Positions 1-64,000 of a stretch of 64,000 bases of DNA are shown in pieces. The notes beneath the pieces were generated by a model that saw only the letters and a program-made list of their open reading frames with translations, did no database searches and was not told where the DNA came from. The first letter of the stretch is position 1. Every line of letters begins with the position of its first letter. The translations under genes were made by a program, and so were the position numbers. The stretch covers positions 372,001 through 436,000 of the forward strand of contig CP071307.1 of assembly GCA_027563145.1 (NCBI GenBank), read 5' to 3'. Source of the DNA: Halocatena halophila. GTDB taxonomy: Archaea > Halobacteriota > Halobacteria > Halobacteriales > Haloarculaceae.

Positions 1-584
1 GCGACGTCGAGCTCGATGTCGTCCACGGCGACGACGGCCCCCGGACGGTGCCGGTGTACGTGGGAGGGACTGGATTCTCGATGCTCACGCTCACGGGACA
101 TTTTGCTGATGGGGCGTTGCTGAACTATCTCGTCAGTCCGGAGTACAATCAAAAAGCGCTCGACGCGCTCGAGGAAGGAGCAAAACGAGGCGGGCGAACG
201 CTCGACGATATCGATCGTCCACAGCTCGTTGTTTGTTCGATGGACCACGACGCAGACATCGCTCTCGACAACGCCCGAGAGCTGATCACACAGTATCTCG
301 GCCAACAGCCCCACATCATGAAAGCAAGCGGCGTGAGCCAGGGGCTGATCGATTCGGTTGGAGAGGCAATTGGTGGCTGGCCAGCCGATAAGGCCGACAT
401 CGAGACTGGAATGGAGCTCATTCCCGACGAGGTCGTTCATAAACTCACCGCGAGTGGCACGCCAGAGCAGTGTCGGAAAAAAGTTCGCGAGTACGCCGAC
501 AACGGCTGTGATTGTCCGATTCTCTACCCACTCGGCGACGATCGCCAGCTCATGATCGACGAGTTCGCAGACGGCTATCTGTGA
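1..584 (+). CDS. LLM-class F420-dependent oxidoreductase, C-terminal part
   Basis: The reading frame is open from the first bases of the window, so the gene starts upstream; the GTG at 48 is only an internal codon. About 194 residues remain, roughly the second half of a family member of some 330 residues. The segment VYVGGTGFSMLTLTGHFADG, the following LVSPEY stretch and the GTPEQCRKKVREYADNG motif are typical of the bacterial-luciferase-like, F420-dependent flavin-free oxidoreductases, which include methylenetetrahydromethanopterin reductase. The substrate cannot be told from this fragment. The gene ends one base before the stop codon of the convergent threonine synthase gene. Confidence 0.85.
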   Translation, partial: DVELDVVHGDDGPRTVPVYVGGTGFSMLTLTGHFADGALLNYLVSPEYNQKALDALEEGAKRGGRTLDDIDRPQLVVCSMDHDADIALDNARELITQYLGQQPHIMKASGVSQGLIDSVGEAIGGWPADKADIETGMELIPDEVVHKLTASGTPEQCRKKVREYADNGCDCPILYPLGDDRQLMIDEFADGYL

Positions 585-585
585 G

Positions 586-1827
586 CTACTGTTCGTCGCC
601 GTAGCGCCGATCCACGTCCTCGATCGACGGCGCAATCCGTTCGACACTTCCCGCCGCTTTTTGTGCACTTTCTGCGTCTTTCAATCCAAAGCCCGTGGTG
701 ACGACCACGACGGTTTCGTCGGCGTCGATGATCCCCTGCTCGCGAGCAGTGCGGACGCCAGCTACCGGCGCAGCGCCGGCGGGTTCGGCATAGACGCCCT
801 CCGTCCGACCGAGCAACGCCTCGGCGTCGAGAATCTCAGCATCAGAGACGAGAACCGACGCACCACCGCTCTGTTCGAGTGCCCGACACGCCTTGAGGGT
901 GTTTCTGGGCCGACCCACCGCAATGGAGTCGGCCAGGGTTTCTGCCACATCATCGACAGTATCGTGGTCGTAGAACGCGTCGTGGATCGCCGCCGCACCC
1001 GCAGCCTGGACGCCGAGCATTTTTGGCGTCGTTTCGATGAAATCCAGCTCGTAAAACTCTCGCAATCCCTTCCACGCTCCAGCGATCGTACAGCCATCTC
1101 CCATCGAGAACACGACCCAGTCGGGAATCTCCCCACGGGCGACCGACTGATCGGCGAGTTCGTGTCCAACGGTTCGCTTTCCCTCGATCTGGAACGGGTT
1201 GATCGCCGCATTCCGGTTGTACCAGCCGTACTGCTCGGTCACCGCGACGCTCAGGTCATACGCTTCGTCGTAGCTGCCGTCCACTGCGAGGACATCTGCG
1301 TCGTACACGAGGGGCTGAGCGAGTTTTCCAGCCGGCGCATCACCCGGGACGAAAATTCGACAGTCGAGGCCACCACGGGCTGCGTATCCAGAGAGCGAGG
1401 CGGCCGCGTTTCCTGTTGAGGCACAGGTGATGATCTCCCGGCCGGCGTGTTTTGCTTTCGTCACCGCAATCGAGCTTGCCCGATCTTTGAAACAGCCGGT
1501 AGGATTGCGCCCGTCATCCTTTATCAACGTTCGTACGCCGAGCGCATCGCTCAATCGAGGGGCGTCGAACAGTTCCGTCCCACCCTCGTTCAACGTGACG
1601 ATCTCTGCCGTTTCATTGACCGGAAGAAACGCCCGGTATTTCCACTGATTCGGAATCGGTCCACCCACGGTGGCCTCGAATCGCTCGCGGATCACGTCGT
1701 AATCGTAGACAACCTCCAGAATCCCCGCCACACCGTCGTGTTCGTCGCAGGTGTACACCACCTGTTCGGGGTCGTACTGTTTTCCACACAGCGTACAGGC
1801 TACCGTTTTGACATGCTTCATACCCAT
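586..1827 (-). CDS. thrC: Threonine synthase
   Basis: PLP enzyme of fold type II that converts O-phosphohomoserine to threonine. The protein (413 residues from this start) opens with three cysteines (CTLCGKQYDPEQVVYTC), a possible metal-binding knuckle common in archaeal threonine synthases. The PLP lysine lies in NPTGCFKDRASS near residue 114, the phosphate loop in STGNAAAS, and the substrate region in FQIEGKRTVGHE. I chose the ATG at 1827 because a TATA-like element on the minus strand (about 1851-1860) lies about 27 nt upstream; the open frame reaches back to a TTG at 1839. Cysteate or diaminopropionate paralogues cannot be fully excluded, but length and motifs fit ThrC. Confidence 0.9.
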   Translation of the reverse strand: MGMKHVKTVACTLCGKQYDPEQVVYTCDEHDGVAGILEVVYDYDVIRERFEATVGGPIPNQWKYRAFLPVNETAEIVTLNEGGTELFDAPRLSDALGVRTLIKDDGRNPTGCFKDRASSIAVTKAKHAGREIITCASTGNAAASLSGYAARGGLDCRIFVPGDAPAGKLAQPLVYDADVLAVDGSYDEAYDLSVAVTEQYGWYNRNAAINPFQIEGKRTVGHELADQSVARGEIPDWVVFSMGDGCTIAGAWKGLREFYELDFIETTPKMLGVQAAGAAAIHDAFYDHDTVDDVAETLADSIAVGRPRNTLKACRALEQSGGASVLVSDAEILDAEALLGRTEGVYAEPAGAAPVAGVRTAREQGIIDADETVVVVTTGFGLKDAESAQKAAGSVERIAPSIEDVDRRYGDEQ

Positions 1828-2098
1828 ACACCCACCCAAAGAAAGACGATTACTTAACTATCCCGACGGATGTCAGTTGTGGGAGTTGGGTGGATGCAGC
1901 GTGTACGGGCCGACTACAGCCTGTTAACGGACGCGAATCCTGAACAGGGTGTGGGCATCGAACGCCCATCTGGCACATCGACAACCAGCCGTGTGGACCG
2001 TAGCTATTTACGAAACTGATTTGATTACTCCACCGCTGGGTTAGACCAACGCACTGTGACTGCTGTCACTCGTGTCGGGAGTCCCCAGCAGGCAAACA

Positions 2099-3799
2099 AT
2101 GTATGGAAGACGATTAGCAACGGTCGAGCGGATTATCGCACTGGTCAGTCCGAACAGCGACGACGCCCAATCGGTGCTACAGAAGTGGGCATCCGAGAAC
2201 GATCTCCCCGTCGAGATGGTACCGGTCGGTGACACAATCGATTCGGTCTATGAACCGGACGGTGAAACCCTCGGTGTGACGCTCGGTGGCGATGGAACGT
2301 ATCTCGAGGGCGTCAGACAGTTCAGCCCATATGGGATTCCGATACTGGGCGTAAACGCCGGTTCGCTCGCGTTTCTGGCAGGGGTTTCGCCGAGCGATCT
2401 ACCAGCAGCGTTGACAGAAACGGTGACAGGAGGAGCGACGATCGATCGCCGCCAGCAGCTCCACGTTCGCGCGCCCGGTGTCGACTGTACAGGCATCAAC
2501 GACGTGATGATCGAGCACGAACCACCCGAGGATCCCGTTGATCGAAAGATCAGCAGACTCCAGGTGTTCATCGACGAGGAGTACATTGGCGAGTACGAAG
2601 GGAGCGGCGTCGCGGTTTCGACGCCCACCGGATCGACCGGCGTGTCGCTCTCTGCTGGTGGGCCGGTCCATCTTCCGATGAACAACGATACACTCCAGCT
2701 TCTGGGGTTGCACACACATTCGATGGGGGTTCGTCCGGTCGTATTCGACAGCGATTCGACGGTCGAAATCGTCGCCACAGGCGGTGGCTCGTTGCTCGTC
2801 GATGGCGGAAGAGCTCACACAACGCTCGATGACAACGCCGTAATTCGGGTTTCGGGGGCGGATACACAGGCATTCGTGGTCTCGACGAGCTACGACGACG
2901 ATTTTTTCACTTCGATTGCCGAGAAGCTCGGCTGGGCACCCCGAAACGACCGTCACGACAGCGGGCCAGAAGCGCTCCTCACAGACCGCAACACGCAGTC
3001 GTCTGATCTGCTCTCTCGGGCCAGACGCGTCGCGGCCGAGGCTGCTCGGGCAGCCGGTGAAACCCTGCGCGAGACCCACGGCACGATCGAAGATGTCACC
3101 ATCAAATCCGATGCAGCCGACATCGTAACGGCGGCCGACTACCGATCGAACGATATCATCACGACGGTCCTCGAAGAGGAGTACCCCGAGTTTGGCATCC
3201 GCTCCGAAGAGAGCGATCCCGTGGCTGGCAGCTCGAAATTCACGTGGGTGATCGATCCGCTGGACGGAACCGGAAACTACGCCCACCACAACCCGAACTA
3301 CTCGATCTCGATCGCGCTGCTCGAAAACGAGACGCCCGTGATGGGTGTTGTCTACGCGCCCGAAACCGACGAGCTGTTCAGCGCGATCGAGGGAGCCGGT
3401 GCGACGGTGAACGGGACGCCACTCTCGACGACCGACCGGTCGTCGCTTGCGGAATGCATGTTGCTCTCGGGCTACGATCCGAACGGCGAGTTCATCGCAC
3501 ACTGCTATGAATCGACGCGTGGCGTTCGAAGTTTGGGCTCCTCAGCGCTGAATCTCTGTTATCTGGCCCGTGGCAGCGCAGACGCCGTCTGGGAGTACGA
3601 TACCTATCCCTGGGACGTGGCCGCCGGCGTGGTCATCGCCCGGGAGGCCGGCGCAACGGTCACCACTGCGGACGGAACGCCCTATGAGCTCGGCCAGGAA
3701 ACTGCCAAGCGCAATGAACTGCTCGGATCGAACGGCTCGATCCACCAGGCGCTAGTCACGCATCTCGAAGCCGAACAGTCGCTACAGCTCGCAGATTGA
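2099..3799 (+). CDS. Bifunctional NAD kinase / inositol-monophosphatase-like protein
   Basis: Two enzymes are fused in one 566-residue chain. Residues about 10-275 are an ATP-NAD kinase with the GGDGTYLEG loop near residue 63, GVNAGSLAFLAG and the STPTGSTGVSLSAGG segment. Residues about 305-560 are an inositol-monophosphatase-superfamily domain with the metal motif WVIDPLDGTGNYAHH near residue 385, EESDPVAG upstream and WDVAAGVVIAREAG near the end. Such fusions are known in archaea, where the phosphatase half removes the 2'-phosphate of NADP, so the protein may set the NAD/NADP balance. The frame opens at a GTG at 2072, but the ATG at 2099 directly precedes the kinase domain. Confidence 0.9.
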   Translation: MYGRRLATVERIIALVSPNSDDAQSVLQKWASENDLPVEMVPVGDTIDSVYEPDGETLGVTLGGDGTYLEGVRQFSPYGIPILGVNAGSLAFLAGVSPSDLPAALTETVTGGATIDRRQQLHVRAPGVDCTGINDVMIEHEPPEDPVDRKISRLQVFIDEEYIGEYEGSGVAVSTPTGSTGVSLSAGGPVHLPMNNDTLQLLGLHTHSMGVRPVVFDSDSTVEIVATGGGSLLVDGGRAHTTLDDNAVIRVSGADTQAFVVSTSYDDDFFTSIAEKLGWAPRNDRHDSGPEALLTDRNTQSSDLLSRARRVAAEAARAAGETLRETHGTIEDVTIKSDAADIVTAADYRSNDIITTVLEEEYPEFGIRSEESDPVAGSSKFTWVIDPLDGTGNYAHHNPNYSISIALLENETPVMGVVYAPETDELFSAIEGAGATVNGTPLSTTDRSSLAECMLLSGYDPNGEFIAHCYESTRGVRSLGSSALNLCYLARGSADAVWEYDTYPWDVAAGVVIAREAGATVTTADGTPYELGQETAKRNELLGSNGSIHQALVTHLEAEQSLQLAD

Positions 3800-3817
3800 A
3801 CGGCGTACGGACGACGG

Positions 3818-5146
3818 TTACCTCGGGAGAAACCGACCTCGACCCGGATCGGAGTGGACCGTGTGATCGGTTGCGACGATCTCGCCGCCGGCGATCACGG
3901 TCGCCACGCGAGCGGTCCATTCACGGCCCGAAAACGGCGTCCAGTCGCCAACGAACGCGTACTGCTCCGGAGTGACGGTGTGTGTCGTTCGGTCGATGAG
4001 AACGAGATCCGCGTCCGTGCCGACACGGAGCGATCCCTTCCGGGGATAGAGTCCTGCCCTGCGCGCTGGATTCGCACAGACGAGCGCACACGCACGTTCC
4101 CAGCTAATTCGACCGTCGTGAACGCCCTCGCTGATGAGCCATTCTAGTAGCGTTTCGACGCCTGGCAACCCAGCCGGTGGCTCCCAGATATCGTCCCAGC
4201 CGGACTGTCGATCGGCTCGATACGACGGGAAATGGTCCGTGGCGATGCAATCGATCGACCCATCCTGAACGAACTCCCAGAGCCGATCACGTTCACCACT
4301 CGAGCGCAGCGGCGGGTTTACCTTACAGTATGGTCCCTTCGCCGCGAGGGCGTCCCGGGTGAACGCCAGATACTGGGGGCAGGTTTCGAGCGTCACCGGC
4401 ACGTCGGTTCGTTCGGCAATCCGGTTGCCCAGCGCAACACCCCTGGCGCTCGAGATGTGAACGATGTGAACTGGGCAGTCGGTGTACGACGCGAGTCGAC
4501 CAATGCGTTCGATCGCAGCGAGTTCGGCTTCGATTGGTCTCGAATCAGGATACACCGAGGGATCGGTGCCAGAAACCGAATCGCGCGCGTGATCGAGGAT
4601 CGGCTGGTGTTCGCAGTGAACGCGCACGGTCGTGTCGGTCTCGGCAACCGTCGCGAACAGCTCCAACAGCGTCTCCTCGGCAGCACGATACGGATCAGCG
4701 GTGAACGCTTTGAGCTCAGGAATGCCGACCGACTGGAGGCCCGCCACGTCGATCCCAGTCTCCTGGACGTTTCCTGCCACCAGTCCGAAATCGACGTGTG
4801 CGCGTTCGCTACAGTGCCGAATTTTTCGGTGGGCCGCGGCCGGCGTCGTGATCGGTGTCTGGGTGGGTAGTTCGACGACGGTCGTGACACCACCGGCTGT
4901 GGCAGCTGCAGTCTCGCTCTGGAAGTCGATTCCCGGTGGGAAGACCGCGGGATCGTGCATGTGCGTGTGGATATCCACCGCCCCGGGGAGCGCAACCATT
5001 CCTGATGCGTCGATCGTTCGGCGCGCTGTCGTGACAGCTGTGGCGTCCCCAACCGATTCGATCGTTCCGTCGGCGATCGCGATCGAACCACGGGTGACGC
5101 CAGTCGGCGAAACGATGCGTGCATTCTCGACGAGCAGGTCGATCAT
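3818..5146 (-). CDS. Cyclic amidohydrolase, dihydroorotase/allantoinase/hydantoinase family
   Basis: Metal-dependent amidohydrolase of 442 residues. It has the zinc motif DIHTHMHDP, the likely carboxylated lysine in GIPELKAFTADPY, histidines in HCEHQ and VHIVHISSARG, and the catalytic aspartate in CIATDHFPSY, followed by GLPGVETLLEWL. This set is shared by dihydroorotases, allantoinases and hydantoinases, which open or close cyclic amides. The open frame extends to 5311, but the extra 55 residues are low in family character and the ATG at 5146 starts the usual MIDLLVENARIVSPTG strand. It is divergent from another amidohydrolase 143 bp away, suggesting a shared purine, pyrimidine or hydantoin breakdown role; the substrate is not known. 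Confidence 0.82.
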   Translation of the reverse strand: MIDLLVENARIVSPTGVTRGSIAIADGTIESVGDATAVTTARRTIDASGMVALPGAVDIHTHMHDPAVFPPGIDFQSETAAATAGGVTTVVELPTQTPITTPAAAHRKIRHCSERAHVDFGLVAGNVQETGIDVAGLQSVGIPELKAFTADPYRAAEETLLELFATVAETDTTVRVHCEHQPILDHARDSVSGTDPSVYPDSRPIEAELAAIERIGRLASYTDCPVHIVHISSARGVALGNRIAERTDVPVTLETCPQYLAFTRDALAAKGPYCKVNPPLRSSGERDRLWEFVQDGSIDCIATDHFPSYRADRQSGWDDIWEPPAGLPGVETLLEWLISEGVHDGRISWERACALVCANPARRAGLYPRKGSLRVGTDADLVLIDRTTHTVTPEQYAFVGDWTPFSGREWTARVATVIAGGEIVATDHTVHSDPGRGRFLPR

Positions 5147-5289
5147 CGGTGCTGGTGGCTCCGCCAGCACCAAAACTAACCGGCCCCACAGCGACGTGTG
5201 GCCACACACCGACTGTGCCATCGGCTCACGAGTACCAATCGAATGTGTCCGTATCAACAGTTTAGTGAACACCCAGTGATCCCGATCCT

Positions 5290-6588
5290 GTGATACTGAA
5301 CGCAGGCACACTCGTGACGATGGACGACGACCGAACGGTCCGAGAGGAAGTCCACGTCATCACCAAGGACGGTGCGATCGTCGGCATCGAGGACGGGTTC
5401 GTGACCGGATCCGATGTGATTGACGCGAGCGAATCGGTCGTGATTCCGGGACTCGTCGATTGTCACACACACCAGTATGCGCTTGGGCTCCGAGGTGCTC
5501 CAATCGAGGCGAGTCCACGAAGCTTCTATGAGGCGCTCACCGACATCTGGTGGGAAGTCGATGTGGCGTTCACCGAACGGGACGCAGAGCTCACCGCGCT
5601 TGGATCCTGTATTGAGATGCTCGAAAGCGGCGTCACCACGTTCTGTGACAACTTTTCGGGGCCGAACACGATCGATGGGGGGCTCTCTGGGGTCGCAGCC
5701 GGCGTCGGCACAACACCAATCAGGGGAACCATCTCGTTCGAGGCAACGGCACGCGACACTGTCGCAGACGGAATGGCAGGTGTTGGGGAAAATCGACGAT
5801 TCATCCGGGAAGAAGAAGACGACTATGAGCACGTGACGGGCCATTACTGTCTGCACACCCTGTTTACGAACACTCCCGAGATCATCGACGAGTGTGTGTC
5901 GAGCGCACTCGAAGACGACCGTCCCATCCAGCTCCATCTCTCGGAGGGACTCGTCGATGTGCACGATGCGATCGGCGAGTATGGCTGTCGTCCAGTGGAG
6001 GCACTGGCCGAACTGGGCCTGTTCGATGCCCGTGTCATCGGTGCGCACTGCGTCCATGTTACCCCCGAGGAACTGGACGTGCTCGCGGACAATGACGTTG
6101 GAATCGCGCACAATCCCTACTCGAACACCAACAATGCGGTCGGCATTGCCGATGTCGAATCGATGCTCAAGCGCGATCTGACGATCGGACTCGGAACGGA
6201 CGGCTGGGATCCAGATCTCTTCGAGACGATGCGCACGGCCGCCGGGATTCACCGGTTGAAGGACAACGATCCAAGCGGCTTCGATCCAGCACTCGCGCTC
6301 GAATGGGCAACCATTGGAAGCGCAGCCGTTCTCGGAATGGACGATGCGATCGGCTCGATCGAACCCGGAAAGCGAGCCGATCTCGTCACCCTCGATCTTG
6401 GCCCAACACCAGTACGGCCCGACTCTGCGCCGGGATACGTCGTCAGTGCCGGTGGCACAGCTGTAGTCGAACGAACGATTCGGGAGGGGCAGGTGGTGTA
6501 CGACACCAGCAATGGCGTTCGAGGCGTCACACCTGCGGACAGAAACCGAATTACGGAAGCCACCAGGGACCTCTGGGAACGATTATAG
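5290..6588 (+). CDS. Amidohydrolase, chlorohydrolase/cytosine-deaminase-like
   Basis: A 432-residue metal-dependent hydrolase of the TrzN/AtzA/SAH-deaminase group. It has VDCHTHQYALGLRGAP at the first metal site, IQLHLSEG, VIGAHCVHVTPEEL, and TIGLGTDGWDPDLFETM with the catalytic aspartate, followed by the closing IEPGKRADLVTLDL. These enzymes remove amino or other leaving groups from heterocycles. A GTG at 5290 is the only start that keeps the first beta-strand. It is transcribed away from the cyclic amidohydrolase at 3818-5146, so the two may serve one nitrogen-scavenging pathway. The substrate cannot be read from the sequence. Confidence 0.82.
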   Translation: MILNAGTLVTMDDDRTVREEVHVITKDGAIVGIEDGFVTGSDVIDASESVVIPGLVDCHTHQYALGLRGAPIEASPRSFYEALTDIWWEVDVAFTERDAELTALGSCIEMLESGVTTFCDNFSGPNTIDGGLSGVAAGVGTTPIRGTISFEATARDTVADGMAGVGENRRFIREEEDDYEHVTGHYCLHTLFTNTPEIIDECVSSALEDDRPIQLHLSEGLVDVHDAIGEYGCRPVEALAELGLFDARVIGAHCVHVTPEELDVLADNDVGIAHNPYSNTNNAVGIADVESMLKRDLTIGLGTDGWDPDLFETMRTAAGIHRLKDNDPSGFDPALALEWATIGSAAVLGMDDAIGSIEPGKRADLVTLDLGPTPVRPDSAPGYVVSAGGTAVVERTIREGQVVYDTSNGVRGVTPADRNRITEATRDLWERL

Positions 6589-6754
6589 GCCACAGCACAC
6601 ACTGGGAGTGCTGATTTTCGGACCAAAATTAACATCCTTAGGGTGTTAAACACTGATCGATGCGTGTCAGTGACACACAATATTGTGCATGTGCACACGG
6701 TGAGTACACGCTCCGTCTGAAGGTTTATCATGTATCAGCAACGACCTGACAGTC

Positions 6755-7396
6755 ATGGAAGCAACCACCGGCTGCAAGGTGGACCGGATCATTGCGGAGT
6801 ACGGGCTGTTCGATGCCGATCCGCAGTTCGATTCGCTTGACGATGGATTGCTCGCGCGCTGGCGTGGGAACGCGGGACGAACACCGCAGGGATATCGTCC
6901 GCTGACAGACTGGTTCAACAAACGCCTCCTCAGAACGGTCTACACGGAACACGGCCGTGAAACGCTCTCTGGGCGACTTGAGGCTGCCTACGAGACACTC
7001 CAGTCAGACGACCCTTTGGACACTGCTGAGCTGATTGAAAGTCTCGCCGTGGACGGGATCGACGGAGAGCAACTCCAATCGGATTTCGTCTCCTGGGGAA
7101 CGATGCGAACGCACCTCACGGAGTGTCTCGATGGAGAAAAAGAGCCCCAGCAGTCCTCTGGTAACTGGGAACGCGAGAGCGTCGATCGTGCCCGACAGAT
7201 TGTCCACGAGACGGTCGAAGAAGCGGTCTCATCGCTTACCGGCAAAGATGTGATCGCAGACGGAACAACGGCCGCCATCGACGTGCAGATACAGCTACGC
7301 TGTGGGTCCTGTCCAACCCAGGTCCCGTTCGGGGTTGCGATCGAACGGGGCTACATCTGTGCAACCCATGGTGACGGTGGGGGGAACAGAAAATGA
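6755..7396 (+). CDS. rdfA: Rod-determining factor RdfA family protein
   Basis: A 213-residue protein that matches, from memory, the haloarchaeal RdfA family, required for rod-shaped cells in Haloferax volcanii. Recognisable blocks are GCKVDRIIAEYGL at the start, RPLTDWFNKRLLRTVY, DFVSWGTMRTHLTECLDG, and a C-terminal metal-ribbon-like segment with CGSC and CATH. A TATA-like GTTTATC at 6722-6728 lies about 27 nt before the expected start of a leaderless transcript. The stop codon overlaps the start of the SMC-like gene (ATGA at 7393-7396), so the two are very likely co-translated. Its biochemical activity is not known to me; a regulatory or scaffold role is possible. Confidence 0.85.
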   Translation: MEATTGCKVDRIIAEYGLFDADPQFDSLDDGLLARWRGNAGRTPQGYRPLTDWFNKRLLRTVYTEHGRETLSGRLEAAYETLQSDDPLDTAELIESLAVDGIDGEQLQSDFVSWGTMRTHLTECLDGEKEPQQSSGNWERESVDRARQIVHETVEEAVSSLTGKDVIADGTTAAIDVQIQLRCGSCPTQVPFGVAIERGYICATHGDGGGNRK

Positions 7397-9171
7397 CCTG
7401 GCAGATCGAAATCGACAGCATTGCTGGCATCGTCCACGGGACGGCCACAATCGAGCCGGGACTCAACGCCGTTCAGGCGTCGAACTGGCAAGGAAAATCG
7501 AGCTTCATCACGGCGCTCAAGACCGCACTCGGAACGACGGCTGAACTGACCGAGGGACACACTCGTGGGGGCGTGTCGGTTTCGTATCCCGACGGGCAGT
7601 TGCGGGTCGAACTCGCCCGAGAAAACGGAGCGATAACTCAATCGGGGTCGCCGTATCTCGCTGGCGAGCATGAAGTGGTGTGTGCAGAGCTGTTCGCCTG
7701 TCTCGACGAAGATAATCCCATCAGACGCGCCATCAGAGGAGAGTCAACGCTGGAGTCTGTGTTGTTGCGTCCGCTCGATTTCGAAAACATCGACGAACAG
7801 ATCGCAGAGCTCACCCGCGAGCGCGAGCGCATCGAGACGGAGCTATCACAGGCCCAGGGCGCACAGCGCCGACTCGATGATGTCGCCAGTACGATCGAGC
7901 GACTCGAACGGGAAATCGAGCACCTAACCAGCCAACGCGATGCGATCGAAGGAGACACCTCCAGCACAGACGACACGACAGCCGGGCCCCACGAGGAACT
8001 CGCACAGGCAAGGACCAAGCTCCAGTCTGCAGAATCTCGCGTCCGTCGCCTGGAAGGGTCGATCGAGAGGATCGAAAACCGACTCAGCGATCGCCGTGAA
8101 AAACGAGCGTCGCTAACAGTTCCGGATCGGGGTTCGATCGTAGATGATCTCGAAACAGCCCGGGAGCGGCTAGAACGACACAAGCGAGACACGGAGCTGT
8201 TGCAATCGGTGTACACGGCGAACGAACGGCTGCTCCACGAGGGTCGGCTGGATGTCATCACGGACGTTACTCGCGCACTATCAGGTGATACCGTCGAATG
8301 CTGGGTCTGTGGTGGCAACCAACCGACCGATGCGTTCGAACGACGCCTTGATGAGCTCGCAGAGACGCTTTCGACGCTGCGTGCACGAACCGACCGACAC
8401 CGCGAGCAAGTCGACGAGCTCGAAGCCAAGCGAGAGGAGATCACACAGCTAGAGCGCCACAAATCCGATCTCGACGAGGAAATCGACGAACTCGAAGCCC
8501 GCCTAGAGGATCACACCGAAGAGCTCGAAACGGCCACCGAACGAGTCAAAACTGCACAGAAACGCGTTGATGATCTCACCGATGCGATCGACGGCGTGCT
8601 CGAAGAGCGGTCTGACATCGAGAGTGAAATCAAATATCGGCAGGCCGAACTCACCGAAACCAGAGCGGAGTATCATACGCTCGAAAATCGAGCCGAGCGA
8701 GTCGAGCTGTTGCGAAACGAGCGCGAATCGACGGCTGAGGCGATTACACAGCTCAGAGAACGCAAAGACCGAATCAAACGTGAGACACGGGAAGCGTTCG
8801 ACGAGACAATCGACGCGCTGCTCAAGCGGTTCGAAACCGGGTTTGAAACCGCAAGACTCACCGATTCGTTCGAGCTCGTCGTGGCTCGTGATGGCAGACG
8901 CGCCAGTCTGTCGGCGCTCAGTGAGGGCGAACGAGAGCTGCTCGGGTTCGTCACCGCACTTGCCGGCCGAGCAGCGTTCGATGTCGCCGAAACGGTCCCG
9001 CTGTTGCTCGTCGACGGAATCGGCGGGCTCGCAGCCGACAATCTCCGGACGCTCGTCGAATATCTCCACAAACGGACGGAGTATCTCGTGTTTACGGCGT
9101 ATCCAGAGCACACCATGGTTGAGACAACCGTTGTCGATCCCACGGAGTGGACGATCGCCAACGCCACCTGA
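7393..9171 (+). CDS. Archaea-specific SMC-related ATPase
   Basis: A 592-residue Rad50/SMC-like ATPase. The N-terminal nucleotide-binding half carries a Walker-A-like NWQGKSSFITALK near residue 33, in which the usual first glycine is not seen. Two long charged coiled coils (about 130-285 and 325-485) flank a CWVCGG zinc-hook-like CxxC near residue 302. The C-terminal half has an ABC signature LSALSEGERELLGF and Walker B VPLLLVDGIGG. The short arms suggest a Rad50-type bridging protein rather than a canonical SMC. It overlaps rdfA by four bases. The family occurs beside rdfA in haloarchaea, and a role in DNA organisation linked to cell shape is an inference. Confidence 0.85.
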   Translation: MTWQIEIDSIAGIVHGTATIEPGLNAVQASNWQGKSSFITALKTALGTTAELTEGHTRGGVSVSYPDGQLRVELARENGAITQSGSPYLAGEHEVVCAELFACLDEDNPIRRAIRGESTLESVLLRPLDFENIDEQIAELTRERERIETELSQAQGAQRRLDDVASTIERLEREIEHLTSQRDAIEGDTSSTDDTTAGPHEELAQARTKLQSAESRVRRLEGSIERIENRLSDRREKRASLTVPDRGSIVDDLETARERLERHKRDTELLQSVYTANERLLHEGRLDVITDVTRALSGDTVECWVCGGNQPTDAFERRLDELAETLSTLRARTDRHREQVDELEAKREEITQLERHKSDLDEEIDELEARLEDHTEELETATERVKTAQKRVDDLTDAIDGVLEERSDIESEIKYRQAELTETRAEYHTLENRAERVELLRNERESTAEAITQLRERKDRIKRETREAFDETIDALLKRFETGFETARLTDSFELVVARDGRRASLSALSEGERELLGFVTALAGRAAFDVAETVPLLLVDGIGGLAADNLRTLVEYLHKRTEYLVFTAYPEHTMVETTVVDPTEWTIANAT

Positions 9172-9298
9172 GTGTCCGCAACGCTCACAGCTGGACCGAC
9201 GAAATACTAACTCGAATAGCACGAGTAATTGTGATAACCAGGACAATATTTCCTAAACCAATACATAATTGGACTGACCGCGAAAGTATGCTGATACG

Positions 9299-10192
9299 AT
9301 GGTTAGCGGTACCTTCGAGCAGTTCACCGAGCTTTTGAAACGCATCGAGCTGTCGGATGTCGAGATCGGCAACGTCACGATGCCAGAACGGATCACCGAC
9401 CGGGACGCAGAGCTCGCGGCCGAGCTCTCTCTCGAGATCCCAATGGTTCACGCGGTGGCCGATGATTCGACCGTTACCGTTCAGCCGACGGAGCTCTCAA
9501 TGGACGAAGACCGGCTACAGGTTGGTCTCTCCGTGTCACTACCCGTAACGGATGGGCCGACAGGCGGACAGACCAGACAGCCCACCATAGCCCGACAGTT
9601 ACAGGATGCCCACCGAATACCAGCGTACAAAGATCCCAAAGCGCTGGCAGCCGTCTACCACGAGTATGATACTTTCCCGGAGATGACCGAGGCACTCGGC
9701 GTGGACGTTACCTCCGAGACGGTCAGACGCTACATGGTCGAATACGAAATCCACGACCCGACCGACCACTCACCGCAGCAGCTTCGTGCGGCCGCACTCG
9801 GCGACGACGTCCCAGAGACGGCCAGCACAGAGGGGTCTGCTCACATCACGTCGACTACTGTCGAGCGATCTACCGAACCATCGAACGTGTCACCGTACGC
9901 CGATGAATCCGTCGCAGAACTGCTCGAGCGGGCCGACGGTGACGATTCGATTGCAGCCGACGGGCTTGGCATTCCACGGGAGCTGACGCTCGCTGAGTTC
10001 GCCGAAATCATCAACGACGCCAGTTCGATCACGGAGGTGAGCAATCGACTTGACCTTGGCGTCTCCACCGTTCGCCAGCTGCTCGAAAAGCTCAATCTCG
10101 TCCACATCGTGACGAATCAACTGGCAGCCGGCCAGATCACTGTCTCGGAAACGGCACTCTACCGACGGATCGATCCGGACGCCCTCGATTGA
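9299..10192 (+). CDS. Helix-turn-helix protein in the rdfA cluster
   Basis: A 297-residue acidic protein without a product I can name. Two regions look like DNA-binding helix-turn-helix units: residues about 118-165 (DPKALAAVYHEYDTFPEMTE, then TSETVRRYMVEYEIHDP) and about 230-275 (EFAEIINDASSITEVSNRLD, then GVSTVRQLLEKLNLV). The N-terminal 85 residues form a beta-rich acidic region, and a low-complexity linker separates the two HTH units. A TATA-like ATACATAATT at 9261-9270 gives it its own promoter 128 bp after the SMC-like gene. In Haloferax the gene near rdfA is a disk-determining factor, DdfA; whether this is its counterpart I cannot establish by eye. Confidence 0.7.
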   Translation: MVSGTFEQFTELLKRIELSDVEIGNVTMPERITDRDAELAAELSLEIPMVHAVADDSTVTVQPTELSMDEDRLQVGLSVSLPVTDGPTGGQTRQPTIARQLQDAHRIPAYKDPKALAAVYHEYDTFPEMTEALGVDVTSETVRRYMVEYEIHDPTDHSPQQLRAAALGDDVPETASTEGSAHITSTTVERSTEPSNVSPYADESVAELLERADGDDSIAADGLGIPRELTLAEFAEIINDASSITEVSNRLDLGVSTVRQLLEKLNLVHIVTNQLAAGQITVSETALYRRIDPDALD

Positions 10193-10283
10193 TACCAGCC
10201 ATCGTCCGACAGCTCCATCGCGGTCTCGAACACAAACCAATCAGGAGGAATTATTAGTGTACGCTGTCCGAACCGTGTGTGCA

Positions 10284-11087
10284 ATGGCAACAATCAGGGT
10301 ACGGGAGTGGACAAAACAACAACTAGACCGGATCCGATCCAACGAGTCACACTCCTCTCACGATTCCGTTATCAAATCACTGCTCCGAGACCGCGAGTTG
10401 GCACGACTCGTCGCATCACCCGAGACCACACCTCCAACAGAACACACAGGAGAGCCCGAACCCGAGCGAAATGGCGAATTTGGAACACTCACCGTGCTCG
10501 CAGAACTCACACAGCCACAGAACGGTGTGTTGTTCCTGTGGTGTCCAAACTGTGGAAACGAAGTCGTTCACCTCACGACTGAGAGCACAATTGACATTTC
10601 CGTGCTCGAAATCGACTGTCAGAGCTGTCTGTCACCGCTCGATCACCACAGCATCGTCGCGATCGACGTTGATTATCCGCTCGAACAAAAGATTGTGGAC
10701 GGATCGCTCGAAAACGATCTTCAACACTGTGTTATCGATTACTGGGACCGAACGCTCTCACGGATCGATAGCCAATCGGAATCGAGCACCAGCACGCCAG
10801 AAGAATTAGTATGGAAATTTGATAACTATCACAAAATGTTGTTGATAGAATGGCCCGAAAGCATCCCAGTTGTCAGTTTCGAGCCGGATACTGTCTATCG
10901 TGATCTCGTGACAGATCAACTGATTCGAGTCGACAAATCAGTAACCGAGAATCGAAATCGCCTCGATTCGTTCGAGGTTCGTCGGTACGATCCCAGTGGT
11001 GATCCAGCAGCAACCACCCCGGAGATCATCGACAGTGCTGAGGTGACAAATCTACTGTTAGAACGACGACTAGTAATAGAAGCATAA
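10284..11087 (+). CDS. Ribbon-helix-helix-like protein with zinc ribbon
   Basis: A 267-residue protein. The first 45 residues (ATIRVREWTKQQLDRIRSNE, then HSSHDSVIKSLLRD) look like a ribbon-helix-helix DNA-binding domain of the CopG/VapB type. Residues about 95-130 carry a zinc ribbon, WCPNCGNEV and a second CQSC. The C-terminal half has no fold I recognise. The ATG at 10284 is preferred over the frame opening at 10257, because ATTATTAGTG at 10251-10260 would place a leaderless start there. It may be a further regulator in the cell-shape cluster; that is inferred from position only. Confidence 0.7.
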   Translation: MATIRVREWTKQQLDRIRSNESHSSHDSVIKSLLRDRELARLVASPETTPPTEHTGEPEPERNGEFGTLTVLAELTQPQNGVLFLWCPNCGNEVVHLTTESTIDISVLEIDCQSCLSPLDHHSIVAIDVDYPLEQKIVDGSLENDLQHCVIDYWDRTLSRIDSQSESSTSTPEELVWKFDNYHKMLLIEWPESIPVVSFEPDTVYRDLVTDQLIRVDKSVTENRNRLDSFEVRRYDPSGDPAATTPEIIDSAEVTNLLLERRLVIEA

Positions 11088-11363
11088 CTCTCATCTGTGG
11101 GTTGGACAATGGGCGCACCCGTGGAGGGATCGAACTGTCGGCCAGCAAGATCCAGGGGGTAGCCATCCAGAAACTTTCATCCACTGTGACGATTCACCGT
11201 GTAGCGAATCGGTGCGGTCAGAATCCATGCCGGCAACGGGGTCGTACATCCACACATCCAGGTGAAGATTCAGGACACGGTCAGTGTGAGAATTCCGTTC
11301 GCGAACATCAACGAACTGGTTCGATCCAGTGCGTTTATTCCCCTCACAAACAAGGAGTACGCA

Positions 11364-12413
11364 ATGGGACGAACCGGGCTCTCGCGGCGATCGTATCTGG
11401 CAGGTGTTGTTGGAACGGCGGTAGCACTCACGGGCTGTCAGGGGCTGACCGATCGATTTCCGTCGGATTCGACGCCGACCGAGAACCAAACACCCGACAG
11501 CGGTGGTGGATCGTCGGTATATAAGCGTGTCTACGACCAGACGATCGACTCGATCGTGATGCTCTCGGTGACCGCACGCGGTGGCCAGCAGGGCCAGGGT
11601 TCGGGCTTTCTCATCGATGGGAACACGATCGTCACCAACGCACACGTCGTTTCTCGGGCGGAATCGATCGAGATGCAGTTCGCGCGTGGAGAATGGCGCT
11701 CAGCCACGGTGCTTGGTTCCGATCCCTACAGCGATCTGGCTGCAATCGAACCCGCTGCCGTCCCGGATTATGTCACGCCGTTGCCGATCGACGACAGAGA
11801 GCCGGCCATCGGTACCACCGTTGTCGCCATCGGTACACCGTTCGGACTCGACGGAACAATGACCACCGGTATCGTCAGTGGATTGAATCGGTCGATGCCA
11901 GCGCCAAACAACTACACCATTCCGGACGCTGTACAGACCAGCGCGCCGGTCAATCCTGGTAACTCCGGGGGACCGTTGCTCACCGTCGATGGCTCAGTTG
12001 TCGGTGTGATCTCCGCCGGAGGTGGAGAGAATCTGGCGTTTGCGATCTCTGCGCCGCTCTTAGAGCGGGTCGTTCCCTCGCTCGTTGATTCGGGCAGTTA
12101 TCACCATCCAAAGTTGGGAATCAACGCGGCTACCGTGACACCGTCCGTGGCAGAAGATCTCGGAATGGGCCGGCCGCGTGGTGTCGTCGTCACGGAGGTG
12201 AGTGATCCAGCACGTGGCACGATCGAGGTTGATGACGTGATCGTGCGGGCAAACGATACCGAGATCGATTCACAACAACAGCTGAGTTCATTCATCGCGC
12301 TGCATACCTCGCCGGGAGCGGCCGTCTCCGGCACGCTATTGCGTGATGGCTCCGAGCAGACTGTCGAGGTGACACTCGGCCGGCGCGAACCGGCATCTAG
12401 CCCACAGCAATAG
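11364..12413 (+). CDS. HtrA/DegP-like serine protease lipoprotein with PDZ domain
   Basis: A secreted protease of 349 residues. The N-terminus has a twin-arginine-like signal (LSRRSYLAGVVGTAV) ending in a lipobox LTGC, so it is probably exported folded and lipid-anchored. The trypsin-like triad is visible: His in VTNAHVVSRAE near residue 92, Asp in PYSDLAAIEP near 123 and Ser in NPGNSGGPLLT near 201. A single PDZ domain fills residues about 235-345 (GVVVTEVSDPARGTIEVDD). Such proteases degrade misfolded surface proteins. The frame opens earlier, at 11262, but GTTTATTC at 11336-11343 and the signal peptide point to the ATG at 11364. The 276 bp upstream hold no other gene I can see. Confidence 0.9.
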   Translation: MGRTGLSRRSYLAGVVGTAVALTGCQGLTDRFPSDSTPTENQTPDSGGGSSVYKRVYDQTIDSIVMLSVTARGGQQGQGSGFLIDGNTIVTNAHVVSRAESIEMQFARGEWRSATVLGSDPYSDLAAIEPAAVPDYVTPLPIDDREPAIGTTVVAIGTPFGLDGTMTTGIVSGLNRSMPAPNNYTIPDAVQTSAPVNPGNSGGPLLTVDGSVVGVISAGGGENLAFAISAPLLERVVPSLVDSGSYHHPKLGINAATVTPSVAEDLGMGRPRGVVVTEVSDPARGTIEVDDVIVRANDTEIDSQQQLSSFIALHTSPGAAVSGTLLRDGSEQTVEVTLGRREPASSPQQ

Positions 12414-12481
12414 GGTGACACTCTCACCCACAGTATCGCCAGGTCAGGAACTTTATCCCTCGGTGCCCGAGTTATAGGAGT

Positions 12482-12859
12482 ATGAAACGGACGGTCAGCA
12501 CTGACGAAGCCCCCGCTGCGGTGGGCGCATACAGCCAGGCAACGACGAACGACGACATCCTCTTTACGGCCGGCCAGCTGCCAATGACACCGGATGGGAC
12601 ACTACTCGATGATGGCTCGGTCGCCGAACAGACCGAGCAGGCGCTCTCGAACGTGGCTGCAGTTCTTGATTCCGAGGGGCTCACCATGAACGACGTGCTG
12701 AAGGTGACCGTGTTTCTCGATGATATCGACGATTTCGACGAGATGAATGAAACGTACAGCGAGTTCTTCGTCGAAGATCCCCCTGCCCGCAGCGCTATCG
12801 AGGTGGCCGCGGTGCCAAAGGGTGCTGCGCTCGAAATCGAAGCGATCGCCACGAAGTGA
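12482..12859 (+). CDS. ridA: RidA family reactive-intermediate deaminase
   Basis: A 125-residue YjgF/YER057c/UK114-family enzyme that hydrolyses reactive enamine or imine products of PLP enzymes. It keeps the family blocks AVGAYSQATTNDDILFTAGQ, LKVTVFLDDIDDF and the active-site region PARSAIEVAAVPKGA with the substrate-binding arginine. ACTTTATCC at 12451-12459 is a fitting TATA-like box for a leaderless start. It stands alone and is convergent with the membrane protein gene nine bases downstream. Threonine dehydratase products are the classic target, but none of its neighbours makes such an intermediate. Confidence 0.92.
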   Translation: MKRTVSTDEAPAAVGAYSQATTNDDILFTAGQLPMTPDGTLLDDGSVAEQTEQALSNVAAVLDSEGLTMNDVLKVTVFLDDIDDFDEMNETYSEFFVEDPPARSAIEVAAVPKGAALEIEAIATK

Positions 12860-12867
12860 GCAAACAA

Positions 12868-13728
12868 TCACAGGAGAGCAGTCCCTCCGAAGAACACGAT
12901 TGAAGCGGTACAGAACACAGTTCCTAGTAATCGGTTCAGCCACACGTTCCACGCAGCGGGCTCAACGTCTCGCATCCGCCGTTTGCTACCGATCGCATCG
13001 AGCTGTTCGCCGAATTTGCTCAGTTTGTATGGCCATGTCACCAGCGGTCCGCCAACACACAGACAGAACAAGCTGACAATCGAAAACTGACCCTGGAACG
13101 GCTCCATGGACAGCGAACCGACGAACGCCACGACAACGGGCCCGACCCACATGGCTGCGCGTCGACGAGAGACGTCGGTCAGCGAACTGAGTCCATACAC
13201 GTAGATCACCGCCTGCCAGAGAATCGTGACCACAGCCACAACGAGAAACGGTTCTAGGGTGACACCCGTGACGAATCGGGGGGCAGCTTCACGCAGTCCA
13301 GGGGCCGTTTCAGGAACTGGCCACGACGAACCGGCACGTGAGACGAACAGTGGTCTAGCCGTGTATCTGACGGCAGCGGGTGCAAATCCCACGCCAGCCA
13401 GCGCCAGTAGTTCTCGAAAGCCGCCGCGATTCCGGCCAAGGAGCAGGGCAAACACGGCGGCCGTGGCGAGCCAGCAAGAGAGCACCGCAAGCACGGCACC
13501 GAGAACGAGACCATTCGTGGCGCGGGCAACCACACCAGTTGCAGTTCTCATCGCCGTTCTGTCGAACGACGATTCGATACGTACCGTTCCAGAAACGAGC
13601 TCAGTGACCACCTGGATCGAGTGGGCCACGCCGAAACCGTTGGCGACCGCGAGAACGAGAACGATCGCACACGCGATTCGAAACGACGGAGCCCCGGACT
13701 CGAACGCTTGATCGGGACGAACGATCAT
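12868..13728 (-). CDS. Yip1-family integral membrane protein
   Basis: About 286 residues with five to six hydrophobic segments (for example ACAIVLVLAVANGFGV, LAVLSCWLATAAVFALLLG, PFLVVAVVTILWQAVIYVYG and a last one near the C-terminus). The opening MIVRPDQAFE and the layout LLALAGVGFAPA resemble archaeal Yip1-domain proteins. The frame opens at a GTG at 13755, but the ATG at 13728 starts the typical N-terminus and suits a TATA-like element near 13764-13775. The last 70 residues are charged and end in a final membrane helix, unlike the core. The function of archaeal Yip1 proteins is unknown. Confidence 0.7.
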   Translation of the reverse strand: MIVRPDQAFESGAPSFRIACAIVLVLAVANGFGVAHSIQVVTELVSGTVRIESSFDRTAMRTATGVVARATNGLVLGAVLAVLSCWLATAAVFALLLGRNRGGFRELLALAGVGFAPAAVRYTARPLFVSRAGSSWPVPETAPGLREAAPRFVTGVTLEPFLVVAVVTILWQAVIYVYGLSSLTDVSRRRAAMWVGPVVVAFVGSLSMEPFQGQFSIVSLFCLCVGGPLVTWPYKLSKFGEQLDAIGSKRRMRDVEPAAWNVWLNRLLGTVFCTASIVFFGGTALL

Positions 13729-13810
13729 TCGGAGCAGCGAACCAAATGGTATCACACCCGCTGCTATGATATGTAATCAGAAGTAGTGTTTGACAGCTGT
13801 ACTATCCTCG

Positions 13811-15139
13811 TTAGCTCTGTGCGTTCTGTGCGGTGGTGTGTGCGCCCTCGAGATCGAGCTCGATCGAGCGGGCCTGCTCTCTGATCGTCGCAGCATCTGC
13901 CGTGGTGAGCTCGCCATCATCAACCACAACCTCCCCATCGACCATAGTGAAGACGACATCATCGCCGTGTGCGGCGAAGACGACGTGCGAGAGGGGATCG
14001 TGGAGTGGGGTTGCGCGGGTGAGCTCGGTTTCGAGGCCGATGATATCCGCGTTCCAGCCGGGCCGTAGGGCACCGAGTTTTTCGAAGCCGGCGGCTCGTG
14101 CGCCGTTGATGGTTGCCATTTCGAAGATCGTCGGAGCTGGCGTCGCGGTCGGATCGAGCGCGTCAACTTTCTGGAGGAGGCTCGCCTGTTTCATTTCGGT
14201 GAGTCCGTCGAGTGTGTTGTTGCACGGCGGGCCATCATTCCCGAGAGCGACGGTGATGTCGCGCTCGAGATACTCTTCGATGGGGGCAATGCCGGAGGCG
14301 AGTTTCATGTTTGACGATGGACAGTGCGTGACGTTGGTGTTGGTTTCAGCGAGGAGCTGGCGTTCGTCTTCGGAGGTCCAGACACAGTGTGCGAGGATGA
14401 CATCCTCGCCGGTGAGACCAACTTCGTGGAGCCACTCGACGTTTCGCATGCCGGTGTCCTCCTGGACGGTTTCGATTTCGCTCTGATTTTCGCTGGCGTG
14501 GGTGTGAATGCGAACGTTCTCGTACTGATCGGCGAGTTCGCGAGCGCCGCGGAGACAGGCTTCAGAGCAAGAGACGGCAAAGCGTGGGGTGACGGCATAG
14601 CGAATGCGATCGTCGAACGAGCGGTGATAGCGCTCAATGAGCCGGCGTGATTCTGCGAGGCCGGCTTCGGTGTCCTCACGGAGGCCCTCGGGCGAGCGCT
14701 GATCCATCAACACCTTCCCGAGCAGCCCGCGAATGCCGAGCTCGCCGGCCGCCTCGAACGCTTCGTCGGCGTGTGAGACGGAAAGATGGTCGATCACCGT
14801 GGTGGTGCCGCTCTCAAGACATTCGAGATAGCCAAGCTGGGCGGCCACGCGCATCTCTTCGGCCGACAGCGACGCCTCCATCGGCAACACGTGATCGAAC
14901 AGCCAGTCCAACAGCTCAGTATCATCTGCAATCCCTCGACCGAGACTCTGCACCGAGTGGACGTGCCCGCCAACCAATCCTGGCATCACGATCCCGAACT
15001 GGCGCTCATCGTGGGAAGGAAACTCTGCACGCATGGCCGAGCGCTCTCCTACCGCCTCTATCCGGGAGCCGGTTACCACAACTCCCCCATCGTCGATTAC
15101 TGTCGTCGAATCGACGATCACAGTCCCCGAAAGTATCAT
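13811..15139 (-). CDS. Amidohydrolase of the deoxyadenosine/SAH deaminase group
   Basis: A 442-residue metal-dependent deaminase-like enzyme. The metal-site motif is GGHVHSVQSLGRGIADD, followed by SGTTTVIDHLSV, IRIHTHASENQSEIE in the variant VRIHTHASENQ, VILAHCVWTSEDE, VTHCPSSNMKLASGIAPI and ALGNDGPPCNN with the catalytic aspartate. This pattern fits the TrzN/MtaD subgroup that deaminates S-adenosylhomocysteine, methylthioadenosine, 5'-deoxyadenosine or guanine-like compounds. The ATG at 15139 has CCTTTATCAGG about 27 nt upstream on the minus strand; the longer open frame to 15223 adds 28 residues without family character. It follows the Bat-type regulator gene by 58 bp in the same direction. 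Confidence 0.82.
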   Translation of the reverse strand: MILSGTVIVDSTTVIDDGGVVVTGSRIEAVGERSAMRAEFPSHDERQFGIVMPGLVGGHVHSVQSLGRGIADDTELLDWLFDHVLPMEASLSAEEMRVAAQLGYLECLESGTTTVIDHLSVSHADEAFEAAGELGIRGLLGKVLMDQRSPEGLREDTEAGLAESRRLIERYHRSFDDRIRYAVTPRFAVSCSEACLRGARELADQYENVRIHTHASENQSEIETVQEDTGMRNVEWLHEVGLTGEDVILAHCVWTSEDERQLLAETNTNVTHCPSSNMKLASGIAPIEEYLERDITVALGNDGPPCNNTLDGLTEMKQASLLQKVDALDPTATPAPTIFEMATINGARAAGFEKLGALRPGWNADIIGLETELTRATPLHDPLSHVVFAAHGDDVVFTMVDGEVVVDDGELTTADAATIREQARSIELDLEGAHTTAQNAQS

Positions 15140-15197
15140 GCCAGGCTGAGTACGCCAATGAGCCTGATAAAGGCTCGTATTGCCCGTCGCGCGAACT

Positions 15198-15899
15198 TCA
15201 CTCAAGCTCTTCGAGCACGTCAACGACTCGCTGGATTACCTTGCGCTGACTCCGTCGGAGGTTCTTCGAAACCGCCGGTTTCGACACGTCGAACTCCTCG
15301 GCCAGACTCCCGAGCGTCGCTGACCGCGGGCTCTGAAAATAGCCGCCCTGGACGGCTCGCTCTAGCGTCTTCCGTTCGACTGCCGACAGTCCACGACACC
15401 CCTCAATCAACGTCATCGCCGCACCGGCGTTCTGAACGAATCCCTGCAGCTCGGGATACTCGGCCTCCTGGCGGTCTACCACCGAAAAATCGTTCGTATC
15501 ATCGAGTGCGTAGAGCGCACTGTCTGCTCGATCCCGTTCATCGAATCCAATATGCCACAGCTCAGATCCATCCTCAATGTAAAACGGCCCCGTGATGTAG
15601 CCGTCGTTCTCTCGAATGGCCGCCATCGCTGACGTCTGCGTGATCGTCGTCCGGATGTGGGCAACGTTCTGACGCTTCGAAAGAAGGGTATACGAAACCA
15701 TCTCTGCGTGCGCACCGAGCGCGTCAAGCCCCTGTGAGAGAGCCGACCGGTCGCCAGCTTCGACGACCATTCTGGTTTCCAACTGCTCGGTTGCCGTGTC
15801 GAACTCCCAGTGGACCGCCGAGAACGTCACGTCGGTGTCGTCTGTGACATCGATGAACGGGCAGTCGTACTGCTCCATGTCCATCGTGATATCTATCAT
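15198..15899 (-). CDS. Bat-type HTH transcriptional regulator
   Basis: A 233-residue haloarchaeal regulator of the bacterio-opsin-activator type. The C-terminal 60 residues form the HTH_10 domain: GLSAVERKTLERAVQGGYF, TLGSLAEEFDVSKPAVSKNL and RRSQRKVIQRVVD. The N-terminal 160 residues form a beta-rich sensor region typical of this family (DCPFIDVTDDTDVTFSAVHW and ELWHIGFDERDRADSALYAL). A palindrome between its TATA-like box and the probable start of transcription suggests autoregulation. The amidohydrolase gene downstream in the same direction is a plausible target, and both may be one transcript. Confidence 0.85.
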   Translation of the reverse strand: MIDITMDMEQYDCPFIDVTDDTDVTFSAVHWEFDTATEQLETRMVVEAGDRSALSQGLDALGAHAEMVSYTLLSKRQNVAHIRTTITQTSAMAAIRENDGYITGPFYIEDGSELWHIGFDERDRADSALYALDDTNDFSVVDRQEAEYPELQGFVQNAGAAMTLIEGCRGLSAVERKTLERAVQGGYFQSPRSATLGSLAEEFDVSKPAVSKNLRRSQRKVIQRVVDVLEELE

Positions 15900-15932
15900 G
15901 TGATGCCATCTCCGTTCGTGATCGCTACCTGG

Positions 15933-15949
15933 TAGTTGTAATACAACTA
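15933..15949. promoter_or_regulatory. Palindrome in the Bat-type regulator promoter
   Basis: TAGTTGT-AAT-ACAACTA is a perfect 7-bp inverted repeat with a 3-bp centre. It lies 34 bp upstream of the regulator's start codon, directly downstream of the minus-strand TATA-like stretch AATAATTTTATAG (about 15948-15960). A protein bound here would cover the initiation region, so it is a candidate repressor site for the regulator itself. This is inferred from position. Confidence 0.5.
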
Positions 15950-15976
15950 TAAAATTATTTCCCTGAATTTGCTGGA

Positions 15977-17458
15977 TCAGCAGCTGGAAACGATCTCGAA
16001 ATATCGGTCGCTCGTTTCCTGTAATCTAGTGGTGTAAAAGCTGTTGTAGAGTCCTAGCTTTGTCTCCGATCCCACGGCGTAGGCGTAGCCCCCCTCGGTG
16101 TATGCCCGACCGGCCCGAACGTGCTCGTAGTTCGACGCAACCCCACAGTAGCCCTCAAACGAAGCCGATTCGACAGTGACTGTCACCGAATCCGTTGCTG
16201 TCGCTCCGTCATCATCAGTAACGGTGAGCGTTACCATACGTTCGCCAGGGGTGGAAAAGCTTCGGGTGACGCTCACACCGGTGGCCGTGGTGTCGTCCGG
16301 AAACGTCCATTCGTGGGACAGTATCGATCCATCAGAATCCACCGAGGCCGACCCGTCGAACGTGATGATTTCATCCGGCATCACGGTGGTTCTGTCAACA
16401 GTGGCCGAAGCCGTCGGTGGCGAGTTAGATGGATCGTCTGTATCACCTGGTGCTGACGCCACAAAGAACTCCCAGATGATCGCCGAAGCCCCAGGGCCAC
16501 CGGGTGCGGTGTACGTGCCCGCCGCGTCGCCACCCGACCACGCGTGACCCATCCCGGAGACGGCCCAGTGTCCGACGACAGTCTCACCGGCGCTGTCGGT
16601 GTAGCGAGCGCCCTCGGCACAGAGTGAATTCGAACAGTCGGTCAGCTGTTCGTCCGGCGAGCCACCGACCGAGTTGTCATCTGCTCCAGTATCGAGCAGG
16701 TCGTTCGTCTGCAACGCTTGTTCGAGCGCCTGCTCGCCGTTACAGGGAGCCACCGTGCTGTCGTCCGTGCCATGAATCACGATCGTCGGAAGACGGTCAT
16801 CCACACCGAGTGCGGAAAGCCGATCGTATGCCGCCGTACCTGCCGTTTGTGGGTCTTTCCCACTGCACTGTGTCATTGCCAGGGTCCCTTCGAGCTGGCT
16901 TTCGACGGCGTCGTATTCTAGTCCCGAGTGGATCGCACCACCAGCAAACACGTCGCCGTACTCGACGATCAGATTCGGTACCATCCCACCACCGGCAGAG
17001 AATCCCACCGCGTACACACGCTGCCCATCGATCGAATGGGTGGATTTCACCGCCTCAACCATTCCAGCGATCGTGGCGAGTTCTCCGTTTGAACGAGTCG
17101 TGTTCTCATCATTGAACCACTGCCAGCAGCGATTGACGTGACGGCTCGTCGATTGCTCGGGATAGATAACGATGAAATCGTTGGCTGTGGCGATCTCGTT
17201 CATCCGTGTGCCAGTCCTGAAATCGTCTGCGGTCTGGGTACAGCCATGGAGCATAACAATCAGCGGGACGGGCGATTCACCCCCGAGTCCATCGGGAACG
17301 AATTTGGTGTAGCTGAGCCCATCATGGCTGTGGCGGGTGTACGTTCCATTCGCCGCACGGGTTCCTTCAGAAAATGCTGTCAACCCAGCAACACCTCCAC
17401 TAATCGCGCGTAACACCTCCCGTCGTCGAACGCCAGAGACGGTTATAGATTCCATCAT
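15977..17458 (-). CDS. Secreted PHB-depolymerase-like esterase with PKD domain
   Basis: A 493-residue exported alpha/beta hydrolase. The N-terminus has a twin-arginine signal (RRREVLRAISGGVAG). The esterase domain has the oxyanion motif LIVMLHGCTQTADDF, nucleophile Ser154 in VYAVGFSAGGGM, the acid in VIHGTDDSTV and the histidine in SGMGHAWSGGD. A PKD domain follows (about 347-430, TFDGSASVDSDGS and HEWTFPDDTT). The last 60 residues (NYEHVRAGRAYTEGGYAYAV, then GLYNSFYTTRLQ) match the tail found in bacterial PHB depolymerases. The substrate could be polyhydroxybutyrate or an ester-linked polysaccharide substituent. The gene stands alone. The first ATG (17458) and the next codon are both possible starts. 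Confidence 0.82.
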   Translation of the reverse strand: MMESITVSGVRRREVLRAISGGVAGLTAFSEGTRAANGTYTRHSHDGLSYTKFVPDGLGGESPVPLIVMLHGCTQTADDFRTGTRMNEIATANDFIVIYPEQSTSRHVNRCWQWFNDENTTRSNGELATIAGMVEAVKSTHSIDGQRVYAVGFSAGGGMVPNLIVEYGDVFAGGAIHSGLEYDAVESQLEGTLAMTQCSGKDPQTAGTAAYDRLSALGVDDRLPTIVIHGTDDSTVAPCNGEQALEQALQTNDLLDTGADDNSVGGSPDEQLTDCSNSLCAEGARYTDSAGETVVGHWAVSGMGHAWSGGDAAGTYTAPGGPGASAIIWEFFVASAPGDTDDPSNSPPTASATVDRTTVMPDEIITFDGSASVDSDGSILSHEWTFPDDTTATGVSVTRSFSTPGERMVTLTVTDDDGATATDSVTVTVESASFEGYCGVASNYEHVRAGRAYTEGGYAYAVGSETKLGLYNSFYTTRLQETSDRYFEIVSSC

Positions 17459-17609
17459 CCCATCAACTACAATATTGTTTTCAAACTCGGTAAATTACTG
17501 GGCTAATATATAAACCCACCTCACCGAATCCTCGATACAGCCGAAAAAATTATTTATTTATCTATATTTTCAGCAATGAGTATATGGCTGGGAGCTGTGA
17601 GTCGGACCG

Positions 17610-18668
17610 ATGGACCGACGCACGGCGCTGCAGGCTGGTCTCATGCTGGTGTGTAGTTCGACGGCGGGTTGTCTCGGATCGATGTTCGAAACACGGTCGG
17701 TGTACGCACCGCCACCACTGCTTGAGGATCGACCGAAGGCAGTGTACGTGCCGACACACCGGGAGGGCATGCAACGGATCGACACGATTTCGAATGGCGG
17801 GCTCACACTCACGGTGTTTTACAGCTATCCACACCGGTTCTGGACGGTGACCGATACGTACACCAAAAAAATACCGTACGATGAATCGGAAACGATCCAT
17901 CTGATGACGACGCTCACGGACGGTGATCAAACGGTTGGACTGCCGGCATCGAATCTGCAGATAACGATCTCGAACGACAGCGAGACGGTCGTGACAAAGC
18001 GCCTCTGGTCGATGCTCTCACAGAACATGGGCGTTCATTTCGGAGACAACGTCACGCTCGCGGGGGCCGGGACGTACACGCTTGACGTAACGATGGACCC
18101 CATCACGGTACGGCTTGCGGGCGGGTTGTCTGACCTGGATCCATCGAGTCGGACGTTCTCGACGACGTTCGAGTACGATCCCAACGAACGAGATGACATT
18201 TCCTTTCGGACGCTCTCCGAGAGAGCAGGCGACCGCGACGCGCTCACCCCAATGGGAGCAGCACAGAACGAACAGCTCCCCACACCCGAATCACTTGCGG
18301 GCTCCACGATGGCAACGCTCACCAGTGGCGATGCTCGACTCGTGGTCCAACGCCTCGAATCCCCACCGAACGGGACCGACGGCGACGATCCGTATCTTGC
18401 AGTCTCCGCGCGAACGCCATACAACCGATATCCGCTGGTCAGCATGCGCCTTTCAGCAACGGTTGTGACAGGCGAAGGCGACCGAACGGAGACGAACCTT
18501 GCACCAACGATCACTCCAGCGCTTGGCTATCATTACGGCGCGCCCGTCGGCGCACTCTCCGGGGCTGATGAGATAACGCTGCAGATCAAGCAACCGCCAC
18601 AGATCGCTCGACACGAGGGGTATGAGACTGCATTCTTAAAGATGGAGAATCCAACCGTCACTCTATAG
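17610..18668 (+). CDS. Lipoprotein, Tp34/iron-transport-like (DUF7350 type)
   Basis: A 352-residue exported lipoprotein: MDRRTALQAGLMLVCSSTAG leads straight into the lipobox cysteine in AGCLGSM. The mature part has two beta-rich domains; the first (about 40-170: GGLTLTVFYSYPHRFWTVTD and YTLDVTMDPITVRLAGG) resembles the P19/Tp34 domain that binds metal in bacterial iron uptake, but this is a recollection of the haloarchaeal family and not a tested match. The ATG has GAGTATATGG (17577-17586) about 27 nt upstream. It is convergent with the DyP-fold gene, overlapping it by 11 bp; the two are neighbours in other haloarchaea as far as I recall, hinting at a shared EfeO/EfeB-like iron role. Confidence 0.65.
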   Translation: MDRRTALQAGLMLVCSSTAGCLGSMFETRSVYAPPPLLEDRPKAVYVPTHREGMQRIDTISNGGLTLTVFYSYPHRFWTVTDTYTKKIPYDESETIHLMTTLTDGDQTVGLPASNLQITISNDSETVVTKRLWSMLSQNMGVHFGDNVTLAGAGTYTLDVTMDPITVRLAGGLSDLDPSSRTFSTTFEYDPNERDDISFRTLSERAGDRDALTPMGAAQNEQLPTPESLAGSTMATLTSGDARLVVQRLESPPNGTDGDDPYLAVSARTPYNRYPLVSMRLSATVVTGEGDRTETNLAPTITPALGYHYGAPVGALSGADEITLQIKQPPQIARHEGYETAFLKMENPTVTL

Positions 18669-19977
18669 CGTTGTGGGTCGGATTCGGTACGGGAAGCACT
18701 CGATGCCGCCGTGGCGGAACCAGATAGTTTCCGCGGTTCCGAACGGTTAGATACTGCAAAATCCCGTTGTTCGAGCGCTGGACAGACCCCCCGTCGCCAT
18801 CGAGATCTGTACCGTTCATCGCGGTGCGGGTCTCGACGAAATCCTCAATCGACGCCTGAAGCGAGACGAAATGGAGGCCTGCCGTGTCGTCGTCGGTAGA
18901 GTTGAAATCCCGCCGCAGAATGATCGGTCGATCGTCGCGCCGTGCTCGTGCAGATTTCTGTGCGTGACCCACGCGTCCACGCTCAGTCCAGTCGGCTTGG
19001 GTGTTCGACGGACACCCCTGCGCCGAGATCTCTGGATCAGTTCCGAGATTCTCCCCGACTCCTTCAACACGTTGTTCGTCGGCGTGTGCAGGACAGAACA
19101 TGGTTGCTACTCGGTGACGGCGACTGTCCTGTTCGTACCACTGTTGGAGATGCAACCGAAGCGTGGAGATGTGCTGGGTCGTACCGCCAGCAAAGGGACC
19201 ATCGTCGATCGTTACCCGATCCTCTGAGGCCTGTGACTTCGAGAACGACGATTTGAATCCCATATACAGCGGCGTCTCCTCTGAGACTGGCTCAGATGCA
19301 GGGAGTCCTGCTACGGACTGATTATCGGCCGGGAGTCCGGCTCCGATGAACCCAGTTCGTCGCTCGCGACGGTGAAAGACGCCCTCGATCGAAGCATCGA
19401 CTCCTCGCCCGTTGAGCGCATCGAGCTCCCCAAACAGTGCTTGCTCGGCGCTCAACACGACCGATCCGTAGTCGCTCGCGAGGTGTACGACAGCGTCTGG
19501 CGTATCGAGCGTCGGTGATTCGAACGGCGCAAGCGCCTCCGGTGGTGGGAGCGAAACGGACGACGGGAGAGACACATCGAACCGTTCGAAATACCGAGGC
19601 GAATAACTCACGGTGAACAACAGACCCTCATTTGACCGGGGATACGCCCGCTCCAACGTTTCAAGCGCCGTTGCTACCGTGGATCGCTCATCGGTCGTCG
19701 GGACACCTTCCGAGCGATAGTCGAGATACAACAACAGCCGATGGCGGGGCACGACGACGTTGCCGTGATCGTCTTTCGAAAGCGCCTCGTTCCAGGCGTG
19801 CTGGCGCTCGGGGAGCGTTGACGGATCGGTGACCCCCTGTGGAAGCGCTTGTGGGCGTTCGCGTGCCAGACACGCGGCGAAGACCGCAGTGCCACCGACC
19901 GCCACGGCCGACCGGACGAATGACCGGCGAGAAATACTGTCGACACATTCAGGTGGCTGACTGGAGCCATCGTCCAT
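18658..19977 (-). CDS. DyP-fold Tat-exported protein (DUF7405 type)
   Basis: A 439-residue protein with a twin-arginine signal (SRRSFVRSAVAVGGTAVFAA) and a following cysteine that may be lipidated. The fold is suggested by DyP-peroxidase-like blocks: RLLLYLDY, a central GPFAGGTTQHISTLRLHLQQ, the probable haem-ligand histidine in RVGHAQKSARARRDDRP, and RRDFNSTDDDTAGLHFVSLQ near the end. The usual distal-side GXXDG motif appears as GFKSS, so the catalytic aspartate is missing and ordinary peroxidase activity is doubtful. It may bind haem without peroxidase action or release iron from it, in line with the convergent Tp34-like lipoprotein. Confidence 0.68.
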   Translation of the reverse strand: MDDGSSQPPECVDSISRRSFVRSAVAVGGTAVFAACLARERPQALPQGVTDPSTLPERQHAWNEALSKDDHGNVVVPRHRLLLYLDYRSEGVPTTDERSTVATALETLERAYPRSNEGLLFTVSYSPRYFERFDVSLPSSVSLPPPEALAPFESPTLDTPDAVVHLASDYGSVVLSAEQALFGELDALNGRGVDASIEGVFHRRERRTGFIGAGLPADNQSVAGLPASEPVSEETPLYMGFKSSFSKSQASEDRVTIDDGPFAGGTTQHISTLRLHLQQWYEQDSRRHRVATMFCPAHADEQRVEGVGENLGTDPEISAQGCPSNTQADWTERGRVGHAQKSARARRDDRPIILRRDFNSTDDDTAGLHFVSLQASIEDFVETRTAMNGTDLDGDGGSVQRSNNGILQYLTVRNRGNYLVPPRRHRVLPVPNPTHNAIE

Positions 19978-20091
19978 ACTGGCGTCGTACGACGAGGTGT
20001 TTGATACACGTTACGCCGCCCCATCCGCCCAGTGGGTGCGGTGCTCACCACTCACGTTTATGGCTATCGAGGCCTGATGGCTTCGACAGCC

Positions 20092-20508
20092 ATGCCCACC
20101 CGATATGACACCGCGATCGACGACGAAACGCTGTTCATTGACCGGGATGACGACCGGCTCGAGATTGGTCCGCTCGGAGAAATCATCGAAATCATCGGTG
20201 GCGATTCCTACACGCTCGAATACTCGGACGAACAGGGGACTGCGCCGTGGCTCCAGACCGACGACGACAGCACCGTGACGTTCGACGTTCGATCGGTGCT
20301 CGCAGAGATGGATTACACTGCCGACGTGGTCGATACCCTCAGTAGTGCACCGACCGACGAAACCACCACAAATGGTCACCCGTTCAGAACCGAACTGTTT
20401 GCCAGGCTCATGATGACCATCTGGCAATCGAAGGGAAACCTCCCCGAAGACTCCGTTACGGACACCATCGAATCGATCGCCGTCGATCTGACGGCAGACA
20501 AACAATGA
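20092..20508 (+). CDS. Conserved-looking hypothetical protein
   Basis: A 138-residue acidic protein without a family I recognise. The N-terminal half is beta-rich (LFIDRDDDRLEIGPLGEIIE and DSYTLEYSDEQ), the C-terminal half helical (ELFARLMMTIWQSKGNLPED). There is no signal peptide or membrane segment. The frame is open from a GTG-like start at 20032 and has ATGs at 20077 and 20092; GTTTATGG at 20056-20063 favours 20092 for a leaderless transcript. It stands alone between the DyP-fold gene and an AT-rich stretch. Confidence 0.6.
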   Translation: MPTRYDTAIDDETLFIDRDDDRLEIGPLGEIIEIIGGDSYTLEYSDEQGTAPWLQTDDDSTVTFDVRSVLAEMDYTADVVDTLSSAPTDETTTNGHPFRTELFARLMMTIWQSKGNLPEDSVTDTIESIAVDLTADKQ

Positions 20509-20944
20509 AAAGGCAGATATTAAGGACAATAGCATAAAAGTAATAACTCTTATAATCACGGTTTGTTACTGCTTGTTTTTGGTGTGCGATCCTTCGTTGG
20601 ATTACCACCAGTTCGCGTTATCTTAGCATATATATGACGAGATTCTAAACAACGTTAGAGAATAAGTGGAAATTTCAAAGGCCAATCAAAAACCCATCCT
20701 TCCTGGAAAATTTCTATCTGAGAAGAGCCATATATCTAAGATTGATAGATTCTGTTGTAGATCTTGGATCCGTCGTCTTACCCCATAGCAGCTATTCACA
20801 ATCGACAATCCAGACTGGTGTAGTTTACTAGATAGACGAAATTAGAGTATCCCAGATGCCCATGGATAGCGACAAATGGAACATTCACGTTGTTTCCACC
20901 CACTGCAGTCAATTATCCTGCGTTAGATTACCAAAGGTAATAAA
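20509..20944. other. AT-rich gene-free stretch
   Basis: No reading frame here has a recognisable product or haloarchaeal codon use, and base composition is clearly more AT-rich than the flanking genes. I see no RNA gene, transposase or terminal inverted repeat. It may be a decayed insertion or an extended regulatory region. Confidence 0.5.
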
Positions 20945-21343
20945 TTATTGATGTATTTCAGAAGAATGATTCTCACCGTATATATCTCGGAACTCCTGTA
21001 TGAGTTGGCCAGTTTCGGCGTACCATTGGTTAAGCATATGCTGGAGCGAATCTGCGATCTCGTCTGGGTCGGCGGTGCGATACACGTGGTGATAGCCCCC
21101 TTTCGGACAGCTTTCTTGTTCCTGAACCGCAACTCCAGTTTCTTCAAGCCGTTTGACCGAACGGTACGCGGTTGTCCGCTCTTTACCGATGAACTTCGCA
21201 ATGTGATCTACGGTAAGGGGCTCAGAAGATTCCGCTAGCAGTCTAAAGACGCCCCTGTCGAGCGTATTGAGTCCGAACATACAATCAAGAAGACGTTCCC
21301 ACTCTCGGTCCTTCTGGAGTTGCTTTTGTATGGCGTCTGGCAT
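20945..21343 (-). CDS. Small TrmB/winged-HTH transcriptional regulator
   Basis: A 132-residue DNA-binding protein. It opens MPDAIQKQLQKDREWERLLD and holds a winged helix: GVFRLLAESSEPLTVDHIAK, then GKERTTAYRSVKRLEETGVA and a wing rich in CPKGGYHHVYR. The C-terminus is helical (QHMLNQWYAETGQLIQEFRD), fit for dimerisation. This is the layout of small TrmB-like regulators; the sequence has no sugar-binding domain. The open frame continues to 21808 but crosses the promoter. A TATA-like ATATTATATG at 21368-21377 gives a leaderless start at 21343. The operator-like repeat just upstream, and its copy toward the methyltransferase gene, are probably its own sites. Confidence 0.78.
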   Translation of the reverse strand: MPDAIQKQLQKDREWERLLDCMFGLNTLDRGVFRLLAESSEPLTVDHIAKFIGKERTTAYRSVKRLEETGVAVQEQESCPKGGYHHVYRTADPDEIADSLQHMLNQWYAETGQLIQEFRDIYGENHSSEIHQ

Positions 21344-21378
21344 TGATATCGATGGTTGGTACTGCAGCCATATAATAT

Positions 21379-21395
21379 TTGCACAATTAATGCAA
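21379..21395. promoter_or_regulatory. Operator-like inverted repeat, copy 1
   Basis: TTGCA-CAATTAA-TGCAA lies directly upstream of the TATA-like box of the TrmB-like gene, covering the site where the TFB recognition element would be. A near-identical 17-mer lies at 21553-21569 with the same arm sequence and spacing. Binding by the adjacent regulator is inferred. Confidence 0.55.
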
Positions 21396-21506
21396 TTAGG
21401 ACTACGAAGAAAGACGGTTGGGATGGCAACTACGCAATAGTGAGCAACCGATCTTAACGGCCAATACCGACGAAATATCCCATAAGAGCTGATTCTATCC
21501 CATTTT

Positions 21507-21740
21507 ATGTTTCCCACCTCCGATAGCGACAGTCTTATCGTTTCAGTCCTCATTGCACTATTTATGCAAATAACCGGTGTCAGTGGTTTTGATTTCGACG
21601 TTCTCAGTATCGGCGTCGAGACTGCTGGCCTGAGTGTGGGTTCTTCGTCCATCCCATCCGCCGTTGGGGATGGATACGCAGTCGGCACGACCATGAATGG
21701 GGAACTGTTTATGGAGGACTTCGATTGGGGGCTACAATAA
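21507..21740 (+). CDS. Doubtful 77-codon ORF upstream of the methyltransferase
   Basis: The ORF would encode MFPTSDSDSLIVSVLIALFM and then a glycine-, serine-rich, acidic tail ending EDFDWGLQ. Its stop codon overlaps the methyltransferase start as TAATG, an arrangement typical of translational coupling. Against it, a TATA-like CTATTTAT (21558-21565) and a second one (CTGTTTATGG, 21703-21712) lie inside it, the latter about 27 nt before the methyltransferase ATG, which suggests that this is promoter DNA. I recognise no family. Treat as unproven. Confidence 0.25.
   Translation: MFPTSDSDSLIVSVLIALFMQITGVSGFDFDVLSIGVETAGLSVGSSSIPSAVGDGYAVGTTMNGELFMEDFDWGLQ
21553..21569. promoter_or_regulatory. 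Operator-like inverted repeat, copy 2
   Basis: TTGCA-CTATTTA-TGCAA matches the copy at 21379-21395 at 15 of 17 positions, with identical arms. Its centre reads as a plus-strand TATA-like box (CTATTTAT), so a protein bound here would block a rightward promoter toward the methyltransferase gene. Confidence 0.55.
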
Positions 21741-22375
21741 TGAACGAGGACCTGCAGGATCTCGCCGAGCGCTTCTCGCAGATTGCTGATCAGTACGACG
21801 AGAAACACACCAGCGAAACAAAGCCGATCTACAATGCGTGCGCCTCACTCGTTATCGAACAGGCCGACCCTCACCCCGACGACGTCGTCCTCGACCTTGG
21901 AACGGGGACGGGACTGATTGCACTTGCGCTGGCCGAGAATGCTGGCCACGTTGTCGGGCGCGATATCAGCGATGGCATGATAGCGCAAGCACAATCGAAG
22001 GCTACCGACAACGGTCTCGAGAACGTGGAGTTCGGCTACGGCGAGTTTTGCGACCCACATTTCGACGGAGACGTAGACATCGTCGTCTCGAATTTCGCCC
22101 TGCACCATCTCCCCGATGAGAAAAAGCGCGAGGCTATTGGGGCCATTGGGACCCTCGGGCCACGTCGATTCGTGCTCGGTGACGCCATGTTCTTCGGGTC
22201 CGCAGACCCTGAAGAACCTCTCTTCGATCATGGGATCAATGTGGCAACCGTTGGAATGCTCGTGGACGTACTCACTGACGAAGGGTTCACCATCACGGCA
22301 GCCGAGCGCGTGCATGATCAGGTGGGCGTTCTTATAGCCGAACACCGTGATGAAAAACCGAGTGCTGATCATTAA
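21740..22375 (+). CDS. Class I SAM-dependent methyltransferase
   Basis: A 211-residue UbiE-like methyltransferase. Motif I is VLDLGTGTGLIALALAE near residue 50, followed by VVGRDISDGMIAQAQSKA (motif II, substrate acid in GRDIS), DIVVSNFALHHLPD (motif IV) and a C-terminal RFVLGDAMFF strand. The N-terminal RFSQIADQYDEKH is the usual cap helix. Length and motifs fit small-molecule methyltransferases; the substrate is unknown. The ATG at 21740 is preferred because CTGTTTATGG at 21703-21712 is placed for a leaderless start. It is divergent from the TrmB-like regulator and probably under its control. Confidence 0.85.
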   Translation: MNEDLQDLAERFSQIADQYDEKHTSETKPIYNACASLVIEQADPHPDDVVLDLGTGTGLIALALAENAGHVVGRDISDGMIAQAQSKATDNGLENVEFGYGEFCDPHFDGDVDIVVSNFALHHLPDEKKREAIGAIGTLGPRRFVLGDAMFFGSADPEEPLFDHGINVATVGMLVDVLTDEGFTITAAERVHDQVGVLIAEHRDEKPSADH

Positions 22376-22717
22376 ATAGAGCAATACCACCACCGTGTCA
22401 CCTCACTGGCGGTCGGAGCAATGTCAGTCGATCAGTAGAGAGTTGCTGCTGGACGACGACCAGCCAGTGCAACGGCTGAGCGGGTGAGCCCTTCTTGGGT
22501 GGAACAGCCATTACCGAACTAACATTACAGCCGTACGCCTGTAACAGCAATTCCACACCAGTCGCCAGTTCGTTCGGCAGATCAAAACGGCTCGCTCAGA
22601 ACGAAGCAGTCACAGAGAGAGAAAACACGGTCTCAGGTGCACGCGCAAACGTACCAACACGTCTCGATGGCGGTGGGACAACTCATCATCGTTTGGCAGT
22701 GGGGAACGTCCCGGGCA
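22376..22717. other. Gene-free intergenic stretch
   Basis: This stretch between the methyltransferase and the enolase-superfamily gene holds no ORF that I can support; the open frame that crosses it on the plus strand continues antisense into the enolase gene. There is no tRNA fold or clear repeat. Confidence 0.5.
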
Positions 22718-23848
22718 TCAGTCCACCGTCGAAAATAATTCCAGCGCCGACTCGTCCACGTCGATCCCGAGTCCAGGGTCCTGGGGGACTGACAGCGTCC
22801 CGCCGGAAGGATCGAATGGGGTCGAAAGGATCTCCGAACGGAGCGGGTTCGGACTTCGGTCGAACTCGAACAGCGCGGGTTCTGGCTCGAACTGCGTGTG
22901 TGGATATGAAGGAACGGCTGTGGCAAACTGGATTGCGGCCGCCATGCCGACCCCGCTGTTCCAGACGTGTGGAGTCACACCGACGTTTTCGGTTGTCGCA
23001 AGCGTCGCGATCCGTCGTGCTTCCGTGAGTCCACCACACCGGGCGAGATTCGGTTGGACAATGTCCACGAGTCGATCATCAATGAGGCGCTTGAACGCGA
23101 ACCGACCGACAAGCGCTTCACCAGCGGCGATTGGCGTTGTCATCGACGCTCCCAGTTCTCGGTAGCCGCTGAGATTCTCCGGCGGAACGGGCTCTTCGAT
23201 CCACGCGAGATCGAACTCCTCCAGTCGGCGTGCGCTCGCAAGCGCCTGATCGGGACGGTAGTTCCCGTTCATGTCTGCCATGATGAGCGCATCATCACCC
23301 ATAATCTCTCGAGTGGTCCGGACCCGACGACGATCATCGTCCGGGCCAGCACCGATCTTGACCTTCACTGCCGTGAAGCCCTCCGCTCGGGCGGCTTCAA
23401 TCGGAGTTTCAATCGGACGGTCTGAATCAGCAAAATACATCGTTGAGGCGTACGGCGTCAGTGTCGTGCGCTCGCCACTCCCGAGGAGCCGATAGATTGG
23501 CGACCCGACCGTCTTCCCAATGATATCCCAGCAGGCCACGTCGATCGCAGAGCAGATCGCCTGCACGAAGACGCTCCGTCCGTAATGATACGGGTCCGTA
23601 AACCACCGCTCGGTTATTGACTCGACTGCGAACGGATCCATGCCGAGAATCCGGTCTTCGAACAGGGACTCAACGGTGGCCGAGGCAATGTTGCCCGGCA
23701 CGAACGCCTCACCCCAGCCAACCGTCCCGTCGTCAGTAACGAGCTTGAGAACCGCCGTCGATCGGGTCCGGCCTCCGCCGCGGGCGTCGCCAAGACGCTC
23801 CGAAACCGTCACTGAGAGGGGATACACCGTTACATTCGTTATCTGCAT
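22718..23848 (-). CDS. Enolase-superfamily enzyme, D-galactarolactone cycloisomerase-like
   Basis: A 376-residue mandelate-racemase/muconate-lactonising family member. The catalytic lysine pair is AVKVKIGAGPDDD near residue 160, metal ligands are in LIMADMNGNY, WIEEPVPP and IAAGEALVG, and a late histidine sits in TPHVWNSGVGMAAAIQF near 295, a motif I associate with Agrobacterium Gci. Gci opens galactaro-1,5-lactone, the product of uronate dehydrogenase, to 2-keto-3-deoxyhexarate. Galactarate or gluconate dehydratase activity is the main alternative. The ATG at 23848 begins the usual MQITNVTVYPLSV strand and has GGATTATCC (23873-23880) upstream; it is divergent from the KdgD-like gene. The pathway assignment rests on the cluster. 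Confidence 0.78.
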   Translation of the reverse strand: MQITNVTVYPLSVTVSERLGDARGGGRTRSTAVLKLVTDDGTVGWGEAFVPGNIASATVESLFEDRILGMDPFAVESITERWFTDPYHYGRSVFVQAICSAIDVACWDIIGKTVGSPIYRLLGSGERTTLTPYASTMYFADSDRPIETPIEAARAEGFTAVKVKIGAGPDDDRRRVRTTREIMGDDALIMADMNGNYRPDQALASARRLEEFDLAWIEEPVPPENLSGYRELGASMTTPIAAGEALVGRFAFKRLIDDRLVDIVQPNLARCGGLTEARRIATLATTENVGVTPHVWNSGVGMAAAIQFATAVPSYPHTQFEPEPALFEFDRSPNPLRSEILSTPFDPSGGTLSVPQDPGLGIDVDESALELFSTVD

Positions 23849-23945
23849 GACCGGAGGCTCGAACCGTGTCCGGATAATCCTTGCGCTGAGTCGATAGGTG
23901 TGAGTTGTCGATGGTTTTATCATTGGGTGCATGTATACTGAACGT

Positions 23946-24881
23946 ATGTCGTTGGTAGCTGAAACTGTCCAGGAGCGGCTCAGCGGCGTTGCAGTCGGTC
24001 TGTTGACGCCGTTCGACGATGCCCTCCAGGTTGAGCACGACAAACTCCGGGAAAATGCACAGACGCTGTATGGGGAGGGGATTCGAACGTTTCTCGCCAC
24101 CGCAAACATCAGCGAATATCATTCGCTGAGCCACGAAGAGCGAATTGCAGTGGTCAAAACCAGCGTTGATGAACTCCCGGGCGATGCGTGTGTGCTGGCC
24201 GGTGTTGGAGGGAGCGTCCGCGGCGCTCGGTCGTTGATCGAGGCGTACGACGGCGTCGGGGTCGATGCGATGATGATCATGCCGCCCGATCACACATATC
24301 TTCACGAGGAAGGACTGCTCGAATACTACCGAAAGCTCGACGATGTCACGGAGACGCCCCTGGTGCCGTACGTCCGCGGGATCGACCCATCAGTCGAATA
24401 TCTGGCTGCGCTGAGTCGAATCGACGGTGTGGTGGGAATCAAATACGCGATTCCCGATGCCGTCAAGCTGGGTGCTGCGATCGAGGCAGGAAGCGATGAA
24501 ATTGCGTGGGTCGACGGACTCGCCGAGCCATATGCCGTTTCGTTCTGGGCGGAGGGGATCGATGGCTTTTCCGCCGGTGTCAGCAACTTCAGACCCGAAG
24601 TGGGGCTTGCGCTGTACGACGCACTTGAGTCCGGCGAGTGGGCTAGAGCACGAGCACTGAAAAACGCCTGTCTGCCGTACCAGCAGTTTCGTGAACAGAC
24701 CGGCGAGGACAACACGATCAGCGGCGGCAGCAGCGTTGCTGCCGTGAAAGCAGCCCTCGAACTGCGGGGCCTGCATGGCGGTGCGGTCAGGGTGCCGTGT
24801 CAGCCACTGACACAGCCACAACAGCAACGGGCAAAAGAGCTCTACGACCGTCTCGACGAGGATATTGCGCGGCTCATCTGA
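23946..24881 (+). CDS. KdgD-like 5-dehydro-4-deoxyglucarate dehydratase (DHDPS family)
   Basis: A 311-residue class I aldolase-fold enzyme of the dihydrodipicolinate-synthase family. The Schiff-base lysine is in VVGIKYAIPD near residue 164, the tyrosine in PLVPYVRG, and the substrate loop in TFLATANISEYHSLS. The C-terminal GLHGGAVRVPCQPLTQPQ resembles the KDG-dehydratase subgroup, which dehydrates and decarboxylates 5-keto-4-deoxyglucarate to 2-oxoglutarate semialdehyde. A KDG aldolase of the same fold is the alternative. Two ATGs are in frame (23931 and 23946); GTTTTATC at 23914-23921 makes 23946 the better leaderless start. The divergent neighbour encodes the preceding step. Confidence 0.8.
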   Translation: MSLVAETVQERLSGVAVGLLTPFDDALQVEHDKLRENAQTLYGEGIRTFLATANISEYHSLSHEERIAVVKTSVDELPGDACVLAGVGGSVRGARSLIEAYDGVGVDAMMIMPPDHTYLHEEGLLEYYRKLDDVTETPLVPYVRGIDPSVEYLAALSRIDGVVGIKYAIPDAVKLGAAIEAGSDEIAWVDGLAEPYAVSFWAEGIDGFSAGVSNFRPEVGLALYDALESGEWARARALKNACLPYQQFREQTGEDNTISGGSSVAAVKAALELRGLHGGAVRVPCQPLTQPQQQRAKELYDRLDEDIARLI

Positions 24882-24956
24882 ACTGATCGATACGTGATGG
24901 ACAATGACGCGCAGGCGTCCCACAGGGTTAAGTTCGATCGGTGAGGTAAGCGGTGT

Positions 24957-25679
24957 ATGACGGTTCAGGTAACCGTGTGGAACGAGCATGTACACGAACG
25001 CGAAAACGAGTCGGTTCGAGAGCGCTATCCAGATGGCATCCACGGTGCGATCGCGGCGGGGCTTCGAACCGACGGCTACGCAGTCGAAACGCGAACGCTC
25101 GACGAACCCGACTGTGGACTGGATCCGACGACGATCGAAGAGACGGACGTTCTGGTGTGGTGGTCTCACTGTGCCAACGACGCCGTCGACGACGACGCGG
25201 CCGATCGCGTGGTCGAGACCGTCCACGACGGGATGGGATTTATCCCGCTTCACTCTGGAAAAAATTCCAAGCCGTTCGTTCGACTGATGGGAACGTCCTG
25301 TTCGATCAAGTATCGCCACGGTGGAGAGCGCGAACGAGTGTGGGTTGCCGATCCCGGCCATCCGATTGCCGACGGACTCGACGAACAGTTCGTCGTTCCT
25401 GCGACGGAAATGTACGGAGAACCGTACGACGTTCCCGAGCCGGATCGAACGGTGTTTATCTCCTGGTTCGAGGGCGGTGAAGTGTTTCGCTCCGGACTGT
25501 GTTACAGACGGGGGTCGGGGAGAATCTTCGCGTTTCGACCCGGACACGAAGCGTATCCAATCTACCACCAGCCCGAGATCAAGCGGGTACTCTCGAACGC
25601 GGTCGCGTGGGCAAAACCAACCTCGGGTGCCAGCATAACCACGGGCGAGGTTGCGGCGCTCGAATCTTCTGACTCCTGA
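24957..25679 (+). CDS. ThuA-family protein
   Basis: A 240-residue ThuA domain (class I glutamine-amidotransferase-like fold). The pattern VTVWNEHVHERENESVRERY, DVLVWWSHCANDAVDD, GMGFIPLHSGKNSKPFVRL and FAFRPGHEAYPIYH is characteristic. ThuA was named for trehalose utilisation in rhizobia, and such proteins often sit with Gfo/Idh/MocA oxidoreductases in sugar catabolic loci; their reaction remains unsettled. GGTTAAGTT at 24926-24934 fits a leaderless start at the ATG. It lies 75 bp after the KdgD-like gene in the same direction and belongs to the galacturonate island. Confidence 0.82.
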   Translation: MTVQVTVWNEHVHERENESVRERYPDGIHGAIAAGLRTDGYAVETRTLDEPDCGLDPTTIEETDVLVWWSHCANDAVDDDAADRVVETVHDGMGFIPLHSGKNSKPFVRLMGTSCSIKYRHGGERERVWVADPGHPIADGLDEQFVVPATEMYGEPYDVPEPDRTVFISWFEGGEVFRSGLCYRRGSGRIFAFRPGHEAYPIYHQPEIKRVLSNAVAWAKPTSGASITTGEVAALESSDS

Positions 25680-25844
25680 TTCAGCGCCGTTCTACCGCGC
25701 TGGTCGTTACCCAGCCGAACACAAGTCCCCTGTCGCGATGTTTCTATACAAATATTCTGGCCACACTATGTAAGAACACCAGAACCAGAATAGATCACAG
25801 CTTTCACCCGAACGTTCATTGTGACTGCGAGACAGAACTGGCGT

Positions 25845-27731
25845 ATGGTGGAATTCGAAGCGGTGACGGAGCTCTATGAGCCACCGGAATGGGTGTCACT
25901 CCAGCGGCAGCTGTTCGATCTGAGTACGACTGCTGTCGATCGATTCGTCGAGTTGTACGTGACCGACCATGGAGAGCCAGTCTGGCCACCGGCTGGCCAC
26001 GAAGGAATCGACGGATTCGATGATCTCATCGAAGGGGTCTACAACTGGCCGCTGCTCTACGCGATGGGGGGTGATCGACAGCTCGTCGAACACGCCCGCA
26101 CGGTCTATGAGGGTGCACTCGCCAGGGCATCGCGAACGCCGACCCCGTTCGGTCACGCCATGGTCGAAGACGAGTTCGAGGCCTGCCGTGACTGGTTCCA
26201 TCTCGGCGAGGGAAGCCTGTTCACCTACAACATGGGGCTGGCCATGCCAGATGACGAGGACGTTCGATCGCGGGCCACGCGGTTTGCCGATTTGTACCGT
26301 CAGGACCACCCGACTAACAATTACGACGGCGATCGACGACTGGTTCGTGGACCGATGAACGGCTCGATGGGGCCATCGTACGCGGACTTTTCGGCGTACG
26401 AACACCACCCGTACGGTGCAGACTACCGCTGGGCTCGTCACGGGCTACCGTGGCGCGACGGCCCGTTCGATTCCACCACAGAGCTGCTCGATCCGGCGAA
26501 CGAATCGGCACTGTTCGAGCTCATGGAAGAGCGGTGTTCCACCGGCGATATTCCATTGAATCTGAATATCACCTCATTGATGACGAACGCGTATCTCCAT
26601 ACGGGTGAGGCTGCCTACCGCGAGTGGGTGTTTGACTACCTTGAGGCCTGGCAAGAGCGAACGGCGGCGAACGACGGAATCATCCCGGACAACGTCGGTC
26701 GATCGGGAACGATCGGTGAAACGAACGGCGGTTCGTGGTATGGTGGCTACTACGGCTGGTCGTGGGGGGGATGGCACTACGTGGGGATCGGTCCGACAGT
26801 GGCCGCAGAAAACGCCGTGCTGCTCGGTGGCGAGACGGCTCCGCTCGACTTTCCACGAGAGCAACTGGATCGACTGATCGACAACGCCATCGCCGTGCCG
26901 GACGGTGCCGGAAACGAAACCCTCTATCTTCCCCACAAGTACGGCGATCCGGGTCCATATCGCTATGACGAAGGAGCTGTCCTCACCGATGACGACGGCT
27001 CAGTGCTGTATCGCGACGGCTTCTATGCGTTTCAACCCCACTCGGATCCGCCGTACGTCATCCATCTCTGGTATATGTCACTGGACGACGCTGACCGAGA
27101 TCGCGTTCGACGGCTTCGCAACCACGACACCAAGCCATGGAGAGGAGTTGACCCGACGCCAAGCACCAAACACGGCGCGGGAGAAGAATACGCCTGGCTT
27201 TCCTATCTTGACGGGGCATATCCTGACTACCCTGAGGAAGTCCTCCGGGCCGCTCGATCACGACTGTATCATCAGTGCCGTCGAATGGACGAAGAGGGAG
27301 AGCCACCAGCAAATCCGACTGAGGATTATCTCAGAGACCGCAACCCAGTGTTCCACCGCGCACTGTTACAGCTGACGATGGGGGCACCCCAGCCGATCTA
27401 CTACGGTGGACTGGTGATGGCACAGCTTCGCCATTTTGACCCGGAACGAGGGCGACCAGGACTGCCACCCGGCGTCGGAGCCCTGGTTTCGAGCGTGAAG
27501 GCCGACGGCGTCACCGTCCAGTTCGTCAACGCAGGAGTTGCCCCCAGAACGGTGTGCACGCAAGCGGGTGCGTACGGCGAACACCACATTACACACGTCG
27601 AACACGGGGGCGAATCGGTTGATCTCGATACGACGACACTCACGGTCAGACTGCCGAGCGCCTCGACGATCACGCTCGATCTCGATCTCGATCGGTTCGT
27701 CAACGATCCCAGCTACGATCAGCCACTGTGA
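25845..27731 (+). CDS. Unrecognised 628-residue protein in the pectin island
   Basis: No family can be named. The protein has no signal peptide and is acidic and rich in aromatic residues. Residues 1-500 look helical, with repeated Trp/Tyr-rich turns (PLLYAMGGDRQLVEHARTVY, DWFHLGEGSLFTYNMGLAMP, GSWYGGYYGWSWGGWHYVGI), resembling an alpha/alpha-toroid of glycoside hydrolases or polysaccharide lyases. The last 90 residues are beta-rich (GVTVQFVNAGVAPRTV and TTTLTVRLPSASTITLDLDL), like the C-terminal beta-sandwich of such enzymes. It ends 56 bp before the GH28 gene in the same direction, so a cytoplasmic enzyme for oligogalacturonide side chains or unsaturated ends is plausible. The start could be 25821 or the ATG at 25845. 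Confidence 0.8.
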   Translation: MVEFEAVTELYEPPEWVSLQRQLFDLSTTAVDRFVELYVTDHGEPVWPPAGHEGIDGFDDLIEGVYNWPLLYAMGGDRQLVEHARTVYEGALARASRTPTPFGHAMVEDEFEACRDWFHLGEGSLFTYNMGLAMPDDEDVRSRATRFADLYRQDHPTNNYDGDRRLVRGPMNGSMGPSYADFSAYEHHPYGADYRWARHGLPWRDGPFDSTTELLDPANESALFELMEERCSTGDIPLNLNITSLMTNAYLHTGEAAYREWVFDYLEAWQERTAANDGIIPDNVGRSGTIGETNGGSWYGGYYGWSWGGWHYVGIGPTVAAENAVLLGGETAPLDFPREQLDRLIDNAIAVPDGAGNETLYLPHKYGDPGPYRYDEGAVLTDDDGSVLYRDGFYAFQPHSDPPYVIHLWYMSLDDADRDRVRRLRNHDTKPWRGVDPTPSTKHGAGEEYAWLSYLDGAYPDYPEEVLRAARSRLYHQCRRMDEEGEPPANPTEDYLRDRNPVFHRALLQLTMGAPQPIYYGGLVMAQLRHFDPERGRPGLPPGVGALVSSVKADGVTVQFVNAGVAPRTVCTQAGAYGEHHITHVEHGGESVDLDTTTLTVRLPSASTITLDLDLDRFVNDPSYDQPL

Positions 27732-27758
27732 GACAGGCGGCTACCGACTGGACAATAT

Positions 27759-27768
27759 TTATTATTTA
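27759..27768 (+). promoter_or_regulatory. TATA-like box of the GH28 gene
   Basis: TTATTATTTA lies about 25 nt upstream of the ATG at 27788, supporting this start instead of the frame opening at 27728 and implying a leaderless transcript without a signal-peptide-coding extension. Confidence 0.55.
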
Positions 27769-27787
27769 TCCCGCCATGTTTCACACG

Positions 27788-29320
27788 ATGGAGTCAACCG
27801 CAGAGACAGCGCGTTCTATCGCGGCGTACGGTGTCAGTGGCGACGGGACGACAGTGGAAACAGACCGAATACAGTCAGCACTCATAGATTGTGCAGAATC
27901 CGGCGGAGTCCTCAGTTTTCCCCCTGGGGAGTATCTGACCGGACCGCTCACCGTTGGTAGCAATACGACCATCGAGATCCAGTCTGGTGCCACTCTCCGG
28001 TTCGTCCGGGATCTGACGGCGTTTCCGTCGGTCGAAAGCCGATGGGAGGGATGGGATCAGACCGGCTTTCACCCCTGCTTATGGATCGATACCGCCTCGA
28101 ACGTGACAATCCGTGGCGGTGGCGTGATCGATGGGCAGGGATCATACTGGTGGCAGTACACCGACATGGCACCCGGGGACCGCCCGGCCACCCTAACCGA
28201 TCGACTGGAGGAGTTCGAACAGGCAAACGATAAATCCGACACCGTGAGTTCGTTCACACTCAGACCGCCGCTCTGTCAAATTCATCGCTCTTCGGACGTG
28301 AGTATCTCCGGTGTTACACTCCGGAACTCGCCGTTCTGGAACACGCACGTGGTGTATTCCGACGACGTGGTGCTCACGGACCTCCGAATCGAAAATCCCG
28401 CGGATGCACCGAATGGCGATGGTATTGATATCGATTCGTCCACCCACGTCCACGTCAGCGACACGTTCATCGATGCCGGCGACGATGCAATCTGCATCAA
28501 ATCCGGAAAAGACGAGGAGGGTCGCCAGATCGGTCGTGCAGCCGAGAAGATCACCGTCACAAACTGTACCGTCGAAGCGGGTCACGGCGGTGTCGTGATT
28601 GGCTCCGAGATGTCCGGTGACGTGCGTGATGTCGTGGTCAGCAACTGTACGTTTACGGACACCGATCGCGGTATCCGCATCAAAACTCAGCGCGGCCGTG
28701 GCGGCGTTGTCGAGGATTGTCGCTTCTCGACGATCGTGATGCGACGTGTTGCCTGTCCGTTCGTGATCAACGGCTACTACTTTATGGATATCGACGCGGA
28801 CCCACAGCCGGTCGATGGGACCACGCCACTCGTCAGGCGAATCCATTTCACTGACATCACGGCCACGAACGTCGAATCGGCCGGCTTTCTGGCGGGGATT
28901 CCAGAGCAGCCGTTTGGCCCAATCACGCTCACCAACGTTGATATCAGCGCCACACGGTCGCTTGATGCAACCGGTCTCAGCCCGGCGATGACCGAGGGAT
29001 ACGAACAACAACACGGACTGTTCGCAAAATCGCTTTGCGAACTCGGAGTTCGTGACGTTCGGCTGCGTGTTGCCGATGGCCCACTGATGGCACTCCAGGC
29101 CGCCGAGACCGTCACGATCGATGGACTGGACGTTCCACGGGGATCGACCGATATCGATCTCGCGAATGTCGAACAGGCGACGCTCCGGAACGCACGACTG
29201 CCAGCGACGACCCGTATCAGCCAACGTGGCGAGTCGCCCGCGCTGTTGCGGATCGACGACGACATCGAAACAGCGATTGAGTCCGCCGACTCGACGGAAC
29301 TGACCGTCGAACGGACCTGA
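27788..29320 (+). CDS. GH28 polygalacturonase family enzyme, probably cytoplasmic
   Basis: A 510-residue right-handed beta-helix enzyme. The four GH28 motifs are present in order: NGDGIDIDS near residue 210, AGDDAICIKSG near 231, VEAGHGGVVIGSEMSGD near 265 and RGIRIKT near 296. The two aspartates of GDD and the aspartate of NGDG are the catalytic acids. No signal peptide precedes the first domain, unlike secreted polygalacturonases, so it probably trims galacturonate from imported oligomers, releasing the monomer used by uronate dehydrogenase. Rhamnogalacturonan or xylogalacturonan hydrolase activity is possible in the family. It follows the unrecognised 628-residue gene. Confidence 0.88.
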   Translation: MESTAETARSIAAYGVSGDGTTVETDRIQSALIDCAESGGVLSFPPGEYLTGPLTVGSNTTIEIQSGATLRFVRDLTAFPSVESRWEGWDQTGFHPCLWIDTASNVTIRGGGVIDGQGSYWWQYTDMAPGDRPATLTDRLEEFEQANDKSDTVSSFTLRPPLCQIHRSSDVSISGVTLRNSPFWNTHVVYSDDVVLTDLRIENPADAPNGDGIDIDSSTHVHVSDTFIDAGDDAICIKSGKDEEGRQIGRAAEKITVTNCTVEAGHGGVVIGSEMSGDVRDVVVSNCTFTDTDRGIRIKTQRGRGGVVEDCRFSTIVMRRVACPFVINGYYFMDIDADPQPVDGTTPLVRRIHFTDITATNVESAGFLAGIPEQPFGPITLTNVDISATRSLDATGLSPAMTEGYEQQHGLFAKSLCELGVRDVRLRVADGPLMALQAAETVTIDGLDVPRGSTDIDLANVEQATLRNARLPATTRISQRGESPALLRIDDDIETAIESADSTELTVERT

Positions 29321-29524
29321 AATGCGTTCCCCATAAGCGAACGATCAGTCGTTGGATGGACGGTTTCCACTGCATGCCCGAGGGAAAATCACTCACCGGA
29401 CCGCCCTGCTCGACTCCGTATTGGGTAAAATCGACCGAGAGGGAGAGATTTCGCCACCAGCGAACGACAAACTGCGATCTGGCCCCTGGGGAAACAGTTA
29501 CGGTTCTGTCACCATGAGTTTGCG

Positions 29525-30577
29525 ATGGACATGCAAACACAGGACAGATCCATTGCAGTTGGCGTTGTAGGGATCGGTAGTCTCGGACGCCGACTCGCAG
29601 AGCAGTTCTCTCGACTGGAAGACGCCAAATTATGTGCAATCGCGGAGGTCTCCGCAGAACGATTGGCGACGACCGGCGACCGACTTGGTGTGCCGGCCGG
29701 GTCCCGGTATGAAACGCTCGAGGGGATGTTATCTTCAGAAGCGCTCGACGCTGTTGGAATCGCGACGCCGAATGGACTGCACCACGAACAGGTCGTCACA
29801 GCACTCGAGGCGGACTGTCACGTCCTTTGTGAAAAGCCGCTCGCTACGACCGCCCGCGAAGCGTGCGATCTCGTCGATCTTGCGACCTCCTCGGACCGGA
29901 CGGTGATGGTTGGCTATCAGCGCCACCTGAATCCAGCGTTCGAACTCGCCCGTGAGCGCTGGGCAACCGGCGAACGGACACCCAGATTCATCACCGGAGA
30001 GATCACCCAGGACTGGCGCGAGCATTTCGAAACGATGGAGAACTGGCGGATGGATCCAACGCTCAGCGGCGGGGGCCACCTCCTTAACGTCGGGACCCAC
30101 GTGATCGACGCGATCCTCTGGACGACCGGACTCACGCCGACACACGTAACCGCACAAATGCAGTTCGCAGACGACGAGCAACGGTTCGATCAGCAATCAG
30201 CAATCATCCTGGAGTTCAAGGAGGGTGGATTTGGGACCATCCACGACACGGGGATGGTCGCTCGAACCCGCGAGCACATCCACATCTGGGACGGTGATGG
30301 TGCAGTGTATCTCGAGGGCGTCGAATGGGACGAACGAACCGGGTACCTGATCGACGAGGACGGCACCGAACACGAACCATATCAGTCATACACGCGTGAT
30401 CTTGCCAAAGGGCGCGCGTTTCTCAATGCCATCACCGACGGAACTGAACCGCCAGCGACCGTCGAAGACGGCTGTCTGGCAACGATCGTCACCATGGGGG
30501 CATACGAATCCGCACGGCGCGGCGAGCGAATCGAGCTCGCTCAGGAATTTCCGTTCGCCGAGTCTCTTCTCGACTGA
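29525..30577 (+). CDS. Gfo/Idh/MocA-family oxidoreductase
   Basis: A 350-residue NAD(P)-dependent sugar oxidoreductase. The dinucleotide motif is VGVVGIGSLGRRLA near the N-terminus; the family-defining lysine is in HVLCEKPLATTAREA, and the catalytic histidine region is LLNVGTHVIDAILWTTG. The C-terminal alpha/beta domain is complete. Substrates in this family include inositols, glucose, uronates and unsaturated sugars. It sits between GH28 and the transporter genes, so a galacturonate derivative is the likely substrate, but nothing in the sequence fixes it. An ATG at 29531 is an alternative start. Confidence 0.85.
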   Translation: MDMQTQDRSIAVGVVGIGSLGRRLAEQFSRLEDAKLCAIAEVSAERLATTGDRLGVPAGSRYETLEGMLSSEALDAVGIATPNGLHHEQVVTALEADCHVLCEKPLATTAREACDLVDLATSSDRTVMVGYQRHLNPAFELARERWATGERTPRFITGEITQDWREHFETMENWRMDPTLSGGGHLLNVGTHVIDAILWTTGLTPTHVTAQMQFADDEQRFDQQSAIILEFKEGGFGTIHDTGMVARTREHIHIWDGDGAVYLEGVEWDERTGYLIDEDGTEHEPYQSYTRDLAKGRAFLNAITDGTEPPATVEDGCLATIVTMGAYESARRGERIELAQEFPFAESLLD

Positions 30578-30646
30578 GGTGGAAATCAGCAGTTGACGGT
30601 CCAGACAATTATTTTGTGTATCAGCTTTGTGGACATATTAGTTAAT

Positions 30647-30654
30647 TATAAATA
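30647..30654 (+). promoter_or_regulatory. TATA-like box of the transporter operon
   Basis: TATAAATA lies about 27 nt upstream of the ATG at 30677, one of the best matches in the window. A copy of the TGGAAATCA motif lies about 60 bp further upstream at 30580-30588. Confidence 0.65.
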
Positions 30655-30676
30655 CCAGTAACTGAAACAGGGTTCC

Positions 30677-32542
30677 ATGGTCAGTAGTACCACAGGCCTC
30701 GGTAGCGCCAGCACGAGACGGCAGTTTCTCAGGCTCGGTGCTGTGAGTGGGACGTTGCTCGTTGCGGGTTGTATGAGCGGTACGGATGACAGTGGTGGCT
30801 CCAACGGCGGCGGTGATAAACGGACGTTCCGCGTGTTCGATCCGCTGACGAGCAAGGCCACCCCGACGGACCGACACCTCAATCCCTGGAACGGGGAAAA
30901 AACCGGCTGTTGGCACCCGGGAGCGGCCATCATGGACCGGCTTGCGGTGTACGCCCCGACGGTGAACGAGGCGTATCCTCTGATGGCAAAATCATGGGAG
31001 AAATCCGACGACACGACGCTCTCGGTCACGTTAGACGACCGATGGACGTGGCACAACGGCGATCAGTTCGTGGCCGACGATTACGTGATGGAACAGCAGA
31101 TCGAGCTAGAGATCCTAAAATACACGGCCGAAGAAGAGGGCCGCGAACGACCCCACCAGGTGATGAAATCGATCGAAGCGATCGATGACACACACTTCGA
31201 GATCACCCTGCACGACCCCCTCGATCCAGTGTTCGCGGTGCAGAACACGATCGGTTCCTACCACGGGAATCTCGGTCGTGGCGTGTTCACCAAACACACG
31301 GATAAAAAATGGAAGGACTGGCACGATCGTCTCCAGAACACGAGCGGTGATGAAAAGGGCGAGGTGGTCGCAGAGATCACCAGCGCTGCATATCCGAAGA
31401 TCAACTCCGACAACGCGCTCGGACACGGCCCGTTCAAGATAGCCGACGTGGGTGATGACATCATCACGATGGAGAAATACGAGGATCACCCGAACGCAGA
31501 CAACATTGAGATCGAAGAGTTCCAGCTCAAGCTCTTCTCACAGAATAAACCCACCCAGCCATACTCACAGAACAAGGTGGACGCATCGCACAAGGGCTTT
31601 CCCGTTCCGGAGGACCAGCGGAGTTCGCTTCCGGACGAGCACACGCTGTTCCGGGAGGGACGATCGAGCAACAAACTGTTCGCGTTCAACTGTGGCCACG
31701 GCGTCGACGACTACGACACGCCGTTTGAGAGTCCGAACGTGCGCAAGGCGGTTGCGCACATTTTCGACAAAAAGCAAGTCGAATCGCTGCTTGAGGGAGT
31801 CAACCGGGTGTTCGAGTGGCCGGCCTGCCGGCTCCCGGGGAAGGTACTGCGTGAAGACAGCCACGAGTCGACTTCGCTGGTGAAAGACAAATTCACCACC
31901 TACGGAACGAACAACACCGAACGAGCGGCCGAGTTGCTCCGCAAGGAAGATTACAGCCAGAACGGCGACGGACAGTGGATGACACCGGATGGAAATCCGT
32001 TCGAAATCACGATCATGAACGGGGCCGAGCGGAAGGATATTACACTTCTCGGAGAGAATCTGAAGCAGTTCGGCATCCAGGCCACCATCGAGCAGGTCGA
32101 CGACGCGACGATGGACCAGAACCGCATGGACGGGCATTACGATCTGATGCCCGACGGTTCGAGCGCCAACGGCGTCACCGCGCTCTGGGCGCTCGGTCTC
32201 GTTCCGGACTGGATTCAGTCTATCACCCACTTCCAGCCCACACGAGAGATTCCGATGCCGATTGGCGATCCCGAGGGCAACAGTGGCACAAAAGAGATCA
32301 ACGTCGAAGAGCACATCCGACAGTGGCAGGTCACCGGCGAGTCGAAATACCACCACGAACTGATGTGGTGGTGGAATCAGACACTGCCCGAAGTCGAAAT
32401 GATGTATCAGCCCGATGCCGGTGGCTACAACGCTGCCAACTGGGAGCTGGACGTGAAAGACGAGATCAAAAACGGTGTGGACGACGCCCTCTACATTGCC
32501 ACGAAGGTCGAAGACGGCTCGCTGAAATACGTCGGTGACTAA
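30677..32542 (+). CDS. ABC transporter substrate-binding lipoprotein, PepT family
   Basis: A 621-residue extracytoplasmic binding protein of the SBP_bac_5 (dipeptide/oligosaccharide) type. The N-terminus has a twin-arginine signal (TRRQFLRLGAVSGTLLVAGC) with lipobox cysteine and a Gly/Ser/Asp-rich linker. Family blocks include LAVYAPTVNEAYPLMAKSWE, GPFKIADVGDDIITMEKYED and FESPNVRKAVAHIFDKKQVE. Several members of this family in thermophiles and haloarchaea bind oligosaccharides, so oligogalacturonides are a reasonable guess here. It is the first gene of the transporter operon and has a strong TATA-like box. Confidence 0.87.
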   Translation: MVSSTTGLGSASTRRQFLRLGAVSGTLLVAGCMSGTDDSGGSNGGGDKRTFRVFDPLTSKATPTDRHLNPWNGEKTGCWHPGAAIMDRLAVYAPTVNEAYPLMAKSWEKSDDTTLSVTLDDRWTWHNGDQFVADDYVMEQQIELEILKYTAEEEGRERPHQVMKSIEAIDDTHFEITLHDPLDPVFAVQNTIGSYHGNLGRGVFTKHTDKKWKDWHDRLQNTSGDEKGEVVAEITSAAYPKINSDNALGHGPFKIADVGDDIITMEKYEDHPNADNIEIEEFQLKLFSQNKPTQPYSQNKVDASHKGFPVPEDQRSSLPDEHTLFREGRSSNKLFAFNCGHGVDDYDTPFESPNVRKAVAHIFDKKQVESLLEGVNRVFEWPACRLPGKVLREDSHESTSLVKDKFTTYGTNNTERAAELLRKEDYSQNGDGQWMTPDGNPFEITIMNGAERKDITLLGENLKQFGIQATIEQVDDATMDQNRMDGHYDLMPDGSSANGVTALWALGLVPDWIQSITHFQPTREIPMPIGDPEGNSGTKEINVEEHIRQWQVTGESKYHHELMWWWNQTLPEVEMMYQPDAGGYNAANWELDVKDEIKNGVDDALYIATKVEDGSLKYVGD

Positions 32543-32587
32543 CTGCCCCGAACGTATTTGGTGAACGAGAACTCACGACACCACACA

Positions 32588-32782
32588 ATGGGAGTCGTAC
32601 AATCGATGGCGCGGTTGTGTATCGGTATCGACGTGTTGTTGCTGGTGTTGCTTGGCTACTCGTTTGCCTTTCTGGAGCCAGAGTCTGCGTCGTTCGTGAT
32701 CGCCACCATCACCCTCATCCCGATCGCCATCACCCTCGTCGGTGGCCTGACGGTGCTTCATTTCGACTGGGATCCGCTGTAG
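32588..32782 (+). CDS. Small two-helix membrane protein in the transporter operon
   Basis: A 64-residue protein with two hydrophobic helices (CIGIDVLLLVLLGYSFAFLE and VIATITLIPIAITLVGGLTV) joined by an acidic loop, ending in HFDWDPL. It lies between the binding protein and the first permease, in the same direction. GTATTTGG at 32552-32558 could be a separate promoter. I recognise no family; an accessory subunit is possible. Confidence 0.6.
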   Translation: MGVVQSMARLCIGIDVLLLVLLGYSFAFLEPESASFVIATITLIPIAITLVGGLTVLHFDWDPL

Positions 32783-32865
32783 CGGGCGGACTTATATCAT
32801 GGTCATTTCCTTATAGATAGGAACTTTGATTAGGGTACCAGAAATATGTAGCGTGTACTCATACC

Positions 32866-33870
32866 ATGGTTTTCAACAACTGGCGCATCCGTCGCGTCGG
32901 ACAGGCAGTGTTTACTGTGTGGGCGGTCCTCACACTGTCGTTCGCACTGGTGCGGCTGATGCCCGGCAATCCGATGGGTGCAATGCTCGTCCAGCTCGAA
33001 CAGTCGGGGATGAACCCGGCACGGGCACGTGAGCTGGTCGAAGCCAGGCTGAGCGTTCGGCCGGACCAACCCATTCCGATCGCGTACATGAACTATCTGA
33101 CTTCGACGTTACAGGGAGATCTCGGCCAATCGATCGCCAGCGGTGAGCCGGTGGCAAACGAGATCGCTCAGGCGCTGCCGTGGACCCTGTTCGTGATGAG
33201 CTGGTCGCTCTGTATCACGTTCGTGCTGGGTGTGGTGATTGGCGCGTTGATGGCCTACTGGGAGGGTGGTCGTCTCGACGTGGGACTCACCTCCTGGGCC
33301 ATTCTGATGGGCTCGATTCCGTTCTACGTGCTGGCGTTTCTCCTGTTGATCTTTCTGTCGTACCGATTTGGCTGGTTTCCGACCGGCGGCAAATACGTGG
33401 CCGGTACCGAGCCGGGATTCAACCTCCCATTTATTTCAGGCGTCATGTATCACGCGATATTACCGGTGCTGTCGATGCTCGTTGCCTCTGGGGTGGCATC
33501 ACTGGGGATGCGTGGCAACTCGATTCGCGTGCTAGGGTCGGATTATCTCCGGGTTGCACGGCTTCGTGGGCTCTCAGATCTGACGATCTCTAGTCAGTAC
33601 GTCGCCCGCAACGCCATGCTTCCGATGTACACGACCCTGTTGATCAACATCGGCGAGATGTTCGGCGGATCGGTCGTGCTTGAGCAGGTGTTTCAGTACA
33701 AGGGACTTGGCTACTACCTGTATCGGGCGGTGAACATCAGGGACTATCCACGGATGATGGGCGGGTTCATGGTGATCACCATCGCGGTTGTCATTGCGCT
33801 GTTCATCGCCGACATGACCTACTCCATGATCGATCCACGGGCCGGAGGAGCGAGCAATGAATCGTACTGA
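32866..33870 (+). CDS. ABC transporter permease, DppB-like
   Basis: A 334-residue permease with about six membrane helices. It opens RRVGQAVFTVWAVLTLSFAL, typical of DppB/OppB, and has the cytoplasmic coupling motif YLRVARLRGLSDLTISSQYV near residue 230, with the EAA-loop pattern ARNAMLPMYTTLLINIGEMF. With the second permease it would form the membrane channel of a dipeptide/oligosaccharide transporter. Its stop lies 54 bp before the next gene. Confidence 0.9.
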   Translation: MVFNNWRIRRVGQAVFTVWAVLTLSFALVRLMPGNPMGAMLVQLEQSGMNPARARELVEARLSVRPDQPIPIAYMNYLTSTLQGDLGQSIASGEPVANEIAQALPWTLFVMSWSLCITFVLGVVIGALMAYWEGGRLDVGLTSWAILMGSIPFYVLAFLLLIFLSYRFGWFPTGGKYVAGTEPGFNLPFISGVMYHAILPVLSMLVASGVASLGMRGNSIRVLGSDYLRVARLRGLSDLTISSQYVARNAMLPMYTTLLINIGEMFGGSVVLEQVFQYKGLGYYLYRAVNIRDYPRMMGGFMVITIAVVIALFIADMTYSMIDPRAGGASNESY

Positions 33871-33924
33871 AGCACACACACTTCGATTTGTGCCACGAAC
33901 CCATCCACACTTCACAGCACGACG

Positions 33925-34968
33925 ATGACTGACAGAGACCACAAAGAGACACTCACCGATGCACTGGACGGAACGATCAGCACCGACGGTGGAACGGCAA
34001 CTCCGTTCGAAACCGTCTCACAAGTCGAAGAATCACGAGCAGATCGGTTCTGGACAGCGTATGACACGTACGTCAGAGCGCCATTATCGATCGTCTGGGG
34101 CGATTGGCGGGCACGAATTGGCTTTGCGATTGTCCTTTGTTATCTCCTGATGGGAACGGTTGGGACCGTGGTGATCGAGCCAACCGCGCCGGCCGAGGGG
34201 CCGGCACTGATACAACCGTTCGAGACGATGGACTATCCGCTGGGAACGGACGATATGGGTCGGGATCTGTTCAGTCAGGTGGTCCATTCGACCCAGGAGA
34301 TGTTGAAGATGATCACCGCCGGCGCACTGTTTTCGGTGACGCTCGGCACGCTGGTTGGCGCGGTTGCAGGATATAAAGGTGGCTGGATAGACACCGTGTT
34401 GAGCTCGATCACGGACGTGTTCATCAACATTCCGGGCTTTCCGCTGGTGATGGTGCTCGTGGCGATTTTCGAGATGGGTGAAAACCCATACATGATCGGG
34501 ATTCTCCTCTCGGTTGCTTCCTGGAGTGGCCTGGCACGGGCGATCAGATCACAGGTATTGACGCTTCGCCAGGAATCGTTCGTCGAGTCCGCCCGAACGA
34601 TGGGTCTGCCTACCCACGTGATCGTCTCGAAAGAGATCGTCCCGCCGCTGTTGCCGTACATCGTGATCAATCTCACGAACGCCGCACGACGAGTGATCTT
34701 CGAGGCCGCCGCGCTGTACTATCTCGGCATTCTTCCGTTCGAGAAGCTCAACTGGGGAGTCACACTCCAGCTTGCTTACGAGGCCGAGGCACACGCGCGT
34801 CCACAGGCGCTGCACTGGTTTCTCGTCCCGATGGCCGCGATCACCGGCATTTCGATCGGGCTGATCCTGCTCGGCCAATCGCTCGACCGGGTGTTCAACC
34901 CCCGCGTTCGGGCCCGTCACGAGAAAACAACCGCTGATGAGGACACGCTTGAGGCTACCACACACTGA
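33925..34968 (+). CDS. ABC transporter permease, DppC-like
   Basis: A 347-residue permease. The N-terminal 50 residues are hydrophilic and acidic, then a DppC/OppC core follows with the characteristic YPLGTDDMGRDLFSQVVHST, GTLVGAVAGYKGGWIDTVLS and the coupling motif SFVESARTMGLPTHVIVSKE. It pairs with the DppB-like permease upstream. The stop codon overlaps the ATG of the ATPase gene (TGATG at 34966-34970), showing tight coupling. Confidence 0.9.
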   Translation: MTDRDHKETLTDALDGTISTDGGTATPFETVSQVEESRADRFWTAYDTYVRAPLSIVWGDWRARIGFAIVLCYLLMGTVGTVVIEPTAPAEGPALIQPFETMDYPLGTDDMGRDLFSQVVHSTQEMLKMITAGALFSVTLGTLVGAVAGYKGGWIDTVLSSITDVFINIPGFPLVMVLVAIFEMGENPYMIGILLSVASWSGLARAIRSQVLTLRQESFVESARTMGLPTHVIVSKEIVPPLLPYIVINLTNAARRVIFEAAALYYLGILPFEKLNWGVTLQLAYEAEAHARPQALHWFLVPMAAITGISIGLILLGQSLDRVFNPRVRARHEKTTADEDTLEATTH

Positions 34969-37121
34969 TGACTACGACACAACCACACCGATTGCAGACA
35001 CACGAACCGATCCTTGAACTGAACGACGTTTCCGTGACGTTCTCGATGGATCGCGGGGATTCGCGCGTCGTCGACGAGGTGACACTCGACATCGAGCGCA
35101 ACGAAGTGCTCGGCATCGTCGGCGAGAGCGGCAGTGGGAAATCCATGCTGGCGTCTGCACTCTTGGATGCCGTCGTCGATCCCGGAACCGTCTCCGGGGA
35201 GATCACCTTCCATCCACAGGACGAGCCGTCAGTGTCCGTGCTCGAACTCTCGAAGGCCGACCGCCAGCGGTTCCGCTGGGAACAGATCGCCATGGTGTTC
35301 CAGGGTGCGATGAGCTCGTTCAACCCCGTGCGGACGATTCGAACACATTTCGTCGAGACGTTATCAGCACACGACGACGACATCGAAACGGGGATGAAAC
35401 GGGCAGCCGGAATTCTCGAGGATCTGTATCTCGATCCCGATCGCGTACTGGATAGCTATCCGCACGAACTCTCCGGTGGGATGAAACAACGTGCGCTGAT
35501 CGCACTATCGCTCGTGCTCGAGCCAGAGGTCCTCGTGATGGACGAGCCGACGGCCGCGCTGGATCTACTCATGCAGCGTTCGATCATTGGGCTGCTCGAG
35601 GAGATCAAAACCCAGTACGACCTCACGATCGTGTTCATCACGCACGATCTGCCGCTCGTCGCCGACATCGCAGATCGCGTGGCGGTGCTGTATGCGTTCG
35701 AAATCGCCGAGCTCGGGCCAACCGAGGAGATTCTCAGCGAACCGGCCCATCCGTACACACGATTGTTGCTCAAATCGACGCCGAACCTGCAGGCACCGAT
35801 CGAGTCGATGCAGCCAGTCGAAGGGGCTGCTCCGGACCCGGTAAACGTACCCGAGGGCTGTTCGTTCCACCCCCGTTGTCCGCTCGCCGATGAGACCTGC
35901 CAGGCGAACGATCCAGACGCCGCGACGGTGTCTGATCGACACACCGCTGACTGTCATCACTACGAGGCAGCTCCCGGCGCAATTCCTTTAGAGCCACCAG
36001 AGATGGACGAAATCGAGCGAACACCCAGACATCACGGCTCTGCTGGCGAGCCACTGCTGAGCCTCGATGGGCTAGAAGTGCATTTCGAGACCGAACAGAA
36101 GGGACTGGGGCTCTTTGGCGAGCCAGAGACCGTTAGCGCAGTCGATGGCGTCTCGCTCGACATCTATGAGAACGACGTGGTCGTGCTGGTTGGCGAAAGT
36201 GGCTGTGGTAAGACTACGCTCGGAAAGGCCGCAATCGGACTCCAGGAGCCGACCGGCGGAACCGTCCGCTACCGCGGCCAGGACATCTACGGCGACGACT
36301 CCGATGTGGATGCGACCGATCGATTCAGTGCGGACGAAATTCGTCGCGCATTGCAGATTGTCCATCAGGACCCCGGGAGTTCGCTCAATCCACACCACCG
36401 CATCCGATCAATTCTCGAGGCACCGCTCAAACAGTGGTACGACGACCTCGACGGCAACGATAGACAGAGTCGGATTCTTGGGCTGCTAGAGCACGTGGGG
36501 ATGACTCCTGCAGACGATTACATCGATCGGTATCCACACCAGCTTTCCGGCGGCGAACAACAGCGTGTGGCGCTGATCCGCGCAATGTTGTTGAATCCGG
36601 AGCTGATTCTCGCAGACGAGCCGATCAGCGCGCTCGATGTGTCGCTTCGCGTCGAGATGATGGATCTGTTGATTCAGCTCCAGGAGACGTTCAACACGTC
36701 GTATCTGTTCGTCTCACACGATCTCTCGAACGCCCGCTACATCGCAGAGAAGACCGGCGGGCGGATCGGCGTGGTGTATCTCGGCGAACTCGTCGAGATT
36801 GGCCCTCCAGAACAGATCATTCACGACCCTCAGCACCCCTACACCCGCGCACTGCGGTGGGCAACCCCACAGCTCACCTACCGCGACGACCGGGCACAAA
36901 CGCCACCAATTCGGACGATCGACATTCCAGATCCGACGGATCCACCGTCGGGCTGTCGGTATCACACACGGTGTCCGGAGGCGCGTAAGGTGTGTGCACA
37001 GTCGGCTCCCGCAACGAAGTCAGGATCGGACGCAGAAGGTCACGAGGTGGCCTGCTACCGGGTGCAAGACGACCACGACTACTGGGAGGACGCTCCGATC
37101 GACGACGCGGACCTGGACTGA
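34968..37121 (+). CDS. Fused ABC ATPase, DppD-DppF-like
   Basis: A 717-residue chain holding two complete peptide/oligosaccharide-type ATPase domains. The first has Walker [11 protein letters not shown] near residue 53, signature [10 protein letters not shown] near 165 and Walker [11 protein letters not shown] near 190. The second has GESGCGKTT near residue 410, signature [10 protein letters not shown] near 525 and [14 protein letters not shown]. Each is followed by the oligopeptide-type C-terminal cluster with cysteines ([17 protein letters not shown] and [17 protein letters not shown]), which may bind an iron-sulfur cluster as in related proteins. It closes the operon and energises the permease pair. 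Confidence 0.92.
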
Positions 37122-37188
37122 CGGTCGACGCTTGGCTGCACTGAGACGAACTGTTATGTGAACCCAGTTCGTGCCGTCAGATGGGTCA

Positions 37189-37623
37189 ATGGAGCACTTT
37201 TCAGCAGACGACGGGACGGTCGTCGTCAGACTCGACAGAGACGAACCGATTCTCGAATCCCTCCGGCGGGTGTGTTCTGCACACGGTATCGACACCGGTG
37301 TCGTACTCTCTGGCATCGCGACTGTCCAGTCGCTTCCGATACATTACGTCGATCGGACCACGATCACCGAAGACCGCGAGGACAGAAACACGATGGTCAC
37401 CTATGAGGGTGCCTGGGAGATCAACAGCATCGGTGGCGTAATTGCCGACGGGGAACCACATCTTCACATCACCGGGTTTGACGGAGAACGGACGGTGGCT
37501 GGTCACCTAGAAGAGGGGTGTTTGATCAACGTTCTTGGTGAGTTCACCCTCACAGGATTCGATGGGCTAGAACTCACGCGAACGCCGGACGAAAATGGCA
37601 TCTCGAAACTCACCGAACAGTAG
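37189..37623 (+). CDS. PPC-domain (DUF296) protein
   Basis: A 144-residue PPC domain, known from plant AT-hook proteins and present in many prokaryotes. The core GGVIADGEPHLHITGFDGER with a following AGHLEEGCLINVLGE carries the conserved histidines thought to bind metal. Prokaryotic members form trimers; their role is unknown, though DNA binding is often assumed. The frame opens at a GTG at 37171; GTTATGTG upstream favours the ATG at 37189. It follows the transporter operon by 67 bp in the same direction. Confidence 0.85.
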   Translation: MEHFSADDGTVVVRLDRDEPILESLRRVCSAHGIDTGVVLSGIATVQSLPIHYVDRTTITEDREDRNTMVTYEGAWEINSIGGVIADGEPHLHITGFDGERTVAGHLEEGCLINVLGEFTLTGFDGLELTRTPDENGISKLTEQ

Positions 37624-37647
37624 CTGCGCGCTCGGTCAGGTCGGCGT

Positions 37648-37896
37648 TCAGTGGCGATACCACCAGAGCGCACCATAGCCGACGAGCCCGGTCAGAATCA
37701 GCGCACCGCCCCACACGGGGAGAATCGCCGCCCAGATACCCCACGTTTCGGTCGTCGCTGGAGTTACCAGCACCGTGTCAATGATTGCTGCGAGCACGAC
37801 GAGCACCAGCCCGGCGAGAACGAGCTGCAACAGTCGAGAGTTCAACAGCTGTTCACCAATCGATTCGACTGTACTGCGGCCAGTCGCCTGTGACAT
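37648..37896 (-). CDS. Small two-helix membrane protein
   Basis: An 82-residue protein with a hydrophilic N-terminal 20 residues and two membrane helices (LLQLVLAGLVLVVLAAIIDT and WAAILPVWGGALILTGLVGY), ending in WWYRH. It lies in the gap between the PPC gene and the aldehyde dehydrogenase gene and runs convergent to the former. The family is not recognised. Confidence 0.55.
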   Translation of the reverse strand: MSQATGRSTVESIGEQLLNSRLLQLVLAGLVLVVLAAIIDTVLVTPATTETWGIWAAILPVWGGALILTGLVGYGALWWYRH

Positions 37897-37931
37897 GTGT
37901 GCAGAGATCTAACCATTCAATCACAATAGCC

Positions 37932-37950
37932 TTTTGGAAGACAACCAAAA
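37932..37950. promoter_or_regulatory. Inverted repeat upstream of the aldehyde dehydrogenase gene
   Basis: TTTTGG-AAGACAA-CCAAAA is a 6-bp inverted repeat with 7-bp spacing, 34 bp before the start codon and just upstream of the probable TATA region (about 37952-37961). It contains TGGAAGACA, close to the TGGAAATCA/TGGAAAACA elements at other promoters of the island. Confidence 0.45.
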
Positions 37951-37983
37951 CACTCGTAATCATAGCGGGACAACTACGGTTCG

Positions 37984-39432
37984 ATGACGCCAGTGACTGA
38001 CAACTACGTCGATGGAGAGTGGTGCAGCGCCGAGCACAGTGAGACGTTCTCGGTCACCAATCCCGCAACGGGAGCGGTGGTCGGTGAGTACCAATCATCA
38101 ACCGAGAATGACGTTGAACGGGCGATAGAAGCGGCAGTGAGCGCACAGGACACATGGGCAATGACGCCGGGGCCACAGCGTGGAGAAATTCTCCGACGTA
38201 CTGCGGGTAAGCTTGACGCGCGCGCAGAGGAGCTTACCGAACTACTGGTGACAGAAGAGGGAAAGACGTGGTCTGAGGCTGCCGGTGAAGTTGGCCGGGC
38301 GGTGGACATCTTTTATTACTACGCCGAGAAGGCACGCGATCTGGGTGGCCAGGTGAAAAGTTCCTCGGCCGAAGAGACGCAGCTGTACACCGTCTCGGAG
38401 CCACTCGGCGTGGCGGCAATTATCACGCCATGGAATTATCCGATCGCCATTCCGGCCTGGAAACTCGCGCCGGCGCTCGCGAGTGGCAACACCGTCGTGT
38501 TCAAACCGGCATCCGGGGCTCCCGGCGTCGGAACGGCCATCGTGGAGTGTCTCGAGGCGGCTGGACTCCCCGAGGGCGTCTGTAACTGCACCACCGGGTC
38601 GGGAAGCGTGGTGGTTTCGCCGTTGCTCGACCACGAAGATGTGGACAGCGTCTCCTTTACCGGTTCGACGAGCGTTGGGACGCACGTTGCCCAGACGGCC
38701 GCCGATGATCTAAAGCGAGTACAGTGTGAGATGGGGGGGAAGAATCCGACGGTCGTCATGCCCAGTGCGGACCTCACAATGGCTGCCGAAATCGTGGCAA
38801 GTGGTGGCTTTGGAACGACCGGCCAGTCGTGTACCGCCACCTCGCGGGCGATCGTCCACACCGACGTTGTCGATGCGTTCACCGACGAACTCGTCGAACA
38901 GGCAACATCGTACGCGGTTGGCCCGGGCATCGACGATCCGGATATGGGACCACAGGTCTCAAAAGAAGAACTCGACTCGACGCTTTCGGCGATTGCGGAC
39001 GGAACGAGCGAGGGCGCAACGCTCGAAACGGGCGGGAAACAACTCGAAGGCGATCAGTACGACGACGGCCACTTCGTCGCGCCGACGGTGTTCTCCGGGG
39101 TGGAACCGTCAATGTCGATCGCCCGCGATGAGATCTTCGGCCCAGTGGTCAGCGTCATCGAAACAGCGTCGTTCGATGCAGCCATCGAGCTAGCAAACGA
39201 CTCCCGGTATGGCCTCGCTGCAAGCATCGTCACCGACGACCACACCGAAGCGACCCGATTTATCAACGAGGTCGAAGCCGGTGTCGTGAAGGTCAACGAG
39301 AAAACAACCGGCCTGGAGCTGCACGTTCCGTTCGGTGGAATGAAAGATTCCTCTACGAACACGTATCGCGAACAGGGTGACGCTGGCCTCGAATTCTTCA
39401 CGACGACGAAAACAGTGTACGACGCGTACTAA
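37984..39432 (+). CDS. 2-oxoglutarate semialdehyde dehydrogenase-like aldehyde dehydrogenase
   Basis: A 482-residue NAD(P)-dependent aldehyde dehydrogenase. Motifs: ITPWNYPIAIPAWKLAPALA, the catalytic glutamate region in CEMGGKNPTVV near residue 249, and the nucleophile cysteine in GQSCTATSRA near 282. In the galacturonate route the substrate would be 2,5-dioxopentanoate made by the KdgD-like enzyme, giving 2-oxoglutarate for the citrate cycle. A succinate-semialdehyde or other aldehyde specificity cannot be excluded from sequence alone. The stop codon overlaps that of the convergent uronate dehydrogenase gene. Confidence 0.83.
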   Translation: MTPVTDNYVDGEWCSAEHSETFSVTNPATGAVVGEYQSSTENDVERAIEAAVSAQDTWAMTPGPQRGEILRRTAGKLDARAEELTELLVTEEGKTWSEAAGEVGRAVDIFYYYAEKARDLGGQVKSSSAEETQLYTVSEPLGVAAIITPWNYPIAIPAWKLAPALASGNTVVFKPASGAPGVGTAIVECLEAAGLPEGVCNCTTGSGSVVVSPLLDHEDVDSVSFTGSTSVGTHVAQTAADDLKRVQCEMGGKNPTVVMPSADLTMAAEIVASGGFGTTGQSCTATSRAIVHTDVVDAFTDELVEQATSYAVGPGIDDPDMGPQVSKEELDSTLSAIADGTSEGATLETGGKQLEGDQYDDGHFVAPTVFSGVEPSMSIARDEIFGPVVSVIETASFDAAIELANDSRYGLAASIVTDDHTEATRFINEVEAGVVKVNEKTTGLELHVPFGGMKDSSTNTYREQGDAGLEFFTTTKTVYDAY

Positions 39433-40268
39433 CCATCTGTGGGCGGCCCATCCCATCGGTGACCACCGTCCTGGGGGTCGTAGCCGATGACCTCGCGGGC
39501 ATGGTCAATATCTAACCAGCGCCCGGCGTTGTCGCTCACGCCGTAGAACACGTCGAACGAGACGGTCTCATCACGCAAACAGCAATCCACCTGGTGGGCA
39601 AAGTCACGACGGGACTGCCACAGCGCCTTCATTCTGGCCACTGCACGCTGATACTGGTCCGAATCCCGGTCGAATTCACCGCTGTCGACACCGTGTTCTG
39701 CGTCACCGTACGGATGGTCGTACTGCGTACCGTTGACTGTCCCAACCCGGAGCGAGTAGAACCGCCGGGGATACTCGTGACACTCGGTGTAGTAGCGCCC
39801 GAGAGCCTCACCGAAGCATTTTGTCGCTCCATAGAACGAATCCGGGCGGACTGGATCGGTGTGATCGACGGTGAGATCGTGACTCGGAGCATACACGGCT
39901 GGTGCGTGCTCTAGTTCGTACATTCCCACGGCATGGTTCGAGGAGATAAACACGAATCGTTCGTGTTCACCACGACGAGCCGCCTCAAGCGCATTGTACA
40001 TGCCGATGATGTTGGGTTCGAGGACGGTTTCAAAGTCACCATCGGTGTATGGGTACGCTGCCATATGCACCATCGCGTCGTGGCCGCTGGCGGCCCCAAT
40101 CAGCGTGTCCCTGTCGGCCACGTCGGCCACGATCGTGTCGTAGCCACCGTACGGATGGTCTGTCGGCCGATCGGACCGATTGAGATACGTCCAGTCGTAG
40201 GCATCCTCAAGATGGTCGATCAGGGCTGTACCACACCGACCGTACGCACCAGTCAGTAACACGTCCAT
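39429..40268 (-). CDS. udh: NAD-dependent uronate dehydrogenase
   Basis: A 279-residue extended short-chain dehydrogenase. The nucleotide motif is TGAYGRCGTALIDHL, the catalytic serine sits in VFISSNHAVGMYE and the Tyr-Lys pair in RPDSFYGATKCFGEALGRYY. Together with LRVGTVNG and the C-terminal VFYGVSDNAGRWLDIDHA these match bacterial uronate dehydrogenase, which oxidises galacturonate and glucuronate to the aldaro-1,5-lactone. It is the first step of the oxidative route and the enzyme that best identifies the pathway. The minus-strand TATA-like element at 40291-40300 places a leaderless start at 40268. Confidence 0.88.
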   Translation of the reverse strand: MDVLLTGAYGRCGTALIDHLEDAYDWTYLNRSDRPTDHPYGGYDTIVADVADRDTLIGAASGHDAMVHMAAYPYTDGDFETVLEPNIIGMYNALEAARRGEHERFVFISSNHAVGMYELEHAPAVYAPSHDLTVDHTDPVRPDSFYGATKCFGEALGRYYTECHEYPRRFYSLRVGTVNGTQYDHPYGDAEHGVDSGEFDRDSDQYQRAVARMKALWQSRRDFAHQVDCCLRDETVSFDVFYGVSDNAGRWLDIDHAREVIGYDPQDGGHRWDGPPTDG

Positions 40269-40270
40269 AC

Positions 40271-40283
40271 GGAATGATTTCCA
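40271..40283. promoter_or_regulatory. IclR-type operator candidate at the udh promoter
   Basis: On the minus strand this reads TGGAAATCATTCC, close to the bacterial IclR consensus TGGAAATNATTTCCA. It lies between the TATA-like box (40291-40300) and the start codon of udh, a position where binding would repress. The IclR gene is the next gene upstream. Confidence 0.5.
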
Positions 40284-40324
40284 TAGGAGCTATTAAATTG
40301 ATGGGGAGATGGGGGAGCCGGTCG

Positions 40325-41122
40325 TCAGTCGAACTCGCTGACCCCCGTGGACGAGAATTTGGTGTTGAGTTCGATGACGTTCGCCGCCCGCTGGACGTGG
40401 TCGGCAAACTCTCCGTGAATCCGGTCGTCGGTGAACCGACTCGATGGCCCGGTGATCGAGATCGCACCGAGAACGGTCTCCTCGTGTCGGACGGGTGCCG
40501 AGACACAACGCAACCCCTGAATGTTTTCCTCGTCGTCGACGCCGTACCCCTGCGATTCGATCCGGTCGAGTTCGGAGTGGAGTTCCGCAGGCTCAGTAAT
40601 CGTGTTCGGCGTGTTGGCTTCGTAGTCGGCGTTCGAGACGATCGACGCCGTTCGGTCTGTGGGCATGAACGCGAGAATCGTTTTCCCGAGCGACGTGGAG
40701 TACATGGGTTGTTGGATGCCCACACGAGAGCGGGTTTCCACCGCCTGATCGCCCGCTGCCTTGTAGAGATAGCTCACCATGCCGTGCTCTTCGATTCCGA
40801 ACTGAACGATTTCGCCCGTGGTCTCGGCCAGCTCGTCAACCTCCTTTGTGATTACGTCATAGTTTCCCACCTGCTCTCTGACACGGTTGGCAATATCGAG
40901 CACGCGGAGGCTCAACCGGTAGCCCTCTGGCTCTTGCACCAGATAGTTGCGCTCAGTCAGCGTCTGTAAATGGCTGTAGATCGTGCTCTTTGAGTGTCCA
41001 AGTTCGTTTGCAAGCTCCGTTACCCCAACGTGTTTTCGCTCCTGCAACACCTCGATGATGTTGAACGCGATCGTTACCGAACGAATCGTCCGTCCGGAAT
41101 ATCCATCTTCGGACACCGTCAT
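40325..41122 (-). CDS. IclR-family transcriptional regulator
   Basis: A 265-residue regulator. The N-terminal winged helix is RTIRSVTIAFNIIEVLQERK, then VTELANELGHSKSTIYSHLQ and TLTERNYLVQEPEGYRL. The C-terminal effector domain follows (GEIVQFGIEEHGMVSYLYKA, SLGKTILAFMP, and GLRCVSAPVRHEETVLGAIS). IclR proteins often sense aromatic or sugar acids, so galacturonate or a later intermediate is the likely ligand. The frame opens at a GTG at 41143, with ATGs at 41134 and 41122; the TATA-like box at 41144-41153 fits the ATG at 41122. It is the only obvious regulator of the pectin island. Confidence 0.87.
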   Translation of the reverse strand: MTVSEDGYSGRTIRSVTIAFNIIEVLQERKHVGVTELANELGHSKSTIYSHLQTLTERNYLVQEPEGYRLSLRVLDIANRVREQVGNYDVITKEVDELAETTGEIVQFGIEEHGMVSYLYKAAGDQAVETRSRVGIQQPMYSTSLGKTILAFMPTDRTASIVSNADYEANTPNTITEPAELHSELDRIESQGYGVDDEENIQGLRCVSAPVRHEETVLGAISITGPSSRFTDDRIHGEFADHVQRAANVIELNTKFSSTGVSEFD

Positions 41123-41143
41123 TGTTTTCCACATGTTTTCCAC
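41123..41143. promoter_or_regulatory. Direct repeat overlapping the iclR promoter
   Basis: Two exact copies of the 10-mer TGTTTTCCAC (41123-41132 and 41134-41143; GTGGAAAACA on the other strand), spaced 11 bp apart or one helical turn. They fill the space between the TATA-like box (41144-41153) and the start codon. This is a likely autoregulatory site of the IclR protein. Confidence 0.5.
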
Positions 41144-41540
41144 CTATATAATTCTGTTCCCGCTTGGCGAAAGGTCGACGACCCAGCCCCCAGTTCGCGT
41201 TTTGGGCTCGACCGAACAGTAGCCAGCACACGGCGTGTTCTCATCTGGAAATCACACCGAATTCCCGCGTCAATTTCGTATCGTGTGGCGAGTTACGTTC
41301 GGGTAGCGGGAACGAACCGGCTTCCAGTACTGTGTGTACACTGCGGTGTCGCCGCCGTTCGCCAGCAGCAGCACCCCCTATTTACAGCTGTACTTCTGTA
41401 ATTGTTCGTGAGTAGGGAATGAAGACTGGTGAACAATCTCAAACAGTTCGCAAAATAATCAGTCAAGTATATTATTATATAAAATATCTTCAATTATTTT
41501 TTAATAGTATACTGAATTAGTAGCATCACGGTGTCAATGT
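41144..41540. promoter_or_regulatory. Intergenic region between iclR and the pectate lyase gene
   Basis: The leftmost bases (41144-41153) are the minus-strand TATA-like box of iclR. A copy of TGGAAATCA lies at 41246-41254. From about 41440 the DNA becomes AT-rich, and GTATACTG near 41507-41514 is a possible TATA box for the pectate lyase gene. No gene is visible here. Confidence 0.45.
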
Positions 41541-43667
41541 ATGACACAAAATAGGCGCACATTTCTTCGTGCGTTAACAGCGGGGAGTATCGCGACGGGA
41601 CTGTTCAGTGGAATCAGTGCGGGGGCGACACCCATATCCGTTTCGGGCGGGGGCACCGATATCTGGAACCAGGCCGACGCATTTCATTACTACTACACGG
41701 AGCTCACCGGTGATTTCGACGTGAGCGTACACACGGACACCGTCCCGGATACTGATAGCTGGGCAAAGGCCGGGCTGATGGTTCGCCAGACGTTGAACGC
41801 AGACGCTGAAAACGCCATGGTCCGTCGGCGACCGAACGGAGAAGTGTCCTTCCAGTGGCGGGGAGACGACGGTAACGACACGGTGAGTACCACCTCGGAT
41901 GGCGGGAGCGATGAATCTGACGTTCCCAACGGATACATCAGCGCCGACTGGCTACGGTTGACCCGGAGCGGTGATACGATCACGGCGTACGGATCGACCG
42001 ACGGAAACGGCTGGACACGGATCAGTTCGATCGAACCGAGCACGATCGACTTCGCCGAGGACGCCTACGTCGGACTTGCGGTGACGAGTCACAACGAGGG
42101 GACGCTCTGTTCGGTTCCGTTCGACAGTCTTTCCGGGGTGACGCCGACGGCGAATCGTGACATCGGCGACGTTTCGATTGCGGGAAGTGTCTCTGGTGGT
42201 GGCGGAACCGACCGAGATCCAATCGTTTCGACGGGTGCAGTCACCGACGTGGGGAGCAGTTCGTTGCACGTTACGGGGAGTCTCGACGATCTCGGCGATG
42301 CAGCCTCGGCGACAGTGGGCTTTGAGTATCGATCACCGGGCAACAACTGGTCGCAGACCACAACCGAGACACTGGGATCAACCGGATCGTTTTCTCGATC
42401 GATCGACGGGCTCGCTTCATCAACCACCTATGAGATTCGGGCAATTGCATCGGCAAGCGACGGCGACATCGCAACCGGGACCACAGTGACCACGGAGACA
42501 ACCGACGGCGGTGGGGGCTCCCAGCCCGGCGGTGCCATGTTCGATCCCGAGGATGGATTCGCCACGACCGACTGGTTCGACGACTCGGTAACCGTCCACC
42601 GAGTAACCGAAGCGACGGTGAGCGCGGTCCGATCAGCGTTCGAGGCGAGTGGCCCACGGCTGGTCGTCTTCGAAACCAGCGGCGTGATCGATCTCGAGAC
42701 GAATGATCTCGAGATCACGAATCCGTACTGTTGGGTCGCCGGACAGACTGCGCCGTCACCCGGAATCACGTTCATCAACGGAATGATCCAGGTCGCGGCC
42801 GACAACTGCGTCGTCCAGCATCTCCGCATTTTCCGGGGTGAAGACGGGGGCGCTGCCGAGGGAGCCGATCCGATGAACAACGCCGACGAAACGTCGAACG
42901 TGATCTTCGATCACTGTACGGCGTTCTGGGGGCGCGACGAAAATCTCTCGGTTGGCTACGACAGCACGAATACGACGATCACCAACTCGTTGATCGCTGA
43001 AGGGCTGGACGAACCCGAAGAGAATTCGAACGGCTCGCTCGTTGGCAATGGTGCCTCAAACGTCGCAATTCTCGGATCGGTGTATGCGGCCAACAACGAC
43101 CGGAATCCGCGACTGAAAGACAATACCCAGAGCGTGATCGCCAACTCGCTGGTGTATTACTTCGATAAGGCAATCATGATCTCTGATGGTGCCCAGGCGT
43201 CAGTGGTCAACAACCAGTATCTGGGCCGATTCGACTGGTCCGACGCTGTCATCAAGGGAGATGGAAGCGTCTACATCGAGAACAACGACGTTGCCGACCC
43301 ACCACAGAACGGTCGGACGTTCTGCAGCACCAGCCAGCTTAACAGTGTGCCGCTCTGGCCATCGGGGCTCTCGGTGATGAACACAAACGAGGTCGAGAAT
43401 CACAATCTGGCCTACGCTGGCGCACGACCCGCGGATCGTATCAGTCACGAACAACGCGTAATCGACGATATCGCCGCGCGCGCACACGAAACGAACGTTT
43501 CCGACCCGGACAATGCACCAGGAATTCCAGGTACCGAAGACGAGGTCGGCGGCTATCCCGATCACAGCAGCTCGACGCATTCGTTGTTTGTTCCGGAGAG
43601 TGATCTGCGCGGCTGGATCGACGCGTGGGCGCTTGCTGTCGAAGAGCCCAACACGAATCCGCCGTGA
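41541..43667 (+). CDS. Exported PL1 pectate lyase with N-terminal beta-sandwich module
   Basis: A 708-residue secreted enzyme. The N-terminus is a twin-arginine signal (NRRTFLRALTAGSIATGLFS). Residues about 30-200 form a concanavalin-like beta-sandwich of the DUF1349 kind (ELTGDFDVSVHTDTVPDTDS, AGLMVRQTLNADAENAMVRR). Residues about 230-325 look like a fibronectin-III-type module, and a Gly-rich linker leads to the catalytic beta-helix (about 335-690) with VIFDHCTAFWGRDENLSVG, QVAADNCVVQHLRIFRGEDG and NPRLKDNTQSVIANSLVYYF. PL1 enzymes cleave polygalacturonate by beta-elimination and need calcium. It supplies the outside step of the island and lies next to iclR. Confidence 0.85.
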   Translation: MTQNRRTFLRALTAGSIATGLFSGISAGATPISVSGGGTDIWNQADAFHYYYTELTGDFDVSVHTDTVPDTDSWAKAGLMVRQTLNADAENAMVRRRPNGEVSFQWRGDDGNDTVSTTSDGGSDESDVPNGYISADWLRLTRSGDTITAYGSTDGNGWTRISSIEPSTIDFAEDAYVGLAVTSHNEGTLCSVPFDSLSGVTPTANRDIGDVSIAGSVSGGGGTDRDPIVSTGAVTDVGSSSLHVTGSLDDLGDAASATVGFEYRSPGNNWSQTTTETLGSTGSFSRSIDGLASSTTYEIRAIASASDGDIATGTTVTTETTDGGGGSQPGGAMFDPEDGFATTDWFDDSVTVHRVTEATVSAVRSAFEASGPRLVVFETSGVIDLETNDLEITNPYCWVAGQTAPSPGITFINGMIQVAADNCVVQHLRIFRGEDGGAAEGADPMNNADETSNVIFDHCTAFWGRDENLSVGYDSTNTTITNSLIAEGLDEPEENSNGSLVGNGASNVAILGSVYAANNDRNPRLKDNTQSVIANSLVYYFDKAIMISDGAQASVVNNQYLGRFDWSDAVIKGDGSVYIENNDVADPPQNGRTFCSTSQLNSVPLWPSGLSVMNTNEVENHNLAYAGARPADRISHEQRVIDDIAARAHETNVSDPDNAPGIPGTEDEVGGYPDHSSSTHSLFVPESDLRGWIDAWALAVEEPNTNPP

Positions 43668-43670
43668 GGC

Positions 43671-45002
43671 TCACTCCCGATCCGATGGCTCCTCTATGAC
43701 GACAACCCGGAGATCGTTCACGTTGGTGTTCGTCTGCCCGGTGTAGATGCGAGCATCCGCCTGATCGAGAAACGTGCCGGCGTCGTTCGCATCAAGAGCG
43801 GACTGCGCTGCGTTCTGTGGCATGGCCGTTTCTGTCGTCGTGATTGCACCGGCCGCCTCGACACCATCGATTCCGTCGGTGTCGACGCTGGCAACGGTTA
43901 TTTCGGGGGCGTCAGTTTCTATGGCCGCGCTGAGAGCGAACTCCTGGTTCGGACCGCCTTCGCCGTTGCCCGTGACGGTGACCGTCGTCTCACCCCCGGA
44001 AAGCAAGATGGCCGGCGGTTCGACCGGCTGTCCTGTGTACAGACACTGTTTGGCTATTGCCACGATCGTTTTGGCCGCTTCGCGAGCCTCACCGCGAACG
44101 TGACCACTCAACACCAGTGGCGTGTACCCGGCCTCGCGTGCGGTTGTTGTGGCTGCCTCGAGTGCCGTCGTGCTGTCCGCTACGACGTGCTGTGTGACCT
44201 GCTCGAAGGCCGGATCGTCGCTAGCAGGCGTTTCGGGGAGCGCCCCGTCGACACCGGATTCGAGATGGACGATGACAGAGGAAGGGACGGAAACGTCGAA
44301 TCGGTCTAGTACTTCCAGGGCGTCGGAGTACGTCGATTCGTCAGGGGTGCACACACCGCTTGCGATCACGTCTAGCCGATCGTCGACCACATCGCTGAAC
44401 ACCAGTCCGACGGTCGTGGCTGGCGTACAGGCCCTGGCGAGCTGGCCGCCTTTGATCGCAGAGCAATGCTTTCGAACCGCGTTGATCGCCTCGATCGGCG
44501 CACCGCTTTCGAGCAGTGCACTCGTCGTCGATTGTAGCGCATCCAACGTGATCTCTCCTGCCGGTGCCCCTAGCAATGCACTCCCGCCACCGGTGACGAT
44601 CGCTACCACGAGATCCGACGCCGTGGCCTCCTCGGCAAGACGCAGTACAGACCGCGTGTTCTCGACTCCTCGCTCGGATGGAATGGGATGATCGCCAGCC
44701 TTCACCCTGATTTGATCACACGCCACTGCTTTATCCGTTACCACGACGCCGTCGTCGATTCGATTGCCAAGCAGCGACTCGAGCGCGCTGGCCGCGATGC
44801 CAGCCGCGTTGCCACCGCCAACAACGAGTAGTCGTTCGTACGCGTCGAGATCGTACCGGTCCGCGCCGATCGTGAGCGTCGTGCCCTCAAGCGCAAGTTT
44901 CGAATCGATCACCGCTGTGGGGTCCGCTGCGTTGATTCCCGCCTCGATGCAGTCGAGAGCGACTTCGTGTCTGGGGGCGAGCGCCGTGCGATTGTTGATC
45001 AT
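43671..45002 (-). CDS. Glycerate 2-kinase, MOFRL/TtuD family
   Basis: A 443-residue kinase of the DUF4147/MOFRL type. It has LLVVGGGNAAGIAASALE, VTDKAVACDQIRVKAGDHPI, the glycine-rich AIVTGGGSALLGAPAGEI, and the C-terminal MOFRL block AILLSGGETTVTVTGNGEGG plus NQEFALSAAI. The family phosphorylates glycerate at C2, giving 2-phosphoglycerate. The open frame reaches 45140, but the ATG at 45002 starts the family's usual helix. The main oxidative route of the island makes no glycerate, so it may serve KDG-derived glyceraldehyde or an unrelated path. Its stop lies four bases from that of the convergent pectate lyase gene. Confidence 0.85.
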   Translation of the reverse strand: MINNRTALAPRHEVALDCIEAGINAADPTAVIDSKLALEGTTLTIGADRYDLDAYERLLVVGGGNAAGIAASALESLLGNRIDDGVVVTDKAVACDQIRVKAGDHPIPSERGVENTRSVLRLAEEATASDLVVAIVTGGGSALLGAPAGEITLDALQSTTSALLESGAPIEAINAVRKHCSAIKGGQLARACTPATTVGLVFSDVVDDRLDVIASGVCTPDESTYSDALEVLDRFDVSVPSSVIVHLESGVDGALPETPASDDPAFEQVTQHVVADSTTALEAATTTAREAGYTPLVLSGHVRGEAREAAKTIVAIAKQCLYTGQPVEPPAILLSGGETTVTVTGNGEGGPNQEFALSAAIETDAPEITVASVDTDGIDGVEAAGAITTTETAMPQNAAQSALDANDAGTFLDQADARIYTGQTNTNVNDLRVVVIEEPSDRE

Positions 45003-45123
45003 GCCTCCAGCCATGGACCACGTCACCATAGCTGTCCCGGAACCAACCAATACCTCGGGGAACCGTGGGGAAAAATTTCCGTGTGGTGTGGTCTCGAATT
45101 CGAAGGAGTGGGCGTATTTGGTT

Positions 45124-45440
45124 CTATAGGGTTGACACACGCAAACGAAAGTTTTGGGTCAAAAATACAATTATTAATCTTAATTCAGCCACCAATGAGA
45201 GGCTGTGCGTTCGGTCGTAGGACAACTCGTGATTCACATTATTCGGACCGCTACCGGCCAGAACTAGACCATTCTGACCCAATCCATCATTAAAAGACCA
45301 GTTTTCAGAACCATACAGCTGATCGCCATAATACACCGATGAATCGGTGATTTATAGACATAGCTTCCGTTATAGCTGCTTCCATGAGCTGGAATTGTAG
45401 ACAGCCCTATCGATTCATATACGGGAGAGATGCCCAATGA
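45124..45440 (-). pseudogene. Decayed fragment of an exported-protein-like gene
   Basis: On the minus strand one frame reads SPVYESIGLSTIPAHGSSYN and continues GSYVYKSP, then the coding sense appears to switch frame to DSSVYYGDQLYGSENWSFND and continues GLGQNGLVLAGSGPNNVNHE. Both parts have a Gly/Ser/Tyr/Asn-rich, surface-protein-like character, but each is bounded by stops and neither has a proper start. The end is an unrelated hydrophobic tail up to 45124. I read it as a frameshifted remnant; the parent family is not recognised. Confidence 0.4.
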
Positions 45441-45623
45441 TTATATAAAAAATTGTATTTTTGGACCTGTCCAGGGGATGTCCACCGCCAGCCAGTTCAG
45501 TAATCTTCTATCGACAAATCAATCGTATTCGAACGCAACCACCACAGCAGATTTGTTTGTATTGAAGAATGTCAAGTGATTCTAGCAACAATACTTAACC
45601 GTCTTGGGTGGCCATTGCTACCA
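45441..45623. other. Gene-free stretch before the CBS gene
   Basis: AT-rich DNA between the decayed fragment and the CBS-domain gene. Only a TATA-like ATACTTAACC at 45591-45600, suitable for the ATG at 45624, stands out. Confidence 0.4.
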
Positions 45624-46049
45624 ATGGACGACGTATTCGTTGGCAGTCTCATGTCATCACCAGTACATACTGCTCAGCCAGACAGTTCGTTACAGACCGC
45701 CGCAAATCAGATGCTCGCTCACTCCATTAGCTCGGTGATCGTTGTCGATGACGACGGTCACCTCGAAGGGATACTGACGACGACGGATTTCATCGAGCGA
45801 TTCGCGGTGGGCTCGACTGATCCATCCGCACCCGTTTCCGACGCGATGAGTACCGAAGTAATCACAACGACGGTTCATGAGCCAATCCAGGATGTGGCTG
45901 AGCTGATGGTCGAGGAGGGATTCCATCACGTACCAGTGCTTGACGACGAGTCGGTGGTTGGCGTGATCACCACGATTGATCTCGCGGTATTTCTCTCCGG
46001 AAAATCGTCGGTGAGCTCGCCAGAGCTGATGAATACGTTCTCGTTCTAG
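45624..46049 (+). CDS. Two-CBS-domain protein
   Basis: A 141-residue protein made of a tandem CBS pair: MSSPVHTAQPDSSLQTAANQ, SSVIVVDDDGHLEGILTTTD and SDAMSTEVITTTVHEPIQDV, then VPVLDDESVVGVITTIDLAV. CBS pairs bind adenosine nucleotides and act as energy sensors; no catalytic domain is attached. The ATG at 45624 has CTTAACC about 27 nt upstream; the frame opens at 45576. Its stop codon overlaps that of the convergent universal stress gene. Confidence 0.88.
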   Translation: MDDVFVGSLMSSPVHTAQPDSSLQTAANQMLAHSISSVIVVDDDGHLEGILTTTDFIERFAVGSTDPSAPVSDAMSTEVITTTVHEPIQDVAELMVEEGFHHVPVLDDESVVGVITTIDLAVFLSGKSSVSSPELMNTFSF

Positions 46050-46951
46050 GGACTCGATTCGATCTCTTCGGAGACCGTGAGCACGGGAACTGCCACCGAA
46101 CGAATGGTTCTTGCAACCACGCTACCGATAGCTCCCCGTTTGAGACCACTGAGCCCTCGTGTTCCCATCACGAGACAGTCAGCATCGATCTCTCTCGTAT
46201 GAGATTCGATCTCGGCTTCAGGAATGCCCACTTTCATCGTTTCTGTCAGCACGACGCCGTGTGTGTCAGCAATTGACTGTGCGTGATCGAGTACAGTTCT
46301 ACCCTCGCGTTCGAGCCGGCGTCTGTACGTTTTCCAGCTCCGATTCGGCGGTGGATGTGTCGTGTATGCCAGTTCGTTGATGACGTACAGCGCGTGAACC
46401 GTCGCATCGAGTTTCTCGGCAAGCGCAGCTGCCGTTCTAACGCCCGCTTGAGCACTCTCGCTACCATCAGTTGCCACCAGAATCGTCTCGTAATCGATTG
46501 ATCGAACCGACTGTGGAGTCAGTTCCAGCGGCGGTCCGCTCCGAGTGATGACTGGACTCGTGGTCTCTCGGATGAGTTGAAGCGCCACGCTTCCCAGCAC
46601 GTACTGGATGAGGGCACCACGGCCACGGCTGCCGAGAACGAGACAGTCGATAGACACATCGTCCGCGTACTCGAGCAGTTGCTCTCCTGGCGGTCCATCA
46701 AGCGCAGTTTCGACCGTTTTCACACCAATCTCCTCAGCTACTGATACGAGGCGGTCAATCGCTTTGTGACTGGCTGACCGTTGCGCACGAAGCGTTCCCG
46801 CACCAACTGGCAGCCGATCGCGAAGCCCAGTATCGACAACCGACACGATGTGGGCCGTCGCACCCAGCCGGTGAGAAAGCCAAAGCCCGTGAACGCAAGC
46901 CCCCTCACTCGTCTCGCTGCCGTCGGTCGCCAGTAACACCGACTCGTACAT
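46046..46951 (-). CDS. Tandem universal stress protein
   Basis: A 301-residue protein with two UspA domains in tandem. The first ends in the ATP-binding pattern [20 protein letters not shown], the second in [20 protein letters not shown]. Both start with a typical strand ([17 protein letters not shown] and [17 protein letters not shown]). Such proteins are induced by stress and often bind ATP. The ATG at 46951 starts the domain; AATTTATGG at 46979-46987 supports it. Confidence 0.9.
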
Positions 46952-47047
46952 ATATCGGTTCGTTTCGACAGCAATAGCCATAAATTCGAGGTCAATAAAA
47001 AATTGCTAACAAAAGGTTTAGACTGCTCAGCGTGGAACCGACGAACC

Positions 47048-47371
47048 ATGTCGTGGCTGACGTTGATTATCGCAGGCCTGTTCGAGATCGGCTGGGCGAT
47101 TGGTCTCGAGTACTCAGAAGGATTCACACGGCCGATCCCAACCGCTGGCACCGTTATTGCGTTGGTTATCAGCATGCTGTTGCTAGCATCTGCTGTCAGA
47201 ACGCTCCCGATCGGTACGGCATACGCGGTCTGGACCGGAATCGGAGCCGTCGGTACTGCGCTGTTGGGAATCGTCCTCTTCGACGAACCGGCATCCGCCA
47301 CTCGTATCTTTTTCATCGGCGTCATCATTGCCGGAATCGTCGGCCTCGATCTCTCATCAGCAAGTCAGTAA
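47048..47371 (+). CDS. SMR-family exporter, Gdx/SugE-like
   Basis: A 107-residue, four-helix membrane protein. The membrane-embedded glutamate is in [18 protein letters not shown], and the pattern [20 protein letters not shown] is typical of the family. The [20 protein letters not shown] start places it closer to Gdx/SugE (guanidinium export) than to EmrE. It works as a dimer, often of antiparallel subunits. The ATG at 47048 has GGTTTAG at 47014-47020 upstream. I saw no clear guanidine riboswitch. Confidence 0.85.
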
Positions 47372-47432
47372 TCAACAACCCAGTGGAACATGCGTGAGTA
47401 TTTGTCTACGGACCGACTAGTGTTCGCTATCT

Positions 47433-47609
47433 ATGGCGGTATTCGAGGTATTTCAGGACAAACGATCGGAATGGCGGTGGCGGCTCGTCGCATCGAACGG
47501 CAACATCATTGCAGACAGCGGCGAGGGCTACCGATCCAAACAGGGTGTGCTCCGCGGGATCGAGAGCGTGAAAAACAACGCCCCAGACGCCGACGTTCAC
47601 GTCGAGTAG
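47433..47609 (+). CDS. HVO_2922/YegP-like small protein
   Basis: A 58-residue protein, easily missed because of its length: MAVFEVFQDKRSEWRWRLVA, then SNGNIIADSGEGYRSKQGVL and RGIESVKNNAPDADVHVE. It is a single copy of the YegP/DUF1508 fold known in haloarchaea as the HVO_2922 family, a beta-beta-alpha unit that dimerises. The function is unknown. A TATA-like TATTTG at 47399-47404 lies at the proper distance. Confidence 0.85.
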   Translation: MAVFEVFQDKRSEWRWRLVASNGNIIADSGEGYRSKQGVLRGIESVKNNAPDADVHVE

Positions 47610-47769
47610 CCACATAGGCACTCGCTTGCAGCCATCTCCTCCCGTATCGACCGAATTCTGGGCCGTAACGTCTGCTACGTTGTAATTTCACATCGAGCCG
47701 GGAAAATCGGTATCCTCGTAGTAGAGGCCCTGACAGATCCGATAATGACGAGTAGAGCGTAATCTTGTG

Positions 47770-47778
47770 GATTATAGG
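47770..47778 (+). promoter_or_regulatory. TATA-like box for the mini-ORF and exchanger
   Basis: GATTATAGG lies about 30 nt upstream of the 24-codon ORF start at 47807, so the mini-ORF would be the first codon run of the exchanger transcript. Confidence 0.5.
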
Positions 47779-47806
47779 TGCGCCAGCCGTCCCCCCAAAC
47801 AGCGAT

Positions 47807-47881
47807 ATGCACGAAATCAGTGACGGACCCTTCGGTGCACCGATGACAGACGACGACGCCAATCTGGAGGATTGGCTATGA
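47807..47881 (+). CDS. 24-codon ORF overlapping the exchanger gene
   Basis: An ATG-initiated ORF encodes the acidic peptide MHEISDGPFGAPMTDDDANL plus EDWL. Its TGA overlaps the exchanger's ATG as ATGA (47878-47881), and its start lies where a leaderless transcript from GATTATAGG would begin. Either it is a real micro-protein or a leader that couples translation of the exchanger. Confidence 0.5.
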   Translation: MHEISDGPFGAPMTDDDANLEDWL

Positions 47882-49248
47882 GCAACAGTTCACTCCGTGC
47901 ACTCGGTCTCGCGGTTGCGCTCACCATTCCGTGGGTAGTGCTGTGGCTCTGTTCGGAGTTGCTCCCAATGCTGGGACTGCACGCTCCAGTGACGTTGCAC
48001 GAGCTTGGACCGTCTGCTGTGGTGGCCGTGAGCGGCCTTGCAGTCCTCGGTGGTGCGTTTTTGCTCGCCTGGGCGGCAGAAACGGCAGAAAAAGACGTTC
48101 CACGGGCGTTTGCCATCGCAGTGCTCGCCATTCTGGCCGTTGCCCCGGAGTACGCTGTCGATGCCCTGTACGCCTGGAACGCCGGCATCTACGAGGGAAC
48201 ACAGCGAGGAATTGAGGCCGGTAATCTGGCAGTTGCGAACATGACCGGGGCAAATCGAATTCTCATCGGCATTGGCTGGGCCGGAATTGCGCTGTTCACC
48301 GTGTTACGAGCCGGTGCAGCGTCCGATCCGGCCGTTCAGTCACGGTCTGGGTGGCTCCGGGATTCGATCTCGATTGATACGGACATCAGCCTCGATGTCG
48401 TGTTTTTGTTTGGTGCGACCGTCTGGGCGTTTTTCGTGCCGTTCAACGGCGGGATCGATGCGCTGGACATGCTCATTCTCGTTGGTATCTATGTCATCTA
48501 CATCCTCGTGGTGTTGCGCGGCGATGTCGAGTCTGAAGAGGCCCACGTTGGCGTTCCGGCGTATCTGCAGTCATTCCCCAAACCAAAGCGAATCGGCGCT
48601 GTCATCACCCTGTTTGTCTATGCGGGCGCACTGATCTTCACGGCGGTAGAGCCGTTCGCACACGGGCTCGAAACGATCGGGACCGGCATCGGCGTCCCAT
48701 CGTTTTTCATGATTCAGTGGATTGCACCACTCGCATCGGAGTCACCAGAACTGATCGTGGTGCTCTATCTGGTGAACAAGGCGCGATCCACGGCCGGATT
48801 CAACGCGCTCATATCCTCGAAACTCAACCAGTGGACACTGCTGATTGGGACGCTCGTGGTTGTCCACTCGCTCGCACTGGGTGAGTACGGCGTTCTCGCA
48901 TTCGACGCCAAGCAGGCGGCCGAAATCTGGCTCACCGCCGCACAGTCGTACTTCGCACTTGCGATCCTCATCAACTTCCAGATTAGCATCAGGGAGGCAA
49001 TCGGACTGCTGGTGCTGTTCGTCTCACAGGTGGTGCTCGAATACGCGCTCATACAAAATCTGATCGCGCTCCCGGTGAACAGCCACGATCTGTTGCTCGT
49101 GTTCACGGGAATCTATCTCGTTATCGGCACCGTCCTGCTGGTGATGCGTCGACACGCGTTCGTTGAGTTGCTCCAGCGGACCACGGCGACCGTCACCGCG
49201 GCGTTCAGTCTCCAAAGCGAGACGGCAGTCGCTGCCGAGGAACGCTGA
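47878..49248 (+). CDS. Sodium/calcium exchanger family antiporter
   Basis: A 456-residue membrane protein with about ten to eleven helices in two related halves, as in CaCA exchangers. The alpha-repeat motifs are AILAVAPEYAVDALYAWNAG with NMTGANRILIGIGWAG in the first half, and APLASESPELIVVLYLVNKA with STAGFNALISSKLNQWTLLI in the second. The acidic residues in PEY and SPE are the expected ion ligands. A hydrophilic loop separates the halves near residue 220. The direction and the ion specificity are inferred. The ATG at 47878 overlaps the mini-ORF; TTG at 47872 is an alternative. Confidence 0.87.
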   Translation: MSNSSLRALGLAVALTIPWVVLWLCSELLPMLGLHAPVTLHELGPSAVVAVSGLAVLGGAFLLAWAAETAEKDVPRAFAIAVLAILAVAPEYAVDALYAWNAGIYEGTQRGIEAGNLAVANMTGANRILIGIGWAGIALFTVLRAGAASDPAVQSRSGWLRDSISIDTDISLDVVFLFGATVWAFFVPFNGGIDALDMLILVGIYVIYILVVLRGDVESEEAHVGVPAYLQSFPKPKRIGAVITLFVYAGALIFTAVEPFAHGLETIGTGIGVPSFFMIQWIAPLASESPELIVVLYLVNKARSTAGFNALISSKLNQWTLLIGTLVVVHSLALGEYGVLAFDAKQAAEIWLTAAQSYFALAILINFQISIREAIGLLVLFVSQVVLEYALIQNLIALPVNSHDLLLVFTGIYLVIGTVLLVMRRHAFVELLQRTTATVTAAFSLQSETAVAAEER

Positions 49249-49320
49249 GCAGGCCCGCACTTATAATACACCAGTATATTTCACAGAAAGAAATATAATG
49301 GTGCTGTTCTGAACAGTTCT

Positions 49321-49758
49321 ATGCAACGGCGGGCGGTGTTACGCTGGACAGTTGGGCTCACCGGCGTTGGATTGACGGGCTGTCTCGGATCGGTTTCCGA
49401 CGGTGGAGAATCGTACGGCGATTTTTTTGCGGATGTTGATAATTACGACGGCGAAATCGACCGGACGAACACCGACCGCCCCGTCGTTCGCGTCGGCACG
49501 AAAGCCAACGGCGGCTATTTTGGGTTCGATCCGCCGGCCATCGTCGTCACACCGGAGACGACCGTGGTCTGGGAGTGGACAGGAAAGGGCGGTCGGCACA
49601 ATGTAGTCGCGCGATCGGAAGCGTTTTCCAGCAAATTCGCCACGGAAACGGGCTTTACCTACGAACGTTCGATCTCCGCAACTGGAGTGTATCCGTACTA
49701 CTGCAAACCACACCGCTCGGTCGGGATGAAGGGCGGCGTGCGGGTTGAAACGGCCTGA
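49321..49758 (+). CDS. Halocyanin (blue copper lipoprotein)
   Basis: A 145-residue small blue-copper protein. The signal ends in the lipobox LTGCLGS, followed by a short acidic linker. The cupredoxin has histidine 1 in GGRHNVVARSEAF and cysteine, second histidine and methionine in YYCKPHRSVGMKGG. Halocyanins carry electrons at the outer face of the membrane. ATATAATGG near 49291 fits a leaderless ATG at 49321. It lies just before the NosD-like gene in the same direction. Confidence 0.92.
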   Translation: MQRRAVLRWTVGLTGVGLTGCLGSVSDGGESYGDFFADVDNYDGEIDRTNTDRPVVRVGTKANGGYFGFDPPAIVVTPETTVVWEWTGKGGRHNVVARSEAFSSKFATETGFTYERSISATGVYPYYCKPHRSVGMKGGVRVETA

Positions 49759-49822
49759 AGCGCACTGAAATCACAGTACCAATAGAAAGACAAATAACAA
49801 TGATGAATCATAAAATAGTACC

Positions 49823-51118
49823 ATGACAGGCGATGAGGCCCCGCCCCAGCTCAGTCGTCGTGAGCTTTTGCGTGCAACCACCGCAGCAGGCGTCGTTGGA
49901 ACCGGCGTCGCCATGGGGCGGTTAGGGGACAAAAACGACCACGACACCCCAGCGAAGCTGGCTGATCGAGCCGAACCGCGTGAGTATGAGGAGTTTGCGG
50001 TCCACCGCGTGCCTGAGGCGTATGAAACGATCCAGGACGCTGTTGAGGCGGCGTCGCCAAGGGATCTCGTGTTGGTGGGACCGGGACGATACCACGAGGA
50101 GGTGACGGTGAGTGAGACGGAGAAGCTGACGATCCGTGGAACGGACCGCAACGAGGTCGTGCTTGACGGCGAGGGAACACGTCACAACGGAATCACCGCA
50201 ACGGCCGACGGGGTGGTAATCGAGAACCTGACGGCGATGAACTACACCTACAATGGCGTCTATTGGACGGGGGTCAATGGCTACCGGGGGAGCTATTTGA
50301 CGGCCGCAAACAACGGCGAGTACGGCGTCTACGCGTTCGATTCTGTCAATGGGCTGTTCGAGCATTCCTATGCGGCTGGACATCCGGATTCGGGGTTTTA
50401 CATCGGTCAGTGCAATCCCTGTCATGCCCGCATCGAGCAGGTCACCGCCGAGCGCAATGGGCTTGGATACTCCGGAACGAATGCCGGTGGCGACCTCGTG
50501 ATCCGCAATTCCGTCTGGAAACGGAACATGGGCGGTATCGTCCCCAACACGCTCGATTCAGAAAAGTTGGCGCCACAGGCCGCCACGCGAATCGAGAACA
50601 ACGAAGTCCGATCGAACAACAACCAGGATGCTCCAGCAAAGGCATTCGCTTATGCAGCCTACGGAACCGGCATCGGTATCGCAGGCGGCCATGACAACGA
50701 GGTCCTCAACAATAACGTCTCGAACCACGCGAACTACGGGATCGCCGCTATCCCGATGGTTGATTCATCGATCTGGCAGCCGGCCGGAAATCTGATCGAG
50801 AGAAATCACGTACAAGAATCGGGACGCGCAGATCTCGCGCTTGGAAGTCCGAATGACGGTGGAAACCGATTCAAGAACAATTCGGTCAGTTCGAGCCGGC
50901 CGAGCTGGCTCCACAGCGACGGCATGCTGGCGAGCGTTTTTGGCTCCACTGGCGATCCGTGGGTGACGCTCTCGCAGGGGCTGTTGTATCTCCAGACCGA
51001 GCTTGGTGAGTTTCCACACGGCGACTGGCTCGGTGGACCCGACCCACCCGAACAGCCGTCGATGGACGACCCCGAACGACCGCCACGTGAGGCTGTTGGA
51101 CCACGGGGAGACCAATGA
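49823..51118 (+). CDS. NosD-like exported beta-helix protein
   Basis: A 431-residue right-handed beta-helix protein. The N-terminus is a twin-arginine signal (LSRRELLRATTAAGVVGTGV). The repeat region (about 60-350) has the CASH/NosD pattern with AYETIQDAVEAASPRDLVLV, TRHNGITATADGVVIENLTA and HDNEVLNNNVSNHANYGIAA. NosD proteins assist copper-site formation in nitrous-oxide reductase, but many haloarchaeal relatives have no known role. Position beside halocyanin is suggestive of copper. It overlaps the next gene by four bases. Confidence 0.8.
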   Translation: MTGDEAPPQLSRRELLRATTAAGVVGTGVAMGRLGDKNDHDTPAKLADRAEPREYEEFAVHRVPEAYETIQDAVEAASPRDLVLVGPGRYHEEVTVSETEKLTIRGTDRNEVVLDGEGTRHNGITATADGVVIENLTAMNYTYNGVYWTGVNGYRGSYLTAANNGEYGVYAFDSVNGLFEHSYAAGHPDSGFYIGQCNPCHARIEQVTAERNGLGYSGTNAGGDLVIRNSVWKRNMGGIVPNTLDSEKLAPQAATRIENNEVRSNNNQDAPAKAFAYAAYGTGIGIAGGHDNEVLNNNVSNHANYGIAAIPMVDSSIWQPAGNLIERNHVQESGRADLALGSPNDGGNRFKNNSVSSSRPSWLHSDGMLASVFGSTGDPWVTLSQGLLYLQTELGEFPHGDWLGGPDPPEQPSMDDPERPPREAVGPRGDQ

Positions 51119-51582
51119 GCGACGATTCTACGCCCGCCGGGATCACTGCTCGTCTTCGATCGCATATACACAGCCGGACAGCCATTACCGACCACGGCTA
51201 CTCGACGATGCTACTTGCCATCTTTCTTGGCCTGCTTGTTGGGGCGTACTGTTCGTGGACCGTCGCCGATTTTTCCGTTCGGTGGCCTGCATTTGGTATC
51301 GTCGGTCTCATCGGAATCATCAGATGTTACACACAGCCAACCAGAATGGCAGTGGTAACCACCGGCCTCTATCAGCTGTCGGCCGCGATCGCCATCACAC
51401 CGCTGGTGCTCGCTGGGGGAGGCCTCTATGGGGCCTACACGCAGGGAGTTGCCAACCCGTGGCCGACCGTGCTCTCTGAAGCCATCCTTCTGGTCGTCAT
51501 CGTCTTCGGAGTGATTGCAACACTCATTGCCGGCGTCGCCTCCTTTTTGGACCATCGATACGGACCAGTGGAGACGAAGTAG
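51115..51582 (+). CDS. Four-helix membrane protein, NosD-linked
   Basis: A 155-residue membrane protein with four hydrophobic segments (TMLLAIFLGLLVGAYCSWTV, GIVGLIGIIRCY, LSAAIAITPLVLAGGGLYGA and AILLVVIVFGVIATLIAGVA). Its ATG overlaps the stop of the NosD-like gene (ATGA), so the two are co-translated. The family is not recognised; a membrane partner of the beta-helix protein is a guess. Confidence 0.7.
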   Translation: MSDDSTPAGITARLRSHIHSRTAITDHGYSTMLLAIFLGLLVGAYCSWTVADFSVRWPAFGIVGLIGIIRCYTQPTRMAVVTTGLYQLSAAIAITPLVLAGGGLYGAYTQGVANPWPTVLSEAILLVVIVFGVIATLIAGVASFLDHRYGPVETK

Positions 51583-51653
51583 CGATTTCTCCTAGTCGAG
51601 GAGGCACAGTCATTATGGAAATTTATTAACATGAATGGCTGTCGTTACCAACA

Positions 51654-52262
51654 ATGAACCCGTTACGTACGACGAGACCCATGGGATCTACGAACCAGCG
51701 GTCGACCACCCACGTCACGGTCGATTACGACACGATTCGTCCGCTTTCTCAGGACAGCAGAATATTCGATGCGGTCTACACGATCAACCGCCACGCAAAG
51801 CGCTTCGACCGCAACGCCGAAGAAGCCTACCACGACGGCGACGGACTGACTGCACGATTACAGTCGGTGAGAAAGACCGCGCTGTATCGGGTGAAAACGA
51901 TCGCCATCCATCGGCTTGTCAAGGCGGCGCCACAGTCCACTCGGATCACGTGTCACGAGCTGAACGGAAGCCGTGAGATGTACTGCTTCGACTTTCAGGC
52001 AGGCTATTCGTTCCACCAGCCGACGGCCGCAATCGACGATGCGTTGCTAGAAGACGCCGGAATTGCTGATGAAACGGTCGAGCCGATTTCGTTCAAACGA
52101 ACCACTAATACGACCGACTGTCCACAGGAGCTAGCCGTTGCGCTACAGCGGCTCTATGAGTGTGGAATTGACGCGAACGAACAACTCGACACCGAATCGG
52201 TGCTTGACTGGGACGAAAAAATTCGTCACTCGACGGCATTCGACTGCCTCGAGACGGCGTGA
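51654..52262 (+). CDS. Hypothetical protein
   Basis: A 202-residue soluble protein without a recognised family. It has a helical region (RIFDAVYTINRHAKRFDRNA, RKTALYRVKTIAIHRLVKAA) and a mixed segment with two cysteines (TCHELNGSREMYCFDFQAGY). ATTTATTAAC at 51621-51630 suits the ATG at 51654. Confidence 0.6.
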   Translation: MNPLRTTRPMGSTNQRSTTHVTVDYDTIRPLSQDSRIFDAVYTINRHAKRFDRNAEEAYHDGDGLTARLQSVRKTALYRVKTIAIHRLVKAAPQSTRITCHELNGSREMYCFDFQAGYSFHQPTAAIDDALLEDAGIADETVEPISFKRTTNTTDCPQELAVALQRLYECGIDANEQLDTESVLDWDEKIRHSTAFDCLETA

Positions 52263-52349
52263 GCGCTGCCATCGGCTGACAGTTCTATTATAGTAGATAC
52301 ATTCCACAGACATGAATAAACACCGCTCGTGAGTCGGTCGAACCGAGCG

Positions 52350-52709
52350 CTAGGCGGTGTCAAATTCGATGATATCGTTCGTGATTCGAATGGTGAGTGC
52401 AGATTTCACCTCCGTCCACTCGAACGTATCCTCGACGCCAGCATCCGTACTAACCAGGAGCAGGAGGTCGTCGTTTCTTGGGACCGTTCTGGTGATTTCG
52501 GTGCCGTCGTCGCCGGTCAGTTCGATCGAGGTTTTAAAAAGGATATCCGCTTTGGTCAGCTGTTCGACGGTCAGTGTAACAGATCTTGGTGAGGGGCTTT
52601 CATTTTCGATACTGAGGGTGATCTCTCCTTGATTCGTCTCTAGACAACCCGAAAGCCCACATACGAAGAGGGTACCGCCCGTCACGAACGTCCGTCGTGT
52701 CAGATCCAT
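52350..52709 (-). CDS. Small lipoprotein with immunoglobulin-like domain
   Basis: A 119-residue exported protein. MDLTRRTFVTGGTLFVCGLS is followed by the lipobox cysteine in SGCLETN. The mature part is one beta-sandwich (EITLSIENESPSPRSVTLTV and TKADILFKTSIELTGDDGTE), similar in kind to many haloarchaeal surface lipoproteins. The frame opens at 52754 but the ATG at 52709 starts the signal. No function can be assigned. Confidence 0.7.
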   Translation of the reverse strand: MDLTRRTFVTGGTLFVCGLSGCLETNQGEITLSIENESPSPRSVTLTVEQLTKADILFKTSIELTGDDGTEITRTVPRNDDLLLLVSTDAGVEDTFEWTEVKSALTIRITNDIIEFDTA

Positions 52710-52818
52710 ACTAGAGAAATCGCCCCCAATTACAAATACATTGGTGGCAATCAACAGTGATGTTTCACGGACGAATCTGGAGACCTGTTTTGAACTGTCA
52801 AATAAATCACTAGATCAC

Positions 52819-54069
52819 TTACGATCCGCCCGAACGCAAGCGTGGTTGGAGGACGACCACATACACCTGCACGAGAAAGAGCGCGGTAAACACGATGGTA
52901 AGCACCTCCTTGTACGCGGTAGGCACGCCGCCAATTCCAGCGCGCCGCTGTGGAATCCATCCGATGGTCGCCCAGATGTAGTAGACGATCACGCCAGTTA
53001 TGACAGATATAGAGAATATCGAAACGAACAGCGTGAGGGCCATTCGGATGCCGTAGTATTTTCGATAGATGTTGTCGATCTGCGGAACGACGAGATCACC
53101 GAAAATGAACGAAATGACCCCGCCAAACGGAATACCGGCGTTCCACAGAATAACCGCGAACGGAACGTTGCCGATCGAACAGAGAAACGTAAAGATTGCG
53201 AGCGTCGTGCCGAAAAAACAGCCCAGGACGACCCACGCGACGGAGCCTTGCGGGGCAAGCATGAACAGGCCTTCCCAGACCGTGTGTGGAACGAACGTCG
53301 CGACGATACCGGCAAGGAAAAACCCGAGAATCACGTCACTAGCGACCATCGACCAGTCCTTTATCGTCTTCCGGAATGCGGTTTTCCAGCCAGCAACCGA
53401 CCGGAGGTCGTGAGATGCGGGTCCCCTTGCGTGGTGCTGGCCGTGTGTAGTTGCCTCAGAACGTTCGTGTTTGTTGACATCCCCATCAACCCCAGCGTTC
53501 ATCGAACTGGTATCAGATGCGCGTCGGTGTACAAACTGGGGGAGTGCCCGACCCAGCCGAACGAGCAACGAGAACAACGTGTCCATCTGCATGCCGCCGG
53601 GTGACCGCTTGGCGTTCTCGCGTGCCACATCAAACCACGATTCGGGAATGAGATACCGGGTAACCAGCGCGAGCAATGCGATGAGAATGAATCCACCGAG
53701 AAAATTCGCAACGACGAAATGGAAACCAAGCAAGAAATACAGCACGAGTCCGAGTTCGATGACGAGATTCGTGCTGGCAAACTGAAATCCTGCGAGCGAG
53801 GCCTCCGGCGACGCTCCCTTGCTGAACAACGATCTGGACGTCGCAACCGCCGCAAACGAGCAACTTGAGGAGAGAAAGCCAAATCCAGCGCCGAAGAAGG
53901 TCTCTTTGACTCCTCGCCCACCGAGAAACTCGCTCATCTGTGACTCGGTGACGAACGTCTGGACCCCACCAGAGATCGTAAAACCGAGAACGAGCGCCCA
54001 CCAGATTTCATAAAACATCTCGGCCGAAAATTGAAGCGAATCGATGAGTCCCTGTATGAGTGGTGGCAT
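52819..54069 (-). CDS. Permease of the YraQ/ArsP (UPF0718) type
   Basis: A 416-residue membrane protein with about eight to ten helices in two halves. The paired signature is FGFLSSSCSFAAVATSRSLF in the first and FLCSIGNVPFAVILWNAGIP in the second, the cysteine-containing motifs typical of this permease family, which includes the organoarsenical exporter ArsP. A long hydrophilic loop (about residues 195-250, with HGQHHARGPASHD) is rich in histidine and could bind metal. The substrate is unknown. The ATG at 54069 is preferred over the frame opening at 54138. Confidence 0.82.
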   Translation of the reverse strand: MPPLIQGLIDSLQFSAEMFYEIWWALVLGFTISGGVQTFVTESQMSEFLGGRGVKETFFGAGFGFLSSSCSFAAVATSRSLFSKGASPEASLAGFQFASTNLVIELGLVLYFLLGFHFVVANFLGGFILIALLALVTRYLIPESWFDVARENAKRSPGGMQMDTLFSLLVRLGRALPQFVHRRASDTSSMNAGVDGDVNKHERSEATTHGQHHARGPASHDLRSVAGWKTAFRKTIKDWSMVASDVILGFFLAGIVATFVPHTVWEGLFMLAPQGSVAWVVLGCFFGTTLAIFTFLCSIGNVPFAVILWNAGIPFGGVISFIFGDLVVPQIDNIYRKYYGIRMALTLFVSIFSISVITGVIVYYIWATIGWIPQRRAGIGGVPTAYKEVLTIVFTALFLVQVYVVVLQPRLRSGGS

Positions 54070-54204
54070 AGATGATCGTGGGGGGCTAGATCGGTGCGGT
54101 AACTTCCGCTTGGCCTGCACTATGCATGCAGTTTTCACCGCAGTGTCACACAGATGGTCGAGGACCCACCTTAGGATTGGCTACGATCAAAGGGAGATTG
54201 GAGG

Positions 54205-54522
54205 CTATCTGGTGTACCGATTGGTCACGACAACGGTCACGACAACGGCCAGCCCCAAGAAAAACCCGTAGCTAACCCAAAGCGTCGTGAATCCACCCCC
54301 CACCCCGTCGATCACCGCGACTGCAGTGGTGACCGTGCCAACTACCATAACATTCGTGCCGGTCGCACGCGTGAGTGCCCGCCTGTCGGTAACGTCATCG
54401 GGATCGAACACGCCGACAGACAGCACTCGTTCATCATATCGCATCCGATACCCGAGAACGAGACAGAACACTCCACACGATCCAAACAGTACGAACTGTA
54501 AGGCACTGAAAACAGATACCAT
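54205..54522 (-). CDS. Small three-helix membrane protein
   Basis: A 105-residue protein with a first helix (SALQFVLFGSCGVFCLVLGY), a charged cytoplasmic loop (RYDERVLSVGVFDPDDVTDR) and two further helices. The layout is vaguely like DUF3784 proteins, which is not a firm match. It lies between the permease and the zinc-finger gene, in the same direction as both. Confidence 0.55.
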   Translation of the reverse strand: MVSVFSALQFVLFGSCGVFCLVLGYRMRYDERVLSVGVFDPDDVTDRRALTRATGTNVMVVGTVTTAVAVIDGVGGGFTTLWVSYGFFLGLAVVVTVVVTNRYTR

Positions 54523-54547
54523 GGTCAATGGCAGCAATCGACCGTTT

Positions 54548-56530
54548 TCACGGAAGATCCTCCGACTCCGAGGATTCCCAGGCGGTCACCTGTCGCTGTA
54601 ACACGGTCATCGCGTGGAACCACGAGCTCTCGCGTCTGTCTTTCTCGTAGGTAACGTACGTCTCGAGTACGTCATCGATAACGGATCGCGGGATAGACGT
54701 GGGGGGCTGTGACGCAAGCGCGGGGGACAACTTTGCGTTCTCGTTCGCGCCACTGTCCTCAGCGGACCCAGCCGCTGGATCATCATGGACCGATTCGTTC
54801 GCCGACTCAGTTCGTGACGGTGAATCGCCGTTCTCGGAAAATACAGTGGTACCCAGATCGGCCATCACTACACGATCGAGTTCGAATCCATGGGGAACGA
54901 ACAGCGGTGCTCGATCGTCGGGCACGTCGATCAACGCATCCAAGGTTGCATCCAGGGGACGACCATAGTCGGGACGGTCCCACTCAGTTCGATACGCGTC
55001 GAACAGTTCGGTGTCGATCCGTTCGGCAAGAAGCTCGCACAGCTGATTGGCGAACGCTGTGGCGGCTGACAGGCCAGTGGGTTCGGGGTCGACCACCTCA
55101 GACAGCGACGACGACACTATTTCTAGATCCGAAAACAGCCAGTAACATTCCATTGCAGGCACCCGTCGGTCGGACCAGGATTCTGTCTCGTGTGCTTTTT
55201 TGTCAGTCCGATAGGCCCCATTCTCTGAGACGATTGTCTCATCGTCGGAGGCGTCTACCGCATGGTCTGGCTCGTGGGTCTCATTGCCGGTCTCGGGAGA
55301 CGCACTGTCTGACTCGTGGGGCTCACTGTCGAATTCGACATATGTGAGTGTGTTTTGTGCCGCAGCCGACAGCGCATCGTCTATCCTACTTTCAGGGGCA
55401 AGTGACCGACCCGCACCGTCGAGGGGGACGAACACGGCGGCCTCCTCAGGCGTGCATTCTTCGTGTCTACATCCACCATCAGCTGTGTCGGTGCGCGTCG
55501 TGTGCGCCACGAGCCGGTCGTATCGGACGAATGGGTCACCACACCACCGACAGAGCGGTGTGAAGGCGGATGGAGTCACGGCCGTCGTTGTCCGGGGCTG
55601 GACCACCGTATCCGTTCCCGATTCAACGACAGCCACTGTCGACAGATCCAGTGAAGACGGAACGGTCCCGTCGGATCCGTGATCTGCATCCGATTTGCGA
55701 CGAACGTGTGCGAGGAGTTCGAGCGAGGAACAGTGTTCCTCACAGAACGGACAGCGAACGACGGGTTCGTCGTAGTACGGAGCCACCGCGGTCGATTCAG
55801 CCTGTGGACTAGGTGTCTCAGCGGCCGGCGTTCTCTCGTTTGCAACAGACGATCCATCGCTCGGCGAGTCATCACCCGAAGTGTCCACAACTCGCTGGAC
55901 ATCGACAGCCTGGAGTCCACCGTCCATACTATCGATTTCAAACGACACCGTCTCGCCAGCGGATAACGACTGCTCATCGATCACGGCAGGCGTCAGATAC
56001 ACCGACTCATCGAGTTCGTTCAACGTAACGAAGCCATACGAATACTCTTCGTCGATGAACTCGATCTGTCCCTCGAAACGATCGGTATCCTGGTCGGTGA
56101 GCGCCGGATTCGGATCGGTCGAAAAGTCCGTGTTCGTCGTGTACTTCGTGGTGAGCCCCCCGCCGTTCGTTCGATGGGCTGCGCTCGTTTTTTGGGACTG
56201 TCCGTTCGATTTGTTCGACGTGTCAGATCGTTCAGGTTCCAGAAACGATTTTATTTTCTCATACTCTGATGGATCGGTTTGATCGAGGGGCTCAGTCCCA
56301 TCGAACACCTCCGCAAGCAGCGTGGTTTGTTCGTCGTCGTTCGTATACACATGGTCGTGTTCCCAGAGTGGCGTGAGCACGCTCCAGTCCACCGTCGAAC
56401 CGTCCGTATATCCAAGCGACGACAACAGATCGCCCGCCTCTTCAGACAGATGGAGGGTCACAGACGTACCATCGACGGTGCTTCGTAAATACATACTGCT
56501 ACCATCAGTATACTCGTGGACGACCGGCAT
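54548..56530 (-). CDS. Cold-shock/OB-fold protein with two C2H2-like zinc modules
   Basis: A 660-residue acidic protein. Residues about 150-212 look like a cold-shock/OB fold (FEGQIEFIDEEYSYGFVTLN and ETVSFEIDSMDGGLQAVDVQ). Two zinc modules follow: residues about 258-285 (CPFCEEHCSSLELLAHVRRK with a later His) and about 325-360 (CRWCGDPFVRYDRLVAHTTR, then CRHEEC). The rest is low-complexity acidic linkers and a helical C-terminal domain (about 465-560 and 610-660). An RNA or DNA-binding role is likely. ATTATATC at 56553-56561 gives a leaderless start. I know no protein with exactly this order. Confidence 0.72.
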   Translation of the reverse strand: MPVVHEYTDGSSMYLRSTVDGTSVTLHLSEEAGDLLSSLGYTDGSTVDWSVLTPLWEHDHVYTNDDEQTTLLAEVFDGTEPLDQTDPSEYEKIKSFLEPERSDTSNKSNGQSQKTSAAHRTNGGGLTTKYTTNTDFSTDPNPALTDQDTDRFEGQIEFIDEEYSYGFVTLNELDESVYLTPAVIDEQSLSAGETVSFEIDSMDGGLQAVDVQRVVDTSGDDSPSDGSSVANERTPAAETPSPQAESTAVAPYYDEPVVRCPFCEEHCSSLELLAHVRRKSDADHGSDGTVPSSLDLSTVAVVESGTDTVVQPRTTTAVTPSAFTPLCRWCGDPFVRYDRLVAHTTRTDTADGGCRHEECTPEEAAVFVPLDGAGRSLAPESRIDDALSAAAQNTLTYVEFDSEPHESDSASPETGNETHEPDHAVDASDDETIVSENGAYRTDKKAHETESWSDRRVPAMECYWLFSDLEIVSSSLSEVVDPEPTGLSAATAFANQLCELLAERIDTELFDAYRTEWDRPDYGRPLDATLDALIDVPDDRAPLFVPHGFELDRVVMADLGTTVFSENGDSPSRTESANESVHDDPAAGSAEDSGANENAKLSPALASQPPTSIPRSVIDDVLETYVTYEKDRRESSWFHAMTVLQRQVTAWESSESEDLP

Positions 56531-56784
56531 ACATTCTTATGGATAAGAAAATGATATAATAGTTTCGCATTTTAAATACTCTATTGTGTAATCATAATAG
56601 AACGATCGTTACTGAGTCACTATCGAGGGGGCGATTTTTCGCGTCACTGTACAATAATTGAAAAATTTCGACCGTATCATTATTATGGCCTGTGTGAGAG
56701 TGTTGTCGTCCAACCGCATGCAATAGGTAATCAAGAGATACAATCATAGTATGGGCACCCAAAACGGGACACGTGAAATAGACG
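56531..56784. other. AT-rich divergent intergenic region
   Basis: The region between the zinc-finger gene and the NTPase gene holds the minus-strand TATA-like ATTATATC (56553-56561) and no gene that I can support. Confidence 0.45.
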
Positions 56785-57330
56785 ATGCCAAAAAACATCG
56801 TGCTCACAGGGCCGCCCCAGGTGGGAAAAACGACCGTGCTGCAACGTGTTGGGGACCGACTCGCAGAGATTGGCCACGAGGTCGGTGGTGTGTACTGTCC
56901 CGAATGTCAGGTCAACGGCGAGCGGATCGGAATTGATCTCGTTGACGCGATGTCCGGCGATTTCCGGACGCTAGCACACATCAACCGCGAAGCTGGCCCG
57001 AAAATAGGTGACTACCGCGTGGACGTAGCAGCCGTCGAAGAAATGTATGAGGCCGCTTTCGAGCGCGGGCTCGCAGACGCCGACTGCATCATTCTCGATG
57101 AGATCGCACCGATGCAACTCGAATGTGCGTCCTTTCCTGGGGCAGTCAGATCCGTCCTCAACGATTCGATTCCCGTGCTGGCTTCTATCGCCGCAGCACC
57201 AACTGATGGGGTTATCGGTGAGATAAAGCGCCGCGACGACTGTGAGATGATTCGCATGACGGAAGCGGAACGCGACCGGCTGCCGATCGATCTGGCCGCA
57301 GATCTGGCCGTACTGATCGAAGGCCACTGA
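56785..57330 (+). CDS. THEP1-type nucleoside-triphosphatase
   Basis: A 181-residue P-loop NTPase. Walker A is IVLTGPPQVGKTTVLQRV, Walker B is CIILDEIAPMQLE, and the substrate segment HEVGGVYCPECQVNGERIG resembles archaeal THEP1 proteins. The family hydrolyses nucleoside triphosphates and some members release cobinamide-like or tRNA-linked substrates, but its physiological role is unresolved. The gene is convergent with ecfT, ten bases apart. Confidence 0.88.
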   Translation: MPKNIVLTGPPQVGKTTVLQRVGDRLAEIGHEVGGVYCPECQVNGERIGIDLVDAMSGDFRTLAHINREAGPKIGDYRVDVAAVEEMYEAAFERGLADADCIILDEIAPMQLECASFPGAVRSVLNDSIPVLASIAAAPTDGVIGEIKRRDDCEMIRMTEAERDRLPIDLAADLAVLIEGH

Positions 57331-57340
57331 CCGCCAGCCC

Positions 57341-58045
57341 TCAGACCACTGCCCAGCCCAGCAGCCCGAACGCCAGCACGAGTGCAGGCCAGTCGATCAC
57401 CTCGAACCCCAGCGGCGGCGTGGTCGGATTCCAGGAGAGACACCGCGCCTGCAACGCCATCGTCAGCGTCTCCACGCGGTCGAACAGACGCCGGAGACTG
57501 CCCAGAGTGAGTCGTCGAATGCGGTCGTGTAGGGGTCGCTGGGTGCCGGCTCGTGCGTCGATGGCCATCCGCAACCGAGAAACGTCGGCGAGCAACACTG
57601 GAAGCAACCGAAACACCAACCCGACGCCGAGTCCGAGCCCACGGCCAAGGCGACCGGGAATGAACCATTCGATCGCGGCCCGCGAGTCACGAACCGGGGT
57701 GGTTCGGACGTACGCCACGCTGACGAGTAACAGACAGAGGACACGATAGCTGGCCATCGCCGGATCGATTGCTCGATAGAGGTCGATCCACGGAGGACCG
57801 AACACCAGAACAGAAAACACTGGACCCATCGTGGTGAGCACCAGGAGCCATCGCAGCTCTCTGAGTACTCCTCTCGGATCAAGATCTGCACTGACCAGTA
57901 CGATCCCGGTGATGGCTGTGAGGATAAGCAACCCTCGAGGCGTTGTGTGAGCAAATGCTGCGATTGCGATCGCAATCTGCACGAACAGTTTCGTGCGGGG
58001 ATCCAGGCGGTGAGCAACCGACGAGCCTGGAGCGTAGCTCAACAC
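57341..58045 (-). CDS. ECF transporter transmembrane subunit EcfT/BioN
   Basis: A 234-residue membrane protein with about five helices. It starts LSYAPGSSVAHRLDPRTKLF, a typical EcfT opening, and has the first coupling motif RMAIDARAGTQRP; the second is ALQARCLSWN, with Cys where the ARG consensus has Gly. It links the ATPase to the S-component. The GTG start overlaps the ecfA stop by seven bases. The three genes form a biotin uptake operon. Confidence 0.87.
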   Translation of the reverse strand: MLSYAPGSSVAHRLDPRTKLFVQIAIAIAAFAHTTPRGLLILTAITGIVLVSADLDPRGVLRELRWLLVLTTMGPVFSVLVFGPPWIDLYRAIDPAMASYRVLCLLLVSVAYVRTTPVRDSRAAIEWFIPGRLGRGLGLGVGLVFRLLPVLLADVSRLRMAIDARAGTQRPLHDRIRRLTLGSLRRLFDRVETLTMALQARCLSWNPTTPPLGFEVIDWPALVLAFGLLGWAVV

Positions 58046-58755
58046 GGCGAAGAAACCCCATATTCGGGAAGCCGGTCACACACTGCAGCTGGTTGGCCAT
58101 CGAGTGCGATCGCTCCATCGGCCAGTACCACGATCCGATCGGCGAGCTCGACGAGATCGCGAAGCTCATGTGTCACCACAACGATGCTCATTCCATCGGC
58201 AGAGAGCGCAGAGAGCCGATCGAGCACTGATTGCTCTGCGGGAGCATCGAGTCCGACCAGTGGTTCATCCAACAGCAGATGGTCCGGTTGCATCGCCAAC
58301 GCGCCCGCGATCGCTACCCGCATTCGCTCACCACCCGAGAGGTGCTCAATGTGTGTCCCTTCGTACCCGGTGAGCCCGACCGCAGCGAGCGCGTCTTCGA
58401 CCCGCTGGTCAATCGTTGCCCTGTCGAGTCCGAGATTCTCCGGACCGAACGCCACGTCAGCACCGACTGTGGCGGCGACAAAGCCGTCTCTTGGCTCTTG
58501 AAACGTCATCGCAACCGCCGTTCGCGCCGCAACCGGGGCGGCTGCGACCGACACGCCGTTGATTAGAACAGATCCGGCGTCAGGGGTGTACAGTCCATTG
58601 CAGTGGCGCACGAGGGTGGTTTTTCCAGATCCGTTCGCTCCGGCGAGTACGACAAAGGATCCATCGTCAATCGTCAGCGAGACGCCATCGAGCACTGGCC
58701 GACCGTCTGCAGACTGGGCCTCGTATCGATACGTGATTTCGCGACACTCAATCAT
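58039..58755 (-). CDS. ECF transporter ATPase EcfA/BioM
   Basis: A 238-residue ABC ATPase. Walker A is LAGANGSGKTTLVRH, the Q-loop MTFQEPRDGFVA (an ECF-type variant), signature EHLSGGERMRVAIAG and Walker B HLLLDEPLVGLDA. A single ATPase gene is present, as in biotin-type modules that use a homodimer. It starts six bases after the bioY stop. Confidence 0.9.
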   Translation of the reverse strand: MIECREITYRYEAQSADGRPVLDGVSLTIDDGSFVVLAGANGSGKTTLVRHCNGLYTPDAGSVLINGVSVAAAPVAARTAVAMTFQEPRDGFVAATVGADVAFGPENLGLDRATIDQRVEDALAAVGLTGYEGTHIEHLSGGERMRVAIAGALAMQPDHLLLDEPLVGLDAPAEQSVLDRLSALSADGMSIVVVTHELRDLVELADRIVVLADGAIALDGQPAAVCDRLPEYGVSSPC

Positions 58756-58761
58756 GGGGAG

Positions 58762-59346
58762 TCACGCGGCGGTTATTGCGTCACTTCGAACGATTCCGAT
58801 CGCCGCCGCGATTTTTAACGCCTCGCCAGGGAGAAAGACGAGCGCGCCAGCAGTGATCGCTCCCTGGACGGTGAAATCGAGCAAAACCATCATCCCGACC
58901 ACTCCACAGGTGTAGATGACGACCGTTCCAGAGATGAGCCCAGCGAGCAACCGACCGACACCCCGCTGTGAAGGATCGACAAGCGACGTGTTGCCGTGGA
59001 CGATCATTCCGATGATGACTGCCGCAATCGGCATCGCAAACAGATAGCCTCCTGTTGGACCAACCATCACGCCAAGACCCGAGGCGCGCTCGGCGAACAC
59101 TGGTGCGCCGAGCGCACCGGCGAGGAGATACAGGACACAGGCACCCCCGCCCCACACTGGTCCGAGGAGTATCCCTGCGAGATAGACGCCAAGAAGCTGG
59201 AGCGTGATCGGTGCTGGCGAAAACGGGATAGAGAAACTCACCTGTGAGAACGCACCGAGTAGCGCCGCAAACAGCGCGGCACGAACGATGTTTCGCGTCA
59301 GCTCAGCACCGACCAGATCGACCTGTGATGAATCAGATGCCGTCAT
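58762..59346 (-). CDS. bioY: Biotin ECF S-component BioY
   Basis: A 194-residue, six-helix membrane protein. The BioY pattern is VSFSIPFSPAPITLQLLGVY, GPVWGGGACVLYLLAGALGA and VGPTGGYLFAMPIAAVIIGM, with a charged segment before the last helices and LVFLPGEALKIAAAIGI at the end. It binds biotin at high affinity and hands it to EcfT/EcfA. The frame opens at 59427, but the ATG at 59346 has GATAAGT on the minus strand about 27 nt upstream. Confidence 0.92.
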   Translation of the reverse strand: MTASDSSQVDLVGAELTRNIVRAALFAALLGAFSQVSFSIPFSPAPITLQLLGVYLAGILLGPVWGGGACVLYLLAGALGAPVFAERASGLGVMVGPTGGYLFAMPIAAVIIGMIVHGNTSLVDPSQRGVGRLLAGLISGTVVIYTCGVVGMMVLLDFTVQGAITAGALVFLPGEALKIAAAIGIVRSDAITAA

Positions 59347-59501
59347 CGGTGAATCTCGGTCGGTCAACTCACTTATCCACATCGGTTGACAGCCCTGTCT
59401 GTGCGCATTCCCCACGGGTCGGCCCACCAGGGAGTAATCCGAGCGGACAAGAAGACAGAGAGACTTTTACAGTTCCCAAACAGACACCAGACCATCACAA
59501 T

Positions 59502-60161
59502 ATGAGTGCAGCTGGTGGGGCGATCAACGGGGAGTTTGACGATCAGTCGGGGTACGACAGCTCGACGAACCGATACCCGCCAGACTGGGACGCCCGTCGG
59601 TCCGCTGTACAAAAGCGAGACGACTGGACGTGTCAGGACTGTGGTGTCAAAAGCGGCCCACATGCGGGTGATGATGGTGTCGTGCTCGATGTTCACCATC
59701 AGACGCCGCTCGCAGAGGGAGGCTCGAACCGGCTCTCGAATCTCATTACGCTCTGTGTCGACTGTCACAACGACCGCCACGACCACGACATTACGGCCGG
59801 GCGAGACGATGTCGCCCACCAACCAGGGCTTTTCGAACGGCTGTCCGGTCTGGTCCGGTGGCTGCTGGCAGGCGTCGTCGTGCTCGCATGTCACACGCTC
59901 GCTGGAATGGTATTGCTGGAGCATCCAATTGGGTCGGGGCTGTGGGGTGTGGGCGTCGGAGCCATCGTCCTGATGACTGTTGGGGTGTTGATTCGTCCAG
60001 CAGCCGTGGCACGTGTCTACGCCGTCGCTGCCACTATTAGCGGAGCAATACTCTATACAAATCTTGACGCTGCAATCGAGATCAATGGATTCGGTGCAGT
60101 TATCGGGACCACTGGTATGCCAGTCGTGCTCGCAGTGTGCTGGTGGTGGTATCGACGATGA
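59502..60161 (+). CDS. HNH nuclease domain fused to membrane helices
   Basis: A 219-residue protein. Residues about 25-105 are an HNH domain: WDARRSAVQKRDDWTCQDCG, the catalytic VHHQTPLAEGGSNRLSNL and CVDCHNDRH, with a Cys4-type zinc site. Residues about 118-215 contain three to four membrane helices (GLVRWLLAGVVVLACHTLAG, LWGVGVGAIVLMTVGVLI and the C-terminal pair). A nuclease held at the membrane is unusual and could act on incoming DNA. The frame opens at 59244; ACTTTTACAG at 59463-59472 favours the ATG at 59502. Confidence 0.8.
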   Translation: MSAAGGAINGEFDDQSGYDSSTNRYPPDWDARRSAVQKRDDWTCQDCGVKSGPHAGDDGVVLDVHHQTPLAEGGSNRLSNLITLCVDCHNDRHDHDITAGRDDVAHQPGLFERLSGLVRWLLAGVVVLACHTLAGMVLLEHPIGSGLWGVGVGAIVLMTVGVLIRPAAVARVYAVAATISGAILYTNLDAAIEINGFGAVIGTTGMPVVLAVCWWWYRR

Positions 60162-60362
60162 TCAGGCAGATTGCAACAATCCAACTGTCATCGTCACGAG
60201 ACCTACGGCGAGAAGAAACAACACCGGCGTCAACGAGGTCCACATAACCCACAGCACCACCGCTGGGAGACAGATAACCACCAGAATCCAGAGTATACCA
60301 AGAAACACATCACGATACCTGATCTTTACGGGATCAATAGGTCGAGTCCAGCTGATTTTCAT
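60162..60362 (-). CDS. Small two-helix membrane protein
   Basis: A 66-residue protein: a basic N-terminus (KISWTRPIDPVKIRYRDVFL) followed by two membrane helices (GILWILVVICLPAVVLWVMW and LFLLAVGLVTMTVGLLQS). The stop immediately abuts that of the convergent HNH gene. GTTATACGG at 60385-60393 is a fitting minus-strand TATA element. Function unknown. Confidence 0.6.
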   Translation of the reverse strand: MKISWTRPIDPVKIRYRDVFLGILWILVVICLPAVVLWVMWTSLTPVLFLLAVGLVTMTVGLLQSA

Positions 60363-60734
60363 CGCTGGCAGTTGTATCACTCATCCCGTATAACATACTT
60401 TGTTATTTAAATCATGATTATTTCATAAGAAACTTATCTTGGTACGGTATTTGTAAAACAGACGTGGTTTTCTGTGTTCTCAACGGTGATTTTCAGTCCC
60501 CTGTTCGGCGAAATAATTTTTTCTGACAGATGTCTTTGGGCGGATGGGACGCAAGCCGATCAGGCGTCTGTATTGAATACTTTCTGGAATATAGCATCAT
60601 ATTAACCATAAAATAGCAATAACTATAGTCATAGCGTGTTTATCTCAAATCATAGCGATGCCGAATCGACACGGCGGCCGAACTGTCGATAGACGCACTC
60701 CTTCGAACAGAAAAGAGCCGATAGCCCCAGACTG
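60363..60734. other. AT-rich gene-free stretch before the methylase gene
   Basis: No gene seen. The in-frame stop at 60690-60692 bounds the methylase frame, so the first usable start is the ATG at 60735. GTGTTTATC near 60640 is the nearest TATA-like element and would imply a leadered transcript. Confidence 0.45.
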
Positions 60735-63700
60735 ATGGCCGGACAGTCGTATCGAACCGGCGGCGCACTGTTTTCGTCCGTATTTCTCGAGCGCACGATC
60801 CCGCTTACCGACCAAGGATCGACGTGGTCACTTGGGGACGTCGATCGTGCGATGGAAACCCTGATAGCACACTGGGATGTGCCTGTAGATTCGATCGATC
60901 CGGAGCTGGCACAATCGATGGACTGGATCGAACTGGTTGTGGATACGATCACGGATTCCAACCGAATGGAGTTACGACCAGTCCAATCCGACCATTCGAC
61001 AACAGATGCACCCGACGACACGACCGTTAAAATACTCATCGAGCGCGCTGGCGGGATCGCCGATGGAAACTGTAGCGCAGGGATAGGGACCCGACTGGTC
61101 AGTGCATTCGATTGTGAGCACGTCGAGTGGGCGATCGTCACCGATGGGGTCCGTTGGCGGCTCTATCACGATAAGACGCCTGCACCGTTCGAGCAGTATC
61201 ACGAAATCGATCTGCTGAAGTTGCTTGCCGTAGAGAACCCTGAACGGTTTGCGGAGTTTTGTCTGCTGTTCGATCCACCCGCAACCAGGAGTGGAGAAAA
61301 TTCCGTCCACGAGACGCTCACCACAGAGCACGACCGGTGGTGTACCTCGCAGTACGCAGCACTCACGGCGAACGTTCGTACTGCGATCACGACAATCGCA
61401 AACGACGTTGTGGAGCATCCACCGACCCCGGAGATGGAACTCGACACTCAATCAGTACTTGAGGGGGCTGTGGTGCTGTGTCTTCGTCTACTCGTCGTTC
61501 GAATCGCAGACGTAGCGTCGCCCCTGGACCCGATCGCCAACTCGAAGGCCCGTGATGGAACCGTCGCCACCGCTGAGAGCGAGTCCACCGGGACGGACAT
61601 ACGGTCAACGCTCGAGTCTCTGTTCCGACGGTTCAACGGCGATGGTGAACACAGCGAGCTAGGGACCTATCCCGGCTGGCTGTTCGATTGTACTGATGAC
61701 CGTGCGACGGTGTATGATGGCGTTAACCTACTGACTCACTGCAGTTCGGAGACGCTCACGAGGGTGTGTTCGTTGCTCACAACGCGTGAAACTCCGGATG
61801 GTGAGGAGATTTTGATCGATTACGGCGTCTTCTCGCCCCGACAGCTCGGCATGCTGTACGAAACCGTTCTTGGCTGTGCGCTCGAACACAGTACGCACTC
61901 GAGCGATTCCACCATCGAATCGTTTGTCCTGGCCGATAACGACCAAACCCGAAAGGAAACTGGGTCGTACTACACGCCAGAACGGATCGTTGGTTCGATT
62001 GTCGATTCGACACTCGACGATCTGTGCGAGGCCGGGACCGAATCTGACAGATCGACCGAGACCGGTGTCTGCCCGCTTGCTGTTAATCTGCTGGATCTCG
62101 CAATGGGCTGTGGACATTTTCTACTCGGTGGTGCCGATCGATTGCTCGTGCGCACACTCACGGAGGTCGATGAATCGAGATCGCTCGGAAGTCTCCGAGA
62201 AGAGCTGGTTTCACAGTGTCTCTACGGCGTTGATCGTGATCCACTCGCGGTGGAGGTGTCCAGGGCAGCGCTGTGGCTCTGGTCGCTCCCCGGAGACGGT
62301 GGGAAATCGATCGACGTGAACTGCACCACGGGAAACGCATTACTCGGAAGTACAGACCACGAGACGTTTGAAGAAAGCACCAATCTCGATCGGCACCGAC
62401 AAATTGCCAACGTTGAAATCGCACGATCTGCGGGCGTCGCTATGCCCGAAGACGCCATCGAAGCGCTCAAAGCGGCCATCTCAACGGACGAGCGCTGGGA
62501 GACTCACACGAGAACCGACTGGTTTCAACGGTCCCAGGAGTTCGCCACCGAACAGCAAGTTTTCCACTGGCCGCTTGCATTTCCGTCGGTAACCGAGTTC
62601 GATGCCGTGGTGACCAATCCTCCGTATCTCCGGAGCCGGTCGATGGATCGAACCGAAAAACGGGCGTATTCGGCCCACTACACGACGGCAGAGGGGCTGT
62701 ACGACAGTTACGGCCTGTTCATCGAACGGGCTGCAACGCTCGGTCGGTGCTGTTCGATGATCGTACCGAACAAATGGACGACGACCGACTACGGCGAGTC
62801 GCTCCGTCGGCTGTTGCTCGAAACGTGCTCGCTAGAGCGAATCACGGACGTGTCGAACCTCGACATCTTTCCCGATGCGAGCATCTATCCGGTGATCGTG
62901 AAATACACGTCGGACGGACCGACGACAGCGGTTACTGTCGAACGGAGAGCGCCACGCACGACGGTGACGATCGATCGATCCACAATCCAATCGGTAGCAC
63001 AGTCTGTGATTCCGATTCATCTTTCGGCTTCGTTCATTCCCGTTCTTACTGCGGTGCAGTCCATCGAGCAGACGCTGGCGGACCATCTCACGATTTACGA
63101 AGGAATCCATACGGGCAATGCGCGATCGACGCTCGTGGTCGACGATCGCGTCGATGAGACCTGCGAACCACTCGTCGACGGCGAATCACTCGGTCGGTAT
63201 CTCGCTAATTGGAACGGCCAGTGGATCCGATACGACAGATTGCTGCTTGGCGAGGAGGAGTACGCAACCCTTCGAGACGCCGCGAGTTTCGACCGGGAGA
63301 ATAAGCTGCTCATTCGTGACATCAGTTATCGCCCAACCGCGGCGATAGACGAATCGGGATTGTTTCCGCTCAACACGCTCTACTGCGGAATTCGAACGAG
63401 CGATTCGGCCCCGTCGCTTGCGTATCTTCTCGGCGTGTTCAATTCGACGTTCATGGCGGTCTATTACAGACAGCTGTACGGGGGAACACACGTCGGCGGA
63501 GAGTATCTGCGATTCAAGCCAATGTTTACCGAAGAGCTACCGATTCCACCGCCAGATAGCACGACGATCGGTGCGAATCAGCAAGACGAGTTGGCAGAGA
63601 TCCTTCCAGGAGCGGTCCCAGACACCGCTGGAGGATGTGTCGAACTGCTCGTCGAACGCGTTCGTCAGGTCATCGACGAGCAAGACGCACTTGCGATCGA

Positions 63701-64000
63701 TCCAACACCAATGCTCGAGGCGGCGGTGCTTACGCCGCTCGAATCGCTGGATGGGTTTGCGTTTCGTGTGACCGACGAGAGTTCATTGTTTCAACAGACT
63801 GCTGACACAGTCGAGGGACTCCGGATTGGATCAGTCGACTGTGTTACGACAGGGCAGACAGTTGGACTCACCTGCACGCTTCGCTATAAACCAGAGCGCG
63901 AGCGGGCGGACACTGACCGATGGGGATACGTCGAAACCGAGCCCGAACCGGTGGCAGAACTCACTACTCAGTCTGGCGCAACCAGACGGGTCGTTCGGCG
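60735..64000 (+). CDS. Eco57I-type adenine-specific DNA methylase, 3'-truncated by window
   Basis: An open frame of at least 1,088 residues runs from the ATG at 60735 off the right edge. Residues about 95-150 look like the N-terminal nuclease fold of type IIG enzymes (VKILIERAGG, then VEWAIVTDGVRWRLYHD), but the usual E-x-K is read as IERA, so the nuclease may be dead. The methyltransferase core has ETGSYYTPERI near residue 408, motif I LLDLAMGCGHFLLGG near 452, motif IV FDAVVTNPPYLRS near 626, then a TaqI-like target recognition region (LNTLYCGIRT, LLGVFNSTFMAVYYRQLYGG). It is either a type IIG restriction-modification enzyme or the methylase of a BREX/DISARM-like defence system; the neighbours to the right are not visible. 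Confidence 0.85.
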   Translation, partial: MAGQSYRTGGALFSSVFLERTIPLTDQGSTWSLGDVDRAMETLIAHWDVPVDSIDPELAQSMDWIELVVDTITDSNRMELRPVQSDHSTTDAPDDTTVKILIERAGGIADGNCSAGIGTRLVSAFDCEHVEWAIVTDGVRWRLYHDKTPAPFEQYHEIDLLKLLAVENPERFAEFCLLFDPPATRSGENSVHETLTTEHDRWCTSQYAALTANVRTAITTIANDVVEHPPTPEMELDTQSVLEGAVVLCLRLLVVRIADVASPLDPIANSKARDGTVATAESESTGTDIRSTLESLFRRFNGDGEHSELGTYPGWLFDCTDDRATVYDGVNLLTHCSSETLTRVCSLLTTRETPDGEEILIDYGVFSPRQLGMLYETVLGCALEHSTHSSDSTIESFVLADNDQTRKETGSYYTPERIVGSIVDSTLDDLCEAGTESDRSTETGVCPLAVNLLDLAMGCGHFLLGGADRLLVRTLTEVDESRSLGSLREELVSQCLYGVDRDPLAVEVSRAALWLWSLPGDGGKSIDVNCTTGNALLGSTDHETFEESTNLDRHRQIANVEIARSAGVAMPEDAIEALKAAISTDERWETHTRTDWFQRSQEFATEQQVFHWPLAFPSVTEFDAVVTNPPYLRSRSMDRTEKRAYSAHYTTAEGLYDSYGLFIERAATLGRCCSMIVPNKWTTTDYGESLRRLLLETCSLERITDVSNLDIFPDASIYPVIVKYTSDGPTTAVTVERRAPRTTVTIDRSTIQSVAQSVIPIHLSASFIPVLTAVQSIEQTLADHLTIYEGIHTGNARSTLVVDDRVDETCEPLVDGESLGRYLANWNGQWIRYDRLLLGEEEYATLRDAASFDRENKLLIRDISYRPTAAIDESGLFPLNTLYCGIRTSDSAPSLAYLLGVFNSTFMAVYYRQLYGGTHVGGEYLRFKPMFTEELPIPPPDSTTIGANQQDELAEILPGAVPDTAGGCVELLVERVRQVIDEQDALAIDPTPMLEAAVLTPLESLDGFAFRVTDESSLFQQTADTVEGLRIGSVDCVTTGQTVGLTCTLRYKPERERADTDRWGYVETEPEPVAELTTQSGATRRVVR

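Follow-up and report, generated by a model that had tools for sequence, protein, structure and literature searches.

The window analysed here is a 64,000-nt stretch of contig CP071307.1 of Halocatena halophila (GCA_027563145.1), and all coordinates are positions in it. A gene cluster spans positions 22718-44996, in which Pfam, NCBIfam and PDB scans recovered each of the elements that an earlier note on this DNA had placed in one locus:

22718-23848, minus strand: enolase superfamily protein, MR subgroup, likely galactarolactone cycloisomerase (Gci-like; Pfam MR_MLE_C/N)
23931-24881, plus strand: DHDPS-family protein, likely 5-keto-4-deoxyglucarate dehydratase/decarboxylase (KdgD-like; Pfam DHDPS)
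24957-25679, plus strand: ThuA-family protein (Pfam ThuA)
25821-27731, plus strand: 636-aa protein, apparently cytoplasmic, not assigned to any described family (unmatched in the Pfam, NCBIfam and PDB sequence scans)
27728-29320, plus strand: GH28 polygalacturonase/galacturonidase-type enzyme, no evident signal peptide (Pfam GH28)
29525-30577, plus strand: Gfo/Idh/MocA oxidoreductase (Pfam)
30677-32542, plus strand: family-5 solute-binding lipoprotein (Pfam SBP_bac_5)
32866-33870, plus strand: ABC importer permease 1 (Pfam BPD_transp_1; Opp/Nik B-type in NCBIfam, below cut-offs)
33925-34968, plus strand: ABC importer permease 2 (Pfam BPD_transp_1; Opp C-type in NCBIfam, below cut-offs)
34968-37121, plus strand: twin ATPase of the ABC importer, fused in one protein (two Pfam ABC_tran matches and oligo_HPY)
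37171-37623, plus strand: PCC (DUF296) domain protein (Pfam PCC)
37984-39432, plus strand: 2,5-dioxovalerate (alpha-ketoglutarate semialdehyde) dehydrogenase, KGSADH, ALDH family (NCBIfam DioxValDhHalo)
39429-40268, minus strand: uronate dehydrogenase-like (Udh/Azf-type) SDR (best PDB match 3RFT)
40325-41143, minus strand: IclR-family regulator, nearest KdgR (Pfam IclR_C/HTH_IclR)
41541-43667, plus strand: pectate-lyase-like protein, exported (Tat motif), whose N-terminal domain resembles DUF1349 (NCBIfam PelZ, PDB 9buj)
43671-44996, minus strand: glycerate 2-kinase (MOFRL; Pfam)

The enolase reading frame as listed starts too far upstream and overlaps the divergent KdgD-like gene; homology places the start near 23848, and the searches were run on 22718-23842. 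By homology the 636-aa protein probably starts near 25854. The solute-binding lipoprotein (30677-32542) carries a Tat motif and a lipobox, read directly off the sequence, and the genes at 30677-37121 make up an Opp-type (oligopeptide-type) ABC importer, the transporter described earlier as "PepT-type". The anticipated IclR regulator was likewise recovered by Pfam. It matches NCBIfam KdgR at 157 bits (cut-off 275), a likeness that suggests it probably senses a keto-deoxy intermediate, and comparison of the cluster promoters found no shared operator.

We consider it probable that the cluster is a gene set for the use of pectate or oligogalacturonides, in which galacturonate is oxidised to 2-oxoglutarate. 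Polygalacturonate would be cut outside the cell by the Tat-exported pectate-lyase-like enzyme, oligogalacturonides would enter through the Opp-type importer, and the cytoplasmic GH28 enzyme, with help from the 636-aa toroid protein, would release galacturonate. Judged by family, motifs and linkage, the Udh-like SDR would convert galacturonate to galactarolactone, the Gci-like enolase would turn the lactone into 5-keto-4-deoxy-hexarate by ring opening and dehydration, and alpha-ketoglutarate semialdehyde would then arise through dehydration and decarboxylation by the KdgD-like enzyme. The semialdehyde is the presumed substrate of the dehydrogenase at 37984-39432, which would yield 2-oxoglutarate. 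The same four enzyme types, and the same end product, are described for the oxidative galacturonate pathway of Agrobacterium (Udh, Gli, Gci, KdgD, KGSADH; PMC6353982). Glucuronate may be a further substrate, given that bacterial Udh and Gci, as described there, act on either uronate. Calling the island "complete" was too strong: the four core enzyme types are present, but no lactone isomerase (Gli) or pectin esterase was found among the scanned island proteins.

The proposed Udh-Gci-KdgD-KGSADH logic still fits best and gains strength from linkage across genomes, although of the four core steps only KGSADH lies above a curated equivalog cut-off (NCBIfam DioxValDhHalo, 786 bits; cut-off 750), the others being placed by nearest match, motifs and linkage. 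This cut-off bears out the family named for the semialdehyde dehydrogenase, for which 2-oxoglutarate-forming activity is predicted. For the DHDPS-family protein the two best NCBIfam models are PRK03620 (148 bits, cut-off 278) and KdgD TIGR03249 (121 bits, cut-off 374), neither cut-off being reached, with DapA at 77. The lysine of its GxKYA motif is kept in 19/19 aligned sequences, and it is likely a 5-keto-4-deoxyglucarate dehydratase/decarboxylase that we term KdgD-like only. Likeness to the Agrobacterium enzymes varies among the PDB matches, where Udh (3RFT) ranks first for the SDR, Gci (4GGB) second for the enolase and KdgD (4UR7) only ninth for the DHDPS protein.

The enolase is led by 5OLC (251.6 bits), deposited as a galactonate dehydratase, which we take to be 3,6-anhydrogalactonate cycloisomerase. 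It outranks 4GGB/4HPN (239.3 bits), presumably both Agrobacterium Gci, and the next match stands at 165. The MR-subgroup residues (KxK, D-E-E, His), to which we assign catalytic roles, are present in alignment with 4GGB, and the KxKIG, D-E-E and PHxWNS motifs are retained in 19/19 aligned sequences including that of the window. The product of 22718-23848 is likely a galactarolactone cycloisomerase.

The SDR gene is convergent with the ALDH gene and overlaps its end. Its product is nearest in the PDB to uronate dehydrogenases, but the NCBIfam scan returned no Udh model among its matches, the best being Azf (NF041293) at 189 bits, short of the cut-off of 400. Azf, the Haloferax glucose-6-phosphate dehydrogenase, belongs to the same SDR group and has an NLTxxH loop motif (PMC8506132, accessible part). 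Five Azf proteins share 34-38% identity with the window SDR and carry this loop, which the SDR lacks, and they lack its DHPYGDAE-containing insertion, which is also absent from bacterial 3AY3 as printed. SSNHxxGxY, YGxxK and the RMxxxW arginine of 3RFT/3AY3 are all present in the SDR, although by eye the arginine aligns in Azf too and does not discriminate between them. The protein is distinct from the genome's own Azf, which is encoded elsewhere, on contig C1, and scores 452 bits. In a tree, Azf forms its own clade (support 100/98), and the haloarchaeal Udh clade joins bacterial 3RFT/3AY3 without firm support (66/26, and 92/79 as a second value), across long branches and with both PDB rows partial. 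The SDR is likely uronate dehydrogenase-like, and galacturonate oxidation is predicted.

Members of the KGSADH family act in pentose pathways as well. The cluster could in principle encode a Weimberg-like route for a neutral pentose or galactose, with the SDR as an L-arabinose/glucose-type dehydrogenase, the enolase as an aldonate dehydratase, the DHDPS protein as a 2-keto-3-deoxy-pentonate dehydratase and KGSADH shared. The enolase does match the NCBIfam galactonate, gluconate/galactonate and arabinonate dehydratase models (195, 185 and 170 bits), as the SDR matches Azf, but all of these scores fall far below their cut-offs. The PDB leaders (5OLC and Gci for the enolase, uronate dehydrogenase for the SDR), the KdgD-type models heading the NCBIfam matches of the DHDPS protein, and the genes linked to the core (GH28, homologues of pectate lyase and, in other loci, GH105) point instead to uronates, and we regard the neutral-sugar route as highly improbable.

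Across the class Halobacteria, the enolase occurs in 48/391 genomes, and all 48 have a close Udh relative, which at 57% identity or more is found in 70/391 genomes overall. The two genes lie within 8 kb of each other in 31 of the 48; in the window genome, a point against the reading, they are 15.6 kb apart. The enolase accompanies the 636-aa gene in 29 of the 31 genomes that carry the latter, against 48/391 overall (Fisher p values for such co-occurrence ignore shared ancestry). Of 44 genomes scanned, 43 encode a KGSADH above the cut-off, and in 24 of these it sits no more than 8 kb from udh, two partial ALDH rows, one of them near udh, being excluded. On fetched stretches of up to 20 kb, every locus with an intact 636-aa gene (27/27) includes one or more of ten partners and 17 have four or more, with Gfo/Idh in 14/27, ThuA in 13/27 and glycerate kinase in 1/27. 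The window's glycerate kinase scores 205 bits against NCBIfam glycerate 2-kinase (cut-off 550), and its place in the pathway is doubtful. In five loci (L172, L174, L175, L177 and L178) the PCC gene and udh are no more than about 6 kb apart. The aligned relatives show no variation in the catalytic motifs of the enolase, of GH28 and of the DHDPS protein. The same genes cluster in other genera and other orders, so the clustering is not due to chance. The cluster is a conserved module whose gene order is shuffled among haloarchaea; it is spread over at least three families, with several Haloferax species and Halocatena pleomorpha among the carriers, and is not unique to the window genome. On the other side, another genome of the window's genus (G276) has neither the 636-aa gene nor the enolase.

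GH28 reaches 155 bits in Pfam (cut-off 22.9), in agreement with the family first named for it. Its best matches are NCBIfam PglA polygalacturonase (252 bits, cut-off 600) and, in the PDB, the exo-poly-alpha-D-galacturonosidase 3JUR, and NGDGID, AGDDAI, GHGG and RIK, which we take to be the four GH28 signature motifs, are kept in 12/12 aligned sequences. The "exported PL1 pectate lyase" has its Tat motif and a likeness to pectate lyases (NCBIfam PelZ, 177 bits, cut-off 840; PDB 9buj, E 1.2e-13), but does not match the PL1 family PF00544 at E 0.001; we describe it only as pectate-lyase-like. Its DUF1349 score is 32.3 bits (cut-off 32.4).

Growth tests complicate a role in pectin use. Natronoglomus mannanivorans AArc-m2/3/4 has udh, the enolase, KdgD-like, KGSADH, GH28, importer and lyase homologues and the 636-aa gene, yet it reportedly showed no growth with pectin, polygalacturonate or rhamnogalacturonan as substrate, and attempts at enrichment on pectin failed (PMC9726719, accessible part), which counts against our preferred reading. 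Strain A-rgal3, considered here for its growth alone, grew marginally or not at all in liquid culture with polymers of galacturonate or with the monomer, though some growth on rhamnogalacturonan is mentioned (PMC12343721, accessible part). The isolates of these two reports thus grew on pectin marginally or not at all, though haloarchaeal genomes carry pectin-lyase genes. The same oxidative core might serve another uronic acid polymer or oligosaccharide, such as a glucuronate-containing one or rhamnogalacturonan side chains, homogalacturonan not being the main substrate. The non-growing carrier, the missing PF00544 match, the activity of bacterial Udh and Gci on both uronates, the rhamnogalacturonidases within GH28 (NCBIfam matches at 151 and 122 bits) and a PL22 gene that neighbours an alpha-rhamnosidase some 123 kb from the cluster, on the same contig, would accord with this. 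We nevertheless think it unlikely, as the best matches of GH28 and the lyase are polygalacturonan-degrading enzymes and pectate lyases, and rhamnogalacturonan did not support AArc-m2/3/4 either.

A limited search of the open-access literature turned up no previous account of a uronate dehydrogenase pathway in archaea; a single sentence in one paper refers to genes for the degradation of galacturonate and glucuronate in Halomicroarcula (PMC8600319). Compared with Agrobacterium, the cluster is archaeal, shows no Gli, has ThuA, PCC, Gfo/Idh and 636-aa proteins in addition, and is coupled to Opp-type import and a GH28 lacking a signal peptide. The pectin gene clusters of Haloterrigena turkmenica likewise bring PL1 and GH28-type genes together, but the accessible part of that report (PMC3102087) names no uronate dehydrogenase, Gci or KdgD and has glucuronate broken down by way of an isomerase. 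The GAG loci of haloarchaea that contain GH88 and GH154 are likewise plasmid-borne uronate-polymer loci with ABC import, but for hyaluronate/chondroitin, with an isomerase, reductase, kinase and aldolase inferred for the uronate (PMC13260240, accessible part). The present data name the core and the unassigned members of a conserved haloarchaeal uronate-oxidation module, beyond stray lyases.

New parts of the module are the 636-aa family and clusters of GH105, Udh and KdgD-like genes hinting at a route free of KduI. The 636-aa protein matches nothing in Pfam or NCBIfam (E 0.001) or among PDB sequences, the scans by which its family status was judged. Eighteen relatives gave two stray Pfam matches (E 0.068), and profile and member scans gave weak stray matches only. 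An AF2 model (pLDDT 71.5) suggests, with moderate confidence, an alpha/alpha toroid plus beta-sandwich, for which Foldseek ranks AGE/CE epimerases, GH127 and GH76 best. The gene is reduced to fragments in 3/31 genomes. Rather speculatively, the toroid may found a new cytoplasmic carbohydrate-active family cleaving imported, probably unsaturated oligogalacturonides, within an all-oxidative scheme in which saturated (Udh, Gci) and unsaturated uronates (C1 oxidation by a Udh-like enzyme) converge on KdgD and 2-oxoglutarate.

Unsaturated ends would need enzymes encoded outside the cluster, such as the product of the PL22 gene some 123 kb off. As a tentative addition to the oxidative reading, a shade less doubtful than that wider scheme, 4-deoxy-5-keto-uronate from GH105/PL22 might be oxidised at C1 by a Udh-like or Gfo/Idh enzyme directly to the KdgD substrate, Gci serving saturated galacturonate only. 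Other isomerase families could replace KduI, and the window genome has a single GH105-like gene, at 40 bits. An isomerase-reductase-kinase-aldolase route for unsaturated glucuronate has been inferred from other haloarchaeal genomes (PMC13260240). In favour of the addition, the KduI family is found in 0/28 genomes (control positive in 6/14 known genomes), and of the same 28 genomes 18 have strong GH105 and 13 PL22; the stereochemistry would also fit. In 12/41 genomes with GH105, this gene and udh are no more than 10 kb apart, eight of the 12 being from one genus; in the other 29, udh does not lie within that distance. Loci L166-L168 contain trios of udh, GH105 and KdgD-like genes, and two Haloferax loci (L165 and L179) have the set GH105-KGSADH-KdgD-like-udh. 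L166 has an enolase nearby; L165, L167, L168 and L179 lack a close Gci-like enolase within the stretch fetched, although these genomes encode it elsewhere and a distant one (30%) lies near L167 and L168.

The putative pectin and galacturonate genes of Halocatena halophila form a real and conserved cluster, a new archaeal version of a pathway known from bacteria that also includes an undescribed protein family. The window covers positions 372001-436000 of an 844,905-base contig (C2) in a 3.75 Mb assembly, and Halocatena pleomorpha belongs to the same genus. The block from the enolase gene to the PCC gene is collinear with that of YIM A00013, with protein identities of 86-97% over 11 genes; that strain is described as a haloarchaeon from salt-lake soil showing morphological differentiation (PMC10067837). 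Each gene of the set claimed in the earlier note was identified in Pfam, NCBIfam and PDB scans. The genes discussed here are:

22718-23848 (-), Gci-like enolase
23931-24881 (+), KdgD-like protein of the DHDPS family
25821-27731 (+), 636-aa protein of no described family
27728-29320 (+), GH28 enzyme
37984-39432 (+), aldehyde dehydrogenase (KGSADH)
39429-40268 (-), Udh-like SDR
40325-41143 (-), IclR regulator
41541-43667 (+), lyase
43671-44996 (-), glycerate kinase

The aldehyde dehydrogenase scores 786 bits against the curated cut-off of 750 of the haloarchaeal 2,5-dioxovalerate dehydrogenase model. The nearest PDB structures to the SDR are uronate dehydrogenases, and its clade is placed beside bacterial Udh in our tree, where this placement is not firm. 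It is distinct from the genome's Azf (haloarchaeal glucose-6-phosphate dehydrogenase), a separate gene on contig C1 with a score of 452 bits vs 181 for the SDR gene. An insertion of the type DHPYGDAE is common to the haloarchaeal SDR clade and missing from Azf; the uronate dehydrogenase 3AY3 also lacks it, with just seven residues between its two printed pieces. The top two PDB matches of the enolase are 5OLC (252 bits) and 4GGB/4HPN (239 bits), followed by a drop to 165 bits for the third. These entries are labelled "Galactonate dehydratase" and "Putative uncharacterized protein", respectively; we take the former to be 3,6-anhydrogalactonate cycloisomerase and the latter Agrobacterium Gci. 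The enolase retains the catalytic positions of the MR subgroup (relatives were admitted to the conserved-motif alignments from 45% identity upwards, or from 40% for the lyase). For the DHDPS-family protein, the top-scoring NCBIfam models are those of 5-dehydro-4-deoxyglucarate dehydratase, yet it falls under their cut-offs; the leading PDB entries carry the name dihydrodipicolinate synthase, with KdgD (4UR7) in ninth place.

GH28 lies well above its Pfam cut-off, has the structure of an exo-polygalacturonase as its nearest PDB match and shows no evident signal peptide in its sequence. The lyase and the solute-binding protein both start with Tat-type motifs, as read from the sequence. The exported PL1 pectate lyase proposed earlier has no match to Pfam PF00544; we call it pectate-lyase-like because it matches the PelZ model and PDB 9buj.

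The most economical reading of these genes is a single route, in which membership of the enzyme family is established for KGSADH and we infer the other steps. The exported lyase would act first, followed by Opp-type import; cytoplasmic GH28 and the 636-aa protein would then yield galacturonate, which would pass through the Udh, Gci-like and KdgD-like steps, and KGSADH would perform the last step to 2-oxoglutarate. For the chemistry of this pathway, and for the range of substrates that Udh and Gci accept in bacteria, we follow passages of a review (PMC6353982). A glycerate/tartronate-semialdehyde branch via the adjacent glycerate kinase was put aside because this kinase accompanies the 636-aa gene in only one of 27 loci. 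The IclR/KdgR-like regulator probably governs the cluster. Two divergent gene pairs, enolase and KdgD-like (82-base gap) and iclR and lyase (397-base gap), would fit shared control. No operator motif common to 12 intergenic stretches was found, just short palindromes; an inverted repeat, TTTTGGAAGACAACCAAAA, at 37932-37950, directly upstream of the KGSADH gene, is a possible operator.

At the sequence level, the 636-aa protein could be assigned to no family in Pfam, NCBIfam or the PDB. Its relatives were aligned twice, as the window protein with 17 of the 27 intact relatives (A1) and with 18 of the 24 named loci (A2). An AlphaFold2 model (19 sequences) has a mean pLDDT of 71.5 and a pTM of 0.80, with long low-confidence stretches, and can be read as mainly helices forming a predicted alpha/alpha toroid, followed by beta-sandwich-like strands. 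The best Foldseek matches in the PDB are AGE/cellobiose epimerases (E 4e-4), GH127 (1e-3) and GH76 (5e-3), a fold-level hint only, since TM-scores are low. Of 301 genomes of Chloroflexota, the phylum of a Chloroflexi MAG among the named loci, 29 encode bacterial relatives with roughly 29-40% identity (e.g., loci L146, L150 and L155). Their neighbors include sugar-type ABC transporters, oxidoreductases and unrelated genes, with no single clear theme; the member at L081, the sole Chloroflexota-type relative scanned, had no Pfam match. The most likely role of the 636-aa protein is to act on imported uronides, as a glycosidase, lyase or epimerase.

Of the 391 genomes sampled from the class, 31 (14 of 86 genera, three families) carry the 636-aa gene, which is intact in 28, including that of the window. 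Neighborhoods of up to 20 kb were compared in the other 30 genomes, 27 of them with an intact gene, for ten partners (enolase, KdgD-like, ThuA, GH28, Gfo/Idh, PCC, ALDH, Udh, IclR and lyase), a partner being a match that covers at least 30% of the protein at set identity levels. All 27 intact loci have at least one partner and 17 have at least four. Among the named loci, which overlap this set, 22 of 24 have one or more; a Salinarchaeum MAG and the Chloroflexi MAG have none. This recurrence rules out a one-off of the window genome. The order of the module genes differs from genus to genus, and the linkage is therefore not merely unbroken descent of one block. In Halosimplex (L070, L074 and L080), several lyase matches stand in tandem near the 636-aa gene and are 49-72% identical to segments of the lyase from the window.

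The enolase occurs in 48 of the 391 genomes (E 1e-90), all 48 with a Udh relative of at least 57% identity; such a relative is present in at least 70 of 391 among the matches listed. The two genes lie less than 8 kb apart in at least 31 of the 48, again among the Udh matches listed, and 15.6 kb apart in the window genome. KGSADH was above cut-off in 43 of 44 genomes, a set made up of all 31 carriers of the 636-aa gene and 13 of the 19 remaining genomes with the enolase. In 24 of the 43 it lies no more than 8 kb from udh, two partial ALDH rows being excluded. Fisher p values for these linkages are tiny, with phylogeny ignored. The 636-aa gene is reduced to fragments in three of its 31 genomes (G144, G164 and G270, at L056, L057 and L055, respectively), and the enolase match of G144 is likewise broken up, so that some lineages seem to be losing the module. 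Neither gene was found in G276, a genome of the window's genus.

Cleavage by lyases leaves 4,5-unsaturated ends. We surveyed KduI, GH105 and PL22 in those 28 of the 31 genomes whose 636-aa gene is intact, leaving aside the three with fragments only. KduI was found in none of the 28 (the control was detected in six of 14 known genomes), GH105 was strong in 18 and PL22 was present in 13. In the window genome, a single GH105-like gene with a low score (40 bits) lies next to an aldo/keto reductase gene. A PL22 gene is situated about 123 kb away from the cluster, in L169 (G000:C2:262001-280000), together with genes for an alpha-L-rhamnosidase, an abhydrolase and a protein distantly related (21%) to the solute-binding protein of the window; L169 is possibly a second pectin locus on this contig.

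In L165, L166, L167, L168 and L179, the genes for GH105, a Udh-like SDR and a KdgD-like protein form one cluster, which in the Haloferax loci (L165 and L179) also includes KGSADH. The Udh copies of L166-L168 form a separate clade with that of L212. A close Gci-like enolase is nearby in L166; the stretches compared for L165, L167, L168 and L179 have none, and these genomes encode the close enolase elsewhere. A distant enolase (30%) is nearby in L167 and L168. Udh is present in 30 of 41 GH105 genomes, within 10 kb in 12 (eight from one genus) and not so in 29. C1 oxidation of 4-deoxy-5-keto-uronate would yield the KdgD substrate directly, and a KduI-free route for unsaturated uronates is therefore a fair hypothesis. 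The main alternative is that isomerases non-homologous to KduI act instead.

Growth data weigh against the proposed route. Natronoglomus mannanivorans AArc-m2/3/4 and other strains with GH28, PL1 and PL22 genes are reported, in the passages available, not to grow on pectin, polygalacturonate or rhamnogalacturonan; pectin enrichments failed, and the authors caution against inferring function from genomes alone (PMC9726719). The AArc-m2/3/4 genome encodes udh, the enolase, KdgD-like, KGSADH, GH28, importer, lyase homologues, ThuA, PCC, IclR and the 636-aa gene, with no close Gfo/Idh on the stretches read. Liquid growth of strain A-rgal3 on galacturonate polymers and the monomer is described as marginal or absent, with some growth on rhamnogalacturonan (PMC12343721, in part). 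Expression, transport or another step may therefore fail, or the true substrate may differ; in brine, pectate may also be hard to access. Among the matches listed in the open-access literature, which leaves out most subscription papers, none deals with a uronate dehydrogenase pathway in archaea. Haloarchaeal pectin genes have been described earlier, with no oxidative uronate route in the passages concerned (PMC3102087), and a single sentence credits some Halomicroarcula with genes for the breakdown of galacturonate and glucuronate (PMC8600319).

Elsewhere in the window, the product of the gene at 18658-19977 (-) begins with a Tat-like motif and has an almost full-length match to DUF7405. At 49823-51118, outside the cluster, a beta-helix protein with a Tat-like start is possibly a further polysaccharide enzyme.
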